Source: Sporolactobacillus vineae DSM 21990 = SL153
GTDB taxonomy: Bacteria > Bacillota > Bacilli > Bacillales > Sporolactobacillaceae
Direction of reading: 5' to 3'
DNA: 64,000 bases
NCBI RefSeq assembly: GCF_000377985.1
Contig: NZ_KB899046.1
Location: 1-64,000 of the forward strand
Shown here in pieces: positions 1-64,000 of the stretch. The notes beneath the pieces are model-generated. The model searched no databases and was not told the DNA's origin. It worked only from the letters and a program-made list of their open reading frames with translations. Numbering within the stretch: position 1 is the stretch's first letter; the number at the start of each line of letters is the position of its first letter. The translations under genes and the position numbers were made by a program.

Positions 1-260
1 AAGAGCGATAACCTTCGTGCCATGTCACTGCCAGCTCTACTGCTTGTCATTTTGAGCGGTATTGGACTTTGGTTTGTTTAGCAACCTTATCCATGACGCA
101 CAGCCTTATAGCTGGTTCTTATGCATCAGTTCAGCACTTTGCTTTAGACTTCCTTCAGATTCTCCCTCACGGGGGACACCCTTGTCCTCAGCTAGTAGTT
201 CCGACCGCTACAGCCTACAGCGGACTTTCACCGCCAAATTATCGCCCATGCCGGGCGCAC
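1..260 (-). mobile_element. Group IIC intron, 5' part (domain I), cut by the window edge
   Basis: Read on the minus strand, the element begins at 260 with GTGCGCCCGGCATGGGCG, which fits the 5' end of bacterial group II introns. Further segments that I recall from the Oceanobacillus iheyensis IIC intron follow in order: GGTGAAAGTCC, GCAAGGGTGTCC, GAATCTGAAGGAAG, and near position 50 a stretch ending CAAACCAAAGTCC. The 5' exon is the hairpin of the cotD-like gene followed by TTATTTTA. Insertion just behind an intrinsic terminator is the hallmark of class C introns. The remaining domains and any reverse transcriptase would lie left of position 1. The recognition rests on remembered sequence, not an alignment. 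Confidence 0.8.
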
Positions 261-262
261 TA

Positions 263-292
263 AAATAAGCCCCCGATTTGGTCGGGGGCTGT
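263..292 (-). terminator. Intrinsic terminator of the cotD-like gene
   Basis: On the minus strand AGCCCCCGA and TCGGGGGCT form a nine-pair GC-rich stem with a short CCAAA loop, followed by TTATTTTA. It starts just after the cotD-like stop codon. The T-rich tail is interrupted by the group II intron junction at 260/261. Confidence 0.85.
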
Positions 293-294
293 CA

Positions 295-567
295 TTACCA
301 GAGCCAGGGGTTCGGGCGTTTATGGCCGCATGGTCTGTGGCCGCAGCCGCAGACCTGGTCTTTGCCCGGTAAGCCGGGGTCGAGGACCTGAGTGCTCTGG
401 GTCGGCTGAGTGTAGTGCCGGGGCACGTTGACGATGTTCTGCCGGTTAACATGAACGATTGGATGAATCACCGGGATTTCGCGGCACACATAGGAATCAT
501 GATAAACATACTGCGGATCGCAGTAGATTGGCTGAACACCGGGTTTGTTGATATTTTTATCAGACAT
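295..567 (-). CDS. cotD: CotD-family inner spore coat protein
   Basis: A 90-residue protein rich in Pro, His, Val and Tyr, resembling the CotD family of spore coat proteins. Supporting features are a Pro/His/Val stretch near residues 30-50 (PVIHPIVHVNRQNIVNVP), a Gln/Thr segment, and a C-terminal Cys/His cluster (CGCGHRPCGH) typical of cross-linked coat proteins. The start at 567 is chosen because GGAGGTGA stands six bases before this ATG; an upstream in-frame ATG at 597 has no ribosome site. In B. subtilis CotD is made late in the mother cell and sits in the inner coat. I found no clear sigma-K promoter. The gene is monocistronic with its own terminator, which hosts the intron. Family assignment is moderate because coat proteins diverge quickly. 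Confidence 0.65.
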   Translation of the reverse strand: MSDKNINKPGVQPIYCDPQYVYHDSYVCREIPVIHPIVHVNRQNIVNVPRHYTQPTQSTQVLDPGLPGKDQVCGCGHRPCGHKRPNPWLW

Positions 568-679
568 GTACTTCACCTCCATTATCAGCAGATGCACCGG
601 CAGGCGAATTGGTCAGGGACAAAAGACTATTTATTGGGAATTTGCGGAAAACAATTTGGGATGCAGCCGAAATGAGCGA

Positions 680-760
680 GATCGGGTAAACTTTTGACTG
701 ATTCGGGTAAACTCTGCCACGGTTCGGGTGAACTTTTCGCCGATTCGGGTAAACTTTTCA
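680..760. repeat. Tandem repeat array 1 (TTCGGGTAAACTTT family), 4 units
   Basis: Four copies of the core, with the C of CGGG at 683, 704, 725 and 746, an exact 21-bp period. Spacers between cores differ. The last unit abuts the TGA stop codon of the response-regulator gene at 758-760, and no hairpin terminator lies between gene and array. Read in the direction of that gene's transcript, each unit is AAAGTTTACCCGAA. Confidence 0.9.
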
Positions 761-1399
761 GGGTTGATGTTTGAGATAGTAAATGGCGAGTTGGGTGCGG
801 GTGCGGCAGTTCAATTTTTCAAGCAGTCGGGTAACGTTGTTGCGGACGGTGCCTTCGCTCAGGAACAGTTTGCCGGCGATGTCGCGGTTGGCGCGGCCCT
901 CGGCAATCAGGGCGAGGATTTCCTGTTCGCGGCGGGTCAGGGTTTCGCCCCATTCGGAGATGATTTTCGGGGGTTCGGACGCGTCGGCGCCGAGCATGGC
1001 GGACAGTTTTTCGGCAACTTCGCCGCTCATGACGACGCTGCCCTTTGCGGCGGTGCGCAGGGTGGCGATGATTGTGTCGGCGGGCTGGCTTTTGAGCAGA
1101 TAGCCGGCGGCGCCGTTTTTCAGGACCTGACGGATGTAGGCGTCGTCCTGGAACGTGGTCAGCATGATGATTTTGAGCGCCGGCCATTGCTTTCTGAGTT
1201 CGGCGGTGGCGCGGACGCCGTCCATGACGGGCATGCGGATGTCCATCAGCACCATGTCGGGCAGATCATTACGGCAAAAACGGACCGCCTCCTCCCCATT
1301 GCCGCAGGTGCCGATCACGTCCATATCCTCTTCCAGGTCAATCATCAGTTTCAGGCTGTCGCAGATCAGCGTGTCGTCATCGACGATCAGGAGTTTCAA
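758..1399 (-). CDS. lnrK: NarL/LuxR-family response regulator, LnrK-like
   Basis: 213 residues: an N-terminal receiver domain with the acidic pocket DDD at 7-9 and phosphoacceptor Asp53 in MVLMDIRMP, then a C-terminal LuxR helix-turn-helix (about 150-200, LTRREQEILALIAEG). The start is a TTG at 1399, inside the end of the kinase gene; no ATG or GTG with a better ribosome site is present. The 23-base overlap with the kinase points to translational coupling. In the B. subtilis lnrJK-LMN locus the orthologous pair turns on the ABC exporter when linearmycin-type polyenes disturb the membrane. The same five gene types occur here, but with transporter genes first and regulators last. Confidence 0.8.
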   Translation of the reverse strand: MKLLIVDDDTLICDSLKLMIDLEEDMDVIGTCGNGEEAVRFCRNDLPDMVLMDIRMPVMDGVRATAELRKQWPALKIIMLTTFQDDAYIRQVLKNGAAGYLLKSQPADTIIATLRTAAKGSVVMSGEVAEKLSAMLGADASEPPKIISEWGETLTRREQEILALIAEGRANRDIAGKLFLSEGTVRNNVTRLLEKLNCRTRTQLAIYYLKHQP

Positions 1400-2480
1400 A
1401 GAGCCCGCCTTCTTTCCTGTTTTTCGGCAGCAGGCAGACGATCGTGAATCCGGCGCTCCCGTCGATCGTCAGGCTGCCCCCCATTGCTTTTACCCGTTCA
1501 CGCATGCCGGTTAAACCTAACTGCTGATTCAGAACCGGCGCGCCCTTCCCGTTATCGTGGATCAGCATCCGGATGTAGCGGCGGTTCTGGGTCAGTTCGA
1601 TCCGGACCGCCGTCGCTTCCGAATGTTTGAACACATTGGTCAGTGCTTCGCGGACATTGGCCGTGAGCACCCGCCACTGGTCTGCCGCTATCTCTTCTGT
1701 ATGCCCGGAAAAGTTGAACGTGACCGGACAATAGGTGAACGACTTCACCAGTTCGCGGAGGGTGTCGAGACCGGTCGGTTTGCGCGGAATCAGGTCGTGC
1801 GCCGTATCGTGGATCAGGCGCAGCGTTCCGGACAGTTCGTCGATCGTTTTCGCGACCAGCTCATCATATTTTCCCCGGTCACATGTACGGATTTTGTACG
1901 CGGCCTGCAGCTGCATATACAGGGAGGCGATCCGGTGGCCGACGGTGTCGTGCAATTCGCGGGCGATCCGGTTGCGCTCTTTCAGCTCGGCAAGATGAAT
2001 GTTCTCTTCCTGCCGGACGCGGAGCAGCTGCCGCGACTTTTCCAGTTCATAGATAGAGCGCCGCTCTTCATCGGTGACCTGCTTAAATCGGGCTTCTGTC
2101 CGGGCCAGCCGGTCGGTCAGCACGGTCAGGTAAAGGCAGACGGCGAGATAGAGCAGATCGAGTGCAAGCTGCTGCGGGCTTAGGAAAAAGGCGGCAGGCA
2201 CCACGATCAGGGCCGCGCCGATGAGCCGGCCGTGTTTCTCGGCCACGATGTCCGGCAGGAGGAGTGCTCCGGCAGCGATGAACACCGGGACCACGAAGCA
2301 AAAAGCGAGCGCCAGCAGCCATTCGGCCCAGGCCAGAACTTTTTCCGGAAAAAATCGTGTTCTTAAAACGTCAAGGATGAGCAACGCCAGAAAGCACATC
2401 ACTTCCAGGGAAGTTAATGTGCCGCGGGCGAGCCCCAAAGCGATCAGGGCGAAGATCAGGATCCGGTAGATGCAGGCCAT
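1377..2480 (-). CDS. lnrJ: Sensor histidine kinase, LnrJ-like
   Basis: 367 residues. Several hydrophobic helices fill residues 1-125 with almost no extracytoplasmic loop, so signals are probably sensed within the membrane. A coiled segment (about 128-165) leads to a HisKA_3 dimerisation motif with phosphoacceptor His177 in RELHDTVGH. The HATPase domain follows with DNGKG and a GLTGMRERV motif near the end. This is the NarX/DesK-like class that pairs with LuxR-type regulators such as the next gene. The ATG at 2480 follows GGAGGCGCCC. It lies 13 bases after the permease gene, so the whole cluster is likely one transcript. Confidence 0.8.
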   Translation of the reverse strand: MACIYRILIFALIALGLARGTLTSLEVMCFLALLILDVLRTRFFPEKVLAWAEWLLALAFCFVVPVFIAAGALLLPDIVAEKHGRLIGAALIVVPAAFFLSPQQLALDLLYLAVCLYLTVLTDRLARTEARFKQVTDEERRSIYELEKSRQLLRVRQEENIHLAELKERNRIARELHDTVGHRIASLYMQLQAAYKIRTCDRGKYDELVAKTIDELSGTLRLIHDTAHDLIPRKPTGLDTLRELVKSFTYCPVTFNFSGHTEEIAADQWRVLTANVREALTNVFKHSEATAVRIELTQNRRYIRMLIHDNGKGAPVLNQQLGLTGMRERVKAMGGSLTIDGSAGFTIVCLLPKNRKEGGLFETPDRR

Positions 2481-2492
2481 GGGCGCCTCCGG

Positions 2493-3596
2493 TCAGCTGG
2501 CAATGTCGGTGCGCCGCCATGAGCCGAGCAGGAAAAACAGGGCGGCGAATCCGGCCAGGATCAGTAAATCCATCATAACATCTTTGAGCCCGTTGCCATA
2601 GACGAGTGTGGTCAGGGCGCGCATACCCCAGGTGGTCGGCATGAAGTCGGCGATCTTCTGCATGAAGACGGGGGTGATGCGGATCGGCCAGAAGCAGCCG
2701 CCGAGCATGGCGACCGGGGTGACGACGAGCAGGCTGAGCGCGTTGGCCTGGCCGGCGGTCCGGGCGACCGAGCTGATCAGGACACCGATGGAGATCGAGA
2801 CGATCGAGAACAGCAGCAGGACGAGAAAAATGTTCACGAGCGACGGGCCGAGTGCGGCGTGGAAGCCGAAGACGAGGAGCGCGAGCAGCAGGATGATCGT
2901 CACAGCGGACAGGGTCAGATAGCTGAGGATGTTCTGGATGTTATAGCTGCGGACCGACAGCGGTGTGGTGAAGAAGCGCGTGTACAGTTTCAGCCGTTTA
3001 TCTTCCATGATCATCCGGGACGAGACGCTGACGATCATGAACAGGCCGAAGATGACGAAGCCGAGGGCGCTGACGGTCCGCTCGCGCATCGCGCCGGTCC
3101 GGTCGGGGCTGCTGACGGACAGGCCGAGATGGTTCTGCTGGTAGCTTTGCAGTGATTTGTAAAATTGCGTGCTGTTTCCGCGGGCGGCGTGTGCCATTAC
3201 CGACAGATCCTGCAGGTAGCCGGAGATGTAGGTGCGGATCCCGCTTGAGACGTTGCTCTCCTGCACGTGGTAGCTCTCTGTTTTGATCGGCTTGCCGCTG
3301 ATCAGCGAGCGGGTAAAATTTTTTGGAATGACCAGCACGGTGTCGATTCTATTGTTGGTGAGGTCGGTGCGCAATGACTTCTGCGCGATCGGGGCGATGT
3401 CGGCCTGGTTGCGGATCGCCTTCTTTATGGCTTGCGTGAGCTGGGTCCGGTCCCGGTCAATGATCCCGACTTTGGCTTTCTGGGTGCCGGAGCCGGAAAA
3501 GGACAGGCTGATGAAGATCAGCGGGATCAGCATGATCAGCACGAAATTCATTTTGTTGTTCAGAAAGCGTTTCAGGTTATTTTGAAAGATCGGCAT
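2493..3596 (-). CDS. lnrN: ABC-2 type exporter permease, LnrN-like
   Basis: 367 residues with ABC2_membrane_3 architecture: one helix at 18-35, a large extracytoplasmic domain to about 170, then five closely spaced helices. It resembles the second permease of linearmycin-type exporters (LnrN/YfiN). The ATG at 3596 follows AGGAGGAATAACC and overlaps the end of the first permease by 20 bases. The two permeases would pair with the ATPase encoded upstream. The substrate is not shown by sequence; polyene or lipid-active antibiotics are inferred from the locus only. Confidence 0.8.
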   Translation of the reverse strand: MPIFQNNLKRFLNNKMNFVLIMLIPLIFISLSFSGSGTQKAKVGIIDRDRTQLTQAIKKAIRNQADIAPIAQKSLRTDLTNNRIDTVLVIPKNFTRSLISGKPIKTESYHVQESNVSSGIRTYISGYLQDLSVMAHAARGNSTQFYKSLQSYQQNHLGLSVSSPDRTGAMRERTVSALGFVIFGLFMIVSVSSRMIMEDKRLKLYTRFFTTPLSVRSYNIQNILSYLTLSAVTIILLLALLVFGFHAALGPSLVNIFLVLLLFSIVSISIGVLISSVARTAGQANALSLLVVTPVAMLGGCFWPIRITPVFMQKIADFMPTTWGMRALTTLVYGNGLKDVMMDLLILAGFAALFFLLGSWRRTDIAS

Positions 3597-4728
3597 GGTT
3601 ATTCCTCCTCAGTGCGGCGATGGTCAGCAGCAGAATGGCGAGCGCGATCAGGGTCAGTTTCAGGACGCCGCCGGCCGCGGTCTGACCCGTGCCGCCATAA
3701 ATATTCTGGAAAACCAGGTTCTGGGCGACCGCGTTGGGCAGCCAGCTGTTGAGCGCTACGGCGATCGGATTGGTGTCAAGAATACTGAGTTTGACATAGC
3801 CGCCGGCGAGAAATGTCGCCACCGGTATGGCAAGATCAAGGATCGTGTCGGCCATTTTATAGGAAAACAGCAGGGCGAGCGCGATGCTCAGCAAGATGAT
3901 GATGAAGCCGAGCAGGAAGCAGACGAGAAAAATGAACGGGAGATTGCTGCCGAAATTGGCGTGATAAATAAATTTGAAAAAGGTCACCAGGACGATGATC
4001 TGCAGGAAAACGGTCGCCAGCTGCCCGAGCGTTTTGCCGATCAGGTAATTGATCTGCCGGACCGGAAGCGAGCGGATCCGGTAGCCGATCGGCGACAGGT
4101 TCATTTCGCGGACGACATTCAGACCGTATGCGGAGGCATACAGGATGATCATGATCAGCATCGTGACGGCATAGTAGTCGCTTGAGCGCGGAATTTTGCC
4201 GTTAATGCTGAGCGCGTGGTCGGCGAGAAGCGGGGCGGCCGGCTGCGGCGCGAAGGCGGCTGCCGCCCGGTACGCATTGATCCGCTGCAGATAGCTCTGG
4301 GTAATATTTTTGATGAGCGAGCTTTCCATGTCGCCGCTGGTGATGAAGTCGAGTTTCTTGCTGCTGCCGTTTTCGACCGCCTGCGTGAATCCCTTATTGA
4401 TCACGATGATGGCGTCGAGCTTCTGTTTTTTCAGATCGGCTTTGGCGGTGCTCAGCGACCGGTAAGTTTTCGTATGGACGATTTTCCTGATCTCTGGACT
4501 GCGGAAAAATTTTTCCATCCGGCCGGCCATAGCGCCATGATCCTGATTGATGAGTGCCGCACGGCTGTCGAGTTTCTCGGCCGTGTCGCTGCTGCCGCTG
4601 ACACTGCTCAGCGCCGTGCCGAGAATCAGCGTCAGGACAATCGGAAACAGGATCATGAAAATGAGGCTGCGGCGGTCGCGGAAGTTCATTCTGACGGTAC
4701 TCAGAAAAACAGCGGCGATTTCCCTCAT
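3577..4728 (-). CDS. lnrM: ABC-2 type exporter permease, LnrM-like
   Basis: 383 residues with the same layout as its neighbour: an N-terminal helix (about 20-40), an extracytoplasmic domain to about 180, and a C-terminal block of five or six helices. It is homologous in plan to LnrM/YfiM. The ATG at 4728 overlaps the stop of the ATPase gene by four bases, and GGGAGGGAG precedes it. The C-terminus ends in a basic cytoplasmic tail. Together with the next permease it should form a heterodimeric membrane channel. Confidence 0.8.
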   Translation of the reverse strand: MREIAAVFLSTVRMNFRDRRSLIFMILFPIVLTLILGTALSSVSGSSDTAEKLDSRAALINQDHGAMAGRMEKFFRSPEIRKIVHTKTYRSLSTAKADLKKQKLDAIIVINKGFTQAVENGSSKKLDFITSGDMESSLIKNITQSYLQRINAYRAAAAFAPQPAAPLLADHALSINGKIPRSSDYYAVTMLIMIILYASAYGLNVVREMNLSPIGYRIRSLPVRQINYLIGKTLGQLATVFLQIIVLVTFFKFIYHANFGSNLPFIFLVCFLLGFIIILLSIALALLFSYKMADTILDLAIPVATFLAGGYVKLSILDTNPIAVALNSWLPNAVAQNLVFQNIYGGTGQTAAGGVLKLTLIALAILLLTIAALRRNNHADLSK

Positions 4729-5660
4729 TGTGCTCCCTCCCGCAGCGCCCGGCCGGTCAGTGTCAGGAAGACGTCCTCCAGCGTCGGCGTATTGGTCTCG
4801 ATTTTTGTGATCGTCAGGTCTTCCTCAAGAAAAGTGTCAAGAACGGCGTTCAGCTTCCGTTCGCTGAGCACAATCCGGATGGTGTGCCCGTCGACGGTCG
4901 CGTCTTTGACGGCAGGCAGGCGCTTCAATTTTTCAATGATCGAATAGTCCGGCGCGGTTACGCCGACCGAGACGACCTGGTCGTCTTCGATCAGCCGCCC
5001 AAGCTCTTCCTGAGTGCCTTTGGCGATGATCCGGCCTTTGTCGACGATCGCGATCCGGGTGCAGATCGACGCCACCTCTTCCATATAATGGGAAATGTAA
5101 ATCACGGTGCAGTGCATGTCGTTGAGTTTCTTCACGGATTCGAGGATGTAGTTGCGCGACTGCGGGTCGATGCCGACGGTCGGCTCATCCATAATGATCA
5201 GGCGCGGCTTGTGGACAATCGCGCAGGCGATGTTGAGGCGGCGCTTCATCCCGCCGGAAAACTGCGACGGTTTTTTATTCCGGATGTCGGTGAGTCCGGT
5301 GAATTCGAGTGCATCAGCGACGCCTTTTCTCAGCGCCTCGCCGCGCAGACCGAACAGTTTGCCGAACAGGGTGACATTTTCCTGGGCAGTGAGTTCGGGA
5401 TAGACCGCGATGTCCTGCGGCACGAGTCCGATCTGTTTTTTTATTGCCCGCTCGCTCGTGCTCAGCGCTTCACCGAAAACGTTGATCGTGCCGTGGTCGA
5501 CAGCAGTCAGACCGAGAATGGCGTTGACCAGTGTCGTTTTTCCGGCGCCGTTCGGGCCGAGCAGGCCGAATAGTTCACCGTCGCCGATTGTCAGGTTCAG
5601 ATGGTCGATTGCCAGAAAATCCTTGTAGCGTTTAATGAGGTCATTGACTTCGATAATCAT
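4725..5660 (-). CDS. lnrL: ABC transporter ATP-binding protein, LnrL-like
   Basis: 311 residues. Walker A is GPNGAGKT at 35-42, the signature is QFSGGMKRR near 135, Walker B is RLIIMDEP near 160, followed by a switch His in YISHYMEE. A C-terminal region of about 90 residues resembles the DrrA-type extension. It is the first gene of the five-gene cluster and would power the two following permeases. The ATG at 5660 follows GGGGGCC at a long spacing. Homologues in B. subtilis (LnrL) confer linearmycin resistance. Confidence 0.82.
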   Translation of the reverse strand: MIIEVNDLIKRYKDFLAIDHLNLTIGDGELFGLLGPNGAGKTTLVNAILGLTAVDHGTINVFGEALSTSERAIKKQIGLVPQDIAVYPELTAQENVTLFGKLFGLRGEALRKGVADALEFTGLTDIRNKKPSQFSGGMKRRLNIACAIVHKPRLIIMDEPTVGIDPQSRNYILESVKKLNDMHCTVIYISHYMEEVASICTRIAIVDKGRIIAKGTQEELGRLIEDDQVVSVGVTAPDYSIIEKLKRLPAVKDATVDGHTIRIVLSERKLNAVLDTFLEEDLTITKIETNTPTLEDVFLTLTGRALREGAQ

Positions 5661-5829
5661 GCTTTTTTGGCCCCCTTCTTATATACTCCCAGCTTATCAG
5701 CGGCAGGGATAAAAAAATAGTGACAGAGCGCCAGAGTTTGCGGTGACAAATGTCATGAGGGGGAAAATGCCAAACGTGTCAGACCAGTTTGGGAGCGCTT
5801 TGAATTTTCAGTGTGCTCCGGGATTCCGG

Positions 5830-6591
5830 CTACTTCCAATGGTTCTTTTCCGATTTGTGGGCAAGGTGGTTCACCTGGCTTGAGAGTCGGTCGACTTTAC
5901 GATTCAGCTGATCAATTTTGCTCACCAGTGCTTTGATGTCGTTTGTGTCCTGATTTTTGCTGCTGTTCACGGTGAAAAAGTCGGTGATCGTGCTGGTCAG
6001 CAAACCGATGAACCCGATGCCGCCGATCATCAGGAAGGAGGCGATAATTTTTCCGATCGCGGTGTGCGGCGAGATATCCCCGTAGCCGACGGTCGTGGCT
6101 GTGGTGATTGCCCACCATAATGCGTCGGAGAGGGATAATTTTTCCACAATCGAGTAAAGGAGGGCGCTCAGGACCAGAATCACAACACTGATGGAGAACA
6201 GATAGATGAATCCGGTACCGTAGATGAACCGGTGGATGCTGCCGGTCAGTTTGCCATCGATGCCGAGAACCCAGAAAATCCGGTGGTCGCGGAGAATCCT
6301 GACGATTCGCGCTGCCCGGAACAGGGCGAACAGCGGATGCATCGGGATCAGGCCGAGCAGATCGAATGAGTTTTCGATCAGAAAACGTTTCTTGTCTTTG
6401 GCGGCGAACAGGCGGATGACATAATCTGCGGCAAAAAATGCCAGAATCCCCGTGGTGATCAGGTTATTTGGGTAACGCGTGATGCTCAGCCGTCCGGTAA
6501 ATGAGAGCAGAACAATGATGATCGGCACCAGTGCGAGCAGAATGACCACGCTGTGATACATCAGCAGGAGCTTGTTTTCCTTTTTTATCAT
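5830..6591 (-). CDS. Voltage-gated potassium channel, six-helix type
   Basis: 253 residues from the preferred start. Helices S1-S4 occupy about 12-105, with a short Arg-bearing S4 (FRAARIVRILRDHR, 91-104). S5, the pore helix and the selectivity filter TVGYGD at 167-172 follow, then S6. The C-terminal 45 residues have heptad-like spacing of Leu and Ile (about 216-247), suggesting a coiled-coil tetramerisation domain. The ATG at 6591 follows GGAGGAT; an upstream ATG at 6606 overlaps that ribosome site and is unlikely to be used. The gene stands alone, 170 bases upstream of the lnr-like cluster. Role: K+ flux and membrane potential; gating is not predictable. Confidence 0.85.
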   Translation of the reverse strand: MIKKENKLLLMYHSVVILLALVPIIIVLLSFTGRLSITRYPNNLITTGILAFFAADYVIRLFAAKDKKRFLIENSFDLLGLIPMHPLFALFRAARIVRILRDHRIFWVLGIDGKLTGSIHRFIYGTGFIYLFSISVVILVLSALLYSIVEKLSLSDALWWAITTATTVGYGDISPHTAIGKIIASFLMIGGIGFIGLLTSTITDFFTVNSSKNQDTNDIKALVSKIDQLNRKVDRLSSQVNHLAHKSEKNHWK

Positions 6592-6737
6592 TGGCTGATC
6601 CTCCATAAAATGCGGTCGGAAAATCCCGATACAGTATACGCTTTGGGCGCGGAATTCCTGGGGATGCGGCTATCCGGATGCGAAGCGTTTCCGGTCCATT
6701 TCGGAGCGCGGTGGCGTGGTTTCAGAGCGTTCGATAA

Positions 6738-6920
6738 TTTCGGGTAAACTTTTGCGTGGTTCGGGTGAACTTTGGCTTGATTCGGGTGAACTTCGGCTCG
6801 ATTCGGGTAAACTTTTCACGCGTTTGGGTGAACTTCGTTATTTCGGGTGAACTTTTGCCTGATTCGGGTAAACTTCGGCTCGATTCGGGTAAACTTCCCA
6901 TGCGTTCGGGTAAACTTTCC
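6738..6920. repeat. Tandem repeat array 2 (TTCGGGTAAACTTT family), 9 units
   Basis: Nine units with CGGG (one TGGG) starting at 6741, 6762, 6783, 6804, 6825, 6844, 6865, 6886 and 6907. All steps are 21 bp except one of 19 bp after the fifth unit. The fourth base after GGGT varies between A and G (TAAAC or TGAAC). It lies 31 bases beyond the scfB terminator and about 150 bases upstream of the channel gene. The rest of the interval 6592-7001 holds only that terminator. Confidence 0.92.
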
Positions 6921-6950
6921 TGAGATTCCGAACAGCGGGTGTTTCTCTAT

Positions 6951-6983
6951 TAAAAAGGGCCGCCTGATTTATCCGGGCGGTCC
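6951..6983 (-). terminator. Intrinsic terminator after scfB
   Basis: On the minus strand GGACCGCC and GGCGGCCC pair over eight positions (one G-U) and are followed by TTTTTAAT. A run of A upstream makes it usable in the other direction too. Confidence 0.8.
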
Positions 6984-7001
6984 GCTGTTCTTTTTTAATA
7001 A

Positions 7002-8393
7002 TCAGTTGTTGACTGCGGCTTGCTGGTTGCTGCGCAGGGCTTCGGCGGCTTTGATCATGACGGCGCATTCGATCCGCTTGCGGAAGATGTCGCAGCTGAA
7101 CTTGAAGTTGCCGGTGAGTGAGCCGGTGGCGTGCAGCGAGTTGGCGGGGCAGCCGCCGCTGCAGTAGAGTTTGGCCCAGCAGTTCTGGCATTCGGGCTTT
7201 GAGTAGCAGTTATTCTGCTTGAACTTGTCGACGATATCGGGCCGCTTGATGCCTTCGAAGATGTTGCCCATGCTATATTTCTGGTCGCCGACGAACTGGT
7301 GGCACGGGAACAGCTCGCCCCACGGGGTGACAGCCATGTATTCGGTGCCGGAGCCGCAGCCGGAGATGCGCTTGTAGATACACGGGCCTTCGTGCAGGTC
7401 GAGCATATAGTGGTAAAAGATGAAGCCGTGGCCGTTTTCTTCGCGCTTCAGCATTTCTTTGGCGAGAATCTCGTACTGGCGGTAGATTTCCGGAAGATCG
7501 GATTCCTGCAGGGCGTACGGCTCTTTCGGATCGCAGATGACCGGCTCCATCGACAGGCGGTCGAAGCCGAGATCGGCCATATGGAAAATGTCGTTTGTGA
7601 AGTCGACGTTATTGTGCGTGAATGTGCCGCGGACGTAGTACTCTTTATCGCCGCGGCTGGCGACGAACTTCTGGAATTTCGGGACGATGAAGTCGTAGCT
7701 GCCTTTGCCGTTGACCGTTTTGCGCAGCCGGTCGTGGACCTCCTTGCGCCCGTCAAGACTGAGAACAACGTTGCTCATTTCTTTATTCAGAAAATCAATC
7801 ACTTCGTCCTTGAGCAGCATGCCGTTTGTCGTAAGCGTAAACCGGAATTTTTTCCCGGTATCCTTTTCCCGTTCATGACAGTAGGCAACGATCTGTTTGA
7901 CGACTTTCCAGTCCATCAGCGGTTCGCCGCCGAAGAAGTCGACGTCGAGCCGGTGGTGGAAGCCGCTGTTCTCGAGCAGGAAGTCGATCGCCCGTTTGCC
8001 GACTTCGAAACTCATCATCGCCCGCGGGCCATGGTACTTGCCCTGGGCCGCGAAGCAGTATTCGCACGACAGATTGCAGGTGTGGGCGACGTTCAGGCAG
8101 AGTGCTTTAATGTAAGTCTTGCGCTTCGTGACGACCAGAGAAAGATCCTTGTAGGCATCTTCGGTAAAAAGTTTGCCGTCTTCCTTGAGCTGGTCGACAT
8201 CGGCGAGCGTGTCGCGGATGTCCTTTTCCGAGGCTTCCGGGTATTTCGTCTGCATCCGGGTGATGATCTCGTCACGATCGGTATGCTCGTAGAGGGCGAT
8301 CACGTCGTAGGCAAGATCGTCGACGACGTGCACGGCGCCGCTGTATGTATCCAGTACAATGTTGTATCCGTTCAGTTTGTATTGATGAATCAT
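7002..8393 (-). CDS. scfB: Radical SAM SCIFF peptide maturase (CteB/ScfB family)
   Basis: 463 residues. An N-terminal peptide-recognition (RRE-like) region spans about 1-90. The radical SAM cluster motif CNLSCEYC uses Cys106, Cys110 and Cys113, and FFGGEPLMDW follows. The C-terminal SPASM/twitch region carries Cys in GPCIYKRISGCGSG, FPCHQ, CYSKPECQNCWAKLYCSGGC and CDIF, enough for two auxiliary Fe-S clusters. Clostridial relatives install a Cys-to-Thr thioether in the SCIFF peptide, whose gene lies just upstream here. The motif spacing and the downstream GTEYMAVTPWGELFPCHQF match that family as I remember it. The ATG at 8393 follows AAAGGAGACCGAAA. Expression is probably tuned by a hairpin in the 71-base gap after scfA. 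Confidence 0.9.
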   Translation of the reverse strand: MIHQYKLNGYNIVLDTYSGAVHVVDDLAYDVIALYEHTDRDEIITRMQTKYPEASEKDIRDTLADVDQLKEDGKLFTEDAYKDLSLVVTKRKTYIKALCLNVAHTCNLSCEYCFAAQGKYHGPRAMMSFEVGKRAIDFLLENSGFHHRLDVDFFGGEPLMDWKVVKQIVAYCHEREKDTGKKFRFTLTTNGMLLKDEVIDFLNKEMSNVVLSLDGRKEVHDRLRKTVNGKGSYDFIVPKFQKFVASRGDKEYYVRGTFTHNNVDFTNDIFHMADLGFDRLSMEPVICDPKEPYALQESDLPEIYRQYEILAKEMLKREENGHGFIFYHYMLDLHEGPCIYKRISGCGSGTEYMAVTPWGELFPCHQFVGDQKYSMGNIFEGIKRPDIVDKFKQNNCYSKPECQNCWAKLYCSGGCPANSLHATGSLTGNFKFSCDIFRKRIECAVMIKAAEALRSNQQAAVNN

Positions 8394-8410
8394 TTTCGGT
8401 CTCCTTTGTC

Positions 8411-8447
8411 AAAAAAATGGCCGCCCGTCTTCGTTCCGGCGGGCGGC
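8411..8447 (-). terminator. Hairpin between scfA and scfB, likely attenuator
   Basis: On the minus strand GCCGCCCG and CGGGCGGC form a strong stem; after CCA comes TTTTTTT. It sits between the peptide gene and its maturase, so it should stop most transcripts after scfA and let fewer reach scfB, giving precursor in excess of enzyme. Confidence 0.8.
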
Positions 8448-8464
8448 AGTTCACTTCTCCGAGC

Positions 8465-8614
8465 TCAGCGTTCCGCAGGTACCGCACATTTCTGGTTGGC
8501 AACACCGCAGGACGTCTTGCAGGCTGACTGGCAGGATGTCATACACTCGCCGCGTCCGCCATGCTTTACTGTGTCTTTCAGATTCATTGTATTCAAGGTG
8601 ATGATTCGTCTCAT
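8465..8614 (-). CDS. scfA: SCIFF ranthipeptide precursor, variant with five cysteines
   Basis: 49 residues: leader MRRIITLNTMNLKDTVKHGG, then a core with Cys at 24, 28, 32, 36 and 43 in the pattern ECxxSCxSACKTSC. The SCIFF family is named for six cysteines. Here the first is replaced by Arg21 (CGC, one base from TGC), and the residue after Cys36, usually Thr, is Gly37. In the clostridial CteA peptide the enzymatic thioether is, as I recall, between Cys32 and Thr37. The ATG at 8614 follows AGAGGTTGTGCGCG and gives the usual family length; an earlier in-frame start at 8668 would add an untypical extension. The maturase follows 72 bases downstream. The function of SCIFF peptides in cells is not established. 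Confidence 0.88.
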   Translation of the reverse strand: MRRIITLNTMNLKDTVKHGGRGECMTSCQSACKTSCGVANQKCAVPAER

Positions 8615-8775
8615 CGCGCACAACCTCTTTTTGAAAAAAATTTTAGTAACTGTCCGGATGCGCTGCATCTCCGAACCTAATATTTTTATTATATAGGGGA
8701 AAAATGGATTATTGATGTGATCTATGACATAGAAAAATAAGAAAATGCGGCTTTGATGAGAGAATCAGCAGGCAA

Positions 8776-9114
8776 TCATGAAAAGAGTATGGTATGTATC
8801 AGCTTAAGACAGGAATCCAGGACATGCGCAGGGGCTTTCTCCTTAAATTGAAAGCTGCGGGCATGCCAGTCCAGACTTTTTACCTGATCGGCAAAAATAA
8901 CACCATGCAATTGCGATTGCTCAGGTAATTGAACTTCGAACGGATAGCCTTTCCTCTGCGATGTGATCGGGCAGACGATGGCAAAATGGGTTATCTGGTT
9001 AAAAGATACCGGTGATAAGACAATGGCCGGCCGCTTACCCGCTTGCTCGTGGCCGGCCTGTGGTGTGAAATCAAGGGAGACAAGATCTCCGCGATCCGGG
9101 ATGTATACCGTCAC
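8776..9114 (-). CDS. mazF: MazF/PemK-family mRNA endoribonuclease toxin
   Basis: 112 residues with MazF family marks: N-terminal PDRGDLVSLDF, KRPAIVLSP near 27-35, and VCPITSQRKGYPFEV. These are the strands that build the RNA-cutting groove with its conserved Arg and Thr. It starts with a GTG that overlaps the antitoxin stop (GTGA), as usual in such operons. MazF cleaves mRNA at short motifs when the labile antitoxin is lost. This is the EcoMazF/ChpB-like branch rather than the NdoA of the alr-sigB region, judging by PQAGHEQAGKRP; that is inference. Confidence 0.88.
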   Translation of the reverse strand: MTVYIPDRGDLVSLDFTPQAGHEQAGKRPAIVLSPVSFNQITHFAIVCPITSQRKGYPFEVQLPEQSQLHGVIFADQVKSLDWHARSFQFKEKAPAHVLDSCLKLIHTILFS

Positions 9115-9347
9115 AGCAGTTCCTCTCCTTCTTTTCCTGTGATGGCTTCATCATGGCGATTTTCAGAGGTTACTTCAGAGAGGAGTTCTTTAAGAGATGG
9201 ATCCTTCTTCTGCGGTTTTAATACAATCGTCTCATCCTGTACTGAGAGAACCAGTTCAGTCCCCTTATAAATACCCGCGGTTTCAGCGATCGTTTTGGGA
9301 ATCCGCACAGCCAGGCTGTTCCCCCACTTTTGCACCTTTGTCGTCAT
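9111..9347 (-). CDS. mazE: MazE-family antitoxin
   Basis: 78 residues. The first 45 form an AbrB-type swapped-hairpin DNA-binding domain (KVQKWGNSLAVRIPK, then an IYKGTELVL strand). The tail is acidic and flexible, as needed to thread into the toxin. The ATG at 9347 is chosen because GGGGGA stands seven bases upstream; an earlier in-frame start at 9371 lacks one. A near-palindrome at 9394-9414 upstream is a likely autoregulatory site. Confidence 0.88.
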   Translation of the reverse strand: MTTKVQKWGNSLAVRIPKTIAETAGIYKGTELVLSVQDETIVLKPQKKDPSLKELLSEVTSENRHDEAITGKEGEELL

Positions 9348-9393
9348 TTGGAATTCCCCCTTTGATTCCAATATACCACCTCATTCCTGCAAT

Positions 9394-9414
9394 TGTATAC
9401 ACTTAGTATATACA
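9394..9414. promoter_or_regulatory. Near-palindromic operator upstream of mazEF
   Basis: TGTATACACTTAGTATATACA equals its own reverse complement at 18 of 21 positions. It lies 47-67 bases upstream of the mazE start and contains TATACT and TATACA boxes that could serve as a -10. Binding by MazE or MazEF is inferred from the family habit of autorepression. Confidence 0.6.
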
Positions 9415-9441
9415 TCGTGACGTGTCTTGATGCCATCATGA

Positions 9442-9483
9442 AGAACAGCCCTGCAGTCAGATGACGCGCTGCAGGGCTGTTCT
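9442..9483 (-). terminator. Hairpin after fabZ
   Basis: AGAACAGCCCTGCAG and CTGCAGGGCTGTTCT form a perfect 15-pair stem with a 12-base loop, ten bases from the fabZ stop. The tail is poor in T, so it may also protect mRNA or act from both sides. Confidence 0.7.
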
Positions 9484-9492
9484 GAATTCTGT

Positions 9493-9924
9493 TTATTCCG
9501 CCGGTTTCAGGGCGAAGATCATTTCGGCTTCGCAGGCGACTTCGCCGTCAACGGAGGCGACGCCTTTCGCTTTGGCGAATCCGGAGCGGAAACGAAGGAT
9601 TTCCGATTCGAGCTTCAGCTGATCGCCGGGGCGGACCTGGCGTTTGAAGCGGCACTTGTCGATGCCGGCGTACAGCGTCAGCATGTTCTTCGCGGTGCCG
9701 GCATGCAGGACGGCGATGCCGCTGACCTGGGCGAGTGCTTCAACGATCAGGACACCCGGCATGACCGGATAATCCGGAAAGTGGCCGGCGAAAAACGGTT
9801 CGTTGGCCGACACATTTTTGATGCCGACGGCGCGTTTGCCATCTTCGACTTCCAGCACTTTGTCGACGAGCAGCATTGGATAACGGTGCGGCAGAATCTT
9901 TTTAATTTCATCAATCGATAACAT
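9493..9924 (-). CDS. fabZ: 3-hydroxyacyl-ACP dehydratase FabZ
   Basis: 143 residues, the normal length. It dehydrates (3R)-hydroxyacyl-ACP to trans-2-enoyl-ACP in fatty acid elongation. The signature [11 protein letters not shown] is at 11-21, the catalytic His48 is in [14 protein letters not shown], and the Glu-bearing helix VEALAQ follows. The ATG at 9924 follows GAGAGGGG. The position at the end of the mbl-flhO-flhP block matches B. subtilis, where fabZ was called ywpB. Confidence 0.95.
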
Positions 9925-9960
9925 CTATGTATTCCCCTCTCTTAACCTGAACAGGCGGTA

Positions 9961-10305
9961 TTATGTCCGGACGAAGTCAAGAATATGCTGCCAGGTGGCC
10001 GGATTGAAGACTTCCCACGGATTGCCGTGGCCGAGAACGCCGTAGCCGAACATGGCGCCAAGCAGCATCACAATCGCCGCGATGCTGATCAGCGCAATCA
10101 GCCGCTGCCAGATCGGGAAGCGGCGTTTATGGTAATTGAAAAACGGATTGTACACCGGCGGCTCTTCAGGGCGGCCGGTGTCTTCGTTTTTCTCCCGGAC
10201 GGCCTGGGCCGCCCGGCTCACCAGTTTTTTCTTCTTTTCCAGCCGGGCTTTGCGGATCGATTCACGGGTCTCCCCGCCCGACTGATTGTTCTCATTCTCT
10301 TCCAT
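9961..10305 (-). CDS. EpuA-family small membrane protein
   Basis: 114 residues. A charged N-terminal half rich in Lys, Arg and Glu is followed by one membrane helix at about 62-84 and the C-terminal motif YGVLGHGNPWEVFNPATWQHILD. That motif (GYxVxGxGxPxxVFxxxTWxHIxD) is typical of the EpuA family (PF11772), which databases often mislabel as an RNA polymerase beta subunit. The ATG at 10305 follows GGTGATC; a GTG at 10317 is possible but lacks a ribosome site. It lies directly after flhP. The function is unknown; the streptococcal relative was named for its place upstream of endA. Confidence 0.8.
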   Translation of the reverse strand: MEENENNQSGGETRESIRKARLEKKKKLVSRAAQAVREKNEDTGRPEEPPVYNPFFNYHKRRFPIWQRLIALISIAAIVMLLGAMFGYGVLGHGNPWEVFNPATWQHILDFVRT

Positions 10306-10323
10306 CTTACAGATCACCGTCCG

Positions 10324-11163
10324 TCAGTGCAGGATGCTGTTCACCAGTCCGGACATCTGATCCCTCATCGTCAGTGATCTGGCGTTCAGCTGGTAATTGC
10401 GCTGCAGATTTATCAGTTCGCTCATTTCTTTGGTCAGATCGACATTGGCATTTTCCAGTTTGCCCTGATTCACTGAATTATTTCCGGCGCCGACCGGCTG
10501 GACGACCTGGTTCAGACCGATGCCGAGCCGGCCGAGATTCTGCAAGGTGTAAAGCCCGTTTCCCTGGCTTTCGAGCAGCTGGGGGCGAAGAATCGTCACG
10601 CGGCCAAGGCGGCCGGCATTGACCCTGTTACCATTGCGCATGATCGCCGTGATCGTGCCGTTGCCGCTGATCTGCAGATCGTTATAACCGGCGGGCAGAC
10701 GGATCGGCCGGCTGTTCTGGTCAAGCACAGGGTCGCCGCTCTTGGTCACCAGGTTCAGCACGTTCGGGTTCTGCGGATCAGCCTGAGCGTTGAACGCGCC
10801 GGCACGGGTATAGGCAACACCGCCGTTCACGCCGATCAAAAACATCTGGTGGTCGCTGCTGAGGGCGACGTCAAGCGGATTGTTCGTCGCCTGGATGCTG
10901 CCTTCCGACAGATCAAGCTGCGTGTCGCCGATCCGCGTACCGGAACCCGAGCGGATACCGGCCGGCGTCAGCCGGGCCCCGCTATCGACGGTGTCCCCGT
11001 TCCGGTCGATGTTATTGATCTGCTGATCGAGCAGATCGCTGAACTGGGCGTTGCGGCTCATATATCCGGTTGTTCCGACATTGGCAATGTTGTCGGCAAC
11101 GGTGGCCAGCTGCTGCTGAATCTGCGACAGGGTCACTGCGGTTGCCATCATCTGACGTTCCAT
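10324..11163 (-). CDS. flhP: Flagellar basal-body rod protein FlhP
   Basis: 279 residues of the FlgG/FlgF rod-protein family. The N-terminal heptad helix contains the rod signature region (QLATVADNIANVGTTGYMSRNAQF). The middle is beta-rich (GSIQATNNPLDVALSSDHQMFLI). The C-terminal helix NVDLTKEMSELINLQRNYQLNARSL packs against the first in the filament axis. In Bacillus FlhO and FlhP build the distal rod. The ATG at 11163 follows AGGTGGCAAG. It is preceded by flhO in the same orientation. Confidence 0.92.
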   Translation of the reverse strand: MERQMMATAVTLSQIQQQLATVADNIANVGTTGYMSRNAQFSDLLDQQINNIDRNGDTVDSGARLTPAGIRSGSGTRIGDTQLDLSEGSIQATNNPLDVALSSDHQMFLIGVNGGVAYTRAGAFNAQADPQNPNVLNLVTKSGDPVLDQNSRPIRLPAGYNDLQISGNGTITAIMRNGNRVNAGRLGRVTILRPQLLESQGNGLYTLQNLGRLGIGLNQVVQPVGAGNNSVNQGKLENANVDLTKEMSELINLQRNYQLNARSLTMRDQMSGLVNSILH

Positions 11164-11316
11164 CTTGCCACCTGCTTTCTTCTGCGCGAAAGATGTGCGC
11201 GTTGCCCCACTGTCTGTAAAAAGTGTGCCTGATCATGAGGCGGTGATCCGGGTAAAATGAAGTTCATTTCAAGCCGGAATTATCTGGCCGTCCGGCGAAC
11301 ATTTTATCAAAAAGGT

Positions 11317-12126
11317 TTATGGATTACGGCCGACCTGGGTGACAGCCTGGTTGAGTGCGTTGTCTTCGATCAGCATCATCTTCTGGTTGGCTTCGAAGAC
11401 GCGGTAGGCTTCCATCATGTCGGTCATCGTCTGTTCGGCGTTGACGTTGGATCCTTCCATGTAACCCTGGCGGATCTGGAAAGCGACGTTTGCCCGGCCG
11501 GCTGCGGCGGGCAAAGCGGCGTTCGTACGGAAGAGACCGCTGCCTTCCTTGACCAGCCGGTTCGTGTTGGCCGCGTAGCTGACAGCGATCTGCCCGGCTG
11601 CGGTGCCGTTAGCGGTAATCGTCCCGTCGGCTGCGACCTGAAACTGATCGGACGGGAGCCGGATCGGCTGGCCGGCGGTGTTCAGTACGGTATCGCCGTT
11701 TGCATCGGTCAGCCGGCCGTCCGGGCTCAGCGTGAAATGGCCGCTACGCGTGTAGCGCAGGGCGCCGGCGGGTGTCCGCACATTAAAGAGCAGGGCACCC
11801 TCCTGTGCTCCGGTCTGCGGATTGACGGGCAGCTGTGCGGTGACCAGGGCCACATCGGTGGATTTACCGGTCTGGGTGAGCGTCCCCTGGGTAAAATCCG
11901 GAATCGTCTCGTCCTGATAGACACCGGTTGATACGTCTCCGACACGGGCATTCCGGGGCGGATCGCCGCCGAGGCGGCTGATCAGCATCTCCGGGAACGT
12001 CCGGAGGGTGCCCTGGTCCTGCTTATATCCGGGCGTGTCGATGTTGTTCAGATTGTTGGAGAGCATGTCCATCTGGCGCTGCTGGGCGATCATTCCGGCT
12101 GTCGATGTATAAAGTCCGCGGATCAT
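11317..12126 (-). CDS. flhO: Flagellar basal-body rod protein FlhO
   Basis: 269 residues, FlgG/FlgF family: MIRGLYTSTAGMIAQQRQMDMLSNNLNNIDTPGYK-type N-terminus, of which the rod signature MDMLSNNLNNIDTPGYK is the most telling part, and a C-terminal NVNAEQTMTDMMEAYRVFE helix. The ATG at 12126 has AGGTGA seven bases upstream; an earlier GTG at 12135 lies inside that ribosome site. With flhP it shows that the organism is, or recently was, flagellated. The 150-base gap before flhP holds no gene. Confidence 0.92.
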   Translation of the reverse strand: MIRGLYTSTAGMIAQQRQMDMLSNNLNNIDTPGYKQDQGTLRTFPEMLISRLGGDPPRNARVGDVSTGVYQDETIPDFTQGTLTQTGKSTDVALVTAQLPVNPQTGAQEGALLFNVRTPAGALRYTRSGHFTLSPDGRLTDANGDTVLNTAGQPIRLPSDQFQVAADGTITANGTAAGQIAVSYAANTNRLVKEGSGLFRTNAALPAAAGRANVAFQIRQGYMEGSNVNAEQTMTDMMEAYRVFEANQKMMLIEDNALNQAVTQVGRNP

Positions 12127-12183
12127 GTGCGTCACCTGCCTTCTTTGTTTTGTCCGGTGCGGATACGCGAAAAGCGCAGAGCT

Positions 12184-13185
12184 TTAATTGGCTTTGCGCT
12201 TTGGCAATTTCTCAAGGTGTTCGAGCATTTTTCCGGCGCCCTCAACGACGCAGGTCATCGGGTTCTCGGCGACAACGACCGGGACCTTCAGCTCGCTCTG
12301 CAGGAGCTGGTCGATGCCGTGGAGCTGGGCGCCGCCGCCGGTCAGCATGACGCCGCGGTCGATGATATCGGCGGAGAGTTCCGGCGGTGTCGTTTCAAGC
12401 ACATTTTTTGCCGCGCGGACGAGGGTGCTGATCGAATCGGCCAGTGCCTCTTCGACTTCACTGGAGTGGATCGTCAGTGTCTTCGGCAGGCCGGTTACCA
12501 TATCGCGGCCGCGGATGTCCATGCTTTCGTCACGGGCATCTCTGAAAACCGTACCGACATTGATCTTAATCTGTTCTGCCGTCCGTTCACCGATGAGCAT
12601 TTTATATTTTTTCTTGATATAGTTCAGAATTTCCTGATCGAACTTGTCGCCGGCCAGTTTGATCGACTGGGAGGTTACGATGTCGCCCATCGACAGGACG
12701 GCGATGTCGGTCGTGCCGCCGCCGATGTCGATGACCATGTTGCCGCTCGGCTGGAAAATATCCAGGCCGGCGCCGACTGCCGCAACTTTCGGCTCTTCTT
12801 CAAGGTATACCTGTTTGCCGCCGCTGCGTTCCGCTGCTTCTCGGATCGCTTTCTGTTCGACAGATGTGATGTGCGTCGGCGTGCAGATCAGAATTCTCGG
12901 CTTGGTCAGAAAACCGCGCACATGAATTTTATCAATAAAGTGTGTCAGCATCATTTCTGTAATTTCAAAGTCCGCAATAACGCCGTCACGCAGCGGACGG
13001 ATGGCCACGATATTGCCTGGTGTACGGCCGACCATGCGGCGGGCTTCTTCACCGACCGCCAGGAGCTGCTTGGTTTCTGTATCCAGTGCGATGACGGACG
13101 GTTCATTCAGGACAATGCCCTGACCTTTCACATAAATAAGAACGTTTGCCGTTCCAAGATCTATTCCAATGTCTTTTGAAAACAC
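12184..13185 (-). CDS. mbl: MreB-like cell shape protein Mbl
   Basis: 333 residues of the actin-fold MreB family. The phosphate-1 loop is DIGIDLGTANVLIYVKG, phosphate-2 is IDIGGGTTDIAVLS near 160, and the adenosine motif GVMLTGGGAQLHGID is near 285. It forms membrane-bound filaments that guide sidewall peptidoglycan synthesis. Its position between spoIIID and flhO identifies it as Mbl rather than MreB. The start is GTG at 13185 after GGGAGGATAACACG. It ends in a short basic tail. Confidence 0.95.
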   Translation of the reverse strand: MFSKDIGIDLGTANVLIYVKGQGIVLNEPSVIALDTETKQLLAVGEEARRMVGRTPGNIVAIRPLRDGVIADFEITEMMLTHFIDKIHVRGFLTKPRILICTPTHITSVEQKAIREAAERSGGKQVYLEEEPKVAAVGAGLDIFQPSGNMVIDIGGGTTDIAVLSMGDIVTSQSIKLAGDKFDQEILNYIKKKYKMLIGERTAEQIKINVGTVFRDARDESMDIRGRDMVTGLPKTLTIHSSEVEEALADSISTLVRAAKNVLETTPPELSADIIDRGVMLTGGGAQLHGIDQLLQSELKVPVVVAENPMTCVVEGAGKMLEHLEKLPKRKAN

Positions 13186-13426
13186 CGTGTTATCCTCCCT
13201 GTCAAAATACCTGATCCATTAGCCCGAAGGCCGAACTTTTCCCATTCATTAGTTCATTTTATCATAAATAGTTTCAAACAGGGAGACGTCCGATCAATCG
13301 GTTCATTAAAATTTTCTAATCGTGGGCGGGCTGTGTCGGAAGCGGAAAATAGGCGGTGTAGACTGGAAGGATAGGATTAGGTTCCGGATGCTCTGGCTGT
13401 CCTTTATGAGGCGAATGGCCGGCCGG

Positions 13427-13696
13427 TCAAATCTGGGCTGCCTGTTCTGTGCCTTTCTGGTATTTCAGCCGGGTCGCCTCCCCTCCCCGAAGATGCCGGA
13501 TGGATTTGTGGTAGTCAAGGACATCTTTTACCGCGTTGGCCAGTTCGGGATTGATGTTGGGCAGGCGCTCGGTCAGATCCTTGTGAACCGTGCTTTTCGA
13601 AACGCCGAACTCCTTGGCGATGACCCGCACTGTCTTCTTCGTCTCCACGATATGCTTCCCAATCTTGATCGTCCGTTCTTTGATGTAATCGTGCAC
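13427..13696 (-). CDS. spoIIID: Sporulation transcriptional regulator SpoIIID
   Basis: 89 residues. The helix-turn-helix TVRVIAKEFGVSKSTVHKDLTERLP lies at 22-46, followed by a basic C-terminal helix (DYHKSIRHLRGGEATRLKY) that also contacts DNA. SpoIIID acts in the mother cell as activator and repressor of sigma-E genes and helps sigK expression. The start is a GTG at 13696 after AGGAGG. Location directly upstream of mbl is as in B. subtilis. Confidence 0.95.
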   Translation of the reverse strand: MHDYIKERTIKIGKHIVETKKTVRVIAKEFGVSKSTVHKDLTERLPNINPELANAVKDVLDYHKSIRHLRGGEATRLKYQKGTEQAAQI

Positions 13697-13885
13697 ACGA
13701 CTCGCCTCCTGATGTTATGAAGATGCGACATGCGAATTCTGTGGAGGGAAAACGGAAACCAGGCCGCTCACTTGTTCCAGCCCGCCGCGCTCACCTCAAA
13801 ACCCCGTATGTGAGTTTGTAACATCTTATTAAACGAGTTCTTTTTATATGCCGAAAAAGTCAAGTGGGACAAGGGATGCAGAGAT

Positions 13886-14089
13886 TTTCGGGTGAACTCT
13901 GCGGCAGTTCGGGTGAACTTCTTGTGGTTTCGGGTAAACTCTTGATTTCCGGGTGAACTTTTTCCTGATTCGGGTGAACTTCTTGTGGTTTCGGGTGAAC
14001 TCTTGATTTTCGGGTGAACTTCTTCCCGATTAGGGTGAACTTCACGGCGGGTCGGGTAATCTTTTCTCCGGTTCGGGTCAACTTTTTTA
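13886..14089. repeat. Tandem repeat array 3 (TTCGGGTAAACTTT family), 10 units
   Basis: Ten units with CGGG (one AGGG) at 13889, 13910, 13931, 13950, 13971, 13992, 14011, 14032, 14053 and 14074. Steps are 21 bp apart from two 19-bp steps, each after a CTTGATT spacer. The last unit runs straight into the stop codon of the NERD gene (14087-14089), and no intrinsic terminator separates them. The spacers TGCGGCAG, TTGTGG, CTTGATT and TTCCCGA recur in array 4. The remaining bases of the gap before spoIIID show nothing else. Confidence 0.92.
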
Positions 14090-15103
14090 AAAGTTCCTTT
14101 TGATTGATTGGTAATATTGATCGATCCATTCATATGTGGGAGATTCATAGTAAAGTCCTGAGCCTGTTCCGCTGCCTTTTGGGCGCAGTCCCATTTTCTT
14201 CAGTAAATATTTGATGATTTGCCGATCATCCAGGCGGAGCCAGTTGCGCGCCTGTTTATTGGTGATTGTGGCACCGCGGAGCAGGAAATAATCAAGCAGC
14301 ATCGGTATGTGGGCAGTTCGTGAGCTGTGGCCGCAGCATCGGCAGGCCCAGGCGGCAAAGATGCGGTTCATGGTGTAAAGATGGCAGCGGGGACAACGGA
14401 CACCGCGCTGCAGAGTCTCAAACGGAATGTGGTATTTGGTCAGTGTGTCGTGCGGCGGGTCGGTGTGCTCCTTAATGAGCAGAGACCCGATATGCGGAAC
14501 TTCATCGGTAATCCGGGAACTGTTCTGATATTTTTTCTCGAGGATCTGGATTTTCGAAATGACCTGTTCCGTGTGCAGAACCCTTTCGGCGACATCACGG
14601 GAGCGGCCGGGGTTTTCAATGATCGTCGCCGGGTTGGAGAAAGTCACAAGTGTTTCGAGCGGAATCCGGGGCAGACCGTGATCGTTAAGCCACGCGAGCA
14701 GCAGTTGGCGGTGGCGGGCGACCTGGATCAGGGGATTGGAGAAACCGCTGCGTTTATTGCCAAGTGTGCGGATCATCTGACGCCCGCTCGGTTCAAAAGT
14801 AAGCGTACCGGAATAATTTTTTGCTTCGATAATAAGGGCGAAATTCTCGAGGAAAAGAAAGGCATCCATCTGAAAGGTGTGCTCAAGCACATTTTCACGA
14901 AGGTCATAAAGAATGCGGCAGGCACTGCCGGACAGTGTGCTAAGATAATAGGCAAGGTTCTGCTCACCCAGCCAGCCGGCATGATAGCTGGAGAGATCAT
15001 CGTCGATCCTGGCATAATCGCTGCTGCCGGGCGGCAGATGGTCGCGCAATGCCTGAACAGCGAGCAGCCGCAGAGGCATATGTTGTTGTTTAAGGATTTT
15101 CAT
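14087..15103 (-). CDS. NERD-domain protein with zinc ribbon and C-terminal HTH-like region
   Basis: 338 residues. Residues about 40-150 fit the nuclease-related NERD domain (E in GWLGEQNLAYYL, D in FQMDAFLFL, E-K in IIEAKNYSG), which resembles the PD-(D/E)XK fold. Then comes a four-Cys zinc ribbon (CPRC and CRCC) near 235-260, and a region near 275-325 (NKQARNWLRLDDRQIIKYLLKKM) that resembles a winged helix. NERD proteins are common in Bacillales and their substrate is unknown. The ATG at 15103 follows AAAGGAGG. The stop codon touches repeat array 3. It stands alone, divergent from a small membrane protein gene. Confidence 0.8.
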   Translation of the reverse strand: MKILKQQHMPLRLLAVQALRDHLPPGSSDYARIDDDLSSYHAGWLGEQNLAYYLSTLSGSACRILYDLRENVLEHTFQMDAFLFLENFALIIEAKNYSGTLTFEPSGRQMIRTLGNKRSGFSNPLIQVARHRQLLLAWLNDHGLPRIPLETLVTFSNPATIIENPGRSRDVAERVLHTEQVISKIQILEKKYQNSSRITDEVPHIGSLLIKEHTDPPHDTLTKYHIPFETLQRGVRCPRCHLYTMNRIFAAWACRCCGHSSRTAHIPMLLDYFLLRGATITNKQARNWLRLDDRQIIKYLLKKMGLRPKGSGTGSGLYYESPTYEWIDQYYQSIKRNF

Positions 15104-15211
15104 CAAAGACCTCCTTTAATCGTAGTAACTTTTAAGAAGTTCTTTCCCGCGGGATCCAATTCCTGCCGGCATTTTCAAACATTGTGTGACATCATCGCGG
15201 AGGTAGCAGAA

Positions 15212-15538
15212 ATGGATCTATTATGGCTGATTCTTTCACTGGTCGGGCTGGCGTTGTTCCAGTCATTGCTGTTCCTGGCTCTGTTTTTCAGCACACTGCT
15301 GCTGAATAAACGTTTGTTTAAAAAGCATCCGGGTGTCCGGATGCTTCTGACTGCTCTATTTATCACAACGTTTTTGAGTATGGCCATGACATTCGGCTTC
15401 GGCTGGTGGCTGCTCGCGGCAACGCATACGGCACACGCAGCATGGCTTGCACTTGTTCCTCCGGTGAGCAATTTACCCGGACTTTATGTAATCATTACGC
15501 GGCGCAAAGGTTTACTCGAAAACCCGCGGCAGGATTAG
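15212..15538 (+). CDS. Small membrane protein, unknown
   Basis: 108 residues with three probable membrane helices (about 3-27, 42-68 and 72-90) separated by a short basic loop (LLNKRLFKKHPG), and a basic C-terminus (ITRRKGLLENPRQD). I do not recognise the family. The ATG at 15212 has GGAGG eight bases upstream, which supports real translation. It is divergent from the NERD gene with about 108 bases between, and convergent with murQ. No function can be assigned. Confidence 0.65.
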   Translation: MDLLWLILSLVGLALFQSLLFLALFFSTLLLNKRLFKKHPGVRMLLTALFITTFLSMAMTFGFGWWLLAATHTAHAAWLALVPPVSNLPGLYVIITRRKGLLENPRQD

Positions 15539-15543
15539 CGTGA

Positions 15544-15577
15544 GAAAAGGAGCTGCCCCCATCACGAGACAGCTCCT
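15544..15577 (-). terminator. Intrinsic terminator of the PTS-murR-murQ operon
   Basis: On the minus strand AGGAGCTG and CAGCTCCT form an eight-pair stem followed by TTTTC. It lies about 65 bases beyond the broken reading frame that follows murQ. Confidence 0.7.
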
Positions 15578-15643
15578 CCGAAATCCGATGCTTTTACATA
15601 CTTTCCTCCGAGATAAACTGATCAGTCAGCTTCTTCCGTTCTT

Positions 15644-15763
15644 TCAGGAAAACCTCTTTGCCTCGATCAGGCTCCAGGCGGCGCCGGGGACAGCACCGGC
15701 CGCGATCAGCCGGCTGAGCCGGTCCCGGATCCGGGCATCCCATGTTTCAATTGCGCAGGGCAC
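15644..15763 (-). pseudogene. Truncated serine beta-lactamase-like fragment behind murQ (amiE/ybbE remnant?)
   Basis: A 39-codon frame begins with GTG at 15763, inside the end of murQ, behind a full GGAGGT site ten bases upstream. It reads RIRDRLSRLIAAGAVPGAAW and then SLIEAKRFS before TGA. The pattern of a short amphipathic helix, then VPGAAWSLI, is how the serine beta-lactamase/DD-peptidase-like family begins. In B. subtilis such a gene, amiE (ybbE), belongs to the murRQP operon. No catalytic SxxK follows. I read it as the stump of a gene lost after murQ; a small unrelated peptide cannot be excluded. Confidence 0.5.
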
Positions 15764-16640
15764 GGCGAAGATTACCTCCGGCCTGTTTCAGCCTCTGACC
15801 GGCGGTTGCTGTATCGACGCCGGCCATTTTAGCGACAATTGCCACCGGAACCTGATAGCTGCATTGGTCAAGCAGACCGGATGCTTCCTGAGCGGCGGCG
15901 CCGGTGATCTCCATGACAATCCGTCTGGCGCGTTCGCGCAGTTTTCCGTTGGTCGGCTGGACATTGATCATCAGATTGCTAAACACTTTGTTGTCCTTGA
16001 TCATGATCGCTGTCGACATCATGTTCAGGATCATCTTCTGGGCGGTTCCTGATTTCATTCGCGTCGAACCGGTGATGACCTCCGGGCCGACTTCACAGGC
16101 AATCGGAAAATCGACGATCCGGTTCATCACGCCGGACGGGTTGCAGGTTACCGAAACGGTCCGTGCGCCGATCGACCGCGCATACTTCAAACCGCCGACG
16201 ACATATGGTGTCCGGCCGCTCGCGGCCAGGCCGACGAGGACGTCCCCGGCGGTAAACTGAATCTTTTTCAAATCCTGTTCGCAGAGTCCGGTGTCGTCTT
16301 CTGCGCCTTCCACAGCGCGGCGCATTGCTTCCGGACCGCCGGCAATCAGGCCGGTAATCCGCCCCTCTTTAATGCCGAACGTCGGCACACTTTCGGCCGC
16401 GTCCAGAAACCCGAGCCGTCCGGACGTCCCTGCTCCGACGTAGATGATTCGGCCGCCCCGTACAAATTTTTCAGTCATCGCATCCACGGCGCGGGAAATG
16501 TCAGGAATAATCTTGTCCACCGCGGCGGCCACTCTTGCATCTTCGCTGTTGATCATCTTCAGCATATCCCGGGTCGGCACAGCGTCAATATTCAGTGTCC
16601 GCGGGTTTCTCTGTTCCGTATCAATTTTTGAAAGATCCAT
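15747..16640 (-). CDS. murQ: N-acetylmuramic acid 6-phosphate etherase MurQ
   Basis: 297 residues, full length. A SIS domain carries the sugar-phosphate site VGAGTSGRLGFLDAAE near 68-83, the catalytic Glu region AVEGAEDD near 115, GLAASGRTPYV, and STRMKSGTAQK. A C-terminal UBA-like helix bundle ends the protein. It cleaves the D-lactyl ether of MurNAc-6-phosphate to give GlcNAc-6-phosphate and D-lactate. It is the last intact gene of an operon with a mannose-type PTS and an RpiR regulator, so the PTS most likely imports MurNAc. The ATG at 16640 lies 12 bases after the regulator gene; the ribosome site is weak. Confidence 0.95.
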   Translation of the reverse strand: MDLSKIDTEQRNPRTLNIDAVPTRDMLKMINSEDARVAAAVDKIIPDISRAVDAMTEKFVRGGRIIYVGAGTSGRLGFLDAAESVPTFGIKEGRITGLIAGGPEAMRRAVEGAEDDTGLCEQDLKKIQFTAGDVLVGLAASGRTPYVVGGLKYARSIGARTVSVTCNPSGVMNRIVDFPIACEVGPEVITGSTRMKSGTAQKMILNMMSTAIMIKDNKVFSNLMINVQPTNGKLRERARRIVMEITGAAAQEASGLLDQCSYQVPVAIVAKMAGVDTATAGQRLKQAGGNLRRALRN

Positions 16641-16652
16641 TCGATCACATCA

Positions 16653-17495
16653 CTATAGTAATTTATTAACAAGCTCACTAGTCTCATAAAGGTAGTCGGA
16701 CACCCGGTCGAAATCTTTCTGAATGAGACACAGATAGAGCAAGTCGGTGTAAAACATCTGGGACAGTCTTGAACTGACGGCCGCGATCCGCAATCGCTTT
16801 TCATCGCTCGGCACGGCAAGGAGAATGTCGGCGATCCGGGACAACGGATTCTTGTTATCCTGGGTAATGGCGACCAACTGCGCGCCCTTCTCTTTGGCCT
16901 TTGCCGCCGCGAGCAGGACTTCCCTGGTTTCGCCGCTGTAGGAAATGGCGATGGCCAGATCCTCCGGTTTAATGCCTACCGAGAATTCGAGATTCATGTG
17001 CGGATCCTGATGGAAAACGGCCGGTATGTTCACGCGGTTCAGTTTATGTTCCAGGTCATAGGCGGCTAAAGACGATGCATTGATCCCGAACAGATAGATC
17101 ATCTTTGCCCGATGCATCAGTTCCACTGTTTTTTCGATCAGCCCGATATCCACCATCTGAAATACCCTTTTATTGCTGAGTTCACGATAATGGTAATATT
17201 TCTCAGTGATCTGAGCCGTATTATCGGTACTCATAAAAATCGGGTTCAGCATCTTTTCTTTTGTCTGCGGATTGATGGCGCGGACAATGTCCATTTTCAG
17301 CTGTTCCAGACTGCCGCACTCCATCTGCTTGCAGAAACGGATGACCGCAGCCGGAGACGTGCTGCTTCTTCGGCCGATTTCCGCAGCGGTCATCCGGGTA
17401 AACGCCGGAGCATCTTCGAAAAGGAATTCGGCAATTCTTTTCCCGGTTTTTGTCAGCGACGTGTATTTGATTCTCAGCCTGTCAAAAAAGTTCAT
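16653..17495 (-). CDS. murR: RpiR-family regulator, MurR-like
   Basis: 280 residues. The N-terminal HTH_6 domain (about 1-75) contains TAAEIGRRSSTSPAAVIRFCK. A C-terminal SIS domain (about 125-255) has YLFGINASSLAAYDLEHKL and AISYSGETREVL, which bind a sugar phosphate. With murQ downstream and the PTS upstream, its ligand is probably MurNAc-6-phosphate, the known effector of E. coli MurR. A 19-bp dyad at 20205-20223 in front of the operon is a candidate binding site. It starts 25 bases after the IIB gene. Confidence 0.85.
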   Translation of the reverse strand: MNFFDRLRIKYTSLTKTGKRIAEFLFEDAPAFTRMTAAEIGRRSSTSPAAVIRFCKQMECGSLEQLKMDIVRAINPQTKEKMLNPIFMSTDNTAQITEKYYHYRELSNKRVFQMVDIGLIEKTVELMHRAKMIYLFGINASSLAAYDLEHKLNRVNIPAVFHQDPHMNLEFSVGIKPEDLAIAISYSGETREVLLAAAKAKEKGAQLVAITQDNKNPLSRIADILLAVPSDEKRLRIAAVSSRLSQMFYTDLLYLCLIQKDFDRVSDYLYETSELVNKLL

Positions 17496-17519
17496 AGCGC
17501 CACAATCTTTCGTCCCGGA

Positions 17520-18008
17520 TCAGCCTTCAGCTTTCTTGATCAATTCGAGTATATTGGCGGCCGGTTCATTGGGAATCATCTGGGCAGTGATGGTGATGCC
17601 CCTGGCCGACAGATCCCTGATCGCGGAAATATCTTCTTTGCTCAGGCTGACCGATTTCTTGATTTTTAACTGCCCTTCTTTATGCGACAGATTGCCGACG
17701 TTAAATGTCGTGATCGGCATCCCGAGATCCACCGCCCGTTTGACGTCTTCAATGTTTCGGAACAGGACGAGCACTTCATCGGCGTCGTACTTTCCGGCGG
17801 TAAAATTGCGGACGCCCTTCTGAACAGATAGAATTGACAGTTTAACGCCGGCCGGACGCGCCACTTTGAGCGCATTGATCATCATTTCATCTTTGACCAC
17901 TTTGTCGTTAATCACCGCAATCCGGCTGACGTTCAGGGAATGCGACCAGACCGTCGCGACCTGTCCGTGAATCAGCCGTTCGTCCACTCTGATATTTCGT
18001 ATTGTCAC
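17520..18008 (-). CDS. PTS mannose-family EIIB component
   Basis: 162 residues. Phospho-accepting His14 lies in VDERLIHGQVA, the signature of the Man family IIB domain. IIB passes phosphate from IIA to the sugar during uptake through IIC-IID. The GTG at 18008 is preferred: GGGAG lies eight bases before it and it yields the family-typical MTIRNIRVDERLIHGQ start. A GTG at 18023 adds five residues and lacks a ribosome site. It sits last of the four PTS genes, then murR and murQ follow. Confidence 0.92.
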   Translation of the reverse strand: MTIRNIRVDERLIHGQVATVWSHSLNVSRIAVINDKVVKDEMMINALKVARPAGVKLSILSVQKGVRNFTAGKYDADEVLVLFRNIEDVKRAVDLGMPITTFNVGNLSHKEGQLKIKKSVSLSKEDISAIRDLSARGITITAQMIPNEPAANILELIKKAEG

Positions 18009-18025
18009 GTCATTCGCTCCCACTC

Positions 18026-18850
18026 TCAGAACAGTTTTACAATATTTGCAAGGTTGCCGAGTATGATCCCGATCGCCAGAAGAATAAACAGCAGCCGCGT
18101 CGAGGTCATTTTCTTCTTGCCAAGCAGCCAGTAGGAAAACAGAACAATCGCAATCGGGATGATCCCGGGGATAATCTGATTGAGCAGCGTCTGGAAATCC
18201 AGCTTAACCTTCCCGATGTTGAATGCCAGCGGGATGACCGGTTTGATCACAGCCGGTATCAATGCACCGATCACCGTCAGCCCGAGAATGGCCGCCGCTT
18301 CTGTCAGATTCTTGAGCTGGCCGCCGAATTCTGTGGTCAGTCTTTGCCCCTGATTATAACCGATAAACGTAAATTTGTAGCGGATGTAGAGAATGACGAA
18401 GCCGGCAATCAGCGGAATCAGGAGACCGACCGCCTGACCCTGCAGCGCCAGATAGGCTGCGATTGAGAAAACGAGTGTCCGGTAAATGGCGACGAAAAGA
18501 GTGTCGCCGACGCCGGCAAACGGACCCATCAGTCCTGTCTTCAGGCCGGTCACCGCATCCTGATCGGACCCTTTGAGCTTTTCTTCCAGTGCCGTGTTCG
18601 CGCCGACGATCAGGTGGGACATGGCCGGTGTGGTATTGAAAAAGCCGAGATGATTCTGCAGTGCTGCTTTCATTTTGTCCGGATCATCTTTATAAAGTTT
18701 CTTCAGGATCGGCAAAACGGTGTAGCAATAGCCGAGTCCCTGCATTTTTTCGTAGTTCCACCCGAGCTGCAGGCCGAAAATATTCCGACGCGCGACGCGG
18801 GCAAGATCCTTCCGGGTTACGACCGGTTCCGTTGTTTTCTCCTCAGTCAT
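18026..18850 (-). CDS. PTS mannose-family EIID component
   Basis: 274 residues. Family marks include QLGWNYEKMQGLGYCYTVLP, the loop FFNTTPAMSHLIVGAN, and GLMGPFAGVGDTLF, followed by hydrophobic helices to the C-terminus. IID works with IIC as the sugar channel. The ATG at 18850 overlaps the IIC stop by eight bases and has AGGAGG nine bases upstream; in-frame codons further up lie inside IIC and are ignored. Confidence 0.92.
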   Translation of the reverse strand: MTEEKTTEPVVTRKDLARVARRNIFGLQLGWNYEKMQGLGYCYTVLPILKKLYKDDPDKMKAALQNHLGFFNTTPAMSHLIVGANTALEEKLKGSDQDAVTGLKTGLMGPFAGVGDTLFVAIYRTLVFSIAAYLALQGQAVGLLIPLIAGFVILYIRYKFTFIGYNQGQRLTTEFGGQLKNLTEAAAILGLTVIGALIPAVIKPVIPLAFNIGKVKLDFQTLLNQIIPGIIPIAIVLFSYWLLGKKKMTSTRLLFILLAIGIILGNLANIVKLF

Positions 18851-19661
18851 CAATCTCAACCTCCTCATCGTCATCATTTTGTTTCGTCCGGGCTGCAGGC
18901 GATCCGCCGGCCGGTGCCGGTTTGAATTCATTCTTGAAAAGCATGTAGATGGCGGCCAGCGCCAAGCCGATTAACGCAACAGCCATCATCGTCATATTGG
19001 TTCCGCCGACGGCCATCAGGACAAAGCCGATAATGAAAAAGGCAAAGAACTTCTTCAAAGGCAGATACCGCATCAGAATGGCAATACCTAATGCCGGGAG
19101 GATGGCACCGGCTGTCTTCAGGCCAAGCATCAGCCAGGCCGGCATATACTGGTTGATCAGGTTGACCACGCTGTTGCCGAAAAATAAGCCGATAAAAACG
19201 GGAATCATGCGGCTCAGCGTCCAGGGAATGATCCCGAACAGATTGGCCCGCTCGACGCCCCGATAATCGCCGGTGCGTGCATGGCGGTCAGCCATATGCT
19301 GAAAGAACAGGTTGCTCATCCGGGCGAGCACATCCAGCTGGGTCAGTAAGAGTCCGATCGGAACCGCAAGTCCGATCCCGTACTGGGCCCCTTTTGCCGA
19401 AAGGATGGCGTAGGCGGTGCCGATAATCGAACCGGACAGATAATCCGGTACCGATGCGCCGCCATACGTCGCGACACCGAGGATCATCAGCTGAAGGGTT
19501 CCGCCGACCAGCAGACCGATTGTGATATTTCCCATCAGCAATCCGGTGATCATTCCCCCGAACAGCGGAGAATACAGTCCCAATTGCGCGGACAGGGCAT
19601 CAATTTGTGCAAGACCCACATAAAGGGTAAGGATAATGATCAGACCAATAGACAGTGTCAT
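18843..19661 (-). CDS. PTS mannose-family EIIC component
   Basis: 272 residues, mostly membrane helices. Typical stretches are LQLMILGVATYGGASVPDY and GLAVPIGLLLTQLDVL. The C-terminal tail is unusual: it is acidic (DDDEEVEIDD) after a Pro/Ala/Gly-rich linker, and the ribosome site of IID is encoded within it. It forms the translocation path with IID. Confidence 0.92.
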   Translation of the reverse strand: MTLSIGLIIILTLYVGLAQIDALSAQLGLYSPLFGGMITGLLMGNITIGLLVGGTLQLMILGVATYGGASVPDYLSGSIIGTAYAILSAKGAQYGIGLAVPIGLLLTQLDVLARMSNLFFQHMADRHARTGDYRGVERANLFGIIPWTLSRMIPVFIGLFFGNSVVNLINQYMPAWLMLGLKTAGAILPALGIAILMRYLPLKKFFAFFIIGFVLMAVGGTNMTMMAVALIGLALAAIYMLFKNEFKPAPAGGSPAARTKQNDDDEEVEIDD

Positions 19662-19676
19662 TTCGCAGAATCCTCC

Positions 19677-20111
19677 TCATTCATCGTATCCATCCGAAAT
19701 CCCGCTGTTTGCGGTGCCGCCGCACGGATTAATGCGGTTAATCGAATCTTTGCCGATCCGCACCAGATAATCCGTTAAAGGCTGCAAGGGTTGCTGTGCT
19801 ACGGCTGATGCCTCAACCACCATCGCCAGGTTCAGGCCGGTCATCACCGTGATCCGGTCGCTCCCCTGGGCAAGGAGGGTTGCTACATTGCATGGCGTTC
19901 CGCCGAGCAAATCCGTAATGATCAGCACACCTTCTCTGTCTGAAAACTGGTCGACGGCTTGCTCCATCTTCTTTCTGAGTCCTGCGGAACCATCATCCAT
20001 CGTCATGCAGACTGCCTGAATATTCTCTGTCTGTCCGATAATCATTTCTGCTGACGCCAGAACCTCTTTGGCCAATTTCCCATGGGAAGTCAGAATGATA
20101 CCCGCCGGCAA
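19677..20111 (-). CDS. PTS mannose-family EIIA component
   Basis: 144 residues. His10 in IILTSHGKLA is the phosphorylation site, and GVLIITDLLGGTPCNVA matches the family. It takes phosphate from HPr. The start is a TTG at 20111 preceded by TAGGAGG at good spacing. It is the first gene of the IIA-IIC-IID-IIB-murR-murQ operon. Mannose-family PTS usually carry hexoses, amino sugars or derivatives; the linkage to murQ suggests N-acetylmuramic acid. Confidence 0.92.
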   Translation of the reverse strand: MPAGIILTSHGKLAKEVLASAEMIIGQTENIQAVCMTMDDGSAGLRKKMEQAVDQFSDREGVLIITDLLGGTPCNVATLLAQGSDRITVMTGLNLAMVVEASAVAQQPLQPLTDYLVRIGKDSINRINPCGGTANSGISDGYDE

Positions 20112-20152
20112 GAAATCGCCTCCTAAATTTTTAAAATTATCTAACTATTCAT

Positions 20153-20181
20153 AGTTTAAGTCCAATGAAATGCTATTACAA
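20153..20181 (-). promoter_or_regulatory. Promoter of the PTS-murRQ operon
   Basis: On the minus strand TTGTAA and TAAACT are 17 bases apart, 42 bases upstream of the IIA start. The match to the sigma-A consensus is fair. Confidence 0.5.
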
Positions 20182-20204
20182 TATTCATCTCGAAAATTTT
20201 TATT

Positions 20205-20223
20205 ACTGAAATAGTATTTTAGT
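20205..20223. promoter_or_regulatory. 19-bp dyad, candidate MurR operator
   Basis: ACTGAAATAGTATTTTAGT has nine-base arms around a central base, with eight of nine pairs matching. It lies just upstream of the predicted PTS promoter. Binding by the RpiR-type regulator of the operon is inferred from position. Confidence 0.5.
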
Positions 20224-20348
20224 TTTGTGTGCGATCATTCATGCCGGGCTTTGCGCGCCGGTCTCGTCCGCATATGCTGAAAACAGTCGTTTTCTGAGCG
20301 ATCTCTCCCTTTCTCTTACTGCCGGACAACAAATTTTTCAAAATATTA

Positions 20349-20377
20349 TTGACTCTCCGGATCGACGGCGTTAGAAT
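20349..20377 (+). promoter_or_regulatory. Promoter of the sulfate operon
   Basis: TTGACT and TAGAAT are 17 bases apart, a strong sigma-A match, ending 27 bases before the first conserved base of the SAM riboswitch. Confidence 0.85.
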
Positions 20378-20404
20378 TAGACCCAATCACAACAATTGAA
20401 TCAT

Positions 20405-20503
20405 CTTATCAAGAGTAGCGGAGAGACTGGCTCGATGAAGCTCGACAACCGGCGTTAGCACGGTGTCAATTCCAGCAGATGGCGTATCATCTGGGAGATA
20501 AGA
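20405..20503 (+). ncRNA. SAM-I riboswitch (S box)
   Basis: The aptamer opens with CTTATCAAGAGTAGCGGAG and has the internal GACTGGCTCGATGAAGCTCGACAACC-type arm, of which GATGA and the kink-turn flanks are visible, then AATTCCAGCAGA and the closing GGGAGATAAG that pairs with CTTATC to form P1. When S-adenosylmethionine is bound, P1 is stable and the downstream terminator forms; without it an antiterminator uses the 3' strand of P1. It therefore switches off sulfate uptake and activation when SAM is plentiful. Confidence 0.95.
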
Positions 20504-20525
20504 AAGATAGCTGTTATCGACGAAT

Positions 20526-20577
20526 AAAGCTGATTTCTTACTTCAGTCATTTTCTGAATAAGGAATCAGCTTTTTTG
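20526..20577 (+). terminator. Riboswitch-controlled terminator
   Basis: AAAGCTGATTTCTTA pairs with TAAGGAATCAGCTTT and is followed by TTTTT. It ends about 200 bases before the first gene. The gap 20578-20779 contains a second weaker TTGACA box at 20714 and an orphan AGGAGGTG near 20660, but no gene. Confidence 0.9.
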
Positions 20578-20779
20578 ATGCTTTTCTGATTCGGTTTCTT
20601 TCAGGCAAACCTCCCCCGGAATCATTCTTTAAACAGAGTTTTTCCAAAAACCGTTTCATTCAGGAGGTGAACCATCGAGTACCGCCAGACGTTGTGATAC
20701 TAGTATTATTTTTTTGACATTATTCTTAGTTTTCGTATGCGCTTTGATGACATTAATCCATTTTAAAGGGGTGCTTGTC

Positions 20780-21841
20780 TTGAAAATCAGAAAACGCAGT
20801 TGGTCCATCATTTCATTGCTTATTGTCTTCTCGCTTGTCCTCTCAGCCTGCGGATCGAGTGCTGCTTCAGGTGCTTCATCATCGACAGCCGGGAAGCCGG
20901 TCAAACTGCTGAACGTCTCTTATGATCCGACCCGTGAGCTGTACAAGAGTTACAATCAGCTGTTTGCTAATTACTGGAAAAGGAAGACCGGTCAGACCGT
21001 GACTGTGGCGCAGTCGCACGGCGGGTCCGGCGCACAGGCGCGGGCAGTCATTGACGGGCTGAACGCCGACGTGGTCACGCTTGCCCTTTCAGGAGACATT
21101 AATTCGATCGTCACCGGCACACATAAGATTGCTTCGAACTGGCAGAGCCGGCTTCCCGATAATTCTGCCCCATACACATCAACCATCGTCTTCCTGGTCC
21201 GGAAAGGCAATCCGAAACATATCAAAGACTGGAATGACCTGACAAAGAAAGGCGTCGGTATCGTCACACCGAACCCGAAGACCTCCGGCGGTGCAAGATG
21301 GAACTTCCTCGCAGCCTGGGCCTACGCGAATAAGAAGTACAATGGCAATCAGACAAAGGACAAGGCATTTCTGAAAGCTCTGTACAAGAATGTTAAAGTT
21401 CTTGATTCCGGAGCGCGGGGCGCGACCACAACCTTCACCACACGCGGTGTCGGTGATGTGCTGATCGCCTGGGAAAATGAGGCTCTGCTCAGCCTGAACG
21501 CTGCCGGCGGCAAGAGCAAGTATGAAATTGTCAATCCTTCGATCAGCATTCTGACCGAACCGACTGTTTCCGTCGTTGACAAGAATGCCGCAAAGAACGG
21601 AACGACGAAGGTCGCCAGCGCTTACCTGAAGTATCTGTACACAAAGCCGGCGCAGGAAATCATCGCGAAAAACTACTACCGTCCGCGCAATCAGAGTGTG
21701 CTGGCGAAATACCGCAATGTTTATCCGAACATCCCGCTGGTAAAAATCGATGACCCGCTGTTCGGCGGATGGAATAAAGCACAGAAGAAATTCTTTAATG
21801 ACGGAGGTATTTTCGATCAGATCTATACGGGGAAGCAGTGA
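20780..21841 (+). CDS. sbp: Sulfate/thiosulfate ABC transporter substrate-binding lipoprotein
   Basis: 353 residues from a TTG at 20780 that follows AAAGGGGTG. The first 27 residues are a lipoprotein signal ending in the lipobox LSAC, so the protein is anchored outside the membrane. The body matches the sulfate-binding family: [13 protein letters not shown], a region [14 protein letters not shown] that forms the anion pocket, and [21 protein letters not shown]. It delivers sulfate to the CysT-CysW-CysA transporter. It heads a seven-gene operon under a SAM riboswitch. Confidence 0.93.
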
Positions 21842-21880
21842 TGTCCCGGCTTTCAGACAGAGAATAAGGAGAGGAAAATC

Positions 21881-22726
21881 ATGTCCGTTCAATCTGTAAA
21901 AAGAAACAAAGCGAGGGACAGACAGATCATCCCGGGCTTCGGTCTCTCGCTGGGACTGTCGCTGTCCTATCTCGCTTTGCTGGTGCTGATTCCTCTTTCG
22001 ATGATTTTTATCTATACTTCCAGTCTTGGCTGGGGCGGCTTTGTCCGAGAAATCAGCCAGCCTATTGTTGTTTCAGCACTTCGTCTGAGTTTTACAACCG
22101 CCCTGATTGCATCGCTGATCAATCTGGTGTTCGGTGTCCTGACCGCCTGGGTGCTCGTCCGTTATACCTTTCCGGGAAGAAAACTGCTCGACGGCCTGCT
22201 TGATCTCCCGTTTGCCCTGCCGACTTCGGTGGCCGGGATTACGCTGGCAACGCTCTATGCGACCAACGGCTGGGTCGGCCGGCTCCTGCCCTTTAAAGTT
22301 TCGTATACCGAAGTGGGGATTATCGTCGCGCTGATCCTGATCGGCATGCCGTTTGTCGTCCGCATCGTCGAACCTGTTCTGCAGAACCTGGGCAAGGAGA
22401 ACGAAGAGGCGTCGGCAATTCTCGGTGCAAGCCGTTTCCAGACGCTCGTCCATGTCATTTTCCCGAAGATCCGCCCGGCGGCTTTTTCCGGATTCGCGCT
22501 CGCATTCTCCCGGGCGCTCGGTGAATACGGATCGGTCGTCTTCATCGCCGGGAACATGCCGTTCAAAACAGAGATTGCGCCGCTCGTCATTATGCAGAAA
22601 CTGGAAGCCTTCGACTATGACGGCGCCACATCGATTGCGCTGGTTCTCCTCGTTGCATCGTTTCTGATTCTGTTTCTGATTAACTTCTCGCAGTGGCTGG
22701 CCAAACGGAAATTTGCCGATCAATGA
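21881..22726 (+). CDS. cysT: Sulfate ABC transporter permease CysT
   Basis: 281 residues, six membrane helices. The binding-protein-dependent permease loop EEASAILGASRFQTLVHVIFP lies near 178-198 and contacts the ATPase. Other marks are LDLPFALPTSVAGI and ALGEYGSVVFIAGN. It pairs with CysW. The ATG at 21881 follows AGGAGAGG. It begins 40 bases after sbp. Confidence 0.94.
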   Translation: MSVQSVKRNKARDRQIIPGFGLSLGLSLSYLALLVLIPLSMIFIYTSSLGWGGFVREISQPIVVSALRLSFTTALIASLINLVFGVLTAWVLVRYTFPGRKLLDGLLDLPFALPTSVAGITLATLYATNGWVGRLLPFKVSYTEVGIIVALILIGMPFVVRIVEPVLQNLGKENEEASAILGASRFQTLVHVIFPKIRPAAFSGFALAFSRALGEYGSVVFIAGNMPFKTEIAPLVIMQKLEAFDYDGATSIALVLLVASFLILFLINFSQWLAKRKFADQ

Positions 22727-22740
22727 AAGGAGGTATCCAT

Positions 22741-23619
22741 ATGGCTGAACTCTCTGTATCCACGAAACCGGGCAATCTGCTGCAGACCCGGCGGCGGGTT
22801 GCCCGTACCCTGACCGAGCCGCTCTGGATCCGGACGCTGCTGACAGTGATCGTGATCGCCTTCATCGCCCTGTTTCTGATTCTGCCGCTGATCTTTATTT
22901 TCGCTCAGGCCTTTCAGAACGGGGTCGGGGTTTACTGGGCGGCGGTATCCAGTTCCGATGCCCTATCGTCGATCACCCTGACGCTCACCGTCCTGGTCAT
23001 CGTCGTGCCGATCAACACCGTATTCGGCATTCTGCTCGCCTGGACAACAACCAAATACCGTTTCAGGGGAAAAAGTCTGGTCGTGACCCTGGCCGACCTT
23101 CCCTTCTCGATTTCTCCGGTCATCGGCGGGCTGATCTTCGTGCTTATGTTCGGTGATCACGGAATTCTCGGACCGTGGCTGCTCGCTCATCATATTCAGC
23201 TCGTTTTCAACACCATCGGTATCTGCATTGCGACGCTGTTCGTCACCTATCCCTTTGTGGCGCGCGAACTGATCCCATTAATGGAAAATCAGGGCCGGCT
23301 TGAAGAAGAAGCGTCGCTCGTGCTTGGCGCCGGCACCCTGCGTACCTTTTTCAAAGTCACTCTGCCCAATATCAAATGGGGGCTGCTCTACGGTGTCATC
23401 CTGTGCAGTGCCCGTGCCATCGGCGACTTCGGCGCGGTTTCCGTTGTGTCCGGGCATATCGTCGGCCAGACGAATACGATGCCGCTTCAGGTTCAGGCCT
23501 TTTATGACGGCTATCAGATGACCGCGGCGTTCGCCCTTTCATCACTGATGTCCGTCGTCGCGATTGTCTCACTGGCATTGAAAAGCTATATCGACTGGAA
23601 AAGCACACGGCCCGAATAA
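22741..23619 (+). CDS. cysW: Sulfate ABC transporter permease CysW
   Basis: 292 residues with six helices. Family marks are DLPFSISPVIGGLIFVLMFG, the coupling loop EEEASLVLGAGTLRTFFKVTLP, and ARAIGDFGAVSVVSGHI. The ATG at 22741 is set by GGAGGT seven bases before; an earlier in-frame start overlaps cysT and is ignored. Confidence 0.94.
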   Translation: MAELSVSTKPGNLLQTRRRVARTLTEPLWIRTLLTVIVIAFIALFLILPLIFIFAQAFQNGVGVYWAAVSSSDALSSITLTLTVLVIVVPINTVFGILLAWTTTKYRFRGKSLVVTLADLPFSISPVIGGLIFVLMFGDHGILGPWLLAHHIQLVFNTIGICIATLFVTYPFVARELIPLMENQGRLEEEASLVLGAGTLRTFFKVTLPNIKWGLLYGVILCSARAIGDFGAVSVVSGHIVGQTNTMPLQVQAFYDGYQMTAAFALSSLMSVVAIVSLALKSYIDWKSTRPE

Positions 23620-23643
23620 TAAAAATGACTGGGGATGGTTGGC

Positions 23644-24705
23644 ATGAGTATTGAACTACGTCATATTTCAAAATCATACGGCCCCTATCAAATCCTGAAA
23701 GATATTAATCTGACGATCCAGACCGGTGAGCTGGTCGCGCTGCTGGGGCCGTCCGGTTCCGGAAAAACGTCACTCCTCAGAGTGCTGGCGGGACTGGAAT
23801 ATGCCGATGAAGGGTTGATTCTTTTTCACGGTGAGGATCTGACCAACGCACCGATCAAGAAGCGCAAGGCCGGATTCGTCTTCCAGCACTATGCCCTGTT
23901 CGACACGATGACGATCCGCGACAACATTGCTTACGGACTGAATGTGAAACGGCGGAAGGACCGGCCGTCGAAGCAGCAGATTCGCGAACGTGTCGATCAG
24001 CTGCTCCACCTTGTCCGCCTAGAACCCTACGGCGATCGGTATCCGTCGCAGCTGTCCGGCGGGCAACGGCAGCGCGTCGCACTCGCCCGCGCTCTGGCCA
24101 TCCAGCCGCATATTCTGCTGCTGGATGAACCGTTCGGCGCGCTTGATGCCAAAGTCAGGAAGGAGCTGCGCCAGTGGCTGCGTCACCTGCATCAGCAAGT
24201 CAAAATGACTAGTCTGCTGGTTACCCACGATCAGGAGGAAGCCTTCGAAGTCGCCGACCGTGTGATCATCATTAACAAAGGACAAATCGAACAAATCGGC
24301 ACACCGTCCGAAGTTTATGAGAATCCGGTCAACTCGTTTGTCTACGACTTTATCGGCAATGTCAATCAGGTGCGGGGAACGATCAGCGACGGCCTGTTTA
24401 CAAACGGCAGTTTCAGAGTGCCGGTGGACAACACGGAACAAGCCGATGGTGTCGCCTTTATCCGTCCCGATCAGTTTGCGATCCGGACACCGGACGACAT
24501 TCAGGAAGCAGGCCGGACACTGGCGGCGACCGTGACGCATATTCATCCGTCCGGATCGATCATTAAGCTTGAACTGATCGGGCAGGATGAAGATCAGAAT
24601 CTTGAAGTTGAAGTGACCAGGCGGGAATTTGACGCTCTGGCTCTGAGCAAGAATCAGCAGGTCTTTCTGGAAGCCAGGAAAGTCAAAGTGTTCACCGTCA
24701 ATTGA
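23644..24705 (+). CDS. cysA: Sulfate ABC transporter ATP-binding protein CysA
   Basis: 353 residues. Walker A is GPSGSGKTS at about 36-44, the signature is QLSGGQRQRVALARAL, Walker B is ILLLDEPFGALD, and the switch His is in LVTHDQEEA. A C-terminal TOBE-like regulatory domain (about 240-353) includes AFIRPDQFAI. The ATG at 23644 with GGGGAT upstream is preferred to the one at 23635. It supplies energy for CysTW. A short hairpin (TTCTTGT/ACAAGAA, 24708-24733) follows in the gap to cysH. Confidence 0.94.
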   Translation: MSIELRHISKSYGPYQILKDINLTIQTGELVALLGPSGSGKTSLLRVLAGLEYADEGLILFHGEDLTNAPIKKRKAGFVFQHYALFDTMTIRDNIAYGLNVKRRKDRPSKQQIRERVDQLLHLVRLEPYGDRYPSQLSGGQRQRVALARALAIQPHILLLDEPFGALDAKVRKELRQWLRHLHQQVKMTSLLVTHDQEEAFEVADRVIIINKGQIEQIGTPSEVYENPVNSFVYDFIGNVNQVRGTISDGLFTNGSFRVPVDNTEQADGVAFIRPDQFAIRTPDDIQEAGRTLAATVTHIHPSGSIIKLELIGQDEDQNLEVEVTRREFDALALSKNQQVFLEARKVKVFTVN

Positions 24706-24777
24706 TTCTTGTCCGGAGTTCGGGCGAACAAGAAGCTACGGCTTTCGGACAGGTCCCCGCTGAAGGAGGAATGACCA

Positions 24778-25512
24778 TTGGGACAGGAATTATTGAGTTA
24801 CGCAAACTGGACCGGGCAGCATCTCCCTGAATTCACGGCTGATCCGGTTTATCATGGCGCACTGGATGTGCTGAGATGGACGTATGGCACCTACGGGGAG
24901 CGCGTCGCCTACTCGTGCAGTTTCGGTGTTGAAGGGATTGTCCTGATTGACCTGATCACCCGGGTGAAACCGGATGCGGCAGTGATTTTTCTCGACACGG
25001 ATTTCCATTTTAAAGAAACGTATGAACTGGTCGACCGTGTCCAGGCCCGCTATCCGCAGCTCCGGATCATCCGCCAGAAACCGGATCTGACGCCTGAACA
25101 GCAGGCCGAGAAGTATGGTGAAAAGTTATGGACGCGGCGGCCCGATCTATGCTGCCAGCTGCGGAAAGTCGACCCGCTGCGCAAGCAGCTCAGCCACTAT
25201 GATGCCTGGATCTCCGGGCTGCGTCATGAGCAGTCGCCGACACGGCGGAACGTTCAGTTCATTAATAGGGATGAAAAATTTCAGTCAGTCAAGATCTGTC
25301 CGCTGATCTACTGGACATGGGCACAAGTGTGGGACTACGTCCATGCTCATGATCTGCCCTATAATCCGCTGCATGATCAGCATTACCCGAGCATCGGCTG
25401 TGCTTACTGTACATTACCGGTGAAACCGGGCGAAGACCAGCGGGCAGGACGATGGAGCTCCTTCGATAAAACCGAGTGCGGTCTCCATCTGAAGAATGAT
25501 GTCAAAGAATAA
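24778..25512 (+). CDS. cysH: Phosphoadenylyl-/adenylyl-sulfate reductase CysH
   Basis: 244 residues. The nucleotide-binding loop is YSCSFGVEG. It has the iron-sulfur cysteines DLCCQLRK and GCAYC, and the catalytic Cys in KTECGLHLK at the C-terminus. The Cys pairs mark the [4Fe-4S] class that can reduce APS directly, as well as PAPS in Bacillus. The product is sulfite; sulfite reductase is not encoded nearby. The start is a TTG at 24778 after GAAGGAGG. Confidence 0.93.
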   Translation: MGQELLSYANWTGQHLPEFTADPVYHGALDVLRWTYGTYGERVAYSCSFGVEGIVLIDLITRVKPDAAVIFLDTDFHFKETYELVDRVQARYPQLRIIRQKPDLTPEQQAEKYGEKLWTRRPDLCCQLRKVDPLRKQLSHYDAWISGLRHEQSPTRRNVQFINRDEKFQSVKICPLIYWTWAQVWDYVHAHDLPYNPLHDQHYPSIGCAYCTLPVKPGEDQRAGRWSSFDKTECGLHLKNDVKE

Positions 25513-25532
25513 TCAAAAGGTGGGAATAAAAG

Positions 25533-26687
25533 ATGGCAGGTTTACCTCATGGCGGTACATTAATTAACCGTCAGGCATTTGGCGAAGACGTCAGCAACAT
25601 TCAGAAAACGATTCCGATCGACCGCGTGTCCTTAAGCGATCTGGAGCTTATCGCCAACGGCACATACAGTCCGCTGACCGGATTCATCGATGAAGAAAAC
25701 TATCATTCTGTCGTTGAAAAGATGCGGCTGAAAAACGGGCTGGCCTGGACGCTCCCGATCACGCTGCCGGTCAGCGAATCGGTTGCCGGCAGTGTGGCTG
25801 CCGGCGATCTTGTGAAGCTGGATTATCAGGGCACTGTCTACGGCACGCTTGAAGTGACCGGAAAATTCAGGCCGGATAAGGCATGGGAAGCAAAGCATGT
25901 CTATCTGACCACAGATCGGGAGCATCCCGGCGTCCGGCGGCTGTTCGACCGGGGCGACGTCTACTTGTCCGGACCGGTCAAACTGATCCGGCGCTCGGAA
26001 CACCCGGCGGAATTCGCGGCAGACTTTCTGGATCCCGCCGAAACGCGAGCCCTGTTCGACCGCAAAGGCTGGAAAACGATTGTCGGCTTTCAGACACGGA
26101 ATCCGATCCATCGCGCGCACGAATATATTCAGAAAACCGCGCTGGAAACGATTGACGGCCTTTTTATCAACCCACTGGTCGGGGAGACAAAGAAAGATGA
26201 TATTCCCGCAGATATCCGGATGCGCAGCTACCATGTACTGATCGACAACTATTATGTCAAAGCGCGCACCGCATTTGCTGTCTTCCCCGCCGCCATGCGC
26301 TATGCAGGGCCGAGAGAAGCGGTGTTCCATGCGATCTGCCGGAAAAATTTCGGCTGCACGCACTTTATCGTCGGCCGGGATCACGCCGGCGTCAAGAATT
26401 ATTATGGGACCTACGATGCGCAGAAAATCTTTTCAAATTTCACGCGTGATGAGCTGGACATCCGGACCCTGTTTTTTGAGAACAGTTTCTACTGTAAAAA
26501 GTGCGGTGGAATGGCCTCCAACAAAACATGCCCGCATCCCGAATCATTCCATGTCGCCCTCTCCGGCACTAAAGTCCGGGAAATGCTGCGCAGTGGCATC
26601 CGTCCCCCGGAAACCTTCAGCCGTCCTGAGGTCGTCGATACATTGATTCAGGGGCTGCATGTCAAAACCGAAACCATCGGGCATTAA
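25533..26687 (+). CDS. sat: Sulfate adenylyltransferase (ATP sulfurylase)
   Basis: 384 residues of the homo-oligomeric class. The active-site motifs are [11 protein letters not shown] near 190 and [12 protein letters not shown] near 285, and a zinc-site region [17 protein letters not shown] follows. It makes APS and pyrophosphate from sulfate and ATP. The ATG at 25533 follows AAAGGTGG. It overlaps nothing, and cysC begins 13 bases later. Confidence 0.95.
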
Positions 26688-26700
26688 GGAGGCTGAACAA

Positions 26701-27294
26701 ATGGGAAACATTGTCTGGCACAAGACAACCGTCACCAAAGCAGACCGGGAAAAACAGAGCGGCCAGAAAGGTGCGGTCATCTGGCTGACCGGGCTTTCCG
26801 GATCCGGAAAGTCGACGCTTGCCAACCGCGTCGAGGCTGCCCTGTTCACTGCCGGACACCGCACCTATCTGCTGGACGGGGACAATATCCGCAGCGGACT
26901 GAACCGCGATCTCGGTTTCTCCGATGCGGACCGGCAGGAGAACATCCGCCGGATCGGCGAAGTCGCCAAGCTGTTCGTCGACAGTAACGCGATCGTGCTG
27001 ACGGCATTCATTTCGCCGTTCCGGAGCGATCGCCTCTCCGCCAGAAAACGATTGGCATCCGGCGAATTTATTGAGGTCTACGTCAAATGTGCGCTCGACG
27101 TCTGCGAATCCCGCGATCCGAAGGGCCTGTATCAAAAAGCACGGGCCAGCGTCATTCCGTCTTTCACCGGTATTGATTCGCCTTATGAAGCGCCGGAAGC
27201 GCCAGAATTGACGGTCGACACGGAGCATCAGACACTGGAAGAGAGCACGGAAACCATCCTCTCCTATTTAAAAGAAAAGAGTATCATTCATTGA
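26701..27294 (+). CDS. cysC: Adenylyl-sulfate kinase CysC
   Basis: 197 residues. Walker A is GLSGSGKST near 31-39, with DGDNIRSGLNRDLGFS, the FISPFRSDR loop and KGLYQKARA. It phosphorylates APS to PAPS. The ATG at 26701 is set by AAGGAGG ten bases upstream; an earlier in-frame start overlaps sat. It is the last gene of the operon. Confidence 0.95.
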   Translation: MGNIVWHKTTVTKADREKQSGQKGAVIWLTGLSGSGKSTLANRVEAALFTAGHRTYLLDGDNIRSGLNRDLGFSDADRQENIRRIGEVAKLFVDSNAIVLTAFISPFRSDRLSARKRLASGEFIEVYVKCALDVCESRDPKGLYQKARASVIPSFTGIDSPYEAPEAPELTVDTEHQTLEESTETILSYLKEKSIIH

Positions 27295-27329
27295 CCCCTC
27301 CGATGCCACGTTCTGTTTACGATTATGAA

Positions 27330-27363
27330 AAAACTGTCTCCAACCGGGGACAGCTTTTTTTCA
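27330..27363 (+). terminator. Terminator of the sulfate operon
   Basis: AAACTGTCTCC pairs with GGGGACAGCTT across the loop AACC and is followed by a T run. The convergent gene ends at 27361, so the hairpin overlaps its last codon. Confidence 0.85.
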
Positions 27364-27825
27364 TGAATAGGGTGACCGGAAATCCGCAACAAACAAACCT
27401 GAAGCGAACACCTTTTCCTTTGCTTCAGGGCAGTCTTCACAAGCACCAATGTACATGTAATCATCATATCCGAAGTGAACGAAGAACACATCCGGGACTT
27501 CCAGCTTACAGCGAAGCTTTTCCCTCAGCGCCCACCTGGAAAGCTTTAGTGCATCCTTTAGTGTGATCTTTTGATTCACCCAGATACTGAAAAAATGGCC
27601 CGCCTGTGAATCCGTTTCGAGATCGCGGAGCACAACTTTCGTAATCCCCAGTTCTTCTGCAAAAGATCGGATTGCCTGAAGATATTTTTTCTCCGTCTGC
27701 AGATCATCCTTCTCACCGACTGACTTTTCGCTGTCTGAAGACGACGTCGATTCGCTTGCATCCGCATCGCTTCCGTCGGCGTGTTTTTTGGCCGGGTCAT
27801 ATTTAGAAATTCTCCAGAAGTGCAT
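27361..27825 (-). CDS. Hypothetical protein with MHFWRISKYDP start
   Basis: 154 residues, soluble. The start resembles a Firmicutes family of unknown function whose members begin MxFWRITKYNP. A Ser/Asp/Glu-rich low-complexity linker (about 17-42) separates this from a globular part (about 45-150) with FGYDDYMYIGACEDCPEAKEKVFASG. No catalytic motif is recognised. It ends against the cysC terminator and lies five bases downstream of the chromate-transporter gene, so it may be the third gene of that transcript. Confidence 0.7.
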   Translation of the reverse strand: MHFWRISKYDPAKKHADGSDADASESTSSSDSEKSVGEKDDLQTEKKYLQAIRSFAEELGITKVVLRDLETDSQAGHFFSIWVNQKITLKDALKLSRWALREKLRCKLEVPDVFFVHFGYDDYMYIGACEDCPEAKEKVFASGLFVADFRSPYS

Positions 27826-27829
27826 ATAA

Positions 27830-28363
27830 TCACCCCATAAACAAGGCGCCGATCAACAGGGCGCCGGCGATGATGAAGGCAGGATGAATGCGGAACCGCT
27901 GCATCAGGATGAAAGCGCCTGCGCCGATCAGCACCATCGGCAGCCATCCGGATCCCTGATTCGCTGTTGCAAAGAAATTCCAGGCCATCATGCCGAGCAT
28001 GACGACAATAATCGGGCGGATCAGCAGGGTGAGCCATTTGACTTTCGGTGAATCCTTGAATGTGTAAAGCAGGCGGAGCAGAACGATCAGCAAGAGCAGC
28101 GACGGGGCGATCGTTGCGAACATCGCCATCAGCGAACCGGCCACCCCGCCGACATGATAGCCGATATAACCCGCCAGTTCCGGAGCAATCGGTCCCGGCA
28201 GCGAGTTTCCAAACGCCAGGACATTGCTGAATGTGGTGACCGACATCCAGTGATAATGGTCGACCACTTCGTTTTCAATCAGCGGAATCGACGCCGGACC
28301 GCCCCCGTATCCGAGAATTCCGGGGATGAAAAAGGCGAGAAAAATGTGCCAGAGGGTCGTCAT
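27830..28363 (-). CDS. Chromate transporter, short-chain ChrA subunit (second)
   Basis: 177 residues, one ChrA domain with about five or six helices. Signatures are FGYGGGPASIPLIENEVV-like, here GILGYGGGPASIPLIE, and GNSLPGPIAPELAGYIGY. Short-chain members act as pairs, and the partner is directly upstream. The ATG at 28363 overlaps the partner's stop (ATGA), with GAGGGGG upstream. Chromate efflux is known for ChrA; sulfate-like anions are the presumed natural ligands. Proximity to sulfate genes is suggestive only. Confidence 0.88.
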   Translation of the reverse strand: MTTLWHIFLAFFIPGILGYGGGPASIPLIENEVVDHYHWMSVTTFSNVLAFGNSLPGPIAPELAGYIGYHVGGVAGSLMAMFATIAPSLLLLIVLLRLLYTFKDSPKVKWLTLLIRPIIVVMLGMMAWNFFATANQGSGWLPMVLIGAGAFILMQRFRIHPAFIIAGALLIGALFMG

Positions 28364-28926
28364 TTGGACGCCCCCTCTTTTTTGCTTCTCTGTTTCCATG
28401 GTTTCAGCAGCACAAAGAGCAGCGTCAGTGCGATCAGGATCGGCGCCTGAATATGCAGCAGTTCCATCAGGATGAAGCTGGCGGCAATCAGGATCAGAGT
28501 GAGCGTCCAGCCCATACCCTTTTTGGCACTGGTCACGAACCGCCAGGTCAGCTGGGCCATCAGGACACCAACGACGGGCAGCACGGCCTGCGTCATGCCG
28601 CGCACCCAGCGCTGATCCTGAAAGCGTGTCAAAAACCCGAGCAGAAGGATCAATACAATCACGATCGGGAATACGCAGGCGACCAGAGCCAGCAGCATGC
28701 CGGCTGCTCCTTTGATCCGCCAGCCGATGTAGCCCGCCAGTTTGGTGTTGATCGGCCCCGGCAGCGCATTGGCGATCGCCACCAGATCACCGAATTCCTC
28801 AAGCGTCATCCAGTGATACTTTTTAACAACCTCTTCTTCAATCAGCGGAATGCCGACCGGGCCGCCGCCAAAACTGAGAATACTGGAACGAAAAAATGCG
28901 ATGAAGATGTCAAAATAAATCCTCAT
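28360..28926 (-). CDS. Chromate transporter, short-chain ChrA subunit (first)
   Basis: 188 residues. It has ILSFGGGPVGIPLIEEEVV and ANALPGPINTKLAGYIGW, the two ChrA signatures, and hydrophobic helices throughout. The ATG at 28926 gives the normal family start (MRIYFDIFIAFF); an earlier in-frame start at 29025 adds a polar stretch unlike the family. The ribosome site is weak. It is translationally coupled to the next subunit. Confidence 0.85.
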   Translation of the reverse strand: MRIYFDIFIAFFRSSILSFGGGPVGIPLIEEEVVKKYHWMTLEEFGDLVAIANALPGPINTKLAGYIGWRIKGAAGMLLALVACVFPIVIVLILLLGFLTRFQDQRWVRGMTQAVLPVVGVLMAQLTWRFVTSAKKGMGWTLTLILIAASFILMELLHIQAPILIALTLLFVLLKPWKQRSKKEGASK

Positions 28927-29088
28927 CGACTTTTTACTTCTGTCGTTTTTTGTTCTATTCTCTCTTTGTTGCCCTGACACATCGAATCCATACCCTTCTG
29001 TGCAAGTGTGCTCAAAATAAACCATCTATTAGTAAATCCATTTTTTTATTATATCGCTACTTTGTTAACTATATATTTATATTGTGAA

Positions 29089-30336
29089 TCAATTGTTTCT
29101 TGGTAACATCGTATTTCCAAAATTGGGTATTTTCGATTCAGGAACGTCTGGTTCTTTATTAGTAAACAGGAACAATACTCCCCCGATGAGCAACAGTACC
29201 CCTGATATATAGAATCCTGCCTGAAGACTACCCGTGATATCAGCAAAATATCCTGTAATGTAAGGAGCGAAGACCGAAGAAAGCACTCCTGCAAAATTGA
29301 AAATCCCAAATGCTCTTGAGTACATCAGTGATGGGGTATTTTCTGCCACGTAAGAGACCAGTATGGGATCAAGTGCCAGCTTTCCAACCAACCCGTAAAC
29401 GATCAGTCCAATGATCATTAATGAATAACTCTGACTATATGGTATAACAAACTGACAAATCGCCCCAAGTATTGAAAGAAAAAAGATTAACGGCTTTTTA
29501 TTCTTAATTCGATCTGAGATATATCCGAAGATGATGGCTCCGGGTATCGATGCCCAGGGCACAAGCGAGGCAATAATGCCTGTCTGCGTCCCGCTGACCC
29601 CTCTGGCTGTCTGTAGGTAATAGGGAAGCCATGTCAACATTCCGAAGAATCCGTAAAGTGAACAAAATATAATGATGTACGTGAATATATGGTTTTTACT
29701 AAAAAGCACCCTCATATCTATAGGAACAGGTTGTTTTTTTATTGCTTTTTTCTTCGAATCATTTTTCTTGTCTTTTATAAAGATGCCAATCAGAATGGCA
29801 ACTACGGCTGTTAAAACACCAAACAACATAAATGAGATCTGCCATTTCTGATGTAGAGAAAAGGTAAGGTAACTTGATGCGATAAAGCCTAAAGAAATTC
29901 CCAGTGCCATCCCACTATTAATAATCGCTGAAGAAACGCCGCGATATTTTTTGGGAATAATATCAGAGGAAACTGCGTATTGTGGACTATAATAAGTTCC
30001 TTCTCCTATTCCTGTTATGGCCCGAACAATCAGAAAAATTCCAAGACCTGTAACCAGCCCGCTCATTAATGTACCGATACCAAATAAAATATATCCTGCA
30101 ACAAGTACTTTCATTCTTCCGAAACGATCTGCCAGGAACCCGGCAGGTACTTGCATCAATGCATACGTAATGAAAAAAACTGTCGACATTAAGCCTAGCT
30201 CACTTTTTGAAAGATGCCAATCCTGACCAATGATATTCATAACTGGTGACAGGATATTGCGATCTGCATACATAAATGCCCAACCGAGTGAAAATAGAAT
30301 AATCACCAATGCATAATTTTTCTTCGTATTTTCCAA
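29089..30336 (-). CDS. Major facilitator superfamily transporter
   Basis: 415 residues, 12 predicted helices. The MFS loop 2-3 motif is GFLADRFGRMKVLVAG, with a repeat in the second half (GYISDRIKNKK). ADRNILSPVM and GIGEGTYYSPQYAVSSD resemble the anion:cation symporter/ACS-type group that carries organic acids. The coding region is much richer in A and T than its surroundings. It follows the gamma-glutamyltransferase gene by 72 bases, so the substrate may be a product or substrate of that enzyme, for example an amino acid or a gamma-glutamyl compound (inference). Confidence 0.85.
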   Translation of the reverse strand: MENTKKNYALVIILFSLGWAFMYADRNILSPVMNIIGQDWHLSKSELGLMSTVFFITYALMQVPAGFLADRFGRMKVLVAGYILFGIGTLMSGLVTGLGIFLIVRAITGIGEGTYYSPQYAVSSDIIPKKYRGVSSAIINSGMALGISLGFIASSYLTFSLHQKWQISFMLFGVLTAVVAILIGIFIKDKKNDSKKKAIKKQPVPIDMRVLFSKNHIFTYIIIFCSLYGFFGMLTWLPYYLQTARGVSGTQTGIIASLVPWASIPGAIIFGYISDRIKNKKPLIFFLSILGAICQFVIPYSQSYSLMIIGLIVYGLVGKLALDPILVSYVAENTPSLMYSRAFGIFNFAGVLSSVFAPYITGYFADITGSLQAGFYISGVLLLIGGVLFLFTNKEPDVPESKIPNFGNTMLPRNN

Positions 30337-30408
30337 TCTGACGCCCTCCCAGATATCATTTTCATTCCATGAAGGCTGATTAAATCTGCGCGCACCATGA
30401 ATAATCAG

Positions 30409-32016
30409 TTACCAGACGGCAACTTCACCGTCTGCTCTTGGCTCGGTTCCCCCGACAAAAACACCAGAATGCTGGTTTCTTAAAATAATCTGTCCTCTGC
30501 CAAACAGGCCTCTGTCAAGAGCAACTTTAATTTGATGCCCACGACGTTTTAAAGCCTGCGCTATATATTCAGGAAAATCGGGTTCAACTAAAATTGTTTT
30601 TCCACTGATCCATTGCCATCTTGGTGCGTCGAGCGCTGCCTGAGGATGGAGGTGAAAATCAATCATGTTGGTCACGACTTGCAGATGTCCCTGCGGCTGC
30701 ATATATTCACCCATGACTCCAAACGCTCCTAAAGCCTGTCCATTCTTTGTCATAAACCCCGGGATAATCGTGTGATACGTTTTCTTTCCTGGAGCTAGCG
30801 AATTCGCATCGCTTTGATCAAGGGAAAATGAATGCCCTCTGTTTTGAAGAGAAATGCCAGTACCCGGGATGACAATCCCCGAACCGAAGCCTTTATAATT
30901 ACTCTGAATAAACGAGACCATGTTTCCTTCTTTATCTGCCGTAGCCAGGTAGACGGTTCCACCTTTTGGCAGAGTACCCGGAATAGGTTCAATGGCTTCC
31001 TCATCGATCAATCGACTCCGCTTTTCGGCATAAGTTTCTGACAGAAGCTCTGAGACTTCATCACCCATATCCCGAGGATCGGTAATATATTTCTCACCAT
31101 CTATAAAAGCCAGTTTCAGTGCTTCTATTTGCTTATGGTATGTGTTGACACTATCTTTATAATCAAAATGAAACTGTTTTAAGATATTCAAAGCTATAAG
31201 AGTGACAAGCCCTTGCCCATTCGGCGGCATCTCCCAAATGTCATAGCCCCGATAGTTTACTGAGATGGGATTGACCCATACCGGTCTATAAGTTTCCAAG
31301 TCGCTTCTCCTGATAAAGCCCCCATGATCTCGGGAAAATCGGTCAATCCGATCTGCAAGTTCACCCTTATAAAAATCAGAAGCATCTGTCTCAGCTATTA
31401 TACTCAGACTTTGCGCCTGATCTTGTGAAGACCACATGTCCCCTGCTCTAGGTGGTCTGCCCCCCGGTGCAAACATCTCGAACCACGGCTTAAACATAGG
31501 GTCTTTGAGTGTTTCATTATATTGCTCAAAATTCAGCTTCCAGTTTTTTGCTACAACTGTAGAGACGGGGAATCCATTTTCTGCATAATTAATTGCCGGC
31601 TGCATCACCTCTTTCAAGCTTTTTTTCCCAAATCTGCGGATACATTCAGCCCATGCTGCCGGTGCCCCGGGAACCATAACCGGTTCTAAACCGTGAACAG
31701 GCATAGATTTAAAGCCACGTTGTTTGATAGCTTCAATTGATATTGACTGAGGCGCGATACCACTCGCGTTAAGGCCATGAAGTTTTCCATTAGCCCATAC
31801 TAACGCAAAAGCATCACTTCCTATTCCATTTGATGTGGGTTCAACCACTGACAGGCATGCAGCGGTTGCAACTGCTGCATCAATTGCATTTCCACCATTT
31901 TTAAGCATCTCAAGACCTGCTTGCGCAGCGAGCGGCTGACTTGTCGCTACCATCCCCATTCTTGAAAAAGCCGGTACGCGGTAAGTGTGATAAGGCTGAA
32001 AATCATAATCAAACAT
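30409..32016 (-). CDS. Gamma-glutamyltransferase-family protein, YwrD-like
   Basis: 535 residues, the Ntn-hydrolase GGT fold. Marks are GGNAIDAAVATAACLSVVEP near 40-60, NGIGSDAFALV, MVPGAPAAWAE, and the autoprocessing region GGTVYLATADKEGNMVSFIQ near 350, where the Thr would become the N-terminal nucleophile of the small subunit. No signal peptide is visible, so it is probably cytoplasmic, unlike secreted Ggt. It resembles B. subtilis YwrD. It heads a two-gene unit with an MFS transporter and lies downstream of an Lrp-type regulator. GC is low compared with neighbours, suggesting transfer. Confidence 0.88.
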   Translation of the reverse strand: MFDYDFQPYHTYRVPAFSRMGMVATSQPLAAQAGLEMLKNGGNAIDAAVATAACLSVVEPTSNGIGSDAFALVWANGKLHGLNASGIAPQSISIEAIKQRGFKSMPVHGLEPVMVPGAPAAWAECIRRFGKKSLKEVMQPAINYAENGFPVSTVVAKNWKLNFEQYNETLKDPMFKPWFEMFAPGGRPPRAGDMWSSQDQAQSLSIIAETDASDFYKGELADRIDRFSRDHGGFIRRSDLETYRPVWVNPISVNYRGYDIWEMPPNGQGLVTLIALNILKQFHFDYKDSVNTYHKQIEALKLAFIDGEKYITDPRDMGDEVSELLSETYAEKRSRLIDEEAIEPIPGTLPKGGTVYLATADKEGNMVSFIQSNYKGFGSGIVIPGTGISLQNRGHSFSLDQSDANSLAPGKKTYHTIIPGFMTKNGQALGAFGVMGEYMQPQGHLQVVTNMIDFHLHPQAALDAPRWQWISGKTILVEPDFPEYIAQALKRRGHQIKVALDRGLFGRGQIILRNQHSGVFVGGTEPRADGEVAVW

Positions 32017-32140
32017 TCTCAGTTTCTCCTTTAGTCAAAATTTTCAATTATTTCACTTCATGTTTATTTATCGATATTTATATTTCTTTATGTAACAATT
32101 ATGGGATATAAATTCATCAATAATTAATGATAAACATAAA

Positions 32141-32178
32141 TATTGTTAACAATTGATACAATCATTAAAAATGATTAT
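32141..32178. promoter_or_regulatory. Two palindromes upstream of the GGT-MFS genes
   Basis: ATTGTTAACAAT is a perfect 12-bp palindrome, and CAATCATTAAAAATGATT contains the inverted pair AATCAT/ATGATT. They lie 125-162 bases upstream of the GGT start in a 310-base AT-rich gap that otherwise holds only the lrp terminator. Lrp/AsnC proteins bind such AT-rich dyads, and the regulator gene is next to them. Confidence 0.45.
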
Positions 32179-32257
32179 ATGACTTTATCTTTAATAATTC
32201 AATATATTTTTCTAAATATTTAATGATTATAATTTTTCTAATTATTCATTTTATAGA

Positions 32258-32294
32258 CAAAAATGCCACGGAAATATCTTCTCCTGTGGCATCA
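32258..32294 (-). terminator. Terminator of the lrp-like gene
   Basis: On the minus strand TGCCAC and GTGGCA close a hairpin whose inner part (AGGAGAAGATATTTCC) also pairs partly; TTTTTG follows. Confidence 0.8.
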
Positions 32295-32326
32295 ACATTA
32301 ATCTATGTATCCTGACTTTCAGATAA

Positions 32327-32776
32327 TTATAACGTCATTCCTGTTCGACTCTTAAATCTTCTCAGCAAGATATGACTGTTAACGCTCGTGATCCCTTTCA
32401 TTGAATAGAGTTCTTTATTTGTAAACTTTTCAAGTTCTTTGAAGTCTTCGACGAGCACATGGACATGAAGCATGCTCGGCCCAGTCATCTGGTAACAGCT
32501 CGCCACGTTCTCATTGGCTGCCAGCTTGCGGGCCACAGAGACCAATGCCGAAGGGTCACATTCAACTTCAAAAAAAGCAGAAACTGTTTCTCCGGCCAAA
32601 GTTGAATTGATCACTACGCTGAATTTTTCAATGACCCCGTTTTTTATCATCTGTTGTACCCTTTCGCGAATCGCTACTCTTGAAAGGTTGAGGCTCTTAC
32701 CAATTTCAACATAAGACATTCTTCCGTCTTTTGATAAACACGTAAGTATATTGCGGTCTGTCTCATCCAGATTCAT
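32327..32776 (-). CDS. Lrp/AsnC-family transcriptional regulator
   Basis: 149 residues. The N-terminal winged helix (about 3-60) contains DRNILTCLSKDGRMSYVEIGKSLNLS and RVAIRERVQQM. A C-terminal RAM domain (about 65-140) senses amino acids, with NVASCYQMTGPSMLHVHV. It probably controls the GGT-MFS pair lying 310 bases downstream on the same strand. The ribosome site is weak. GC is lower than the surroundings. Confidence 0.9.
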   Translation of the reverse strand: MNLDETDRNILTCLSKDGRMSYVEIGKSLNLSRVAIRERVQQMIKNGVIEKFSVVINSTLAGETVSAFFEVECDPSALVSVARKLAANENVASCYQMTGPSMLHVHVLVEDFKELEKFTNKELYSMKGITSVNSHILLRRFKSRTGMTL

Positions 32777-33056
32777 ATTTTTGACCGGCTGGCGGAAACT
32801 TTCAGGATTTGTACTAATTTTTTACGAAGCCAGTGATACTGAGAATGATCCTGCTGTATCTTATCCCGACAGCCGGAGCTCTCCCTTCTGCACTAAGATG
32901 GTGCTTTCTTTTTGGACTTCCTTGCTATACTTATCCATTTTAAACTTCTTAAATTACAATGCGCAATAACCTTCAATACATTTAACAGTATTTTCTGATA
33001 AATACTTTTCCCCTTCTCTGTGCGGATCAGCTAATCGTTGACGCGTGAGCACAGTG

Positions 33057-33162
33057 CAAAATCCGGCCGTCCCAGCGTAAAATCCAGCCGTAAACGACAG
33101 AAATCCAGCCGTGATCAGAGAAAATCCAGCCGTTACGGATAAAAATCCAGCGGTGAACCATT
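33057..33162. repeat. Tandem repeat array 5, different core (AAAATCCAGCCGT), 5 units
   Basis: Five copies of AAAATCCAGCCGT with slight changes (CCGGCCGT first, CCAGCGGT last) at a 21-bp period, starting near 33058, 33079, 33100, 33121 and 33142. Spacers of eight bases are unrelated to each other. It lies beyond the spoIIQ terminator and upstream of the lrp-like gene, the same placement as the four GGGTAAACTT arrays. The remaining bases of 32777-33193 show nothing else. Confidence 0.9.
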
Positions 33163-33193
33163 TTATGGAAGGAAAATGCCCTGTTTCGGGCAT

Positions 33194-33223
33194 CAAAAAA
33201 AGCGACACGCATCTGCGTATCGC
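33194..33223 (-). terminator. Terminator of spoIIQ
   Basis: On the minus strand GCGATACGC and GCGTGTCGC pair over nine positions (one G-U) and are followed by TTTTTTT. A second small hairpin (TGCCC/GGGCA, then TTTTCC) follows at about 33171-33190. Confidence 0.82.
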
Positions 33224-33240
33224 GGGAATGAAAGATTTGT

Positions 33241-34059
33241 TTATCGGCCGAGACCGGTGCCTGTTGCGCCGTTTGCCGGGCCGTGTGCCGGTGTTGCCGT
33301 ACTGCCCGATGTTGTCGCCGCATCCGTGCCGGACGTCACGCCCATTGTGGACTGCGCACCGACCGTTACCGCTTTAATGTCGGCGGTCGCTTTGTTCATG
33401 CTTGTCTCCGGATTAACGGGAATTCCGTTCTTGCGGATTTCAAAGTGTGCATGAACGCCCATCGGTTTGTTGATCGCTTCGGTACCGGCTGTGCCGATCA
33501 CGTCGCCCTGTTTGACTTTCTGTCCCAACTTAACATAAGTGGATGCCAGGCTCTGGTACAGGGTGGTCACGCCGTTACTGTGCTGCAGCGTCACGACCTT
33601 GCCGAGCAGACTGTCCTTTTTCACCGTGACGACCTTGCCGCTCAGCGCTGCCGTTACCGTAAACGACTGATCATTCTTCGCCCCGATGTTGATGCCCGTA
33701 TTCTGAACGAACGTGTTGTTATAGTTTACGAGAGCAGCTTGCTGTTCCTGCTGGGTACCGGCGGAATCATAGAATGGCTGAACCACTTTGGTTGTTGCCT
33801 GTTCCGACGGCCACTCGAAAACTTCTTCACCGGCATTCAGCGGGTTGGTCGGCTTGTTCTGATTGAACACCACCTGGTCCTGTTCCTTCTTACTGCTGGT
33901 CTGACTGGTCCCGCTTACCTGATAAATCAGCATACCGGTAAGGATCAGCGACGCAACGCATAAATATAATGCGGGATAGAACCAGCGCCGTTTGGCCAGC
34001 TTGCGCAGACCGGACAGCTCTTTTTCCTGCAGTTGTTTCTGATTCTTGTTTTCTGTCAA
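33241..34059 (-). CDS. spoIIQ: Stage II sporulation protein SpoIIQ
   Basis: 272 residues. One membrane helix at about 28-47, then an extracytoplasmic LytM/M23 domain (about 130-220). Of the zinc site, HAHFEIRKNG is present, but the first His-xxx-Asp is not seen where NTGINIGAKNDQ stands, as in catalytically inactive Bacillus SpoIIQ. It is made in the forespore and pairs with SpoIIIAH of the mother cell across the septum. The C-terminal 45 residues are a Thr/Ala/Gly-rich tail. The start is TTG at 34059 after GAGGTGATACAAG. Confidence 0.92.
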   Translation of the reverse strand: MTENKNQKQLQEKELSGLRKLAKRRWFYPALYLCVASLILTGMLIYQVSGTSQTSSKKEQDQVVFNQNKPTNPLNAGEEVFEWPSEQATTKVVQPFYDSAGTQQEQQAALVNYNNTFVQNTGINIGAKNDQSFTVTAALSGKVVTVKKDSLLGKVVTLQHSNGVTTLYQSLASTYVKLGQKVKQGDVIGTAGTEAINKPMGVHAHFEIRKNGIPVNPETSMNKATADIKAVTVGAQSTMGVTSGTDAATTSGSTATPAHGPANGATGTGLGR

Positions 34060-34279
34060 CTTGTATCACCTCAGCAACCAGTCTGATCAGATTGCCGGTG
34101 ATCTATACCTCAGAATGCAAAAAATCAACCATTTTTCTAAAAACCTGCTAATTTTTTTAAAAATGTACTGTGGATTCCGCTATTTTATGAGAATCGCATC
34201 TCTTCAGCGTGCGTTGCCGCAAGTTTGCGGCACAGCTGTTTCGGGTCCGCCGAAGAAAATGGTGACTCCAGCAGGGGGG

Positions 34280-35278
34280 CTATTTCAGAACCGTGGCCCT
34301 GCCGGAGGTCACGGTCATCCGGCTGATTTGCGTGCCGCGGTAGTAATAGGCGATGATCTGTGATGCCGTTTTTCCAGTGCGGGCCATGCCCTGAGCGCCA
34401 TACTGGCTCATTCCGACACCGTGGCCGTTGCCGGTCGTGTCGGCAATGATTGTATTTCCTTTCCTGGTCAGCCGGAAATCGGACGAGCTGAGGTTCAACT
34501 TTTCCCGGATCTGGCGTCCGGTGAACGTGCGGCCGCCGATCTTGAACCGGGCGATATAGCCGGCGCCGGTCCGCGCGACAACATGGCCGACGGTACCGTC
34601 CTGAACCGGCAGCGCGACCCCCAGTGCCGATTCGGCATCGGCGGCACTGATTTTCTTTTCCCTTTTATATTTCGGCGACAGTTTATCCCATGGACTCGGA
34701 ACGGACTTCAGGTATGGGACATCCGTGGTCCAGTAATCGGAAGCATTAGCTGTCCGGCCGTTGCTCGTCGAGAAAAAGAGCGGCGTGATCAGTTTGCCCC
34801 GATAGGTAATCACCTGATTGTCGGTGGCCTCCACGGCTTTGGTGATCTTGCGAATCCGCCACGCATAGTCTTTTCCCCAGATTCTTTTGAGCTCCTGAGG
34901 GCTGTTATAGACCTGATTGCTGACGGTGTCGGTGACGCGTGCCGCCGGGTTGCTGACCAGGCGGGCGACAATGTAGGTCCGGGCCGCCAGCGCCTGGGCT
35001 TCAAGTGCCTGCGGCTGAAAGGCAGCCGGCATTTCCGAGCCGACGACACCAATCAGGTACTGGTTCAGACCGACCCGCTCGGTGATCCCGGTAGCCGAGC
35101 GACGAACGGAAACAGTGACGGCGGGATCCGGATTCGGACTTTTGTCTGGAACGGCGCTGGGTAACTGCAAGGTTGCCGACTGGACCGGCGGCTTGTGAAT
35201 GAATGGAGAAACAATAATCGTGGGTACCAGGAGGATAACGAGTACAAAGGCGAGAAGCAGTGCGGCTTTTTTCTTCAT
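34280..35278 (-). CDS. spoIID: Stage II sporulation protein SpoIID
   Basis: 332 residues. An N-terminal signal-anchor (about 5-25) precedes the SpoIID lytic transglycosylase domain, with catalytic Glu in GVVGSEMPAAFQPQALEAQALAAR and the C-terminal GNGHGVGMSQYGAQGMA motif. It cuts denuded glycan strands during engulfment, together with SpoIIM and SpoIIP. It lies between murAA and spoIIQ, as in B. subtilis. It begins 390 bases after murAA; that gap holds the murAA terminator and a palindromic stretch. Confidence 0.95.
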   Translation of the reverse strand: MKKKAALLLAFVLVILLVPTIIVSPFIHKPPVQSATLQLPSAVPDKSPNPDPAVTVSVRRSATGITERVGLNQYLIGVVGSEMPAAFQPQALEAQALAARTYIVARLVSNPAARVTDTVSNQVYNSPQELKRIWGKDYAWRIRKITKAVEATDNQVITYRGKLITPLFFSTSNGRTANASDYWTTDVPYLKSVPSPWDKLSPKYKREKKISAADAESALGVALPVQDGTVGHVVARTGAGYIARFKIGGRTFTGRQIREKLNLSSSDFRLTRKGNTIIADTTGNGHGVGMSQYGAQGMARTGKTASQIIAYYYRGTQISRMTVTSGRATVLK

Positions 35279-35451
35279 GGAATTCCTCCGGTGCAGGTTT
35301 GTTTTTTACTGGATGATATGCTCCGCTTCCGCCATTTAGAAGCCGGGCCATCCCGGCCGTGGAAAAATCCGCTTGAATTCTGACTGTTCGCAGGGACTTG
35401 TCTTTTTTGAGTCATAAATGATGGCACGCAGCATATAATCCTGATTGGGCG

Positions 35452-35540
35452 GACGTCGCTCCTTTGCAGGTGTCCGCCGGCGATCGACGAGCCTCGATCG
35501 ACTCGCTGATGCCGCAGGCGTGTCGCACCCTTTCCTCCAA
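35452..35540. repeat. Palindrome-rich intergenic element between murAA and spoIID
   Basis: The stretch contains the inverted pair CGATCGA/TCGATCG around CGAGCC, and partly complementary flanks (CAGGTGTCCGCCGG against the region GCCGCAGGCGTGTCGCACC). It is GC-rich and would fold into a long RNA hairpin. It may be a member of a dispersed repeat family, but no second copy in this window proves that. Confidence 0.4.
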
Positions 35541-35562
35541 ACAATAAAGTATCAATAGAATA

Positions 35563-35595
35563 GAAAAAACCGGCCGGGGTAAAAACCGGTCGGTC
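35563..35595 (-). terminator. Terminator of murAA
   Basis: On the minus strand ACCGACCGG and CCGGCCGGT pair with one G-U and are followed by TTTTTTC. Confidence 0.85.
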
Positions 35596-35667
35596 TGAGG
35601 ATTATGTAACCGTAAATTATTGGGAATGAGGAACGCGGTTGCGCGCCTCGGTGGTTTGATCATGTTG

Positions 35668-37005
35668 TTACGCAAATTTCGGATCGGCGCTGATCTGAGG
35701 ATGGATGGCTTCAGGTTCAGCGGCAGGAATCTCATGCTTCTCTTCGTCGACACGAACACGTTCAATGTCGGCGCCCAGTGCTCTGAGCTTGCCGGTGAGA
35801 TTGACGTAACCGCGGTCAATGTGGTGCAGCCTTCTGACCTTGGTGTGTCCCTTCGCGGCCAGGCCGGCGATGACCAGGGCAGCACCGGCGCGCAGATCGG
35901 TCGCTGCAACCTCGGCACCCTGCAGGTCGTCGGGGCCGCTGATGATCGCGGAACGGCCGTCAATTTTGATCGATGCATTCATGCGGCGGAATTCTTCAAC
36001 GTGCATGAAGCGGTTCTCAAATACCGTTTCGGTGATCACGGAAATGCCTTCTGCTTTCAGCATCAGGGCCATCATCGGCGCCTGAAGATCGGTTGGGAAG
36101 CCCGGATGCGGCATTGTCTTGATATCGACCGCTTTGAGGTGATCGGGGCCGATGACGCGAAGTCCGCCCTCTTCTTCGTTGACGGTCACGCCGGCTTCGC
36201 GCAGTTTGGCAATCAGCGGACGCAAATCGTCAACATCGGAATCTTCAACGAGCACGTTGCCGCCGGTGATGGCTGCAGCGATCATATAGGTGCCGGCTTC
36301 GATCCGGTCGGGCAGAATCGTGTGTTCCGCGCCATGGAGCTGATCCACGCCTTCAATCGTGATGCGGCCGGTGCCGGCGCCGCTGACGCGTGCGCCCATG
36401 GCATTCAGGTACTGAGCAAGATTGACAATTTCCGGCTCGCAGGCGGCGTTCTCAAGGACCGTTTCGCCTTCAGCCAGTGAAGCAGCCATGATAATGTTCT
36501 CCGTGGCACCGACGCTTGGGAAATCAAGATAGATGACCGTACCCTTTAGTTTGCCTTCCACGCTTGCTTCGATCGACCCGTTGCCGATTTTTACCCTGGC
36601 ACCCATGGCCTCGAAACCTTTCAGGTGCTGGTCGATCGGCCGTGAACCGATGGCGCAGCCGCCGGGCAGGGCAATTTTCGCATGACCGACTCTGGCAAGC
36701 AGCGGTCCCATAACGAGGAATGAAGCCCGCATCTTCCGGACATATTCAAATGGCGCTTCCGTGTAAGGATCCGCATCCGCGTTGGCGACAATCGTCTTGT
36801 TTTTATAATTTACCGATACGTTCAAATAACGTAATACTTCATTAATCGTGTATACATCGGCCAGTTCCGGTACATTATATATTTTGCTTGTTCCGATACT
36901 GGCCAGCATCGAAGCGGCGATGACGGGGAGTACCGCGTTTTTCGCGCCTTCAATTTTCACAGATCCAGAAAGCCGTTTTCCTCCACGAATAATTATCTTT
37001 TCCAA
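35668..37005 (-). CDS. murAA: UDP-GlcNAc 1-carboxyvinyltransferase MurAA
   Basis: 445 residues. It transfers enolpyruvate from PEP to UDP-GlcNAc, the first step of peptidoglycan synthesis. Active-site Cys117 is in [13 protein letters not shown], the fosfomycin target. The substrate loop GAKNAVLP lies at 20-27. About 25 residues beyond the usual end form an acidic/Pro-rich tail ([19 protein letters not shown]). The start is TTG at 37005. Synteny with ywmB and spoIID marks it as MurAA; the second paralogue is at 58077. Confidence 0.95.
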
Positions 37006-37106
37006 AACCTTTTCCCCTCCGCGTCCTTATATCTCTTCGCTCGATCCGAGTGAGCCACCGGCCGTGCCGGGGAGACACGTCCCCCTCAGGCGCGGACTGA
37101 TGTAAT

Positions 37107-37865
37107 TCAATATTCCAGAGTGATAATCGGCGTACCGAGCGTAATCACGGTTTTCTGTCCGTCATCACGCAGAGCCACCTGCAAATTAACCGGCCGGTTT
37201 CCGGATCGTATCTGATCATTCCATATCGCATTATATGCGGAAATCGAAACAAAGGTTTTTTCGCTTAACCGTTCAACGGGAACCGCATTGAAAAAGTTGA
37301 GATAACGATCCCCCCGGCTTGATAAGCCAAGTTTCATTCTAGCATGGTCCTGAGCTCTGACACAAGAGAATATCTGCACTTGACGATGAAAAATTTCGGT
37401 GATCTCACCATGAATCTTTTTTTCCTGTACCGGCCAGATGTTCCGGTTATATTTTTCGCTTTGAACCTGATAAAGCGTCGCCGTCCGGTAAAGTTTTCCG
37501 ACCGGATAGGCAAGATATGTCAGCTGCGCCGTCTCACCCGTACCGGCCCGTTTCCGTGCCTGCCGGACGAGGATGCCGCCATGCTTACTGAAAGCCGTCC
37601 AGTTACCTGTTGAAAAGTTGTTGCGTTCCTTACTCACATATCGTTCAAACTGTGTTTTTGTCAGCAGCGCCGAGTGTTCCTCACGAGCATATACTGTCCA
37701 GCCGGAAACTTCTGCATGATCCTTTTCCAGCAGCTGGGCAAACTGCCCGATGCGTCCGACGGGATCCGTTCTACTCCCGGTTGTTCCCGTCTTTCCCTCG
37801 GCTCCGGTGCCGGCTGTCAGGATCAACAGCCACACCATAAAAGTCAGAATCAGTGTCTTCTTCAT
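37107..37865 (-). CDS. ywmB: YwmB-family secreted protein
   Basis: 252 residues. A signal peptide covers about 1-24 (MKKTLILTFMVWLLILTAG). The rest is a YwmB-type fold, described from structure as TATA-box-binding-like. Marks include SGWTVYAREEHSALLT and SISAYNAIWNDQI. The function is unknown. It precedes murAA by 102 bases in the same order as B. subtilis. Confidence 0.82.
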   Translation of the reverse strand: MKKTLILTFMVWLLILTAGTGAEGKTGTTGSRTDPVGRIGQFAQLLEKDHAEVSGWTVYAREEHSALLTKTQFERYVSKERNNFSTGNWTAFSKHGGILVRQARKRAGTGETAQLTYLAYPVGKLYRTATLYQVQSEKYNRNIWPVQEKKIHGEITEIFHRQVQIFSCVRAQDHARMKLGLSSRGDRYLNFFNAVPVERLSEKTFVSISAYNAIWNDQIRSGNRPVNLQVALRDDGQKTVITLGTPIITLEY

Positions 37866-38024
37866 TCCGTACGCACCTCTCTCCCTGCCTTAAGTATGGC
37901 CGGCAGAAGGAGGGCTGCATACGTGGAACTTTTCGTCAAAACCAGCCCGATTTCCCCGATGGACGACATCTCCGCCATGAGGAAATCCGGGACTTTCGGC
38001 TTACTCGCAGGTTTGCCACTGCGC

Positions 38025-38258
38025 TCATCCGTAAATATGCGGCAGCATCAGTGACCAGTTCATGTAGTCAATCAGAAACTGTGCGACCGGATGGCTGATG
38101 GCAAGTGCCAGAAGAATGTAACAAATCCTGGCCTGTAATGACTTCGGGTGCCGGAACAGCAGATCAAATTTAAGACTCTGAAGCGCCCACCATGTGAGGA
38201 CGAGGACCAGGAGATTCACGAAGATATTTAACAGTGCCTGTACCCCAATTGTCGTCAC
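38025..38258 (-). CDS. ywzB: YwzB-family (DUF1146) membrane protein
   Basis: 77 residues, two helices (about 8-26 and 42-62) joined by a basic loop (FRHPKSLQAR). TWWALQSLKFD and the basic loop fit the DUF1146 family. The GTG at 38258 is preferred: GGTGG stands seven bases before it and the product begins MTTIGVQALLN like relatives. The ATG at 38285 would add nine residues. Function unknown; conserved next to the atp operon in Bacillales. Confidence 0.82.
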   Translation of the reverse strand: MTTIGVQALLNIFVNLLVLVLTWWALQSLKFDLLFRHPKSLQARICYILLALAISHPVAQFLIDYMNWSLMLPHIYG

Positions 38259-38580
38259 TTTCTTGCCACCTGCCTGATTGATCATGTAATGCTCGTTACC
38301 CTTTCATGAACCGGATATTGTTTCTGCGGTTCGGGAATGTGCATCCATCTCCTGTTTGTAATCAATCTGTAATCAAAAGTTAATATTTCTTAAACAATTT
38401 TATTTTAACGCGATTTTGGGAAAATAACCACAATAATCTAAATGATTGTTTTTTCAGAATTAATACAGATTTCTCGAATTTCATTACATTTTTGACAGGT
38501 AGAAACTGGAGCTGTAATGATCTGCGGATTCGGTCGAAATAAGACAGGAAGAGCGCTTCGTTTCGTCATTTTGCCATATT

Positions 38581-38644
38581 GTTGATTTCCGCTGCAGGCG
38601 CTCGCTTTTCCCGCAGGAATCTCGCACCTTCAGCTTCAATCAAC
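38581..38644. repeat. 64-bp palindromic MITE-like element
   Basis: The ends are GTTGATT and AATCAAC. The first 20 bases match the reverse complement of the last 20 at 15 positions (GTTGATTTCCGCTGCAGGCG). The inside (GCTCGC, CCCGCAGGA) recalls the widespread Bacillus intergenic repeat with the same ends. It sits in the 430-base gap 38259-38687, 44 bases before an IS3-type orfA. The rest of the gap is AT-rich promoter-like DNA for ywzB. Confidence 0.6.
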
Positions 38645-38687
38645 GGGTAACCAAGATCGCGATAAATGCAATTTTACGAAAGAGGAT

Positions 38688-38990
38688 GTGAAGAAGGTGG
38701 GTAAGCATCATAGCCGGGAATTCCGGGAATCGATCGCAAAATTGATTGTGGATGGACACAGGGCAGCGCACGATGTGGCACTTGAAAAGGGACTGCCGGA
38801 CTCCACGATCAGCCGCTGGGTGGCTGCATATAGAGCGGCGCGTCATACGACAGACGTGAAGCGGACGCCGAACCGGGAGGAACTCGAAAAGGCCAAAGCC
38901 GCTTACATCAAAGAAATGAAACAAATTGATCGGGAAAATGAGCTTCTGAAGCGAACGATGCAGTTTCTCAGGGGCCAAGATGAATCGTGA
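38688..38990 (+). CDS. Lone IS3-family transposase OrfA-like protein
   Basis: 100 residues. A HTH_Tnp_1 domain (about 8-50; EFRESIAKLIVDGHRAAHDV and STISRWVAAY) is followed by a leucine-zipper-like coiled coil (about 62-95; ELEKAKAAYIKEMKQIDREN, ELLKRTMQFL), which is the plan of IS3 OrfA. No OrfB with a DDE domain follows: the 250 bases to the atpC terminator are not coding. The GTG start at 38688 has only a weak ribosome site. It is on the plus strand, against its neighbours. It is either a remnant of an insertion sequence or a DNA-binding relic. Confidence 0.7.
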   Translation: MKKVGKHHSREFRESIAKLIVDGHRAAHDVALEKGLPDSTISRWVAAYRAARHTTDVKRTPNREELEKAKAAYIKEMKQIDRENELLKRTMQFLRGQDES

Positions 38991-39197
38991 AAGCAGAAAT
39001 GGATATGCCGGTTTTTTCGCGGCTTTCCTAAAAATTGATCGGTTCCCGGGATAAAAGATGGCAATTTTTTAAAGAACTGTGCTTAAACAGATAGGTGCAC
39101 GAGCGCAGCCATTTCATTTGCGGGCGATTTGGGTATATATCAGCCGATTTCGCCATTTTCAGCCGAATTAGATGAGAAGCGGGATCAGTGACTGCAC

Positions 39198-39232
39198 AAA
39201 AAAGAGAAGCCCATCTCTGAGCTCCTTTTTTT
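39198..39232 (-). terminator. Terminator of the atp operon
   Basis: On the minus strand AAAAAAAGGAGC pairs with GCTTCTCTTTTTT (one G-U, one bulge), ending in a T run. It could work from both sides. Confidence 0.75.
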
Positions 39233-39242
39233 GTATCCGGAT

Positions 39243-39707
<465 letters not shown>

Positions 39708-39719
39708 TTAGACTGCGCA

Positions 39720-41168
<1,449 letters not shown>

Positions 41169-41233
41169 TCACTCCTAACCGTTATGCTTCGCTCAAGGGA
41201 GCATAAAGTCCGGTTTAAACAGAGCCTACACAT

Positions 41234-42103
41234 TTATTCGAGTGCGGCAGCGCCGCCGACAATTTCTGTAATTTCCTGAGTGATTGCCGCCTGACGGGCA
41301 CGGTTGTACGACAGCGACAGGTGATCGATAATGTCACTGGCATTATCCGAAGCACTGCGCATGGCCGTCATCCGTGCTGCCTGTTCGGCTGCTTTGGCGT
41401 CGAGCAGGGCGCCGTAGATCTGCCCCTCAGCGTAAAGCGGAAGCAGATTCTTCAGCACTTCATCTTCATCCGGTTCGTAAATGTAATTCGTTTTCTTCGC
41501 CGGACCTTCAGTTAAGTTGGTGAGCGGCAAGAGCTGCTTGTCTTCCACCGTCTGGGAAATCGCGTTGACAAAGTGATTATAGATCAGATGCAGTTCATCG
41601 ACTTTCTTCGTATTGAACAGGTCGATCACCTTGCGCGCAAAAGCCACCGCATCGTCAAAATTGATCTCATCGGCCACATCCGTTTTGCTGAAAACAACCG
41701 GATAGTTCCGTCTTGTGAAAAATTTCAGGCCGATCTTTCCAGTGACAATCACCGTATATTCATCCGGCGACTGATGTTTTTCACGGATCCGGTTCTGCGC
41801 ATATTTCAGCACGTTGCTGTCATACGCACCGGCCAGTCCGCGGTTTTCCGTCAGAACCAGATAGGCGGTCTTCTTCACCGGACGGGTGGCGAGCATCGGA
41901 TGTTTGCTGTCGCCGCCCTTTGGCATCGCGCTGGCAATGCTGGCCACCACTTCACGCAGTTTGCCGGCATACGCTGCATAGTTCTGGGCACTCAGCTGCG
42001 CCCGGCTCAGCCGCGCAGCGGCAACCATCTGCATCGCCTTGGTGATCTTGCTCATCTGCTTGGTCGACGCGATCTTTTCCTTGATTTCACGCATTGAAGG
42101 CAT
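41234..42103 (-). CDS. atpG: ATP synthase gamma subunit
   Basis: 289 residues. N- and C-terminal helices (REIKEKIASTKQMSKITKAMQMV and RQAAITQEITEIVGGA) form the rotating coiled-coil shaft; LTENRGLAGAYDSN is in the Rossmann-like middle domain. The ATG at 42103 follows GGTGGTGAAAGAAC. Confidence 0.96.
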   Translation of the reverse strand: MPSMREIKEKIASTKQMSKITKAMQMVAAARLSRAQLSAQNYAAYAGKLREVVASIASAMPKGGDSKHPMLATRPVKKTAYLVLTENRGLAGAYDSNVLKYAQNRIREKHQSPDEYTVIVTGKIGLKFFTRRNYPVVFSKTDVADEINFDDAVAFARKVIDLFNTKKVDELHLIYNHFVNAISQTVEDKQLLPLTNLTEGPAKKTNYIYEPDEDEVLKNLLPLYAEGQIYGALLDAKAAEQAARMTAMRSASDNASDIIDHLSLSYNRARQAAITQEITEIVGGAAALE

Positions 42104-42144
42104 GTTCTTTCACCACCTTTTTAACGTCACTGATCCGTTAAAAA

Positions 42145-44208
<2,064 letters not shown>

Positions 44209-44212
<4 letters not shown>

Positions 44213-44694
44213 CGCTGATTCCCCACCTGCTTCATCAGCTGATCAATTTCCTTAGAGTAATCTTTCGCGTTGACCTCTTTCTCCAGTATCTTCGACGCCA
44301 GCAATACGGATAGATCAGCCACTTCGTCACGAATGGCGGCAATAGCTTTTGCTTTCTCCTGGCTGATGTCGTCATGCGCTTCTTTGATCAGCAGATCAGA
44401 GTGTTTCTTCGCCTCTTCGATCACGTTTTTCGATTCGGCAGTTGCCTGACTCTTCGCCTGCTCAATCATTTCACGCGATTCCTGGCGTGCCTTGTCCAAT
44501 TCTGCTTTCTGCTGCTCCAGATATTTCTGCGATTTTTCACGTGAGGTCTCTGCTTCAGTAATCTGATTATTAATATATTGCTTTCGCTTGTTCATCATTG
44601 CAGCAACCGGACCGACAGCCTTCCAGGCAACAAGTGCCATTAGAATCAGAAAAATCACGATCTGGGCAAGAATTGTTCCCAAGGAAAATGACAT
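44209..44694 (-). CDS. atpF: ATP synthase b subunit
   Basis: 161 residues. One N-terminal membrane helix (about 6-26), then a long charged coiled coil (about 35-135) of the stator stalk. The ATG at 44694 gives the usual MSFSLGTILAQ start; an upstream in-frame TTG at 44718 overlaps the GGAG site. Confidence 0.95.
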
Positions 44695-44850
44695 TTCTTT
44701 TGCCACTCCTTTCGCCAATTGTTTTTTGCTGTCAAACTTTTTCTGTCAGGCATGGGGAAAGCTCCGGACAAGCCGGAACCATGCCTCTCGCTTCCTGAAT
44801 CATCATATCCGCAGGTAAGCGCGGGTTACAGCGCCACCTGATTTCTTTTA

Positions 44851-45075
44851 TTACCCAACAAGGCCGAAGAGCACCAGAATACCAAAAGCAATTGAAATAA
44901 TTGGCAGGGCTTCAATCAAACCGAACAGGATCATCGTCTGGCCAAAAAGTGTACCCCTTGCTTCCGGTTGGCGAGCAATTCCTTCCATATAACGTGCAAA
45001 CAAAATACTGTCGCCGATACCTGCTGCAAGAGCTCCAAAACCGATCATCAGTGCACCAGCAAGAATTGTAGTCAT
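44851..45075 (-). CDS. atpE: ATP synthase c subunit
   Basis: 74 residues, a helical hairpin. The ion-carrying carboxylate is Glu54 in FGLIEALPI; the polar loop is ARQPEA. The sodium-binding extra residues (Gln and Glu-Ser) are not seen, so proton coupling is expected. The ATG at 45075 follows GGGAGG. Confidence 0.96.
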   Translation of the reverse strand: MTTILAGALMIGFGALAAGIGDSILFARYMEGIARQPEARGTLFGQTMILFGLIEALPIISIAFGILVLFGLVG

Positions 45076-45142
45076 AAAAAAATTCCTCCCAAAAGTCTAT
45101 GTTTTGTACCACCCCAAAAACTTCATACCCATAAACGGACGG

Positions 45143-45883
45143 CTATTCTGCGGACACTTTCTGCCCTATATAGACCATCGCCAGAACAGTAAAGATGTAC
45201 GCCTGAATGCAGCCGACAAAGACAGAGAATCCCATCCATACGATAAGCGGAACCGCTGTCAGATAGAGTGCACCTTCCCGTAAAATAAGGATCAGGACTT
45301 CACCGGCAAAAATGTTGGCCCAAAGTCGAGCCGCATGGGTTACCGGTTTTGCCAGCTCATCAATGATGTTAAACGGAAGCATCCACCAATACGGTTTGAA
45401 ATAATCTTTCACATAAACCAGAGGATGTTTTACCGCACCGGCAAGATGCGAATAGATCATGATTGCGCCCGCCATAGCAACGGTCACATTCAGATCCGAA
45501 GTCGGTGACTTGAACCAGCTGACAGAGTGCGTTGTTTTCAGCATGTCAGCCGTAATTCCGAGTGACGGAATCGGTCCAGTCACGGTTGCTGTAACGATGA
45601 CAATAACGCCAAGCAGATTGGCAATCATAATAAAAAAGAAAGTGGTCAATGCGAAACTGATGTACTTATATGACTCTTTCTTTTCCATCATAATGCCGGT
45701 GATTCCATTGATGAAGTCGATGATGTACTCCATTACATTTTGTTTTCCCGATGGACGGATGCTCAGGTGACGTGTCAGTGCAGTAACAAGAAAGTACACG
45801 ATCACAGCTGTAACAAGGCTTCCGATAATGACAGTCAGATCGAATGTCATTCCGAGAAACTTTACTTTCGGAGTCAGATCCAA
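45143..45883 (-). CDS. atpB: ATP synthase a subunit
   Basis: 246 residues, five or six helices. The essential Arg is in AARLWANIFAGEVL near 190. The end FVGCIQAYIFTVLAMVYIGQKV is typical. The TTG at 45883, with GGGGGG about seven bases before it, is preferred over the ATG at 45901, which lacks a ribosome site. It follows the damaged atpI. Confidence 0.94.
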   Translation of the reverse strand: MDLTPKVKFLGMTFDLTVIIGSLVTAVIVYFLVTALTRHLSIRPSGKQNVMEYIIDFINGITGIMMEKKESYKYISFALTTFFFIMIANLLGVIVIVTATVTGPIPSLGITADMLKTTHSVSWFKSPTSDLNVTVAMAGAIMIYSHLAGAVKHPLVYVKDYFKPYWWMLPFNIIDELAKPVTHAARLWANIFAGEVLILILREGALYLTAVPLIVWMGFSVFVGCIQAYIFTVLAMVYIGQKVSAE

Positions 45884-45910
45884 GAGTCTCCCCCCTTTCA
45901 TCCGCAGACA

Positions 45911-46292
45911 TTATGCTACCCTTTTTAAATAAGTAAAAAATGATCACCGACACAGCTAAAAGGTAACCAAACAGCAGCGACAGCACAAAGGAACGATAGT
46001 CAATACGGGCCGGGAACCGGCAGACCAGCAGGGCGCCGAAAATCACCGTCAGGATACGGCCGGTCATATGTAATCCTGCGGGCCGGGAACCGGCAATCGC
46101 CCGAAGCCCGGCTATCTTGAGCCGAAAGGATAGATGGAAAATATTATATAAACTGATTAATCCGCCGAGGAGAGCACCGGTTGCCAGCGCCTTCCAGGAT
46201 GTGAAAAACCAGATTAACCCGAAAATCAGCAGATAGATTACCGCAAAAATCCCTGTCGTGCGGGTGTACCACTTGATTCATCGACGTCGCAT
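45911..46292 (-). pseudogene. atpI: atpI with an in-frame stop at codon 5 and a displaced end
   Basis: From the ATG at 46292 (AGGA upstream, two bases after the atpZ stop) the frame reads Met-Arg-Arg-Arg, then TGA at 46278-46280. It then continues open as IKWYTRTTGIFAVIYLLIF, ALLGGLISLYNIFHLSFRLK and YRSFVLSLLFGYLLAVSV, which is a recognisable ATP synthase subunit I with four helices. A normal-looking stop (TAA, 45911-45913) lies one frame off; in the true frame the ORF would run far into atpB. Two lesions suggest decay, unless translation starts at a non-standard codon. AtpI assists c-ring assembly and is often dispensable. Confidence 0.65.
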
Positions 46293-46294
46293 GA

Positions 46295-46516
46295 TCAGTC
46301 CTTCAGAAAAGATTTCAGCGTATAATAGCAGCTGAACAGGCCGAACAGGAATCCGGCAACGGCGCACAGCGGCAGCCAGAGGTGTGACGATCCGAACCGC
46401 CCGTCCAGATATTTACCGGCCAGGGCGCCGATGATGATGAACGCAAAGATTTCGAAGCCCATGGCACTGACCATTGCCGCCATCTGCAGCGGTGTCTGCT
46501 GCTTCTTTCCGCTCAT
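46295..46516 (-). CDS. atpZ: AtpZ-family small membrane protein
   Basis: 73 residues, two helices (about 15-35 and 45-66) joined by GKYLDGRFGSSH. It matches the AtpZ (F0F1-ATPase-related) family, which with AtpI has been proposed to move magnesium or calcium for the ATP synthase. The ATG at 46516 follows GAGGGGG. First gene of the atp operon. Confidence 0.88.
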   Translation of the reverse strand: MSGKKQQTPLQMAAMVSAMGFEIFAFIIIGALAGKYLDGRFGSSHLWLPLCAVAGFLFGLFSCYYTLKSFLKD

Positions 46517-46747
46517 CCCGCAACCCCCTCAGCCGCTCACTGTACCGTGCCGGTTAACGTATAAAGCTGCTTTCGTTCACGTTTCGGCATGTCTCCTGCG
46601 CACACTTTACACACTTAATACATTCGAAACGTTCGCCGGAAAGCAAGGACAGATCACAGAATGCACACAATTTTATACCTCTGAACTTCCCGGTCATTCC
46701 TGCACAACATACCGATTAGCTGTTTCAAAAAAGGGCATCACCTATAC

Positions 46748-46777
46748 ATTTTAACGAAAGCGTTATCTTTTTGTCAA
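46748..46777 (-). promoter_or_regulatory. atp operon promoter with embedded cre-like site
   Basis: On the minus strand TTGACA and TAAAAT are 18 bases apart. On the plus strand CGAAAGCGTTATCT (46755-46768), inside the spacer, agrees with the cre consensus TGWAARCGYTWNCW at 13 of 14 positions. CcpA bound there would block RNA polymerase. The rest of the 467-base gap 46517-46983 is AT-rich and shows no gene. Confidence 0.7.
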
Positions 46778-46983
46778 TAAAACGCCACATTATTGCCTTA
46801 TCAGTTTTTTCTATCAGAAAAAATGATGTTTCATGTCACTTTTTCTGCTTGTTCGCTTATCTAAAATATAGAACATTTACCCGGATGTCGTCACCGATAA
46901 AATGTGACAAATCGCCAACAAAGCGAAATAATAATCTTGCAAACGTTTTATTTTTGAAAATTGTTTTCTTGATCGCTATCCGG

Positions 46984-47613
46984 TTATTTGGTCCCAAACA
47001 GGCGGTCACCGGCATCGCCCAATCCGGGAACGATATAGCTGTTCTCATTCAGCTTCTCATCGAGCGCCGCCAGATAAATATCAATATCCGGATGGGCCTC
47101 CTGAACGGCTCTAACCCCTTCCGGAGCGCCGATCAGGCACATCAGTTTAATACTGGAGGCACCGTGTTCCTTGAGCAGCTTAATCGTTTCAACGGCCGTC
47201 CCGCCGGTTGCCAGCATCGGATCAACGATGATCAGGTCGCGTTCGGCGATATCCGTCGGCATTTTGAAATAGTATTCCACCGGTTTGAGGGTCTTCGGAT
47301 CGCGGAACAATCCGACATGACCGACCTTCGCTGCCGGAATCAGATTCAGCATCCCGTCAACCATGCCGAGCCCGGCGCGCAGCACCGGCACAATGCCCAG
47401 CTTCTTTCCTGAAAGGCGATAAGCCCTTGCTTTGGCGATCGGTGTCTCCACTTCAGTCTCTTCAAGCGGCAGATCGCGCGTGATTTCAAAGGCCATCAGC
47501 GTAGCGACCTCATCGACCAGTTCGCGAAACGCTTTCGTTCCCGTATTTTTATCGCGAATCATCGTCAGTTTGTGCTGAATCAAGGGATGATTCAGAACAA
47601 CCAGTTTTCCCAT
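46984..47613 (-). CDS. upp: Uracil phosphoribosyltransferase
   Basis: 209 residues. The PRPP-binding motif is [13 protein letters not shown] near 125-137, and uracil is held by the C-terminal [17 protein letters not shown]. It makes UMP from uracil and PRPP. The ATG at 47613 follows GGAGGAATCGAAA; earlier in-frame starts are in the glyA tail region and ignored. Order glyA-upp-atp as in B. subtilis. Confidence 0.96.
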
Positions 47614-47697
47614 TTTCGATTCCTCCATTTGTCTGTCGGACTGTCGGCATGACGCACCGGCAGCCTTCTGCTCCACTGTATCTGTTTCTTCCATGTT

Positions 47698-48954
47698 TCA
47701 GGAAAACACACCGGTTCCCGTCTGATAGAGCGGATATTTCTCTGTCAGAGTGCGGACGCGTTCCCGGGTTCCTGCCAGAACTGCTGCATCATCAGGATGC
47801 TTCAGCGATGTTGCGATGATCGACGCCACTTCGCGCATGTCGTCTTCCTTGAAACCGCGCGTCGTCACCGCCGGGGTACCCATGCGGACCCCGCTGGTGA
47901 CGAACGGTTTTTCCGGATCATAGGGAATGGCGTTTTTATTCGTCGTAATCCCGATGCTGTCGAGGACGGCTTCCGCCTTTTTCCCGGTGATCCCAAGATT
48001 GCGGACGTCGACAAGAACGAGATGGTTATCGGTCCCGCCGGATACCAGATTCAGACCGTTCGCGATCAGCGCTTCGGCAAAGGCTTTGGCATTGGCGACA
48101 ATCTGTGCCGAATAGTCCTTGAAGGAAGGCTTAAGCGCCTCACCCAAAGCAACTGCCTTGGCCGCGATGATGTGCATCAGCGGTCCGCCCTGAATGCCCG
48201 GGAAGACGGACTTATCCAGTTTCTTTGCGTACTTCTCCTTGCAGAAGATCATGCCGCCGCGCGGGCCGCGCAGCGTCTTGTGGGTGGTTGTCGTCACAAA
48301 ATCAGCGTAGGGAATCGGGCTCGGATGCAGACCGGTGGCTACCAGTCCGGCAATGTGCGCCATGTCGACCATCAGCAGCGCCCCGACCTCATCGGCAATT
48401 TCACGGAACTTCCTGAAGTCGATGATTCTCGGATAAGCACTGGCACCGGCAACGATCATTTTCGGTTTGTATTTCAGTGCCTGGCTCTCGACTTCATCAT
48501 AGTCAATCCGCTGATTGTCCTTGCGAACGCCGTAATCAACAAAATGGTACAGTTCACCGCTGAAGTTCACCTTGCTGCCGTGGGAAAGATGTCCGCCGTG
48601 GGACAGCCGCATGCCGAGTACCGTGTCGCCCGGCTTCAGCACAGCATTATAGACGCTCATGTTCGCCTGGGCACCTGAATGCGGCTGAACATTGACATGT
48701 TCGGCACCAAACAGTTTCAGTGCCCGGTCGCGGGCCAGATTTTCAACAATATCAACGAACTCGCAGCCGCCATAATAGCGATGGCCCGGCAGCCCTTCCG
48801 CATACTTGTTGGTCAGCACCGATCCGGCCGCCTCAAGGACGGCTTCACTGACGAAGTTCTCCGACGCGATCAGTTCGATCTTGCTCCGCTGTCTTCCCAG
48901 TTCCTGTTCAATAGCCTTGAAAACATCCGGATCCTCTGTCTCAATTCCATTCAT
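47698..48954 (-). CDS. glyA: Serine hydroxymethyltransferase
   Basis: 418 residues. The PLP-binding Lys is in [15 protein letters not shown] near 225, with [13 protein letters not shown] and [11 protein letters not shown]. It interconverts serine and glycine with tetrahydrofolate. The ribosome site (GAGGAG) is distant from the ATG at 48954. The 320 bases upstream (48955-49281) hold an AT-rich promoter-like stretch and no gene. Confidence 0.96.
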
Positions 48955-49281
48955 GGATGATGTGCAGCTCCTCTCAAGCTCAGCTTTTGTCTGACTTTTG
49001 CCGCGAACTAAGCGGCATCCCGAAAACTTATTGCCGGATCAAACAGCCCGATTGCGGACGCGTTGAAGCCAATCGCCTGTCCGCCCTGTTTGTCCAGCCG
49101 GGTTTTCCGGTTTCCTTCATGGCAGGTTTTTTATCATGTAAAGTTTATCATATTTTGTCCTTTATAAGTGAATTAAATCAAATTGCGGCGTGCCCAGTAT
49201 TCGCTCAGGGCTACTCCGGGAATACCTGCTGCATTTTGTGACAAATTTCTGAAAACTCTGAGCTCCTGATTTCCGAAACAC

Positions 49282-49311
49282 AAAAAAAGCCGTTCCTTTT
49301 GCTGGAACAGC
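49282..49311 (-). terminator. Terminator of ywlG
   Basis: On the minus strand GGCTGTTCC and GGAACGGC pair (with G-U) across AGCAAAA, followed by TTTTTTT. Confidence 0.85.
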
Positions 49312-49318
49312 CGGTGGT

Positions 49319-49897
49319 TCATTCATGCAGGACACCTGAAGTTTCTTTCTCCGGATAGACGGCCCGTTCGCCGCCGATCAGCTTCGGCCGGGTCCGTGCC
49401 ATGACCAGATTGGCATCGCCGATTTTCCGGATCGTGCTGCGGACCGGAACCGCCACCGGCTTCAGATGCATGCCGATCAGCGTATCACCGATATCGATAC
49501 CGCCGTCGGCCCTGATCGACTCGACAACGATCGGATCGGCAAGATGTTCGTAGGCGTAGGTCGCCATCGAGCCGCCTGCATGGCGGACCGGGCGGACGGT
49601 CACGGGTTCGAAATTTTTCCGTTCCGCTACTTCTCTGTCAAGCACAAGCGCCCGGTTCAGATGTTCACAGCACTGGAAGGCGAAACGGACCCCTGTCCGG
49701 TCGTGAATCTGTTTTATGGCCTGATAGATCGACGCGGCCACTTCCAGCGAGCCGGAGGTGCCGATCCGGCTGCCGCGGACTTCGCTTGTACTGCAGCCGA
49801 TGACAAGCAGGTGCCGTGCGTCGAACGGCATCACTTTTTCAAGATCGCCGAGTGCTGCAGCTGCTTCATCTATAATCTGCTGATTTGTTTCTGCCAT
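49319..49897 (-). CDS. ywlG: YwlG/UPF0340 family protein (DUF436)
   Basis: 192 residues, soluble. Conserved stretches are VIGCSTSEVRGSRIGTSGS, CCEHLNRALV, VRPVRHAGGSMAT and DIGDTLIGMHLKPVAVP, all typical of the family. Function unknown. The ATG at 49897 after AAGGGC is chosen over 49924. Same neighbourhood (glyA, ywlC) as B. subtilis. Confidence 0.88.
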   Translation of the reverse strand: MAETNQQIIDEAAAALGDLEKVMPFDARHLLVIGCSTSEVRGSRIGTSGSLEVAASIYQAIKQIHDRTGVRFAFQCCEHLNRALVLDREVAERKNFEPVTVRPVRHAGGSMATYAYEHLADPIVVESIRADGGIDIGDTLIGMHLKPVAVPVRSTIRKIGDANLVMARTRPKLIGGERAVYPEKETSGVLHE

Positions 49898-50025
49898 AAT
49901 TTTGCCCTTCCCTTTCGACAGCATATGCCTGTCATTCTTACCTCACCATTATAGCAGGATACCCTTGATGAGTCATAAACCGACAATTGCCCGGGAAATG
50001 TTTTGTCGGGAAAAGGAAATAAGCG

Positions 50026-50595
50026 TCAAAGAGGAAAATGCAGCAGGAGTTTGAGCCCGAAAAAGAGCAGGATGATGCCGCCGAGTGCTTCACCGAAGCG
50101 GCCGAAATAGCGCTGCGTCCGTTTGCCGATAAAAAATCCGGCCCAGGCCATCAGCATGCTGATGAAGCCGAACAAGGTGATCGCGGCGAGAATGCGGGTG
50201 CCGAACAGGCCCATGCTCAGACCGACGGAAAAGCTGTCGATGCTGACGCCCAGGGCAAACAGGACAATCCCGGCGTCGGTCCTGAGGGCGAGATCCTTCT
50301 GCCGGTAATCCTGACGGACAAGCGTCAGAATCATTTGCAGGCCGATCAGGATGAGCAGCAGTCCGCCCGCCATACCGGCGATTTCACCGAACCGGTGCGA
50401 AAGCAGATGTCCGACAATGATACCGATCAGCGGCATCAGCGCATGGAAGAGACCGATCCAGACTCCGGTGATCGCTGCCTGGCGAGACCGAAAAGCGGCC
50501 ATGCCCATGCCCATGCACACTGAAAATGCGTCCATACCCAGAGCCAGTCCCATAATGGTTAAAGCCAGCCCCTCGTTGATCAGATCTGCGGCCAC
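50026..50595 (-). CDS. mntP: Manganese efflux pump MntP
   Basis: 189 residues, six helices in two inverted halves. The acidic motifs GLALGMDAFSV and LGVSIDSFSVGLSMG bind the metal. It exports Mn2+. The GTG at 50595 follows AGGGGGGATCGGA; an ATG at 50631 lacks a ribosome site. The B. subtilis counterpart is YwlD. No yybP-ykoY riboswitch is visible upstream. Confidence 0.9.
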   Translation of the reverse strand: MAADLINEGLALTIMGLALGMDAFSVCMGMGMAAFRSRQAAITGVWIGLFHALMPLIGIIVGHLLSHRFGEIAGMAGGLLLILIGLQMILTLVRQDYRQKDLALRTDAGIVLFALGVSIDSFSVGLSMGLFGTRILAAITLFGFISMLMAWAGFFIGKRTQRYFGRFGEALGGIILLFFGLKLLLHFPL

Positions 50596-50668
50596 TCCGA
50601 TCCCCCCTGTTCCTAGAGCCAGTCTATGCATGTCCGGTACGGGATAGAAGCCGGGTGAAGCCGTGCAG

Positions 50669-50714
50669 AAAAAAGCAACCGGATGCTGCGCCTCAGTAAA
50701 AGGTGCAGCATCCG
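50669..50714 (-). terminator. Terminator of ywlC
   Basis: On the minus strand CCGGATGCTGC and GCAGCATCCGG form a perfect 11-pair stem; TTGCTTTTTT follows. Confidence 0.88.
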
Positions 50715-50741
50715 GTTTGAATCACATTTTTTATGTAAAAA

Positions 50742-51785
50742 TTACTCAAGGACGCGTCCGGCCGCTGCTTTGGACAGACGGTTCATGATCGCTTTGCCGA
50801 TTCCGGCTTCCGAAAAGGTCTCGCTGTAGATGACGTTGACATTCTCGGCATCGAAACGGCGCAGGACGGCGAACAGGTCGTGGGCGACCGTCACCGGATC
50901 GCTGCGCCGGCCGCAGGTCAGGACCACATCGGCATCCGGAAAGGCATCCTTATTTTCCAGAGTCGTGAGCACGCCGACGCGGCGGTGTTCATTCTTCTGA
51001 TTGACGACCAGTTCCCGGATCCGGTCTTTGCCCTTCGGAACCAGGTACATTGTGGCTTCGGGCGCATAATGTTTGTACTTCATCCCCGGTGCTTTCGGTG
51101 TCTGATCGGGACGGGTCAGTCCGGGATCATCGGTCACAGGGCCGATGACTTCGGCCAGCTGTTCACGGGAAATGCCGCCCGGACGGAGAATCGTCATCGG
51201 GGTGGTCGTGCAGTCGACGACGGTCGACTCCACGCCGACTCCGGTTTCACCGCCGTCAATGATACCGGCAATTTTTCCATTCAGGTCATGCAGTACATGC
51301 CCGGCCGTCGTCGGACTCGGATGGCCTGAACTGTTTGCCGAGGGCGCCGCAATCGGCAGTCCTGATGCCAGAATCAGTGCGCGGGCGACCGGATGGCTCG
51401 GCATCCGGATCGCGACGGTGGACAGACCGGCCGTGACGGTATCGGTGACAGCCCCGCGGGAAGGCAGTACCAGTGTCATCGGACCCGGCCAGAAAGCGTC
51501 GATCAGTTTCTTGGCCATCGGATTGATCTCCGTACAGATCTCCCGGACCTGCTCTTCGGTCGCGACATGAACGATCAGCGGATTGTCGCTCGGTCTGCCT
51601 TTTGCCGCATAAATTTTCCGGACTGAGTCTCGGATCTTCGCATTACCCCCGAGGCCGTACACGGTTTCTGTCGGGAATGCGATGATCTCGCCGCGCTCCA
51701 GCAGGGCGGCAGCTTCCCGGATCTGCGGATCATTAACCAGATCCTCCGCTTCCGGGTCCACCTTCCACAATTTCGTTTTCATCAT
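50742..51785 (-). CDS. ywlC: L-threonylcarbamoyladenylate synthase (Sua5/YwlC)
   Basis: 347 residues. The YrdC domain (about 25-210) has the KxRxxxxP-type site in YAAKGRPSDNPLIVHV and AIRMPSHPVAR, plus PSANSSGHPSPT. A linker leads to the C-terminal Sua5 domain (about 235-345). It makes threonylcarbamoyl-AMP for the t6A37 modification of tRNA. The ATG at 51785 follows GGAGATTCAGAAC; the long in-frame extension upstream has no ribosome site. About 300 bases to spoIIR are empty. Confidence 0.93.
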   Translation of the reverse strand: MMKTKLWKVDPEAEDLVNDPQIREAAALLERGEIIAFPTETVYGLGGNAKIRDSVRKIYAAKGRPSDNPLIVHVATEEQVREICTEINPMAKKLIDAFWPGPMTLVLPSRGAVTDTVTAGLSTVAIRMPSHPVARALILASGLPIAAPSANSSGHPSPTTAGHVLHDLNGKIAGIIDGGETGVGVESTVVDCTTTPMTILRPGGISREQLAEVIGPVTDDPGLTRPDQTPKAPGMKYKHYAPEATMYLVPKGKDRIRELVVNQKNEHRRVGVLTTLENKDAFPDADVVLTCGRRSDPVTVAHDLFAVLRRFDAENVNVIYSETFSEAGIGKAIMNRLSKAAAGRVLE

Positions 51786-52084
51786 GTTCTGAATCTCCTT
51801 TTTTCCATGTTTCGTTTCAATCAAGCCGGATGTCCGGCAGTCTTTCAGTACGAAGGCGTAAGAAATGTCTGTTATTTCCAGATTCCGTTCAACTTGTCCG
51901 TTTCGTTTGTTTCCGGCATCCGATGCCTGCGGGCAATCTGTATGTCTCCCGCCCATTAAGCCGGACAGTATTTTGAACGGAGCCTTTCTCTCAGGCACAA
52001 TAAAACCGGCGCGCAGCCGGCAGGACAACATGTTCAGTATACACTATTTCACAAACTCCGGCTGTGACACGGATACCGCAGTGA

Positions 52085-52828
52085 TTATTTCGTTACTGAG
52101 TGCCACATGGATGTAAAGAAATCGACAACGAAGAAGTGGACCTGTACCCGACTTTTTGCCGGGGGCCGGGCCGCTTCCGGCGCTGCGTCCTGCGGCTGCC
52201 CGGCGGTTATCCGCTGAGCAGCAGACGGACGGGCGGAAGCCGCACCAGTCGCTTCGACAGTTTCCTGTTTTGCCGGTTTCACAGCGGTGCCCGCCGCTGA
52301 AGGCTGCGGCGCCGGATCCTGCCGGACGGCCTCACTGTTGGAGAAATCCAGGAAGCAGAGGGGCGGGAACAGGACGCACCACCAGTTGGCGCCCTGCCCG
52401 TCGCCAAGCGAGATCACCAGTGCCTGATACTGTCCCGCCGGATAGACATATGTTCCGTACATTTTTGTCGGAAAATCGGCTTTGCCGAGCTTGATCGTGA
52501 AGGTGCTGTCGGCATGAAGGCGGCGCAGCGTCCGGGCTACGGTCTGCTGAAGTTCGGGCAGATGGTCGCGGATGACCGTTTCCGCCTGCCGGGAGGTCTT
52601 CAGATTGCCGACCCAGCCGGTAATCCGGCTGTTGACCGCATCGCGGACCTGGCGTTTCACCGTCTGGTCTGCCGGTGTGTCGCTGTTGGCAAGGATTCGC
52701 AGACGGATCGCGTTCTGCGGGATCGGCCCCTTTTCATCGGCTTTAGTTGTGCTGCTCTGCCAGAAGAGAAAGATCACAAGATTGATAGATAAGATAAATA
52801 GAATGACTAAAACTTTTTTCGTCTTCAT
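52085..52828 (-). CDS. spoIIR: Stage II sporulation protein SpoIIR
   Basis: 247 residues. A signal peptide or anchor covers 5-24. The conserved domain has AIRLRILANSDTPADQTVKRQVRDAV, YPAGQYQALVISLGDGQGANWWCVLFPPLCFLD-type motifs, of which GDGQGANWWCVLFPPLCF is diagnostic. It is secreted by the forespore to activate SpoIIGA and so pro-sigma-E. A Pro/Ala-rich linker near 175-220 is unusual in length, followed by a hydrophobic C-terminus. Confidence 0.92.
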   Translation of the reverse strand: MKTKKVLVILFILSINLVIFLFWQSSTTKADEKGPIPQNAIRLRILANSDTPADQTVKRQVRDAVNSRITGWVGNLKTSRQAETVIRDHLPELQQTVARTLRRLHADSTFTIKLGKADFPTKMYGTYVYPAGQYQALVISLGDGQGANWWCVLFPPLCFLDFSNSEAVRQDPAPQPSAAGTAVKPAKQETVEATGAASARPSAAQRITAGQPQDAAPEAARPPAKSRVQVHFFVVDFFTSMWHSVTK

Positions 52829-52893
52829 GCCGCCGCCTCCCTTACCCGACAGTGTGGACGGGTCCGGAGAAAAATAAACGCAGCGGTCATGAA

Positions 52894-53769
52894 TTATTTT
52901 GTCCGCAGTACGGCCATGACGTTCCGGTCAAGACCGGCGAGATCTTTTTCCACCGACAGCGCTTCGATGCGGTCCGGATAGGCCCGGCGGATCAGACTGC
53001 CGACTGCCGCCCCCTGCGCGGCACCGATTTCCAAAGCCAGGACAAAAAACGGTCCTGTACCGAACAGCGTGCGGGCGCCGGTGACGATCCGGCGGTAAAA
53101 GTCCAGACCGTCGGCGCCGCCGAACAGGGCCAGATGCGGTTCATAATCTCTTACCGTGTTGTCGAGCGCGTCCATCTCGTCACCTGTAATGTAAGGAGGA
53201 TTGGAAACGAGGAGATCAAAAGATTCATTTTTAACCGGGTCGATCAGATCGCCCTGGCGGAACGTGACTGCAGCACCGAGTGTTGCCGCATTCTGCTCAG
53301 CAACAGCCAGTGCCCGCGGCGAAATATCGGCTCCGGTGACGTGCCAGTCCGGGTGTTCCAGCGCCAGGGTAACGGCAATCGCGCCGCTGCCGGTGCCGAT
53401 ATCGCAGACCGACAGTCTCTTCCGGCCGGGAAAAAACCGCGCCGCCCACTTGCCGCAGCGGTAAACGAGTTCTTCTGTTTCCGGACGCGGAATCAGCACA
53501 TCCGGCGTTACCCTGAATGTCCGGCCATAAAAAGGTGCCTGTCCGGTCATGTACTGGACGGGGGTACCATAAACCGCATGACGGGCAACATGCTCCTTCA
53601 GCCAGGCTTCATCCGCGGCCGGCAGCGGCTCGCGGATGTCTGCCAGAAGATCGGTCCGTGACAGATTGAGCCGATATTCGAGCAGAATCTCGCCGATATT
53701 CTCATCGCGGTGATGACTTTTTAATAACGCTGCTGCCCACTTGAGCGCTTCATATCGTTTCAGTGTCAC
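52894..53769 (-). CDS. prmC: Release-factor glutamine methyltransferase PrmC
   Basis: 291 residues. SAM is bound by [14 protein letters not shown] near 125, and the substrate Gln by SNPPYI near 190. It methylates the Gln of the GGQ motif in release factors. The start is GTG at 53769, overlapping the prfA stop (GTGA). Confidence 0.95.
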
Positions 53770-54839
53770 GGGGCATCCGCCTGTTCGATTTTTTTCGCCT
53801 GATCGTTCAGAATCAGCGCATCGATGAATTCATCGAGCTTTCCGCCGAGCACCTGATCGAGCTGGTGGACGGTCAGTCCGATCCGGTGGTCCGTGACCCG
53901 GTTCTGGGAATAGTTATAGGTGCGGATCCGTTCCGAGCGGTTACCGGTGCCCACGGCCGACTTCCGGGTAGAGTCATAGTGTTCCCGCGCTTCGCTCCGA
54001 TACTTGTCATAGACCCGGGCGCGCAGGACTTTCATCGCTTTTTCCTTATTCTTGATCTGCGAACGTTCATCCTGACAGGAGACAACGATACCAGTTGGAA
54101 GATGCGTCAGCCGGATCGCCGACATCGTCGTGTTAACTCCCTGGCCGCCCGGGCCGCTTGAGGCGAACCGGTCGACGCGAATATCCTTGTCGTTCAGTTC
54201 TACTTCGACCTCTTTCGCCTCCGGCAGCACGGCCACGGTCGCGGTCGATGTATGGATCCGGCCGCCGCTCTCCGTCTCCGGGACACGCTGGACGCGGTGA
54301 GTCCCACTCTCATATTTCAGCCGGGAATAAGCACCCCGCCCGGTGATCATACACACGACTTCTTTATACCCGCCGATTTCATTCGGGCTGGCGTCGATCA
54401 CTTCCAGCTTCCAGCCATGCTGCTCCGCATAACGGGTATACATATTGAGCAGATCGCCGGCCCAGAGCGCCGCTTCATTACCGCCGGCGGCACTGCGGAT
54501 TTCAAGGATCACGTTGCGTTCGTCGTTCGGATCCCGGGGTACGATCAGCTGCTTCAGCCGTTTTTCCAGTTTCGGTTTCTGTGCTTCCAGCCGGCCGATC
54601 TCGTCCTGAATCATCTGTCTCATGGCGTCATCCGATGTCTCGTCGATCATTTCCCGGGCATCGGCAAGCTCCTGCGCATTCTTTTTATAAGCCCGATAGA
54701 CCATGACTGTCGGCTCGAGCTCGGACTGTTCCTTCGAATAATCGCGCAGCTTCACCGGATCGCCAATCACCTCAGGATCGGCGAGCAGTTCATTCAGTTT
54801 GTCATAGCGGTCTTCCGTCGCCTGCAGATGTTCAAACAT
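53766..54839 (-). CDS. prfA: Peptide chain release factor 1
   Basis: 357 residues. The catalytic GGQ is in [18 protein letters not shown] near 225-240, and the stop-codon reading region PxT is near 185 in the sequence around [10 protein letters not shown]. It reads UAA and UAG. The ATG at 54839 follows GAGGTGAGACAG; a start 18 bases upstream lies inside this site. Confidence 0.96.
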
Positions 54840-54934
54840 CTGTCTCACCTCGTACACTTCGGGTAAGCGCTTAACCCAGTTTCTTCATTAATATCATTAT
54901 ATGATGATCTCGTTTTCAGCGTCAAAACCGCGGG

Positions 54935-55507
54935 TCAGATTGGCGGATGACTGTAGCAGTGACGGCAGACAGGATAGTAACTTTCATTGCCGCCGATCTT
55001 GATCTGATCGCCTTCATAGACCGGTTTGCCCGCCCCGTCGATCCGCAGGTTCATCGTCGCCTTCCGCTCACAGAACCAGCAGATCGTCTTCATCTCTTCA
55101 ATTTTATCCGCATAGAGCAGCAGATACTTGCTGCCCTCAAACAGTTCATTGCGAAAATCATTTTTCAGACCGAATCCCATCACCGGAATGTTGCATGTAT
55201 CGACGATTTTCGCCAGCTCCAGCACATGCTCCTTCGTCAGAAACTGCGCTTCGTCGACAAGCACGCAGTGCGGGCGCGGCAGATACTCCGCGACCACCGC
55301 ATAGATATCGGTATTCTTAAAAATCGGTATCGCCTTCCGCCTGAATCCGACACGGCTGGAGATTGTACCGACCGCATCCCGATTGTCCATGCCGGACGTA
55401 AACAGCAGCACCGGTTTGCCTTGTTCTTCATAATTGTGCGCGACTTTAATAATCTCGATCGACTTTCCACTGTTCATCGCGCCATATTTAAAAAAGAGCT
55501 GTGCCAT
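54935..55507 (-). CDS. tdk: Thymidine kinase
   Basis: 190 residues. Walker A-like GAMNSGKS at 9-16, the Walker B region [10 protein letters not shown] near 83, and a zinc ribbon CWFCERK with CRHC at the end. Type II thymidine kinase of the salvage pathway. Confidence 0.96.
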
Positions 55508-55548
55508 GAATCGTACTTCCCTTCTGCCGGGGCATCCTCTGCAGGTAT

Positions 55549-55575
55549 AAAAAACAGACAGGAGACCCTGTCTGC
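55549..55575 (-). terminator. Terminator of rpmE2
   Basis: On the minus strand CAGACAGG and CCTGTCTG pair across GTCT and are followed by TTTTTT. tdk starts 42 bases further on. Confidence 0.88.
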
Positions 55576-55656
55576 AGCGATCATACGCAAATTAAAACGG
55601 CTGATTCCAGCGCGGCCGGAATTGCCGTTTCTCTTCCGAGCATCTGAATACAATCC

Positions 55657-55902
55657 TTATTTGAGGTTGTATTTCTTCTTGAACCGGTCGACACGTCCGC
55701 CCTTGTCCGCAAACTTCTGACGGCCTGTGTAGAATGGATGCGAGTCGGAGCTGACTTCGACAGTGATCAGCGGATATTCGTTTCCGTCTTCCCACTTAAC
55801 GGTCTGATTCGATGTCTTGGTCGAGCCGCTCAAAAACTTAAAACCGGTACTTGAGTCCTGGAATACGACTTTGTGATAGTCGGGATGGATACCTGGTTTC
55901 AT
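55657..55902 (-). CDS. rpmE2: Ribosomal protein bL31, type B (zinc-independent)
   Basis: 81 residues. It lacks the CxxC zinc pair of type A L31 and has the type B pattern [30 protein letters not shown] and [13 protein letters not shown]. In B. subtilis the slot between rho and tdk holds the zinc-binding type A gene, so here a type B protein occupies it. The ATG at 55902 follows GGAGATGAATGAA. Confidence 0.93.
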
Positions 55903-56097
55903 TTCATTCATCTCCTTTGCGCCCTGATTATTCTCTCAAACCAGAGTCTGATAGCATAACGCACAACGAGTATTGTATCAGGAAAAAATGTGATTTGCAA
56001 GCCGGCATGATGGCGTGTCACGTATGTCCGGGGACGGCGTGATGCCGCGCTCCGAATGCGCTGTGCCCGTCATGTCTTCCGGTCAGGCACACGGCTT

Positions 56098-57372
56098 TCA
56101 GCTTTGCGCGTGCAGCAAACCGCTTTTCTCCTTATCGAACAGATCGAAGAACTCCTGATTGGATTTCGTCTGGCGAATTCGTTTAAAGAAGGACTCAACA
56201 AATTCAGGCGACTCGTCCATTGTTTTGCGCATCGTCCATAATTTTTCCAGATGATCCCTGCTGACCAGCAGCTCTTCCTTACGCGTGCCGGACCGGCGGA
56301 TGTCGATCGCCGGGAAAATCCGCCGTTCGGCGAGCCGGCGGTCCAGATGCAGTTCCATGTTGCCGGTGCCCTTGAACTCTTCATAGATGACGTCGTCCAT
56401 CCGGGAACCGGTGTCGACCAGCGCCGTGGCCAGGATCGTCAGGCTGCCGCCCTCTTCCAGATTACGCGCCGCGCCGAAGAATTTTTTCGGCTTATGGAAT
56501 GCAGCCGGATCAATACCACCGGACAGTGTACGGCCGCTCGGCGGAATGACCAGGTTATACGCGCGGGCCAGCCGGGTCAGGCTGTCCATCAGAATAATGA
56601 CATCATGTTTCTGTTCGACCAGCCGCATCGCCCGTTCCAGAACCAGTTCCGATACCTTGACATGATTCTCCGGAACTTCATCGAACGTCGAACTGACAAC
56701 ATCGCCGCGCACTGAGCGTTCGATATCGGTGACTTCCTCAGGCCGTTCATCGACAAGCAGCACCATCAGATCGGCGTCCGGATAATTGATGCTGACACTG
56801 TTGGCGATTTCTTTCAGCAGTGTCGTTTTGCCGGCTTTCGGCGGTGCCACGATCAGACCGCGCTGGCCGAAGCCGACCGGTGAAATCATATCGATGATCC
56901 GTGTCGAGAAGTTTTCCTTTGCCGTTTCCAGCACCATCTGCCGGTTCGGATAGAGCGGTGTCAATGCCGGAAAATGGACACGATCCTTAGCCGCATCAGG
57001 ATTCTCGCCGTTGACCGCTTCGACCCGCAGCAGACCGAAGTAGCGCTCGTTTTCTTTCGGCGGCCGGACTTTTCCGGTAACCTTATCGCCGTTGCGCAGA
57101 TCGAAGCGGCGGATCTGGGACGCGGAAATATAAATGTCTTCCGAACTCGGTGAATAGTTGATCGGGCGGAGAAATCCGAAGCCTTCGTTCGGGATGATTT
57201 CAAGGACGCCTTCCATAAATGAGAGTCCGTCCTCTTCCGCCTGCTTTTTCAGAATCGAGAAAATGAGCTCGCGCTTGGTCAGTTTGCTGTAATAGGAGAC
57301 CTTGTACACTTTTGCCTGCTCATAGAGTTCCCTCAGTTTCATATTTTCCAATTCTGCTAATGTAATTGCCAT
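56098..57372 (-). CDS. rho: Transcription termination factor Rho
   Basis: 424 residues. An N-terminal helical domain, the RNA-binding cold-shock-like domain (about 50-115, [25 protein letters not shown]), Walker [12 protein letters not shown] near 178, Walker [18 protein letters not shown] near 260, and the Q-loop and R-loop ([20 protein letters not shown]). It ends Rho-dependent transcripts, and in Bacillus limits antisense RNA and sporulation. Upstream, 57373-57760 is a 390-base leader without an ORF; in B. subtilis rho is autoregulated there. Confidence 0.96.
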
Positions 57373-57764
57373 TGCCGCACCACGTTTCTTGTAATTTTTT
57401 AACTGATTGCGTTTTCACTGTGAATGTTATAGAGACAAGAGGATTCCGATCCATTGATGCATCATAAAAAAGACATGGGATATGATTGGGTTATGCGATC
57501 TGTTCCTATCCGGATGTTTGCACTGAAATGTGCCCTGAGAGGAGAAAAGGGATATTGCTGAAGCATGACTATCTGCTGACAGCGGGACAAAAGGTCATTG
57601 CACGTTCAATGACGGACCGTCGTACCCGGGATTGATCCGCTGAATATCATCTTACATTCTATGTTCTTTTTAGCACATTATACCCGTTTACGCAACTTTT
57701 CTAACAGAAATCAGAAAAAAAAGCGGAAAAAGCCGCGATTTTTCATAAATTCGGTTTGTTCCCT

Positions 57765-58008
57765 GGTTCGGGTAAACTTTTTGTGGATTCGGGTAATCTT
57801 CGCGGCAGTTCGGGTAAACTTTTTACGGATTCGGGTAAACTCTTGTTTTTCGGGTAAACTTTTTCCCGGTTCGGGTAAACTTTGCGGTAGTTCGGGTAAA
57901 CTTTTTGTGGATTCGGGTAAACTCTTGTTTTTCGGGTAATCTTTTCCCCGATTCGGGTAAACTTCGCGACGGTTCGGGTAAACTTTTTACGGATTCGGGT
58001 AATCTTGA
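57765..58008. repeat. Tandem repeat array 4 (TTCGGGTAAACTTT family), 12 units
   Basis: Twelve units with CGGG at 57769, 57790, 57811, 57832, 57851, 57872, 57893, 57914, 57933, 57954, 57975 and 57996. Steps run 21,21,21,19 and repeat, so there is a higher-order period of 82 bp made of four units, three times. The 19-bp step always follows the spacer CTTGTTT. It begins eight bases beyond the murAB terminator and lies between murAB and rho. Confidence 0.95.
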
Positions 58009-58015
58009 GCACAGT

Positions 58016-58047
58016 AAAAAGAGCCGGACCGAATAAGTCCCGCTCTT
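58016..58047 (-). terminator. Terminator of murAB
   Basis: On the minus strand AAGAGCGGGAC and GTCCGGCTCTT pair with one mismatch and are followed by TTTTAC. Array 4 comes directly after. Confidence 0.82.
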
Positions 58048-58076
58048 GCGTATCATTTGCTAAGAATATGATCGAT

Positions 58077-59372
58077 TCAATCCTGATGTTTCAGGTTCTC
58101 ATGAATATCGGCTTCGTCGGCCTGTTCGCGCCAGACGTGAGCGCCGATACCGCTCAGTTTCTCCATCAAATGGTCATAACCGCGGTCGATGTGCTCGACT
58201 CCGGTGATTTCCGTGATGCCGCGGGCAATCAGGCCGGCGATGACCAGTGATGCGCCGGCGCGCAGATCCGATGCGTGGACTTTGGCGCCTTCCAGCTGTG
58301 ACGAGCCGCTCAGGATCGCCGACCGGCCCTCTACTTTCACGTCGGCGCCCATCCGGCGCAGCTCATCAATGTGCTTGAAGCGAGCGCCATAGATGGTGTC
58401 GGTGACGATGCTCGTACCCGTTGCCTGGGTCAGCAGGCTGGTCAGCGGCTGCTGAAGATCAGTCGGGAAGCCGGGATAGACCAGCGTCTTGACATCCACA
58501 CTTTTTAATGTACCCTTGCAGCGCGACACCAGCATCTGATCCTCGCCTGTCTGAACGTCGGCGCCCATTTCACGGAGCTTGGCGGTCAGAGATTCAACGT
58601 GCTGCGGAATGACGTTGTCGATCAGCAGCTCACGGCCCGCGGCGGCACCGATGATCATGTAGGTGCCGGCCTCAATCCGGTCGGGGATAATCATGTGGCG
58701 GCAGCCATGCAGCTCCCGCACGCCTTCGATCCGGATCACATCCGTGCCGGCCCCCTTGATCTTCGCACCCATGCTGGTGAGCAGTGTGACGACATCAATG
58801 ATTTCCGGCTCTTTCGCCACATTTTCAATAATCGTCTGACCCTCAGCACGTACAGCCGCGAGCATGATATTGATCGTCGCACCGACGCTGACCACATCCA
58901 GATAGATCCGGGCGCCGTGCAGATGATCGGCACGCAGATAGATGGCACCCTGTTCATTCGTTACTTTGGCGCCGAGTGCTTCAAAACCCTTGATGTGCTG
59001 ATCAATCGGCCGCGGGCCAAGGTTGCATCCGCCAGGCAGACCGATGACCGCTTTGCCGAAACGGCCGAGCATCGCGCCCATCATATAATAAGAGGCGCGC
59101 AGTTTCTTGACGGAACCGTTGGGCAGCGGCATGTCCACCATGCTTCTCGGATCAATCGTCACGGTGTTGCCGTGAAAGGTAATTTTGCCGCCGATTTCCT
59201 GAAGCAGATGGCAAAGTGTGCGTACATCGGTAATGTCCGGGAGCTGATCAATTGTAACCGGCGAATCAGCGAGAATAGTGGCAGGAATCAGAGCAACCGC
59301 GCTGTTCTTTGCGCCGCTGATCTGAACCGTGCCGCCAAGACGGTGTCCGCCTTCAATCAGTAACTTTTCCAT
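58077..59372 (-). CDS. murAB: UDP-GlcNAc 1-carboxyvinyltransferase MurAB (MurZ)
   Basis: 431 residues. Active-site Cys116 is in [26 protein letters not shown] forms the substrate loop. It is a paralogue of the enzyme at 35668 and lies between rho and spo0F like MurZ of B. subtilis. The ATG at 59372 follows GGAAG at a long spacing. Confidence 0.94.
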
Positions 59373-59650
59373 AGATGAGTAACTTCCTTTTCCGTTGCTT
59401 GATGGGGTCGGGCGACCTCAATTACCTGACCTTTGTTTGCATGCGAACATCAGGCTATGTAAACCGAGATGGCAAAATTCAGGTAACGATCGGACAAGCG
59501 ACAACTGCCTGCCTGTGTGCATCATTTTCAAAAGAAAGGCCGTTGCAACTCCGATAAGATGACTCATCTAGATTATAGCATAAAAGGAATCCGTCTATCC
59601 CCGGAATTAACTTCTTAAGTCAGCCGGAAGCGGCGCAAGGATCGCATCAG

Positions 59651-60022
59651 TCATGCCTGAAGCTGATGCATCTCTTTTTTGACCGCTGCCACCAGGGCGG
59701 CGAGATCAAATGGTTTGGAAAAGCAGGCAATAGCGCCGCTCTCCATTGCCTCCCGGGCAATCTCACTGTTGGTGTAGGCCGTCATGATGATGATCCGGGT
59801 CTCCGGACTGTGCTCCCGAATCTGTTTCAGTACCTCCGTACCGCTCATTCCCGGAAGTCTCAGGTCCAGCAGCACAAGTGCCACATCCTGCCCGGCGATC
59901 ATCTGCAGCGCCTGTGTTCCGTTCCCCGCCGCAAGTGTCGTATAGCCTTCATTTTTCAAAACCTCGCCAAGCAGCAGCCGGATGCCTGGCTGATCATCGA
60001 CAATCATTATTTTCCCCGACAT
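59651..60022 (-). CDS. spo0F: Sporulation phosphorelay response regulator Spo0F
   Basis: 123 residues, a stand-alone receiver. Phosphoacceptor Asp53 is in LVLLDLRLPGMSG, the switch Thr in IIIMTAYTNSEIARE, and Lys in CFSKPFDL. It passes phosphate from sporulation kinases to Spo0B. The ATG at 60022 follows GGAGGCAACAGGT; 60037 is inside this site. In B. subtilis fbaA lies between murAB and spo0F and ywjG between spo0F and pyrG; both are absent here. Confidence 0.93.
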   Translation of the reverse strand: MSGKIMIVDDQPGIRLLLGEVLKNEGYTTLAAGNGTQALQMIAGQDVALVLLDLRLPGMSGTEVLKQIREHSPETRIIIMTAYTNSEIAREAMESGAIACFSKPFDLAALVAAVKKEMHQLQA

Positions 60023-60168
60023 ACCTGTTGCCTCCATATTAGTTCCTGTTTTCAGTGTCTTACTGTTGCTGCCTGGAAACGACAGATTTCTGAAGGCTGA
60101 ATTTCATGCTGTCTATTTATTCGACACAGGGACATCGATCACCTGCTCGGAAGGACACTATTTTCGGT

Positions 60169-60214
60169 AAAAAACTGCTCCCGTCTGCCGGATGTTGTCC
60201 GGTTCAGGAAGCAG
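60169..60214 (-). terminator. Terminator of pyrG
   Basis: On the minus strand CTGCTTCC and GGGAGCAG enclose an inner hairpin (CCGGACAACATCCGG) and are followed by TTTTTTACC. Confidence 0.85.
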
Positions 60215-60230
60215 TATCTGATCGACGATC

Positions 60231-61910
<1,680 letters not shown>

Positions 61911-61928
61911 CTGTAACGTTCTCTTGCG

Positions 61929-61966
61929 CCCTTTGCCATTTTAACAGACCTGACATGTCGAATCAA
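61929..61966 (-). promoter_or_regulatory. pyrG promoter with GGGC start
   Basis: On the minus strand TTGATT and TAAAAT are 17 bases apart. Six bases later the transcript would begin at 61931 with GGGC. A GGGC start is the sequence that allows RNA polymerase to stutter on G when CTP is low. Confidence 0.75.
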
Positions 61967-62032
61967 GGGGACAAAACAGCTGTAAAAAAAGGAAAGAAAC
62001 CGCGCCGTACATTACCATTCCAGGGTCGGAAT

Positions 62033-62497
62033 TTATTCTTCCTCGTCGTCAATGCTGGCGTTCTTCCGAATCCGCTGAACGTCGTCATCGTTGTCATTGT
62101 AGTTGTCCCCGTCATCATCTGAATCATCGTTATCGTCGTTCAGATCTTCGTTGTCCTGATTCTCATTGTCATCATCGTCGTAATCGTCGAATCCATCTTC
62201 CGCAATCTTATTTTTTCTGTGTGTGGCATCACCCAGGGTCTTCGCCACATCGGCTTCCCGCTTCTCGAGCGGGTACCAGTCGCGAAGTGCCCAGAGGTTA
62301 TGGCCGACACTCAGAAAGCGGCCGTCAAGCGACAAAGTGGTATAAAGACGGGCAATCGTCTCTCCATTGTCCGCTTCAATTTCCCCTTTTTCAAAAACCT
62401 TATCCGCCATCGCATAGAAATCCTGCGGCTCATGCGTTTTTACCAATATATCATACATTCGATCCACTCTTGATTCTTCGACAACATGATTTGCCAC
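62033..62497 (-). CDS. rpoE: RNA polymerase delta subunit
   Basis: 154 residues. The N-terminal HARE-HTH domain (about 1-85) has YTTLSLDGRFLSVGHNLWALRDWYP. The C-terminal 50 residues are almost all Asp, Asn and Glu, the usual acidic tail that displaces nucleic acid from RNA polymerase. Here it is unusually rich in Asn. The GTG at 62497, with GGGTG upstream, is preferred over 62506. Confidence 0.93.
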   Translation of the reverse strand: MANHVVEESRVDRMYDILVKTHEPQDFYAMADKVFEKGEIEADNGETIARLYTTLSLDGRFLSVGHNLWALRDWYPLEKREADVAKTLGDATHRKNKIAEDGFDDYDDDDNENQDNEDLNDDNDDSDDDGDNYNDNDDDVQRIRKNASIDDEEE

Positions 62498-62902
62498 GGT
62501 TAACACCCTTTCCCTTTGTCTTTAAACCATCGGCCCGTTCCCGACACGGTATGCCGGAACGTGCGGCATCCGTGTATCCTGCTCCGCCATATCCGCACGG
62601 AGGCTTCTGAAAAGGTGATCGATCAGCCGATTTTGAGGTTACACAATACATAGATTAATCAGTTCCGGAATTAAAATCAAGTCCCAATTAAAAAATCAGC
62701 ACGGTTCGCCTTCGCTGCGGCTTCTTCACTCGGTACGTCCCATGGCCTGTTTCAATCCGGATGCCGGGTTCTTTTTAACGTTTCTCGATACATCTTCCTT
62801 TTTGGGATATATTAAGATCAGAAAAAGATTTCCCGGAAGCTTTGCTTTCATGCTGCAGTTAGTGAATCCGCTCCGGATCCGAACAGGAGGAACCACGTTC
62901 CG
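62498..62902. other. Divergent intergenic region rpoE / clsB-like
   Basis: About 400 bases between two divergent genes. I see promoter-like AT-rich segments (for example around 62640-62700), but no ORF, repeat array or strong hairpin. Confidence 0.6.
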
Positions 62903-64000
62903 ATGCATCTGATTCTAATTATTGTTCTGCTGATCCTGCTTTTGCTCTTGCTTGTCATTATCGGCATCCTGCTGGACATCGTCACCGGTATCAAGGTACG
63001 CCACCCGCATCTGCCGCTCTATAAGCCGGCAACGGGAATGAACCGGCTCCGTTATTTTACTGACGGGCGCAGCCTGTTCGCCGATATGGCGGCAGCGATG
63101 GCTCAGGCTCGCGATCATATTCATCTCAGCTTTTTCATCTTCGAAGTGGACCATGTCGGCCGGGAATGGCTGAACCTGCTTGAGAAAAAAGCCGGAGAAG
63201 GGGTCGACGTACGGCTGCTCGTCGACACTCTTGCCAGCCGGTCGGTAAAGAAATATGAAGATGAGCTGACCCGTGCAGGTGTCCATCTCGCCTTTTCCGG
63301 GAGCGTATCTTTCCCGTTCACGTTCTATCTGCTCAACCGGCGCAACCACCGGAAAATTGCCGTGATTGACGGAAAAACCGGTTATTTCGGCGGATTTAAT
63401 GTCAGCCGCGACTATATCGGCAACAAACCGGAGACCGGTTCCTGGCATGACAACCATCTGAAGGTGGAGGGCGAAAGTGTCGCTGAACTGCAGCGTCTCT
63501 TTCTCGCCGACTGGGCAGCAGCCGGCCAAAACGCACAGGACCGCGGCCATTTTTATCCGCAACTGGCTAAAGGGCCGTCGGATCTCACGCTGATGGGGTC
63601 GAGCGGCCGTCAGGTTGAAGGGTTATTTGCCGAGAAACTGAGTGCTGCCCACCAGTCGATCACAATCGGTTCGCCCTACTTCATCCCCAGCCGGAAACTC
63701 ATGAATGTCCTGACCGACCGGCTGGAACACGGCGTCCGACTGACCATCCTGCTGCCGATGAAGAAGGATCATCCGCTGGTCCGTCCGGCGTCCTATCTGT
63801 ACTTGCGGCCGCTCGTCGAAAAGGGGGCACAGCTGTACCACTTCTACCAGGGTTTCTATCATTCGAAAGTCTTCGTCATCGATCAGAGCCTGTGCTATAT
63901 CGGAACGGCAAACTTTGACCGGCGCAGCTTCTTCTGGAATGACGAACTGATTGGATTCAGCAGCGACCACCAGCTGATTCAGAGCGTCACCGGACAACTG
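62903..64000 (+). CDS. clsB: Cardiolipin synthase (phospholipase D family), partial
   Basis: The first 366 residues of a protein that continues beyond the window. One N-terminal helix (about 1-25) of almost pure Leu/Ile/Val anchors it. The first HKD motif is RNHRKIAVIDGKTGYFGGFN near 146, the second YHSKVFVIDQSLCYIGTANFD near 319. It condenses phosphatidylglycerol into cardiolipin. Its place near pyrG/rpoE matches B. subtilis ywjE (clsB). The ATG at 62903 follows AGGAGG at a longish spacing. Confidence 0.9.
   Translation, partial: MHLILIIVLLILLLLLLVIIGILLDIVTGIKVRHPHLPLYKPATGMNRLRYFTDGRSLFADMAAAMAQARDHIHLSFFIFEVDHVGREWLNLLEKKAGEGVDVRLLVDTLASRSVKKYEDELTRAGVHLAFSGSVSFPFTFYLLNRRNHRKIAVIDGKTGYFGGFNVSRDYIGNKPETGSWHDNHLKVEGESVAELQRLFLADWAAAGQNAQDRGHFYPQLAKGPSDLTLMGSSGRQVEGLFAEKLSAAHQSITIGSPYFIPSRKLMNVLTDRLEHGVRLTILLPMKKDHPLVRPASYLYLRPLVEKGAQLYHFYQGFYHSKVFVIDQSLCYIGTANFDRRSFFWNDELIGFSSDHQLIQSVTGQL

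Follow-up and report, generated by a model that had tools for sequence, protein, structure and literature searches.

Direct-repeat arrays in Sporolactobacillus vineae as candidate DNA sites of an adjacent NERD-domain protein

We analysed 64,000 nucleotides of Sporolactobacillus vineae (contig NZ_KB899046.1, positions 1 to 64,000; this whole stretch is the window below), in which short direct repeats are gathered in arrays. The arrays are probably the cognate DNA sites of a putative NERD nuclease encoded beside one of them, so that gene and arrays would form a nuclease-array module. A pairing of nuclease and array, with its own repeat sequence each time, was found in many related bacteria. We found no description of such a module in the open-licence PubMed Central literature, and no link between the domain and arrays stands in the titles of the NERD-domain papers listed from it.

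Repeat arrays in the window

The window holds 35 repeat units in four arrays (4 + 9 + 10 + 12). Each unit consists of a conserved 12-bp core, TTCGGGTRAACT, and a variable spacer of 7 or 9 bases. Units follow each other at 21 bp, with five exceptions at 19 bp (one in array 2, two in array 3 and two in array 4). Since 19-bp steps occur among the 21-bp steps, the arrays are not a heptapeptide reading frame, and a coding heptad repeat was ruled out. A search with TTCGGGTAAACTTT, allowing two mismatches, gave 35 matches in the window, 33 of them within the arrays; 100 shuffles gave 0.18 on average. A fifth array in the window belongs to a second family. The arrays are as follows.

680..757, minus strand: solo array of 4 units, abutting the stop of an lnrK-like gene
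6738..6919, minus strand: solo array of 9 units, behind an scfB-like gene and a terminator-like hairpin
13886..14085, minus strand: home array of 10 units, immediately behind the 3' end of the NERD gene and upstream of spoIIID
57765..58008, minus strand: solo array of 12 units, between murAB and rho
33057..33156, minus strand: second-family solo array (ACGGCTGGATTT) of 5 units; the NERD gene and home array of this family are at C4:213377-214425

An earlier note on this DNA had described a dispersed family of 21-bp repeats that is neither CRISPR nor REP, and on both points we agree. Searching the genome (2.86 Mb, 45 contigs, up to one mismatch) added two arrays of the window family, at 223898 to about 224000 on contig C4 and at C31:1496-1572. 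CRISPRs are made of direct repeats of about 23-50 bp with unique spacers, whereas the window repeat has a 12-bp core, which is not palindromic, and spacers of 7 or 9 bp. No Cas protein was found among the eight window proteins scanned.

A putative nuclease beside the home array

The gene that precedes the home array encodes a protein with three recognisable parts.

14087..15106, minus strand: gene of the putative array-binding nuclease, 339 aa, with NERD domain, zinc ribbon and HTH-like C-terminus (PF08378, E 1.8e-15)
14636..14980, minus strand: NERD (PD-(D/E)xK-type) nuclease domain, residues ~44-157; D81, E94 and K96 invariant in 42 relatives
14327..14404, minus strand: zinc ribbon, residues ~235-260; four cysteines invariant in 42 relatives, weak zinc-ribbon profile matches
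14132..14320, minus strand: HTH-like C-terminal region, residues ~263-325; fold read from the sequence pattern only

The window protein scored 57.9 bits against PF08378 (curated cut-off 22.1), and all 42 aligned relatives match this profile. Judging from the motif, D81, E94 and K96 would be the catalytic residues. Pfam gave NERD and one weak zinc-ribbon match only, and not a Y1 (HUH) transposase. The HTH-like part had no match in Pfam, NCBIfam or the PDB; we infer the C-terminal HTH from its pattern of residues. A single-sequence AlphaFold model of the protein was unusable (pLDDT 38). With tblastn the protein gave three partial plasmid matches and no phage match.

Arrays accompany NERD genes that carry the HTH-like C-terminus

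For all classes of gene, an array was counted when it lay within 700 bp of either gene end. With a strict finder for 20-21 bp-type arrays, 40 of 47 HTH-bearing NERD genes of the genus had an array, compared with 26 of 741 control ORFs (crude longest-ORF picks, 747 before six NERD genes were removed) and 2 of 22 NERD matches lacking the HTH-like C-terminus. When either the strict finder or Tandem Repeats Finder (TRF) was accepted, the counts became 45/47, 41/741 and 3/22. On the 3' side alone, the strict finder gave 35/47 for HTH-bearing NERD genes and 20/741 for control ORFs. The two HTH-bearing genes outside the 45 are one whose array is separated from it by an inserted ORF, at a distance of 1.5 kb, and one for which visual reading of the final 85 bp of the contig shows about four units.

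Three NERD matches without the C-terminus bear arrays. In two of them the gene is broken and HTH remnants adjoin the array; the third, a NERD fragment on contig C9 of genome G012, has a TRF array. Conversely, a broken NERD gene at C1:1071826 of G006 keeps an HTH remnant, and no array was detected there. The 22 include G014_C63, which has lost its HTH, and G008_C4_108545, a broken gene with an HTH remnant whose array lies 767 bp past the shortened frame, just outside the 700-bp rule.

A NERD gene has its own array after it and sometimes before it; where arrays on both sides were tested, they lay on the same strand (7/7 loci). Paralogues have different cores. Across the class the profile matched 93 of the 398 genomes and 49 of the 145 genera sampled, some of the matches being partial. 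Of the 28 loci that this search gave outside the genus, 20 had arrays at the gene ends and 8 had none in their flanks. Among 29 out-of-class NERD rows listed, the 24 with loci were examined, and none had a strict array.

Array families, orientation and location

The earlier note spoke of a single family. That family is real, and this genome contains at least five such families, every one paired with a NERD gene of its own. Five array families match five NERD genes one to one; for a further, orphan family, TTGGCTGAAT (C4:64832 and C4:206196), no NERD gene was found. There are six array loci of family 1 and eight of family 2. The cores of families 1, 2, 4 and 5 are not palindromic, while that of family 3 (ATGCGCGCAT) is. 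No two cores within one genome were closer than 0.45 (0/67 pairs); since between genomes only 7/968 pairs were closer than 0.3, this is no significant avoidance of similar cores.

All four window arrays of the first family lie 3' of a minus-strand gene and read AAAGTTTACCCGAA in the sense of that gene. The genes ahead of them encode a response regulator (lnrK-like), a radical SAM/SPASM protein (scfB), NERD and murAB, and the next gene after each array, to which the array is 5', is also on the minus strand. The rule of one orientation behind minus-strand genes, which had been proposed from the window, is not absolute, since the C31 array is inverted relative to its flanking genes. Nine solo arrays in a sampled 952 kb of the genome come after a co-directional gene, and 8 of them have its sense orientation (one-sided binomial p ~0.02, post hoc). 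By crude gene calls, however, 17 arrays fell into 10 co-directional, 4 convergent and 3 divergent spacers, with 211, 27 and 67 such spacers >150 bp on offer, so that the proposal of a special placement behind genes is only partly borne out. The organising principle is the gene beside the third array, the home array, and not a position 3' of minus-strand genes. Replication polarity of the KOPS or Ter-like kind was rejected, as array orientation does not flip at local GC skew flips. A search for a dif-like site in the window and six further stretches gave nothing convincing (9 mismatches of 28 at best).

The 87 bp from the NERD stop to the end of the array recur on another contig at 96.6% identity. 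Three family 4 solo arrays have a leader in common, and a TTTCCATAAAATGG-like leader precedes 5/5 family 2 solo arrays inspected, of the seven that exist. These shared leaders and the copied 87-bp segment are candidate traces of protein-driven copying of repeats.

The spoIIID locus and co-variation of core and C-terminus

Downstream of the home array lies a conserved neighbour, which anchors the locus in 15 genomes.

13427..13696, minus strand: spoIIID

Of 15 species, 14 have an array upstream of spoIIID, its core turning over: 13 of the 14 other species carry another core there. The exception is G014, whose NERD protein ends short of the HTH. In 14 of the 15 genomes spoIIID has a NERD match close by on its own contig; in G013 the two are at two contig ends. 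In G003 the array on the spoIIID side differs from the core beside the NERD gene, 4 kb away. Restriction to this strain had been named as grounds for doubting the family, and it holds for the window core, for which a search of 14 other species of the genus gave no match; it does not hold for the architecture, which is shared, with other cores, at this locus. The NERD gene is kept vertically and has dispersed cognate repeats, the combination known from RAYT/REPIN.

We compared the divergence of cores with that of the C-termini. The test comprised 42 pairs, after G005_C35 (low motif score), G006_C1_808781 (broken HTH) and three near-duplicates had been left out. The Mantel correlation between core and HTH was 0.48, and 0.31 when the NERD domain was partialled out (p 0.0005). 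The NERD domain correlates with the core as well (r 0.46; 0.25 given the HTH), so part of the signal comes from shared descent. With that contribution included, the cores diverge along with the HTH across these sequences, and array and C-terminus appear to change together. G012 and G013 have the core AAGTTAGACCGAA in common, with recognition regions diverged by 0.18 and NERD domains by 0.57; G012 and G003 have close NERD domains (0.19), distant recognition regions (0.53) and different home cores. These two comparisons look like a natural swap, in a single case.

Proposed mechanism and alternatives

We propose that the HTH-like C-terminus of each NERD protein would recognise its own 12-bp core. 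Very likely the C-terminal HTH binds the core with one protomer per two helical turns, so that the proteins on an array would line up along the same face of the helix. The NERD nuclease would then act at or close to the arrays, and repair or copying there would expand and homogenise the arrays and spread them. Solo arrays would be left in other intergenic spacers, the NERD gene itself being passed on vertically. This second part, from nuclease action to solo arrays, is plausible, and we put it forward tentatively. On this view the module would work in the manner of a RAYT and its REPINs, with a nuclease of unrelated origin and arrays of direct repeats as its components.

Alternatively, the pair could serve defence or addiction, which we consider unlikely. 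Chromosomal self arrays, as a self mark or a sink, would hold the nuclease or keep it inactive, and it would attack array-free DNA or be released on chromosome damage. The invariant nuclease residues in 42 relatives and the several paralogues per genome with different cores would suit such a role, and NERD domains are found in defence systems (PMC12458937). The best PADLOC match of the window protein, however, is weak and partial (PDC-M16A, E 1.9e-4, residues 78-142 only) and falls short of a full-length defence model, the mapped loci sit amid housekeeping genes, for instance at spoIIID and in the atp-murAA region, and lineage-specific copying of arrays would be left without a reason.

A regulatory or chromosome-organising role, in which the protein polymerises on arrays and sets local expression or DNA topology, its nuclease fold serving for binding, is more doubtful still. 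The spacing of two helical turns, the common orientation of most solo arrays behind co-directional genes and the long conservation of the spoIIID locus are consistent with it. Pure binding needs no catalytic residues, however, and these are invariant. The sole solo position compared across species is unshared: within ~1.5 kb 3' of murAB, 14 of 14 relatives have no array, and an array there was seen in this species only. The types of spacer that arrays use are also not clearly different from those on offer.

That the arrays act at the RNA level, as transcript-borne repeats in 3' UTRs, is very improbable: the sense orientation of 8/9 solo arrays would agree with it, but terminator-like hairpins precede several arrays, and further arrays are found ahead of NERD genes, between genes called as divergent or, on C31, in inverted orientation. 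Least probable of all are leftover sites of something known (IS21 ends, phage replication-gene iterons or neutral minisatellites); some IS21 ends of the genus bear 22-bp-type direct repeats, and the core pair has matches in three viral contigs and in a phage-like replication gene of Xenorhabdus, besides weak ones in plasmid replication genes (E 0.06-0.8), but the genus IS21 ends have other cores in few copies, the viral and Xenorhabdus matches read as in-frame linker codons, a second core matched coding sequence only and a third nothing, and neutral repeats are not expected to follow NERD-HTH genes. IS21 ends were rejected also on the IstB profile, which had no match on contig C5 of this genome, and phage replication iterons because the neighbour of the array is a NERD gene.

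If the nuclease-array reading is true, it gives a role to a widespread nuclease-related domain that the authors of a 2022 paper, to their knowledge, called unstudied before in any bacterial protein (PMC9040797), and it accounts for intergenic repeats that are otherwise puzzling as a class. A data set for a recognition code would be at hand in dozens of naturally occurring combinations of an HTH sequence with the DNA core that it recognises. The module would also be a second, independent case of a non-coding sequence family persisting with a vertically inherited nuclease, and such a case bears on why bacteria retain nuclease/repeat pairs. Bacilli-type bacteria could even hold a large unnamed class of modules, each an HTH-guided NERD nuclease with a private array, although we advance this with reserve. 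The nuclease would copy the array around the chromosome, array and reader would re-specify together, and several distinct modules would share a genome; the class would be a PD-(D/E)xK counterpart of RAYT/REPIN and might serve the host at some loci, spoIIID for example.

Comparison with known systems

RAYTs belong to the Y1/HUH tyrosine transposases; their repeats, the REPs, are palindromic and clade-specific and flank the RAYT gene. RAYT is described as a single-copy, vertically inherited gene of nuclease type that duplicates cognate non-coding repeats (PMC8049555). Both systems thus combine a vertically inherited nuclease-type gene with cognate non-coding repeats, but the module proposed here has a NERD (PD-(D/E)xK) nuclease, direct arrays of 20-21 bp and an HTH-like reader. 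Within NERD proteins (PF08378), the array-linked protein has a clear NERD domain at its N-terminus, whereas matches without the C-terminus mostly lack arrays, as do all 24 out-of-class loci.

Replication iterons and ParB-type centromere arrays are direct repeats at about two helical turns, with the gene of the binder adjoining and paralogue-specific sequences. NERD arrays resemble them in the spacing, the cognate binder next door and the paralogue-specific sequences, and differ in having dispersed chromosomal loci and, as the protein, a putative nuclease. The ends of IS21, Mu and Tn7 are described as holding several direct copies of the transposase site about two helical turns apart (PMC10122671), a spacing that the arrays share; unlike those ends, the arrays have no istA/istB and no inverted ends, have many more copies and also occur solo. 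A terascale clustering study reports six systems in which nucleic-acid proteins neighbour non-CRISPR arrays; one of the six has a PD-(D/E)XK nuclease, and NERD appears among the domain names of a figure legend (PMC10910872). As described there, those systems have arrays with hypervariable spacers, one together with an AddB-like protein, and by that description the NERD-array module may stand apart.

The window arrays and the distribution of their core

Four arrays in the window (680-757, 6738-6919, 13886-14085 and 57765-58008) contain 35 units of the core TTCGGGTRAACT. This is far above chance expectation and all four were independently detected by Tandem Repeats Finder (TRF), which bears out the count of four arrays and 35 copies in the earlier note. 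Its description as 21-bp tandem repeats applies to the main step, but five steps are 19 bp. We searched the Sporolactobacillus vineae genome (2,862,363 bases, 45 contigs) for the 14-mer with at most one mismatch and found the four arrays, two others (contigs C4 and C31) and two lone C4 matches outside any array, which were taken for chance. The strict two-unit pattern gave no arrays in the 14 other species of the genus. Among 84,980 species (one genome each; records of the window itself or of very close sequences may be missing), this pattern occurred once only, in a replication-type gene of Xenorhabdus that was identified by eye in translation. With no array in 14 congeners and a single place in that collection, the exact core looks species-specific. 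Phage-type replication genes (loci L019, 5702; L020, 1779; L021, 3439; L022, 3439) code for repeated linkers in which this core recurs every 19-21 bp, probably a coincidence of tandem linker repeats. The GC skew of the window is positive to about 16 kb and negative beyond; window 1-16000, including the lnr-like operon between two arrays, may be an acquired or rearranged stretch.

Arrays with other cores and the spoIIID locus

A scan for cores of any sequence recurring every 18-23 bp covered 952 kb of S. vineae and, from three relatives, stretches of 300, 300 and 200 kb. Several array families with differing cores and 20-21 bp steps were found; the phenomenon is general and extends beyond the window core. 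When window genes were mapped onto relatives, the spacer of the third window array, between a NERD-domain gene and spoIIID, held a different-core array in three of them. An array lies upstream of spoIIID in 14 of 15 species, with cores including AAGTTYACCCGAA (S. vineae), AAGTTAGACCGAA, AGTAACGAAC, AAGTCGAACCGAA, AAGTTCCACCGAA, AACTTCAACCGAA, AGTCGCACCGAA, AAGTTAAAGCGAA and AAAGTCGGTCCGAA. In 14 of 15 genomes a NERD match shares a contig with spoIIID and lies close to it (distance 4 kb in relative G003); in G013 the two genes are at the ends of two contigs, with the same core beside each. In G014, the sole species lacking this array, the NERD protein ends before the helix-turn-helix (HTH)-like part.

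NERD genes carrying an HTH-like region are paired with arrays

The NERD gene of the window is:

14087-15106, minus strand: NERD domain, zinc ribbon and C-terminal region, 339 residues (window gene translation, domain matches)

The ribbon has four cysteines and the C-terminal region shows a winged HTH pattern. Aligned across 42 relatives, the ribbon cysteines never vary, and neither do D81, E94 and K96, three residues consistent with a PD-(D/E)xK site. The C-terminal region had no matching profile in Pfam or PDB; we infer from its pattern that it is an HTH. Identity to the counterparts in three relatives is 50-59% for this protein, compared with 90-96% for the adjoining spoIIID and mbl.

We are confident that NERD gene and array form a pair. 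A PF08378 search gave 69 rows in 15 genomes, 47 with the C-terminal region (HTH rows) and 22 without. A single rule was applied to all groups (array at most 700 bp from either gene end), with 741 ORFs of at least 300 aa as control. The strict repeat-core finder placed arrays at 40/47 HTH rows, 2/22 rows without the region and 26/741 control ORFs; with TRF added, the values were 45/47, 3/22 and 41/741. One of the two remaining HTH rows has its array 1.5 kb off, behind an inserted ORF (transposase by eye), and the other has, by eye, ~4 units in the 85 bp before the contig end. Among the 22 rows, the two with strict arrays are broken G009 genes with C-terminal remnants beside the array, and a G012 NERD fragment has an array by TRF. 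A broken G008 gene retains a C-terminal remnant with an array at 767 bp, and a broken G006 gene retains the remnant with no array detected. In G011 (C1:1050418-1051653; loci L191, L221), the NERD stop is separated from its array by an ORF of 411 aa that looks, by eye, like a transposase.

Within the class but outside the genus, strict arrays were found at 18/28 loci; adding TRF gave gene-end arrays at 20/28 and none at eight. Profile matches occur in 93/398 genomes and 49/145 genera sampled in the class (E up to 1e-12; some cover the profile partly). Outside the class, strict arrays were found at none of the 24 NERD loci examined, among 29 matches listed, and the profile match stops short of the HTH-like part.

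One gene, one family

Five HTH-bearing NERD genes are present in the S. vineae genome, each with its own core family.

NERD genes (contig and NERD domain position) and their cores
C5:14636, TTCGGGTRAACT
C4:213497, ACGGCTGGATTT
C4:48578, ATGCGCGCAT
C7:79273, GGCGATATAT
C35:937, AAGTTGATCCTA

Every family also has solo arrays away from its gene, the array loci totalling six for the first family and eight for the second. An orphan family, TTGGCTGAAT, has arrays at C4:64832-64884 and C4:206196-206272; no NERD gene for it was found in this genome.

Across 46 gene-array pairs, core distance correlated with HTH distance (r 0.47) and NERD distance (r 0.45). In a reduced set of 42 pairs, with near-duplicates and one broken gene left out, the values were 0.48 and 0.46, and the partial correlations 0.31 (HTH given NERD) and 0.25 (NERD given HTH), with p at the test's floor of 0.0005 throughout. 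G012 and G013 have a common core and nearly identical recognition regions, with NERD domains 57% different, while G012 and G003 differ by 19% in the NERD domain, by 53% in the recognition region and in their home cores (those beside the gene). Read from sequence, this is a natural swap and the clearest case of co-variation. The G003 array nearer spoIIID carries the G012 core, which may reflect an older specificity or the trace of a second module.

Placement of solo arrays

The window holds a further array, absent from the earlier note:

33057-33156: solo array of the second family, core ACGGCTGGATTT, NERD gene on another contig

No array was found 3' of murAB (~1.5 kb) in 14/14 relatives (one reading by eye); the single array in those loci, in G013, is on the opposite side of murAB. 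The murAB-rho spacer is not identical in several relatives because other genes intervene. The 87 bp from the stop codon to the array of the C4:48578 gene have a second copy, 96.6% identical, on C5 around 113.6-113.7 kb. A TTTCCATAAAATGG-like motif precedes 5/5 second-family solo arrays looked at (seven exist) and is missing from the home array; three solo arrays of the family fam4 have a common leader of roughly 50 bp. Contig C4 starts within a fam4 array (C4:1-150), so long arrays may break assembly.

Arrays on both sides of a NERD gene were on the same strand in 7/7 loci tested. The proposal that arrays lie 3' of genes in the gene's orientation largely stood as to sense, with 8/9 solo arrays after a co-directional gene (sampled part) following it. 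Flanking genes of 17 arrays were co-directional in 10, convergent in 4 and divergent in 3 cases, against 211, 27 and 67 for all spacers >150 bp (gene calls from our own crude hexamer model); the choice of spacer is therefore not clearly special.

Proposed mechanism and comparison with known systems

We propose that the C-terminal region would read the core and align the protein along the array, and such core binding is likely. The conserved nuclease site would act at or near arrays, where repair or copying would lead to growth, within-genome likeness and new copies in other spacers; nuclease-driven spread is a tentative suggestion, for which the chances are slightly below even. The NERD gene would be immobile and vertically inherited, its specificity drifting jointly with its arrays. 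The main rival, a role in defence or addiction, seems unlikely.

Among the literature matches listed for 'NERD domain' or 'nuclease-related domain', no title concerned such arrays (titles only). A survey of non-CRISPR arrays beside nucleic-acid proteins names NERD in a legend (PMC10910872), and may already describe NERD-array loci.

NERD arrays have the multi-site logic of IS21-type ends (PMC10122671). In IS21 elements of the genus (ends at L149, L150, L159, L161), direct repeats of 22-bp type are found close to the ends, and the end sequence TGCCATCTTTTTTACCACCGAATG is common to the elements of S. vineae C25 and G008 C19. A CRISPR-like array of 66-bp period in G011 (L136, ~2340 to 3636; C1 near 1593 kb) starts no more than a few tens of bases from an IS21 right end.

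The closest system in its working is that of RAYT transposases, single-copy enzymes with vertical inheritance that duplicate their dispersed REPINs (PMC8049555). The NERD system has no Y1 enzyme and 4/5 of its array families are non-palindromic, which places it outside RAYT/REPIN; the likeness is in a vertical gene with dispersed repeats.
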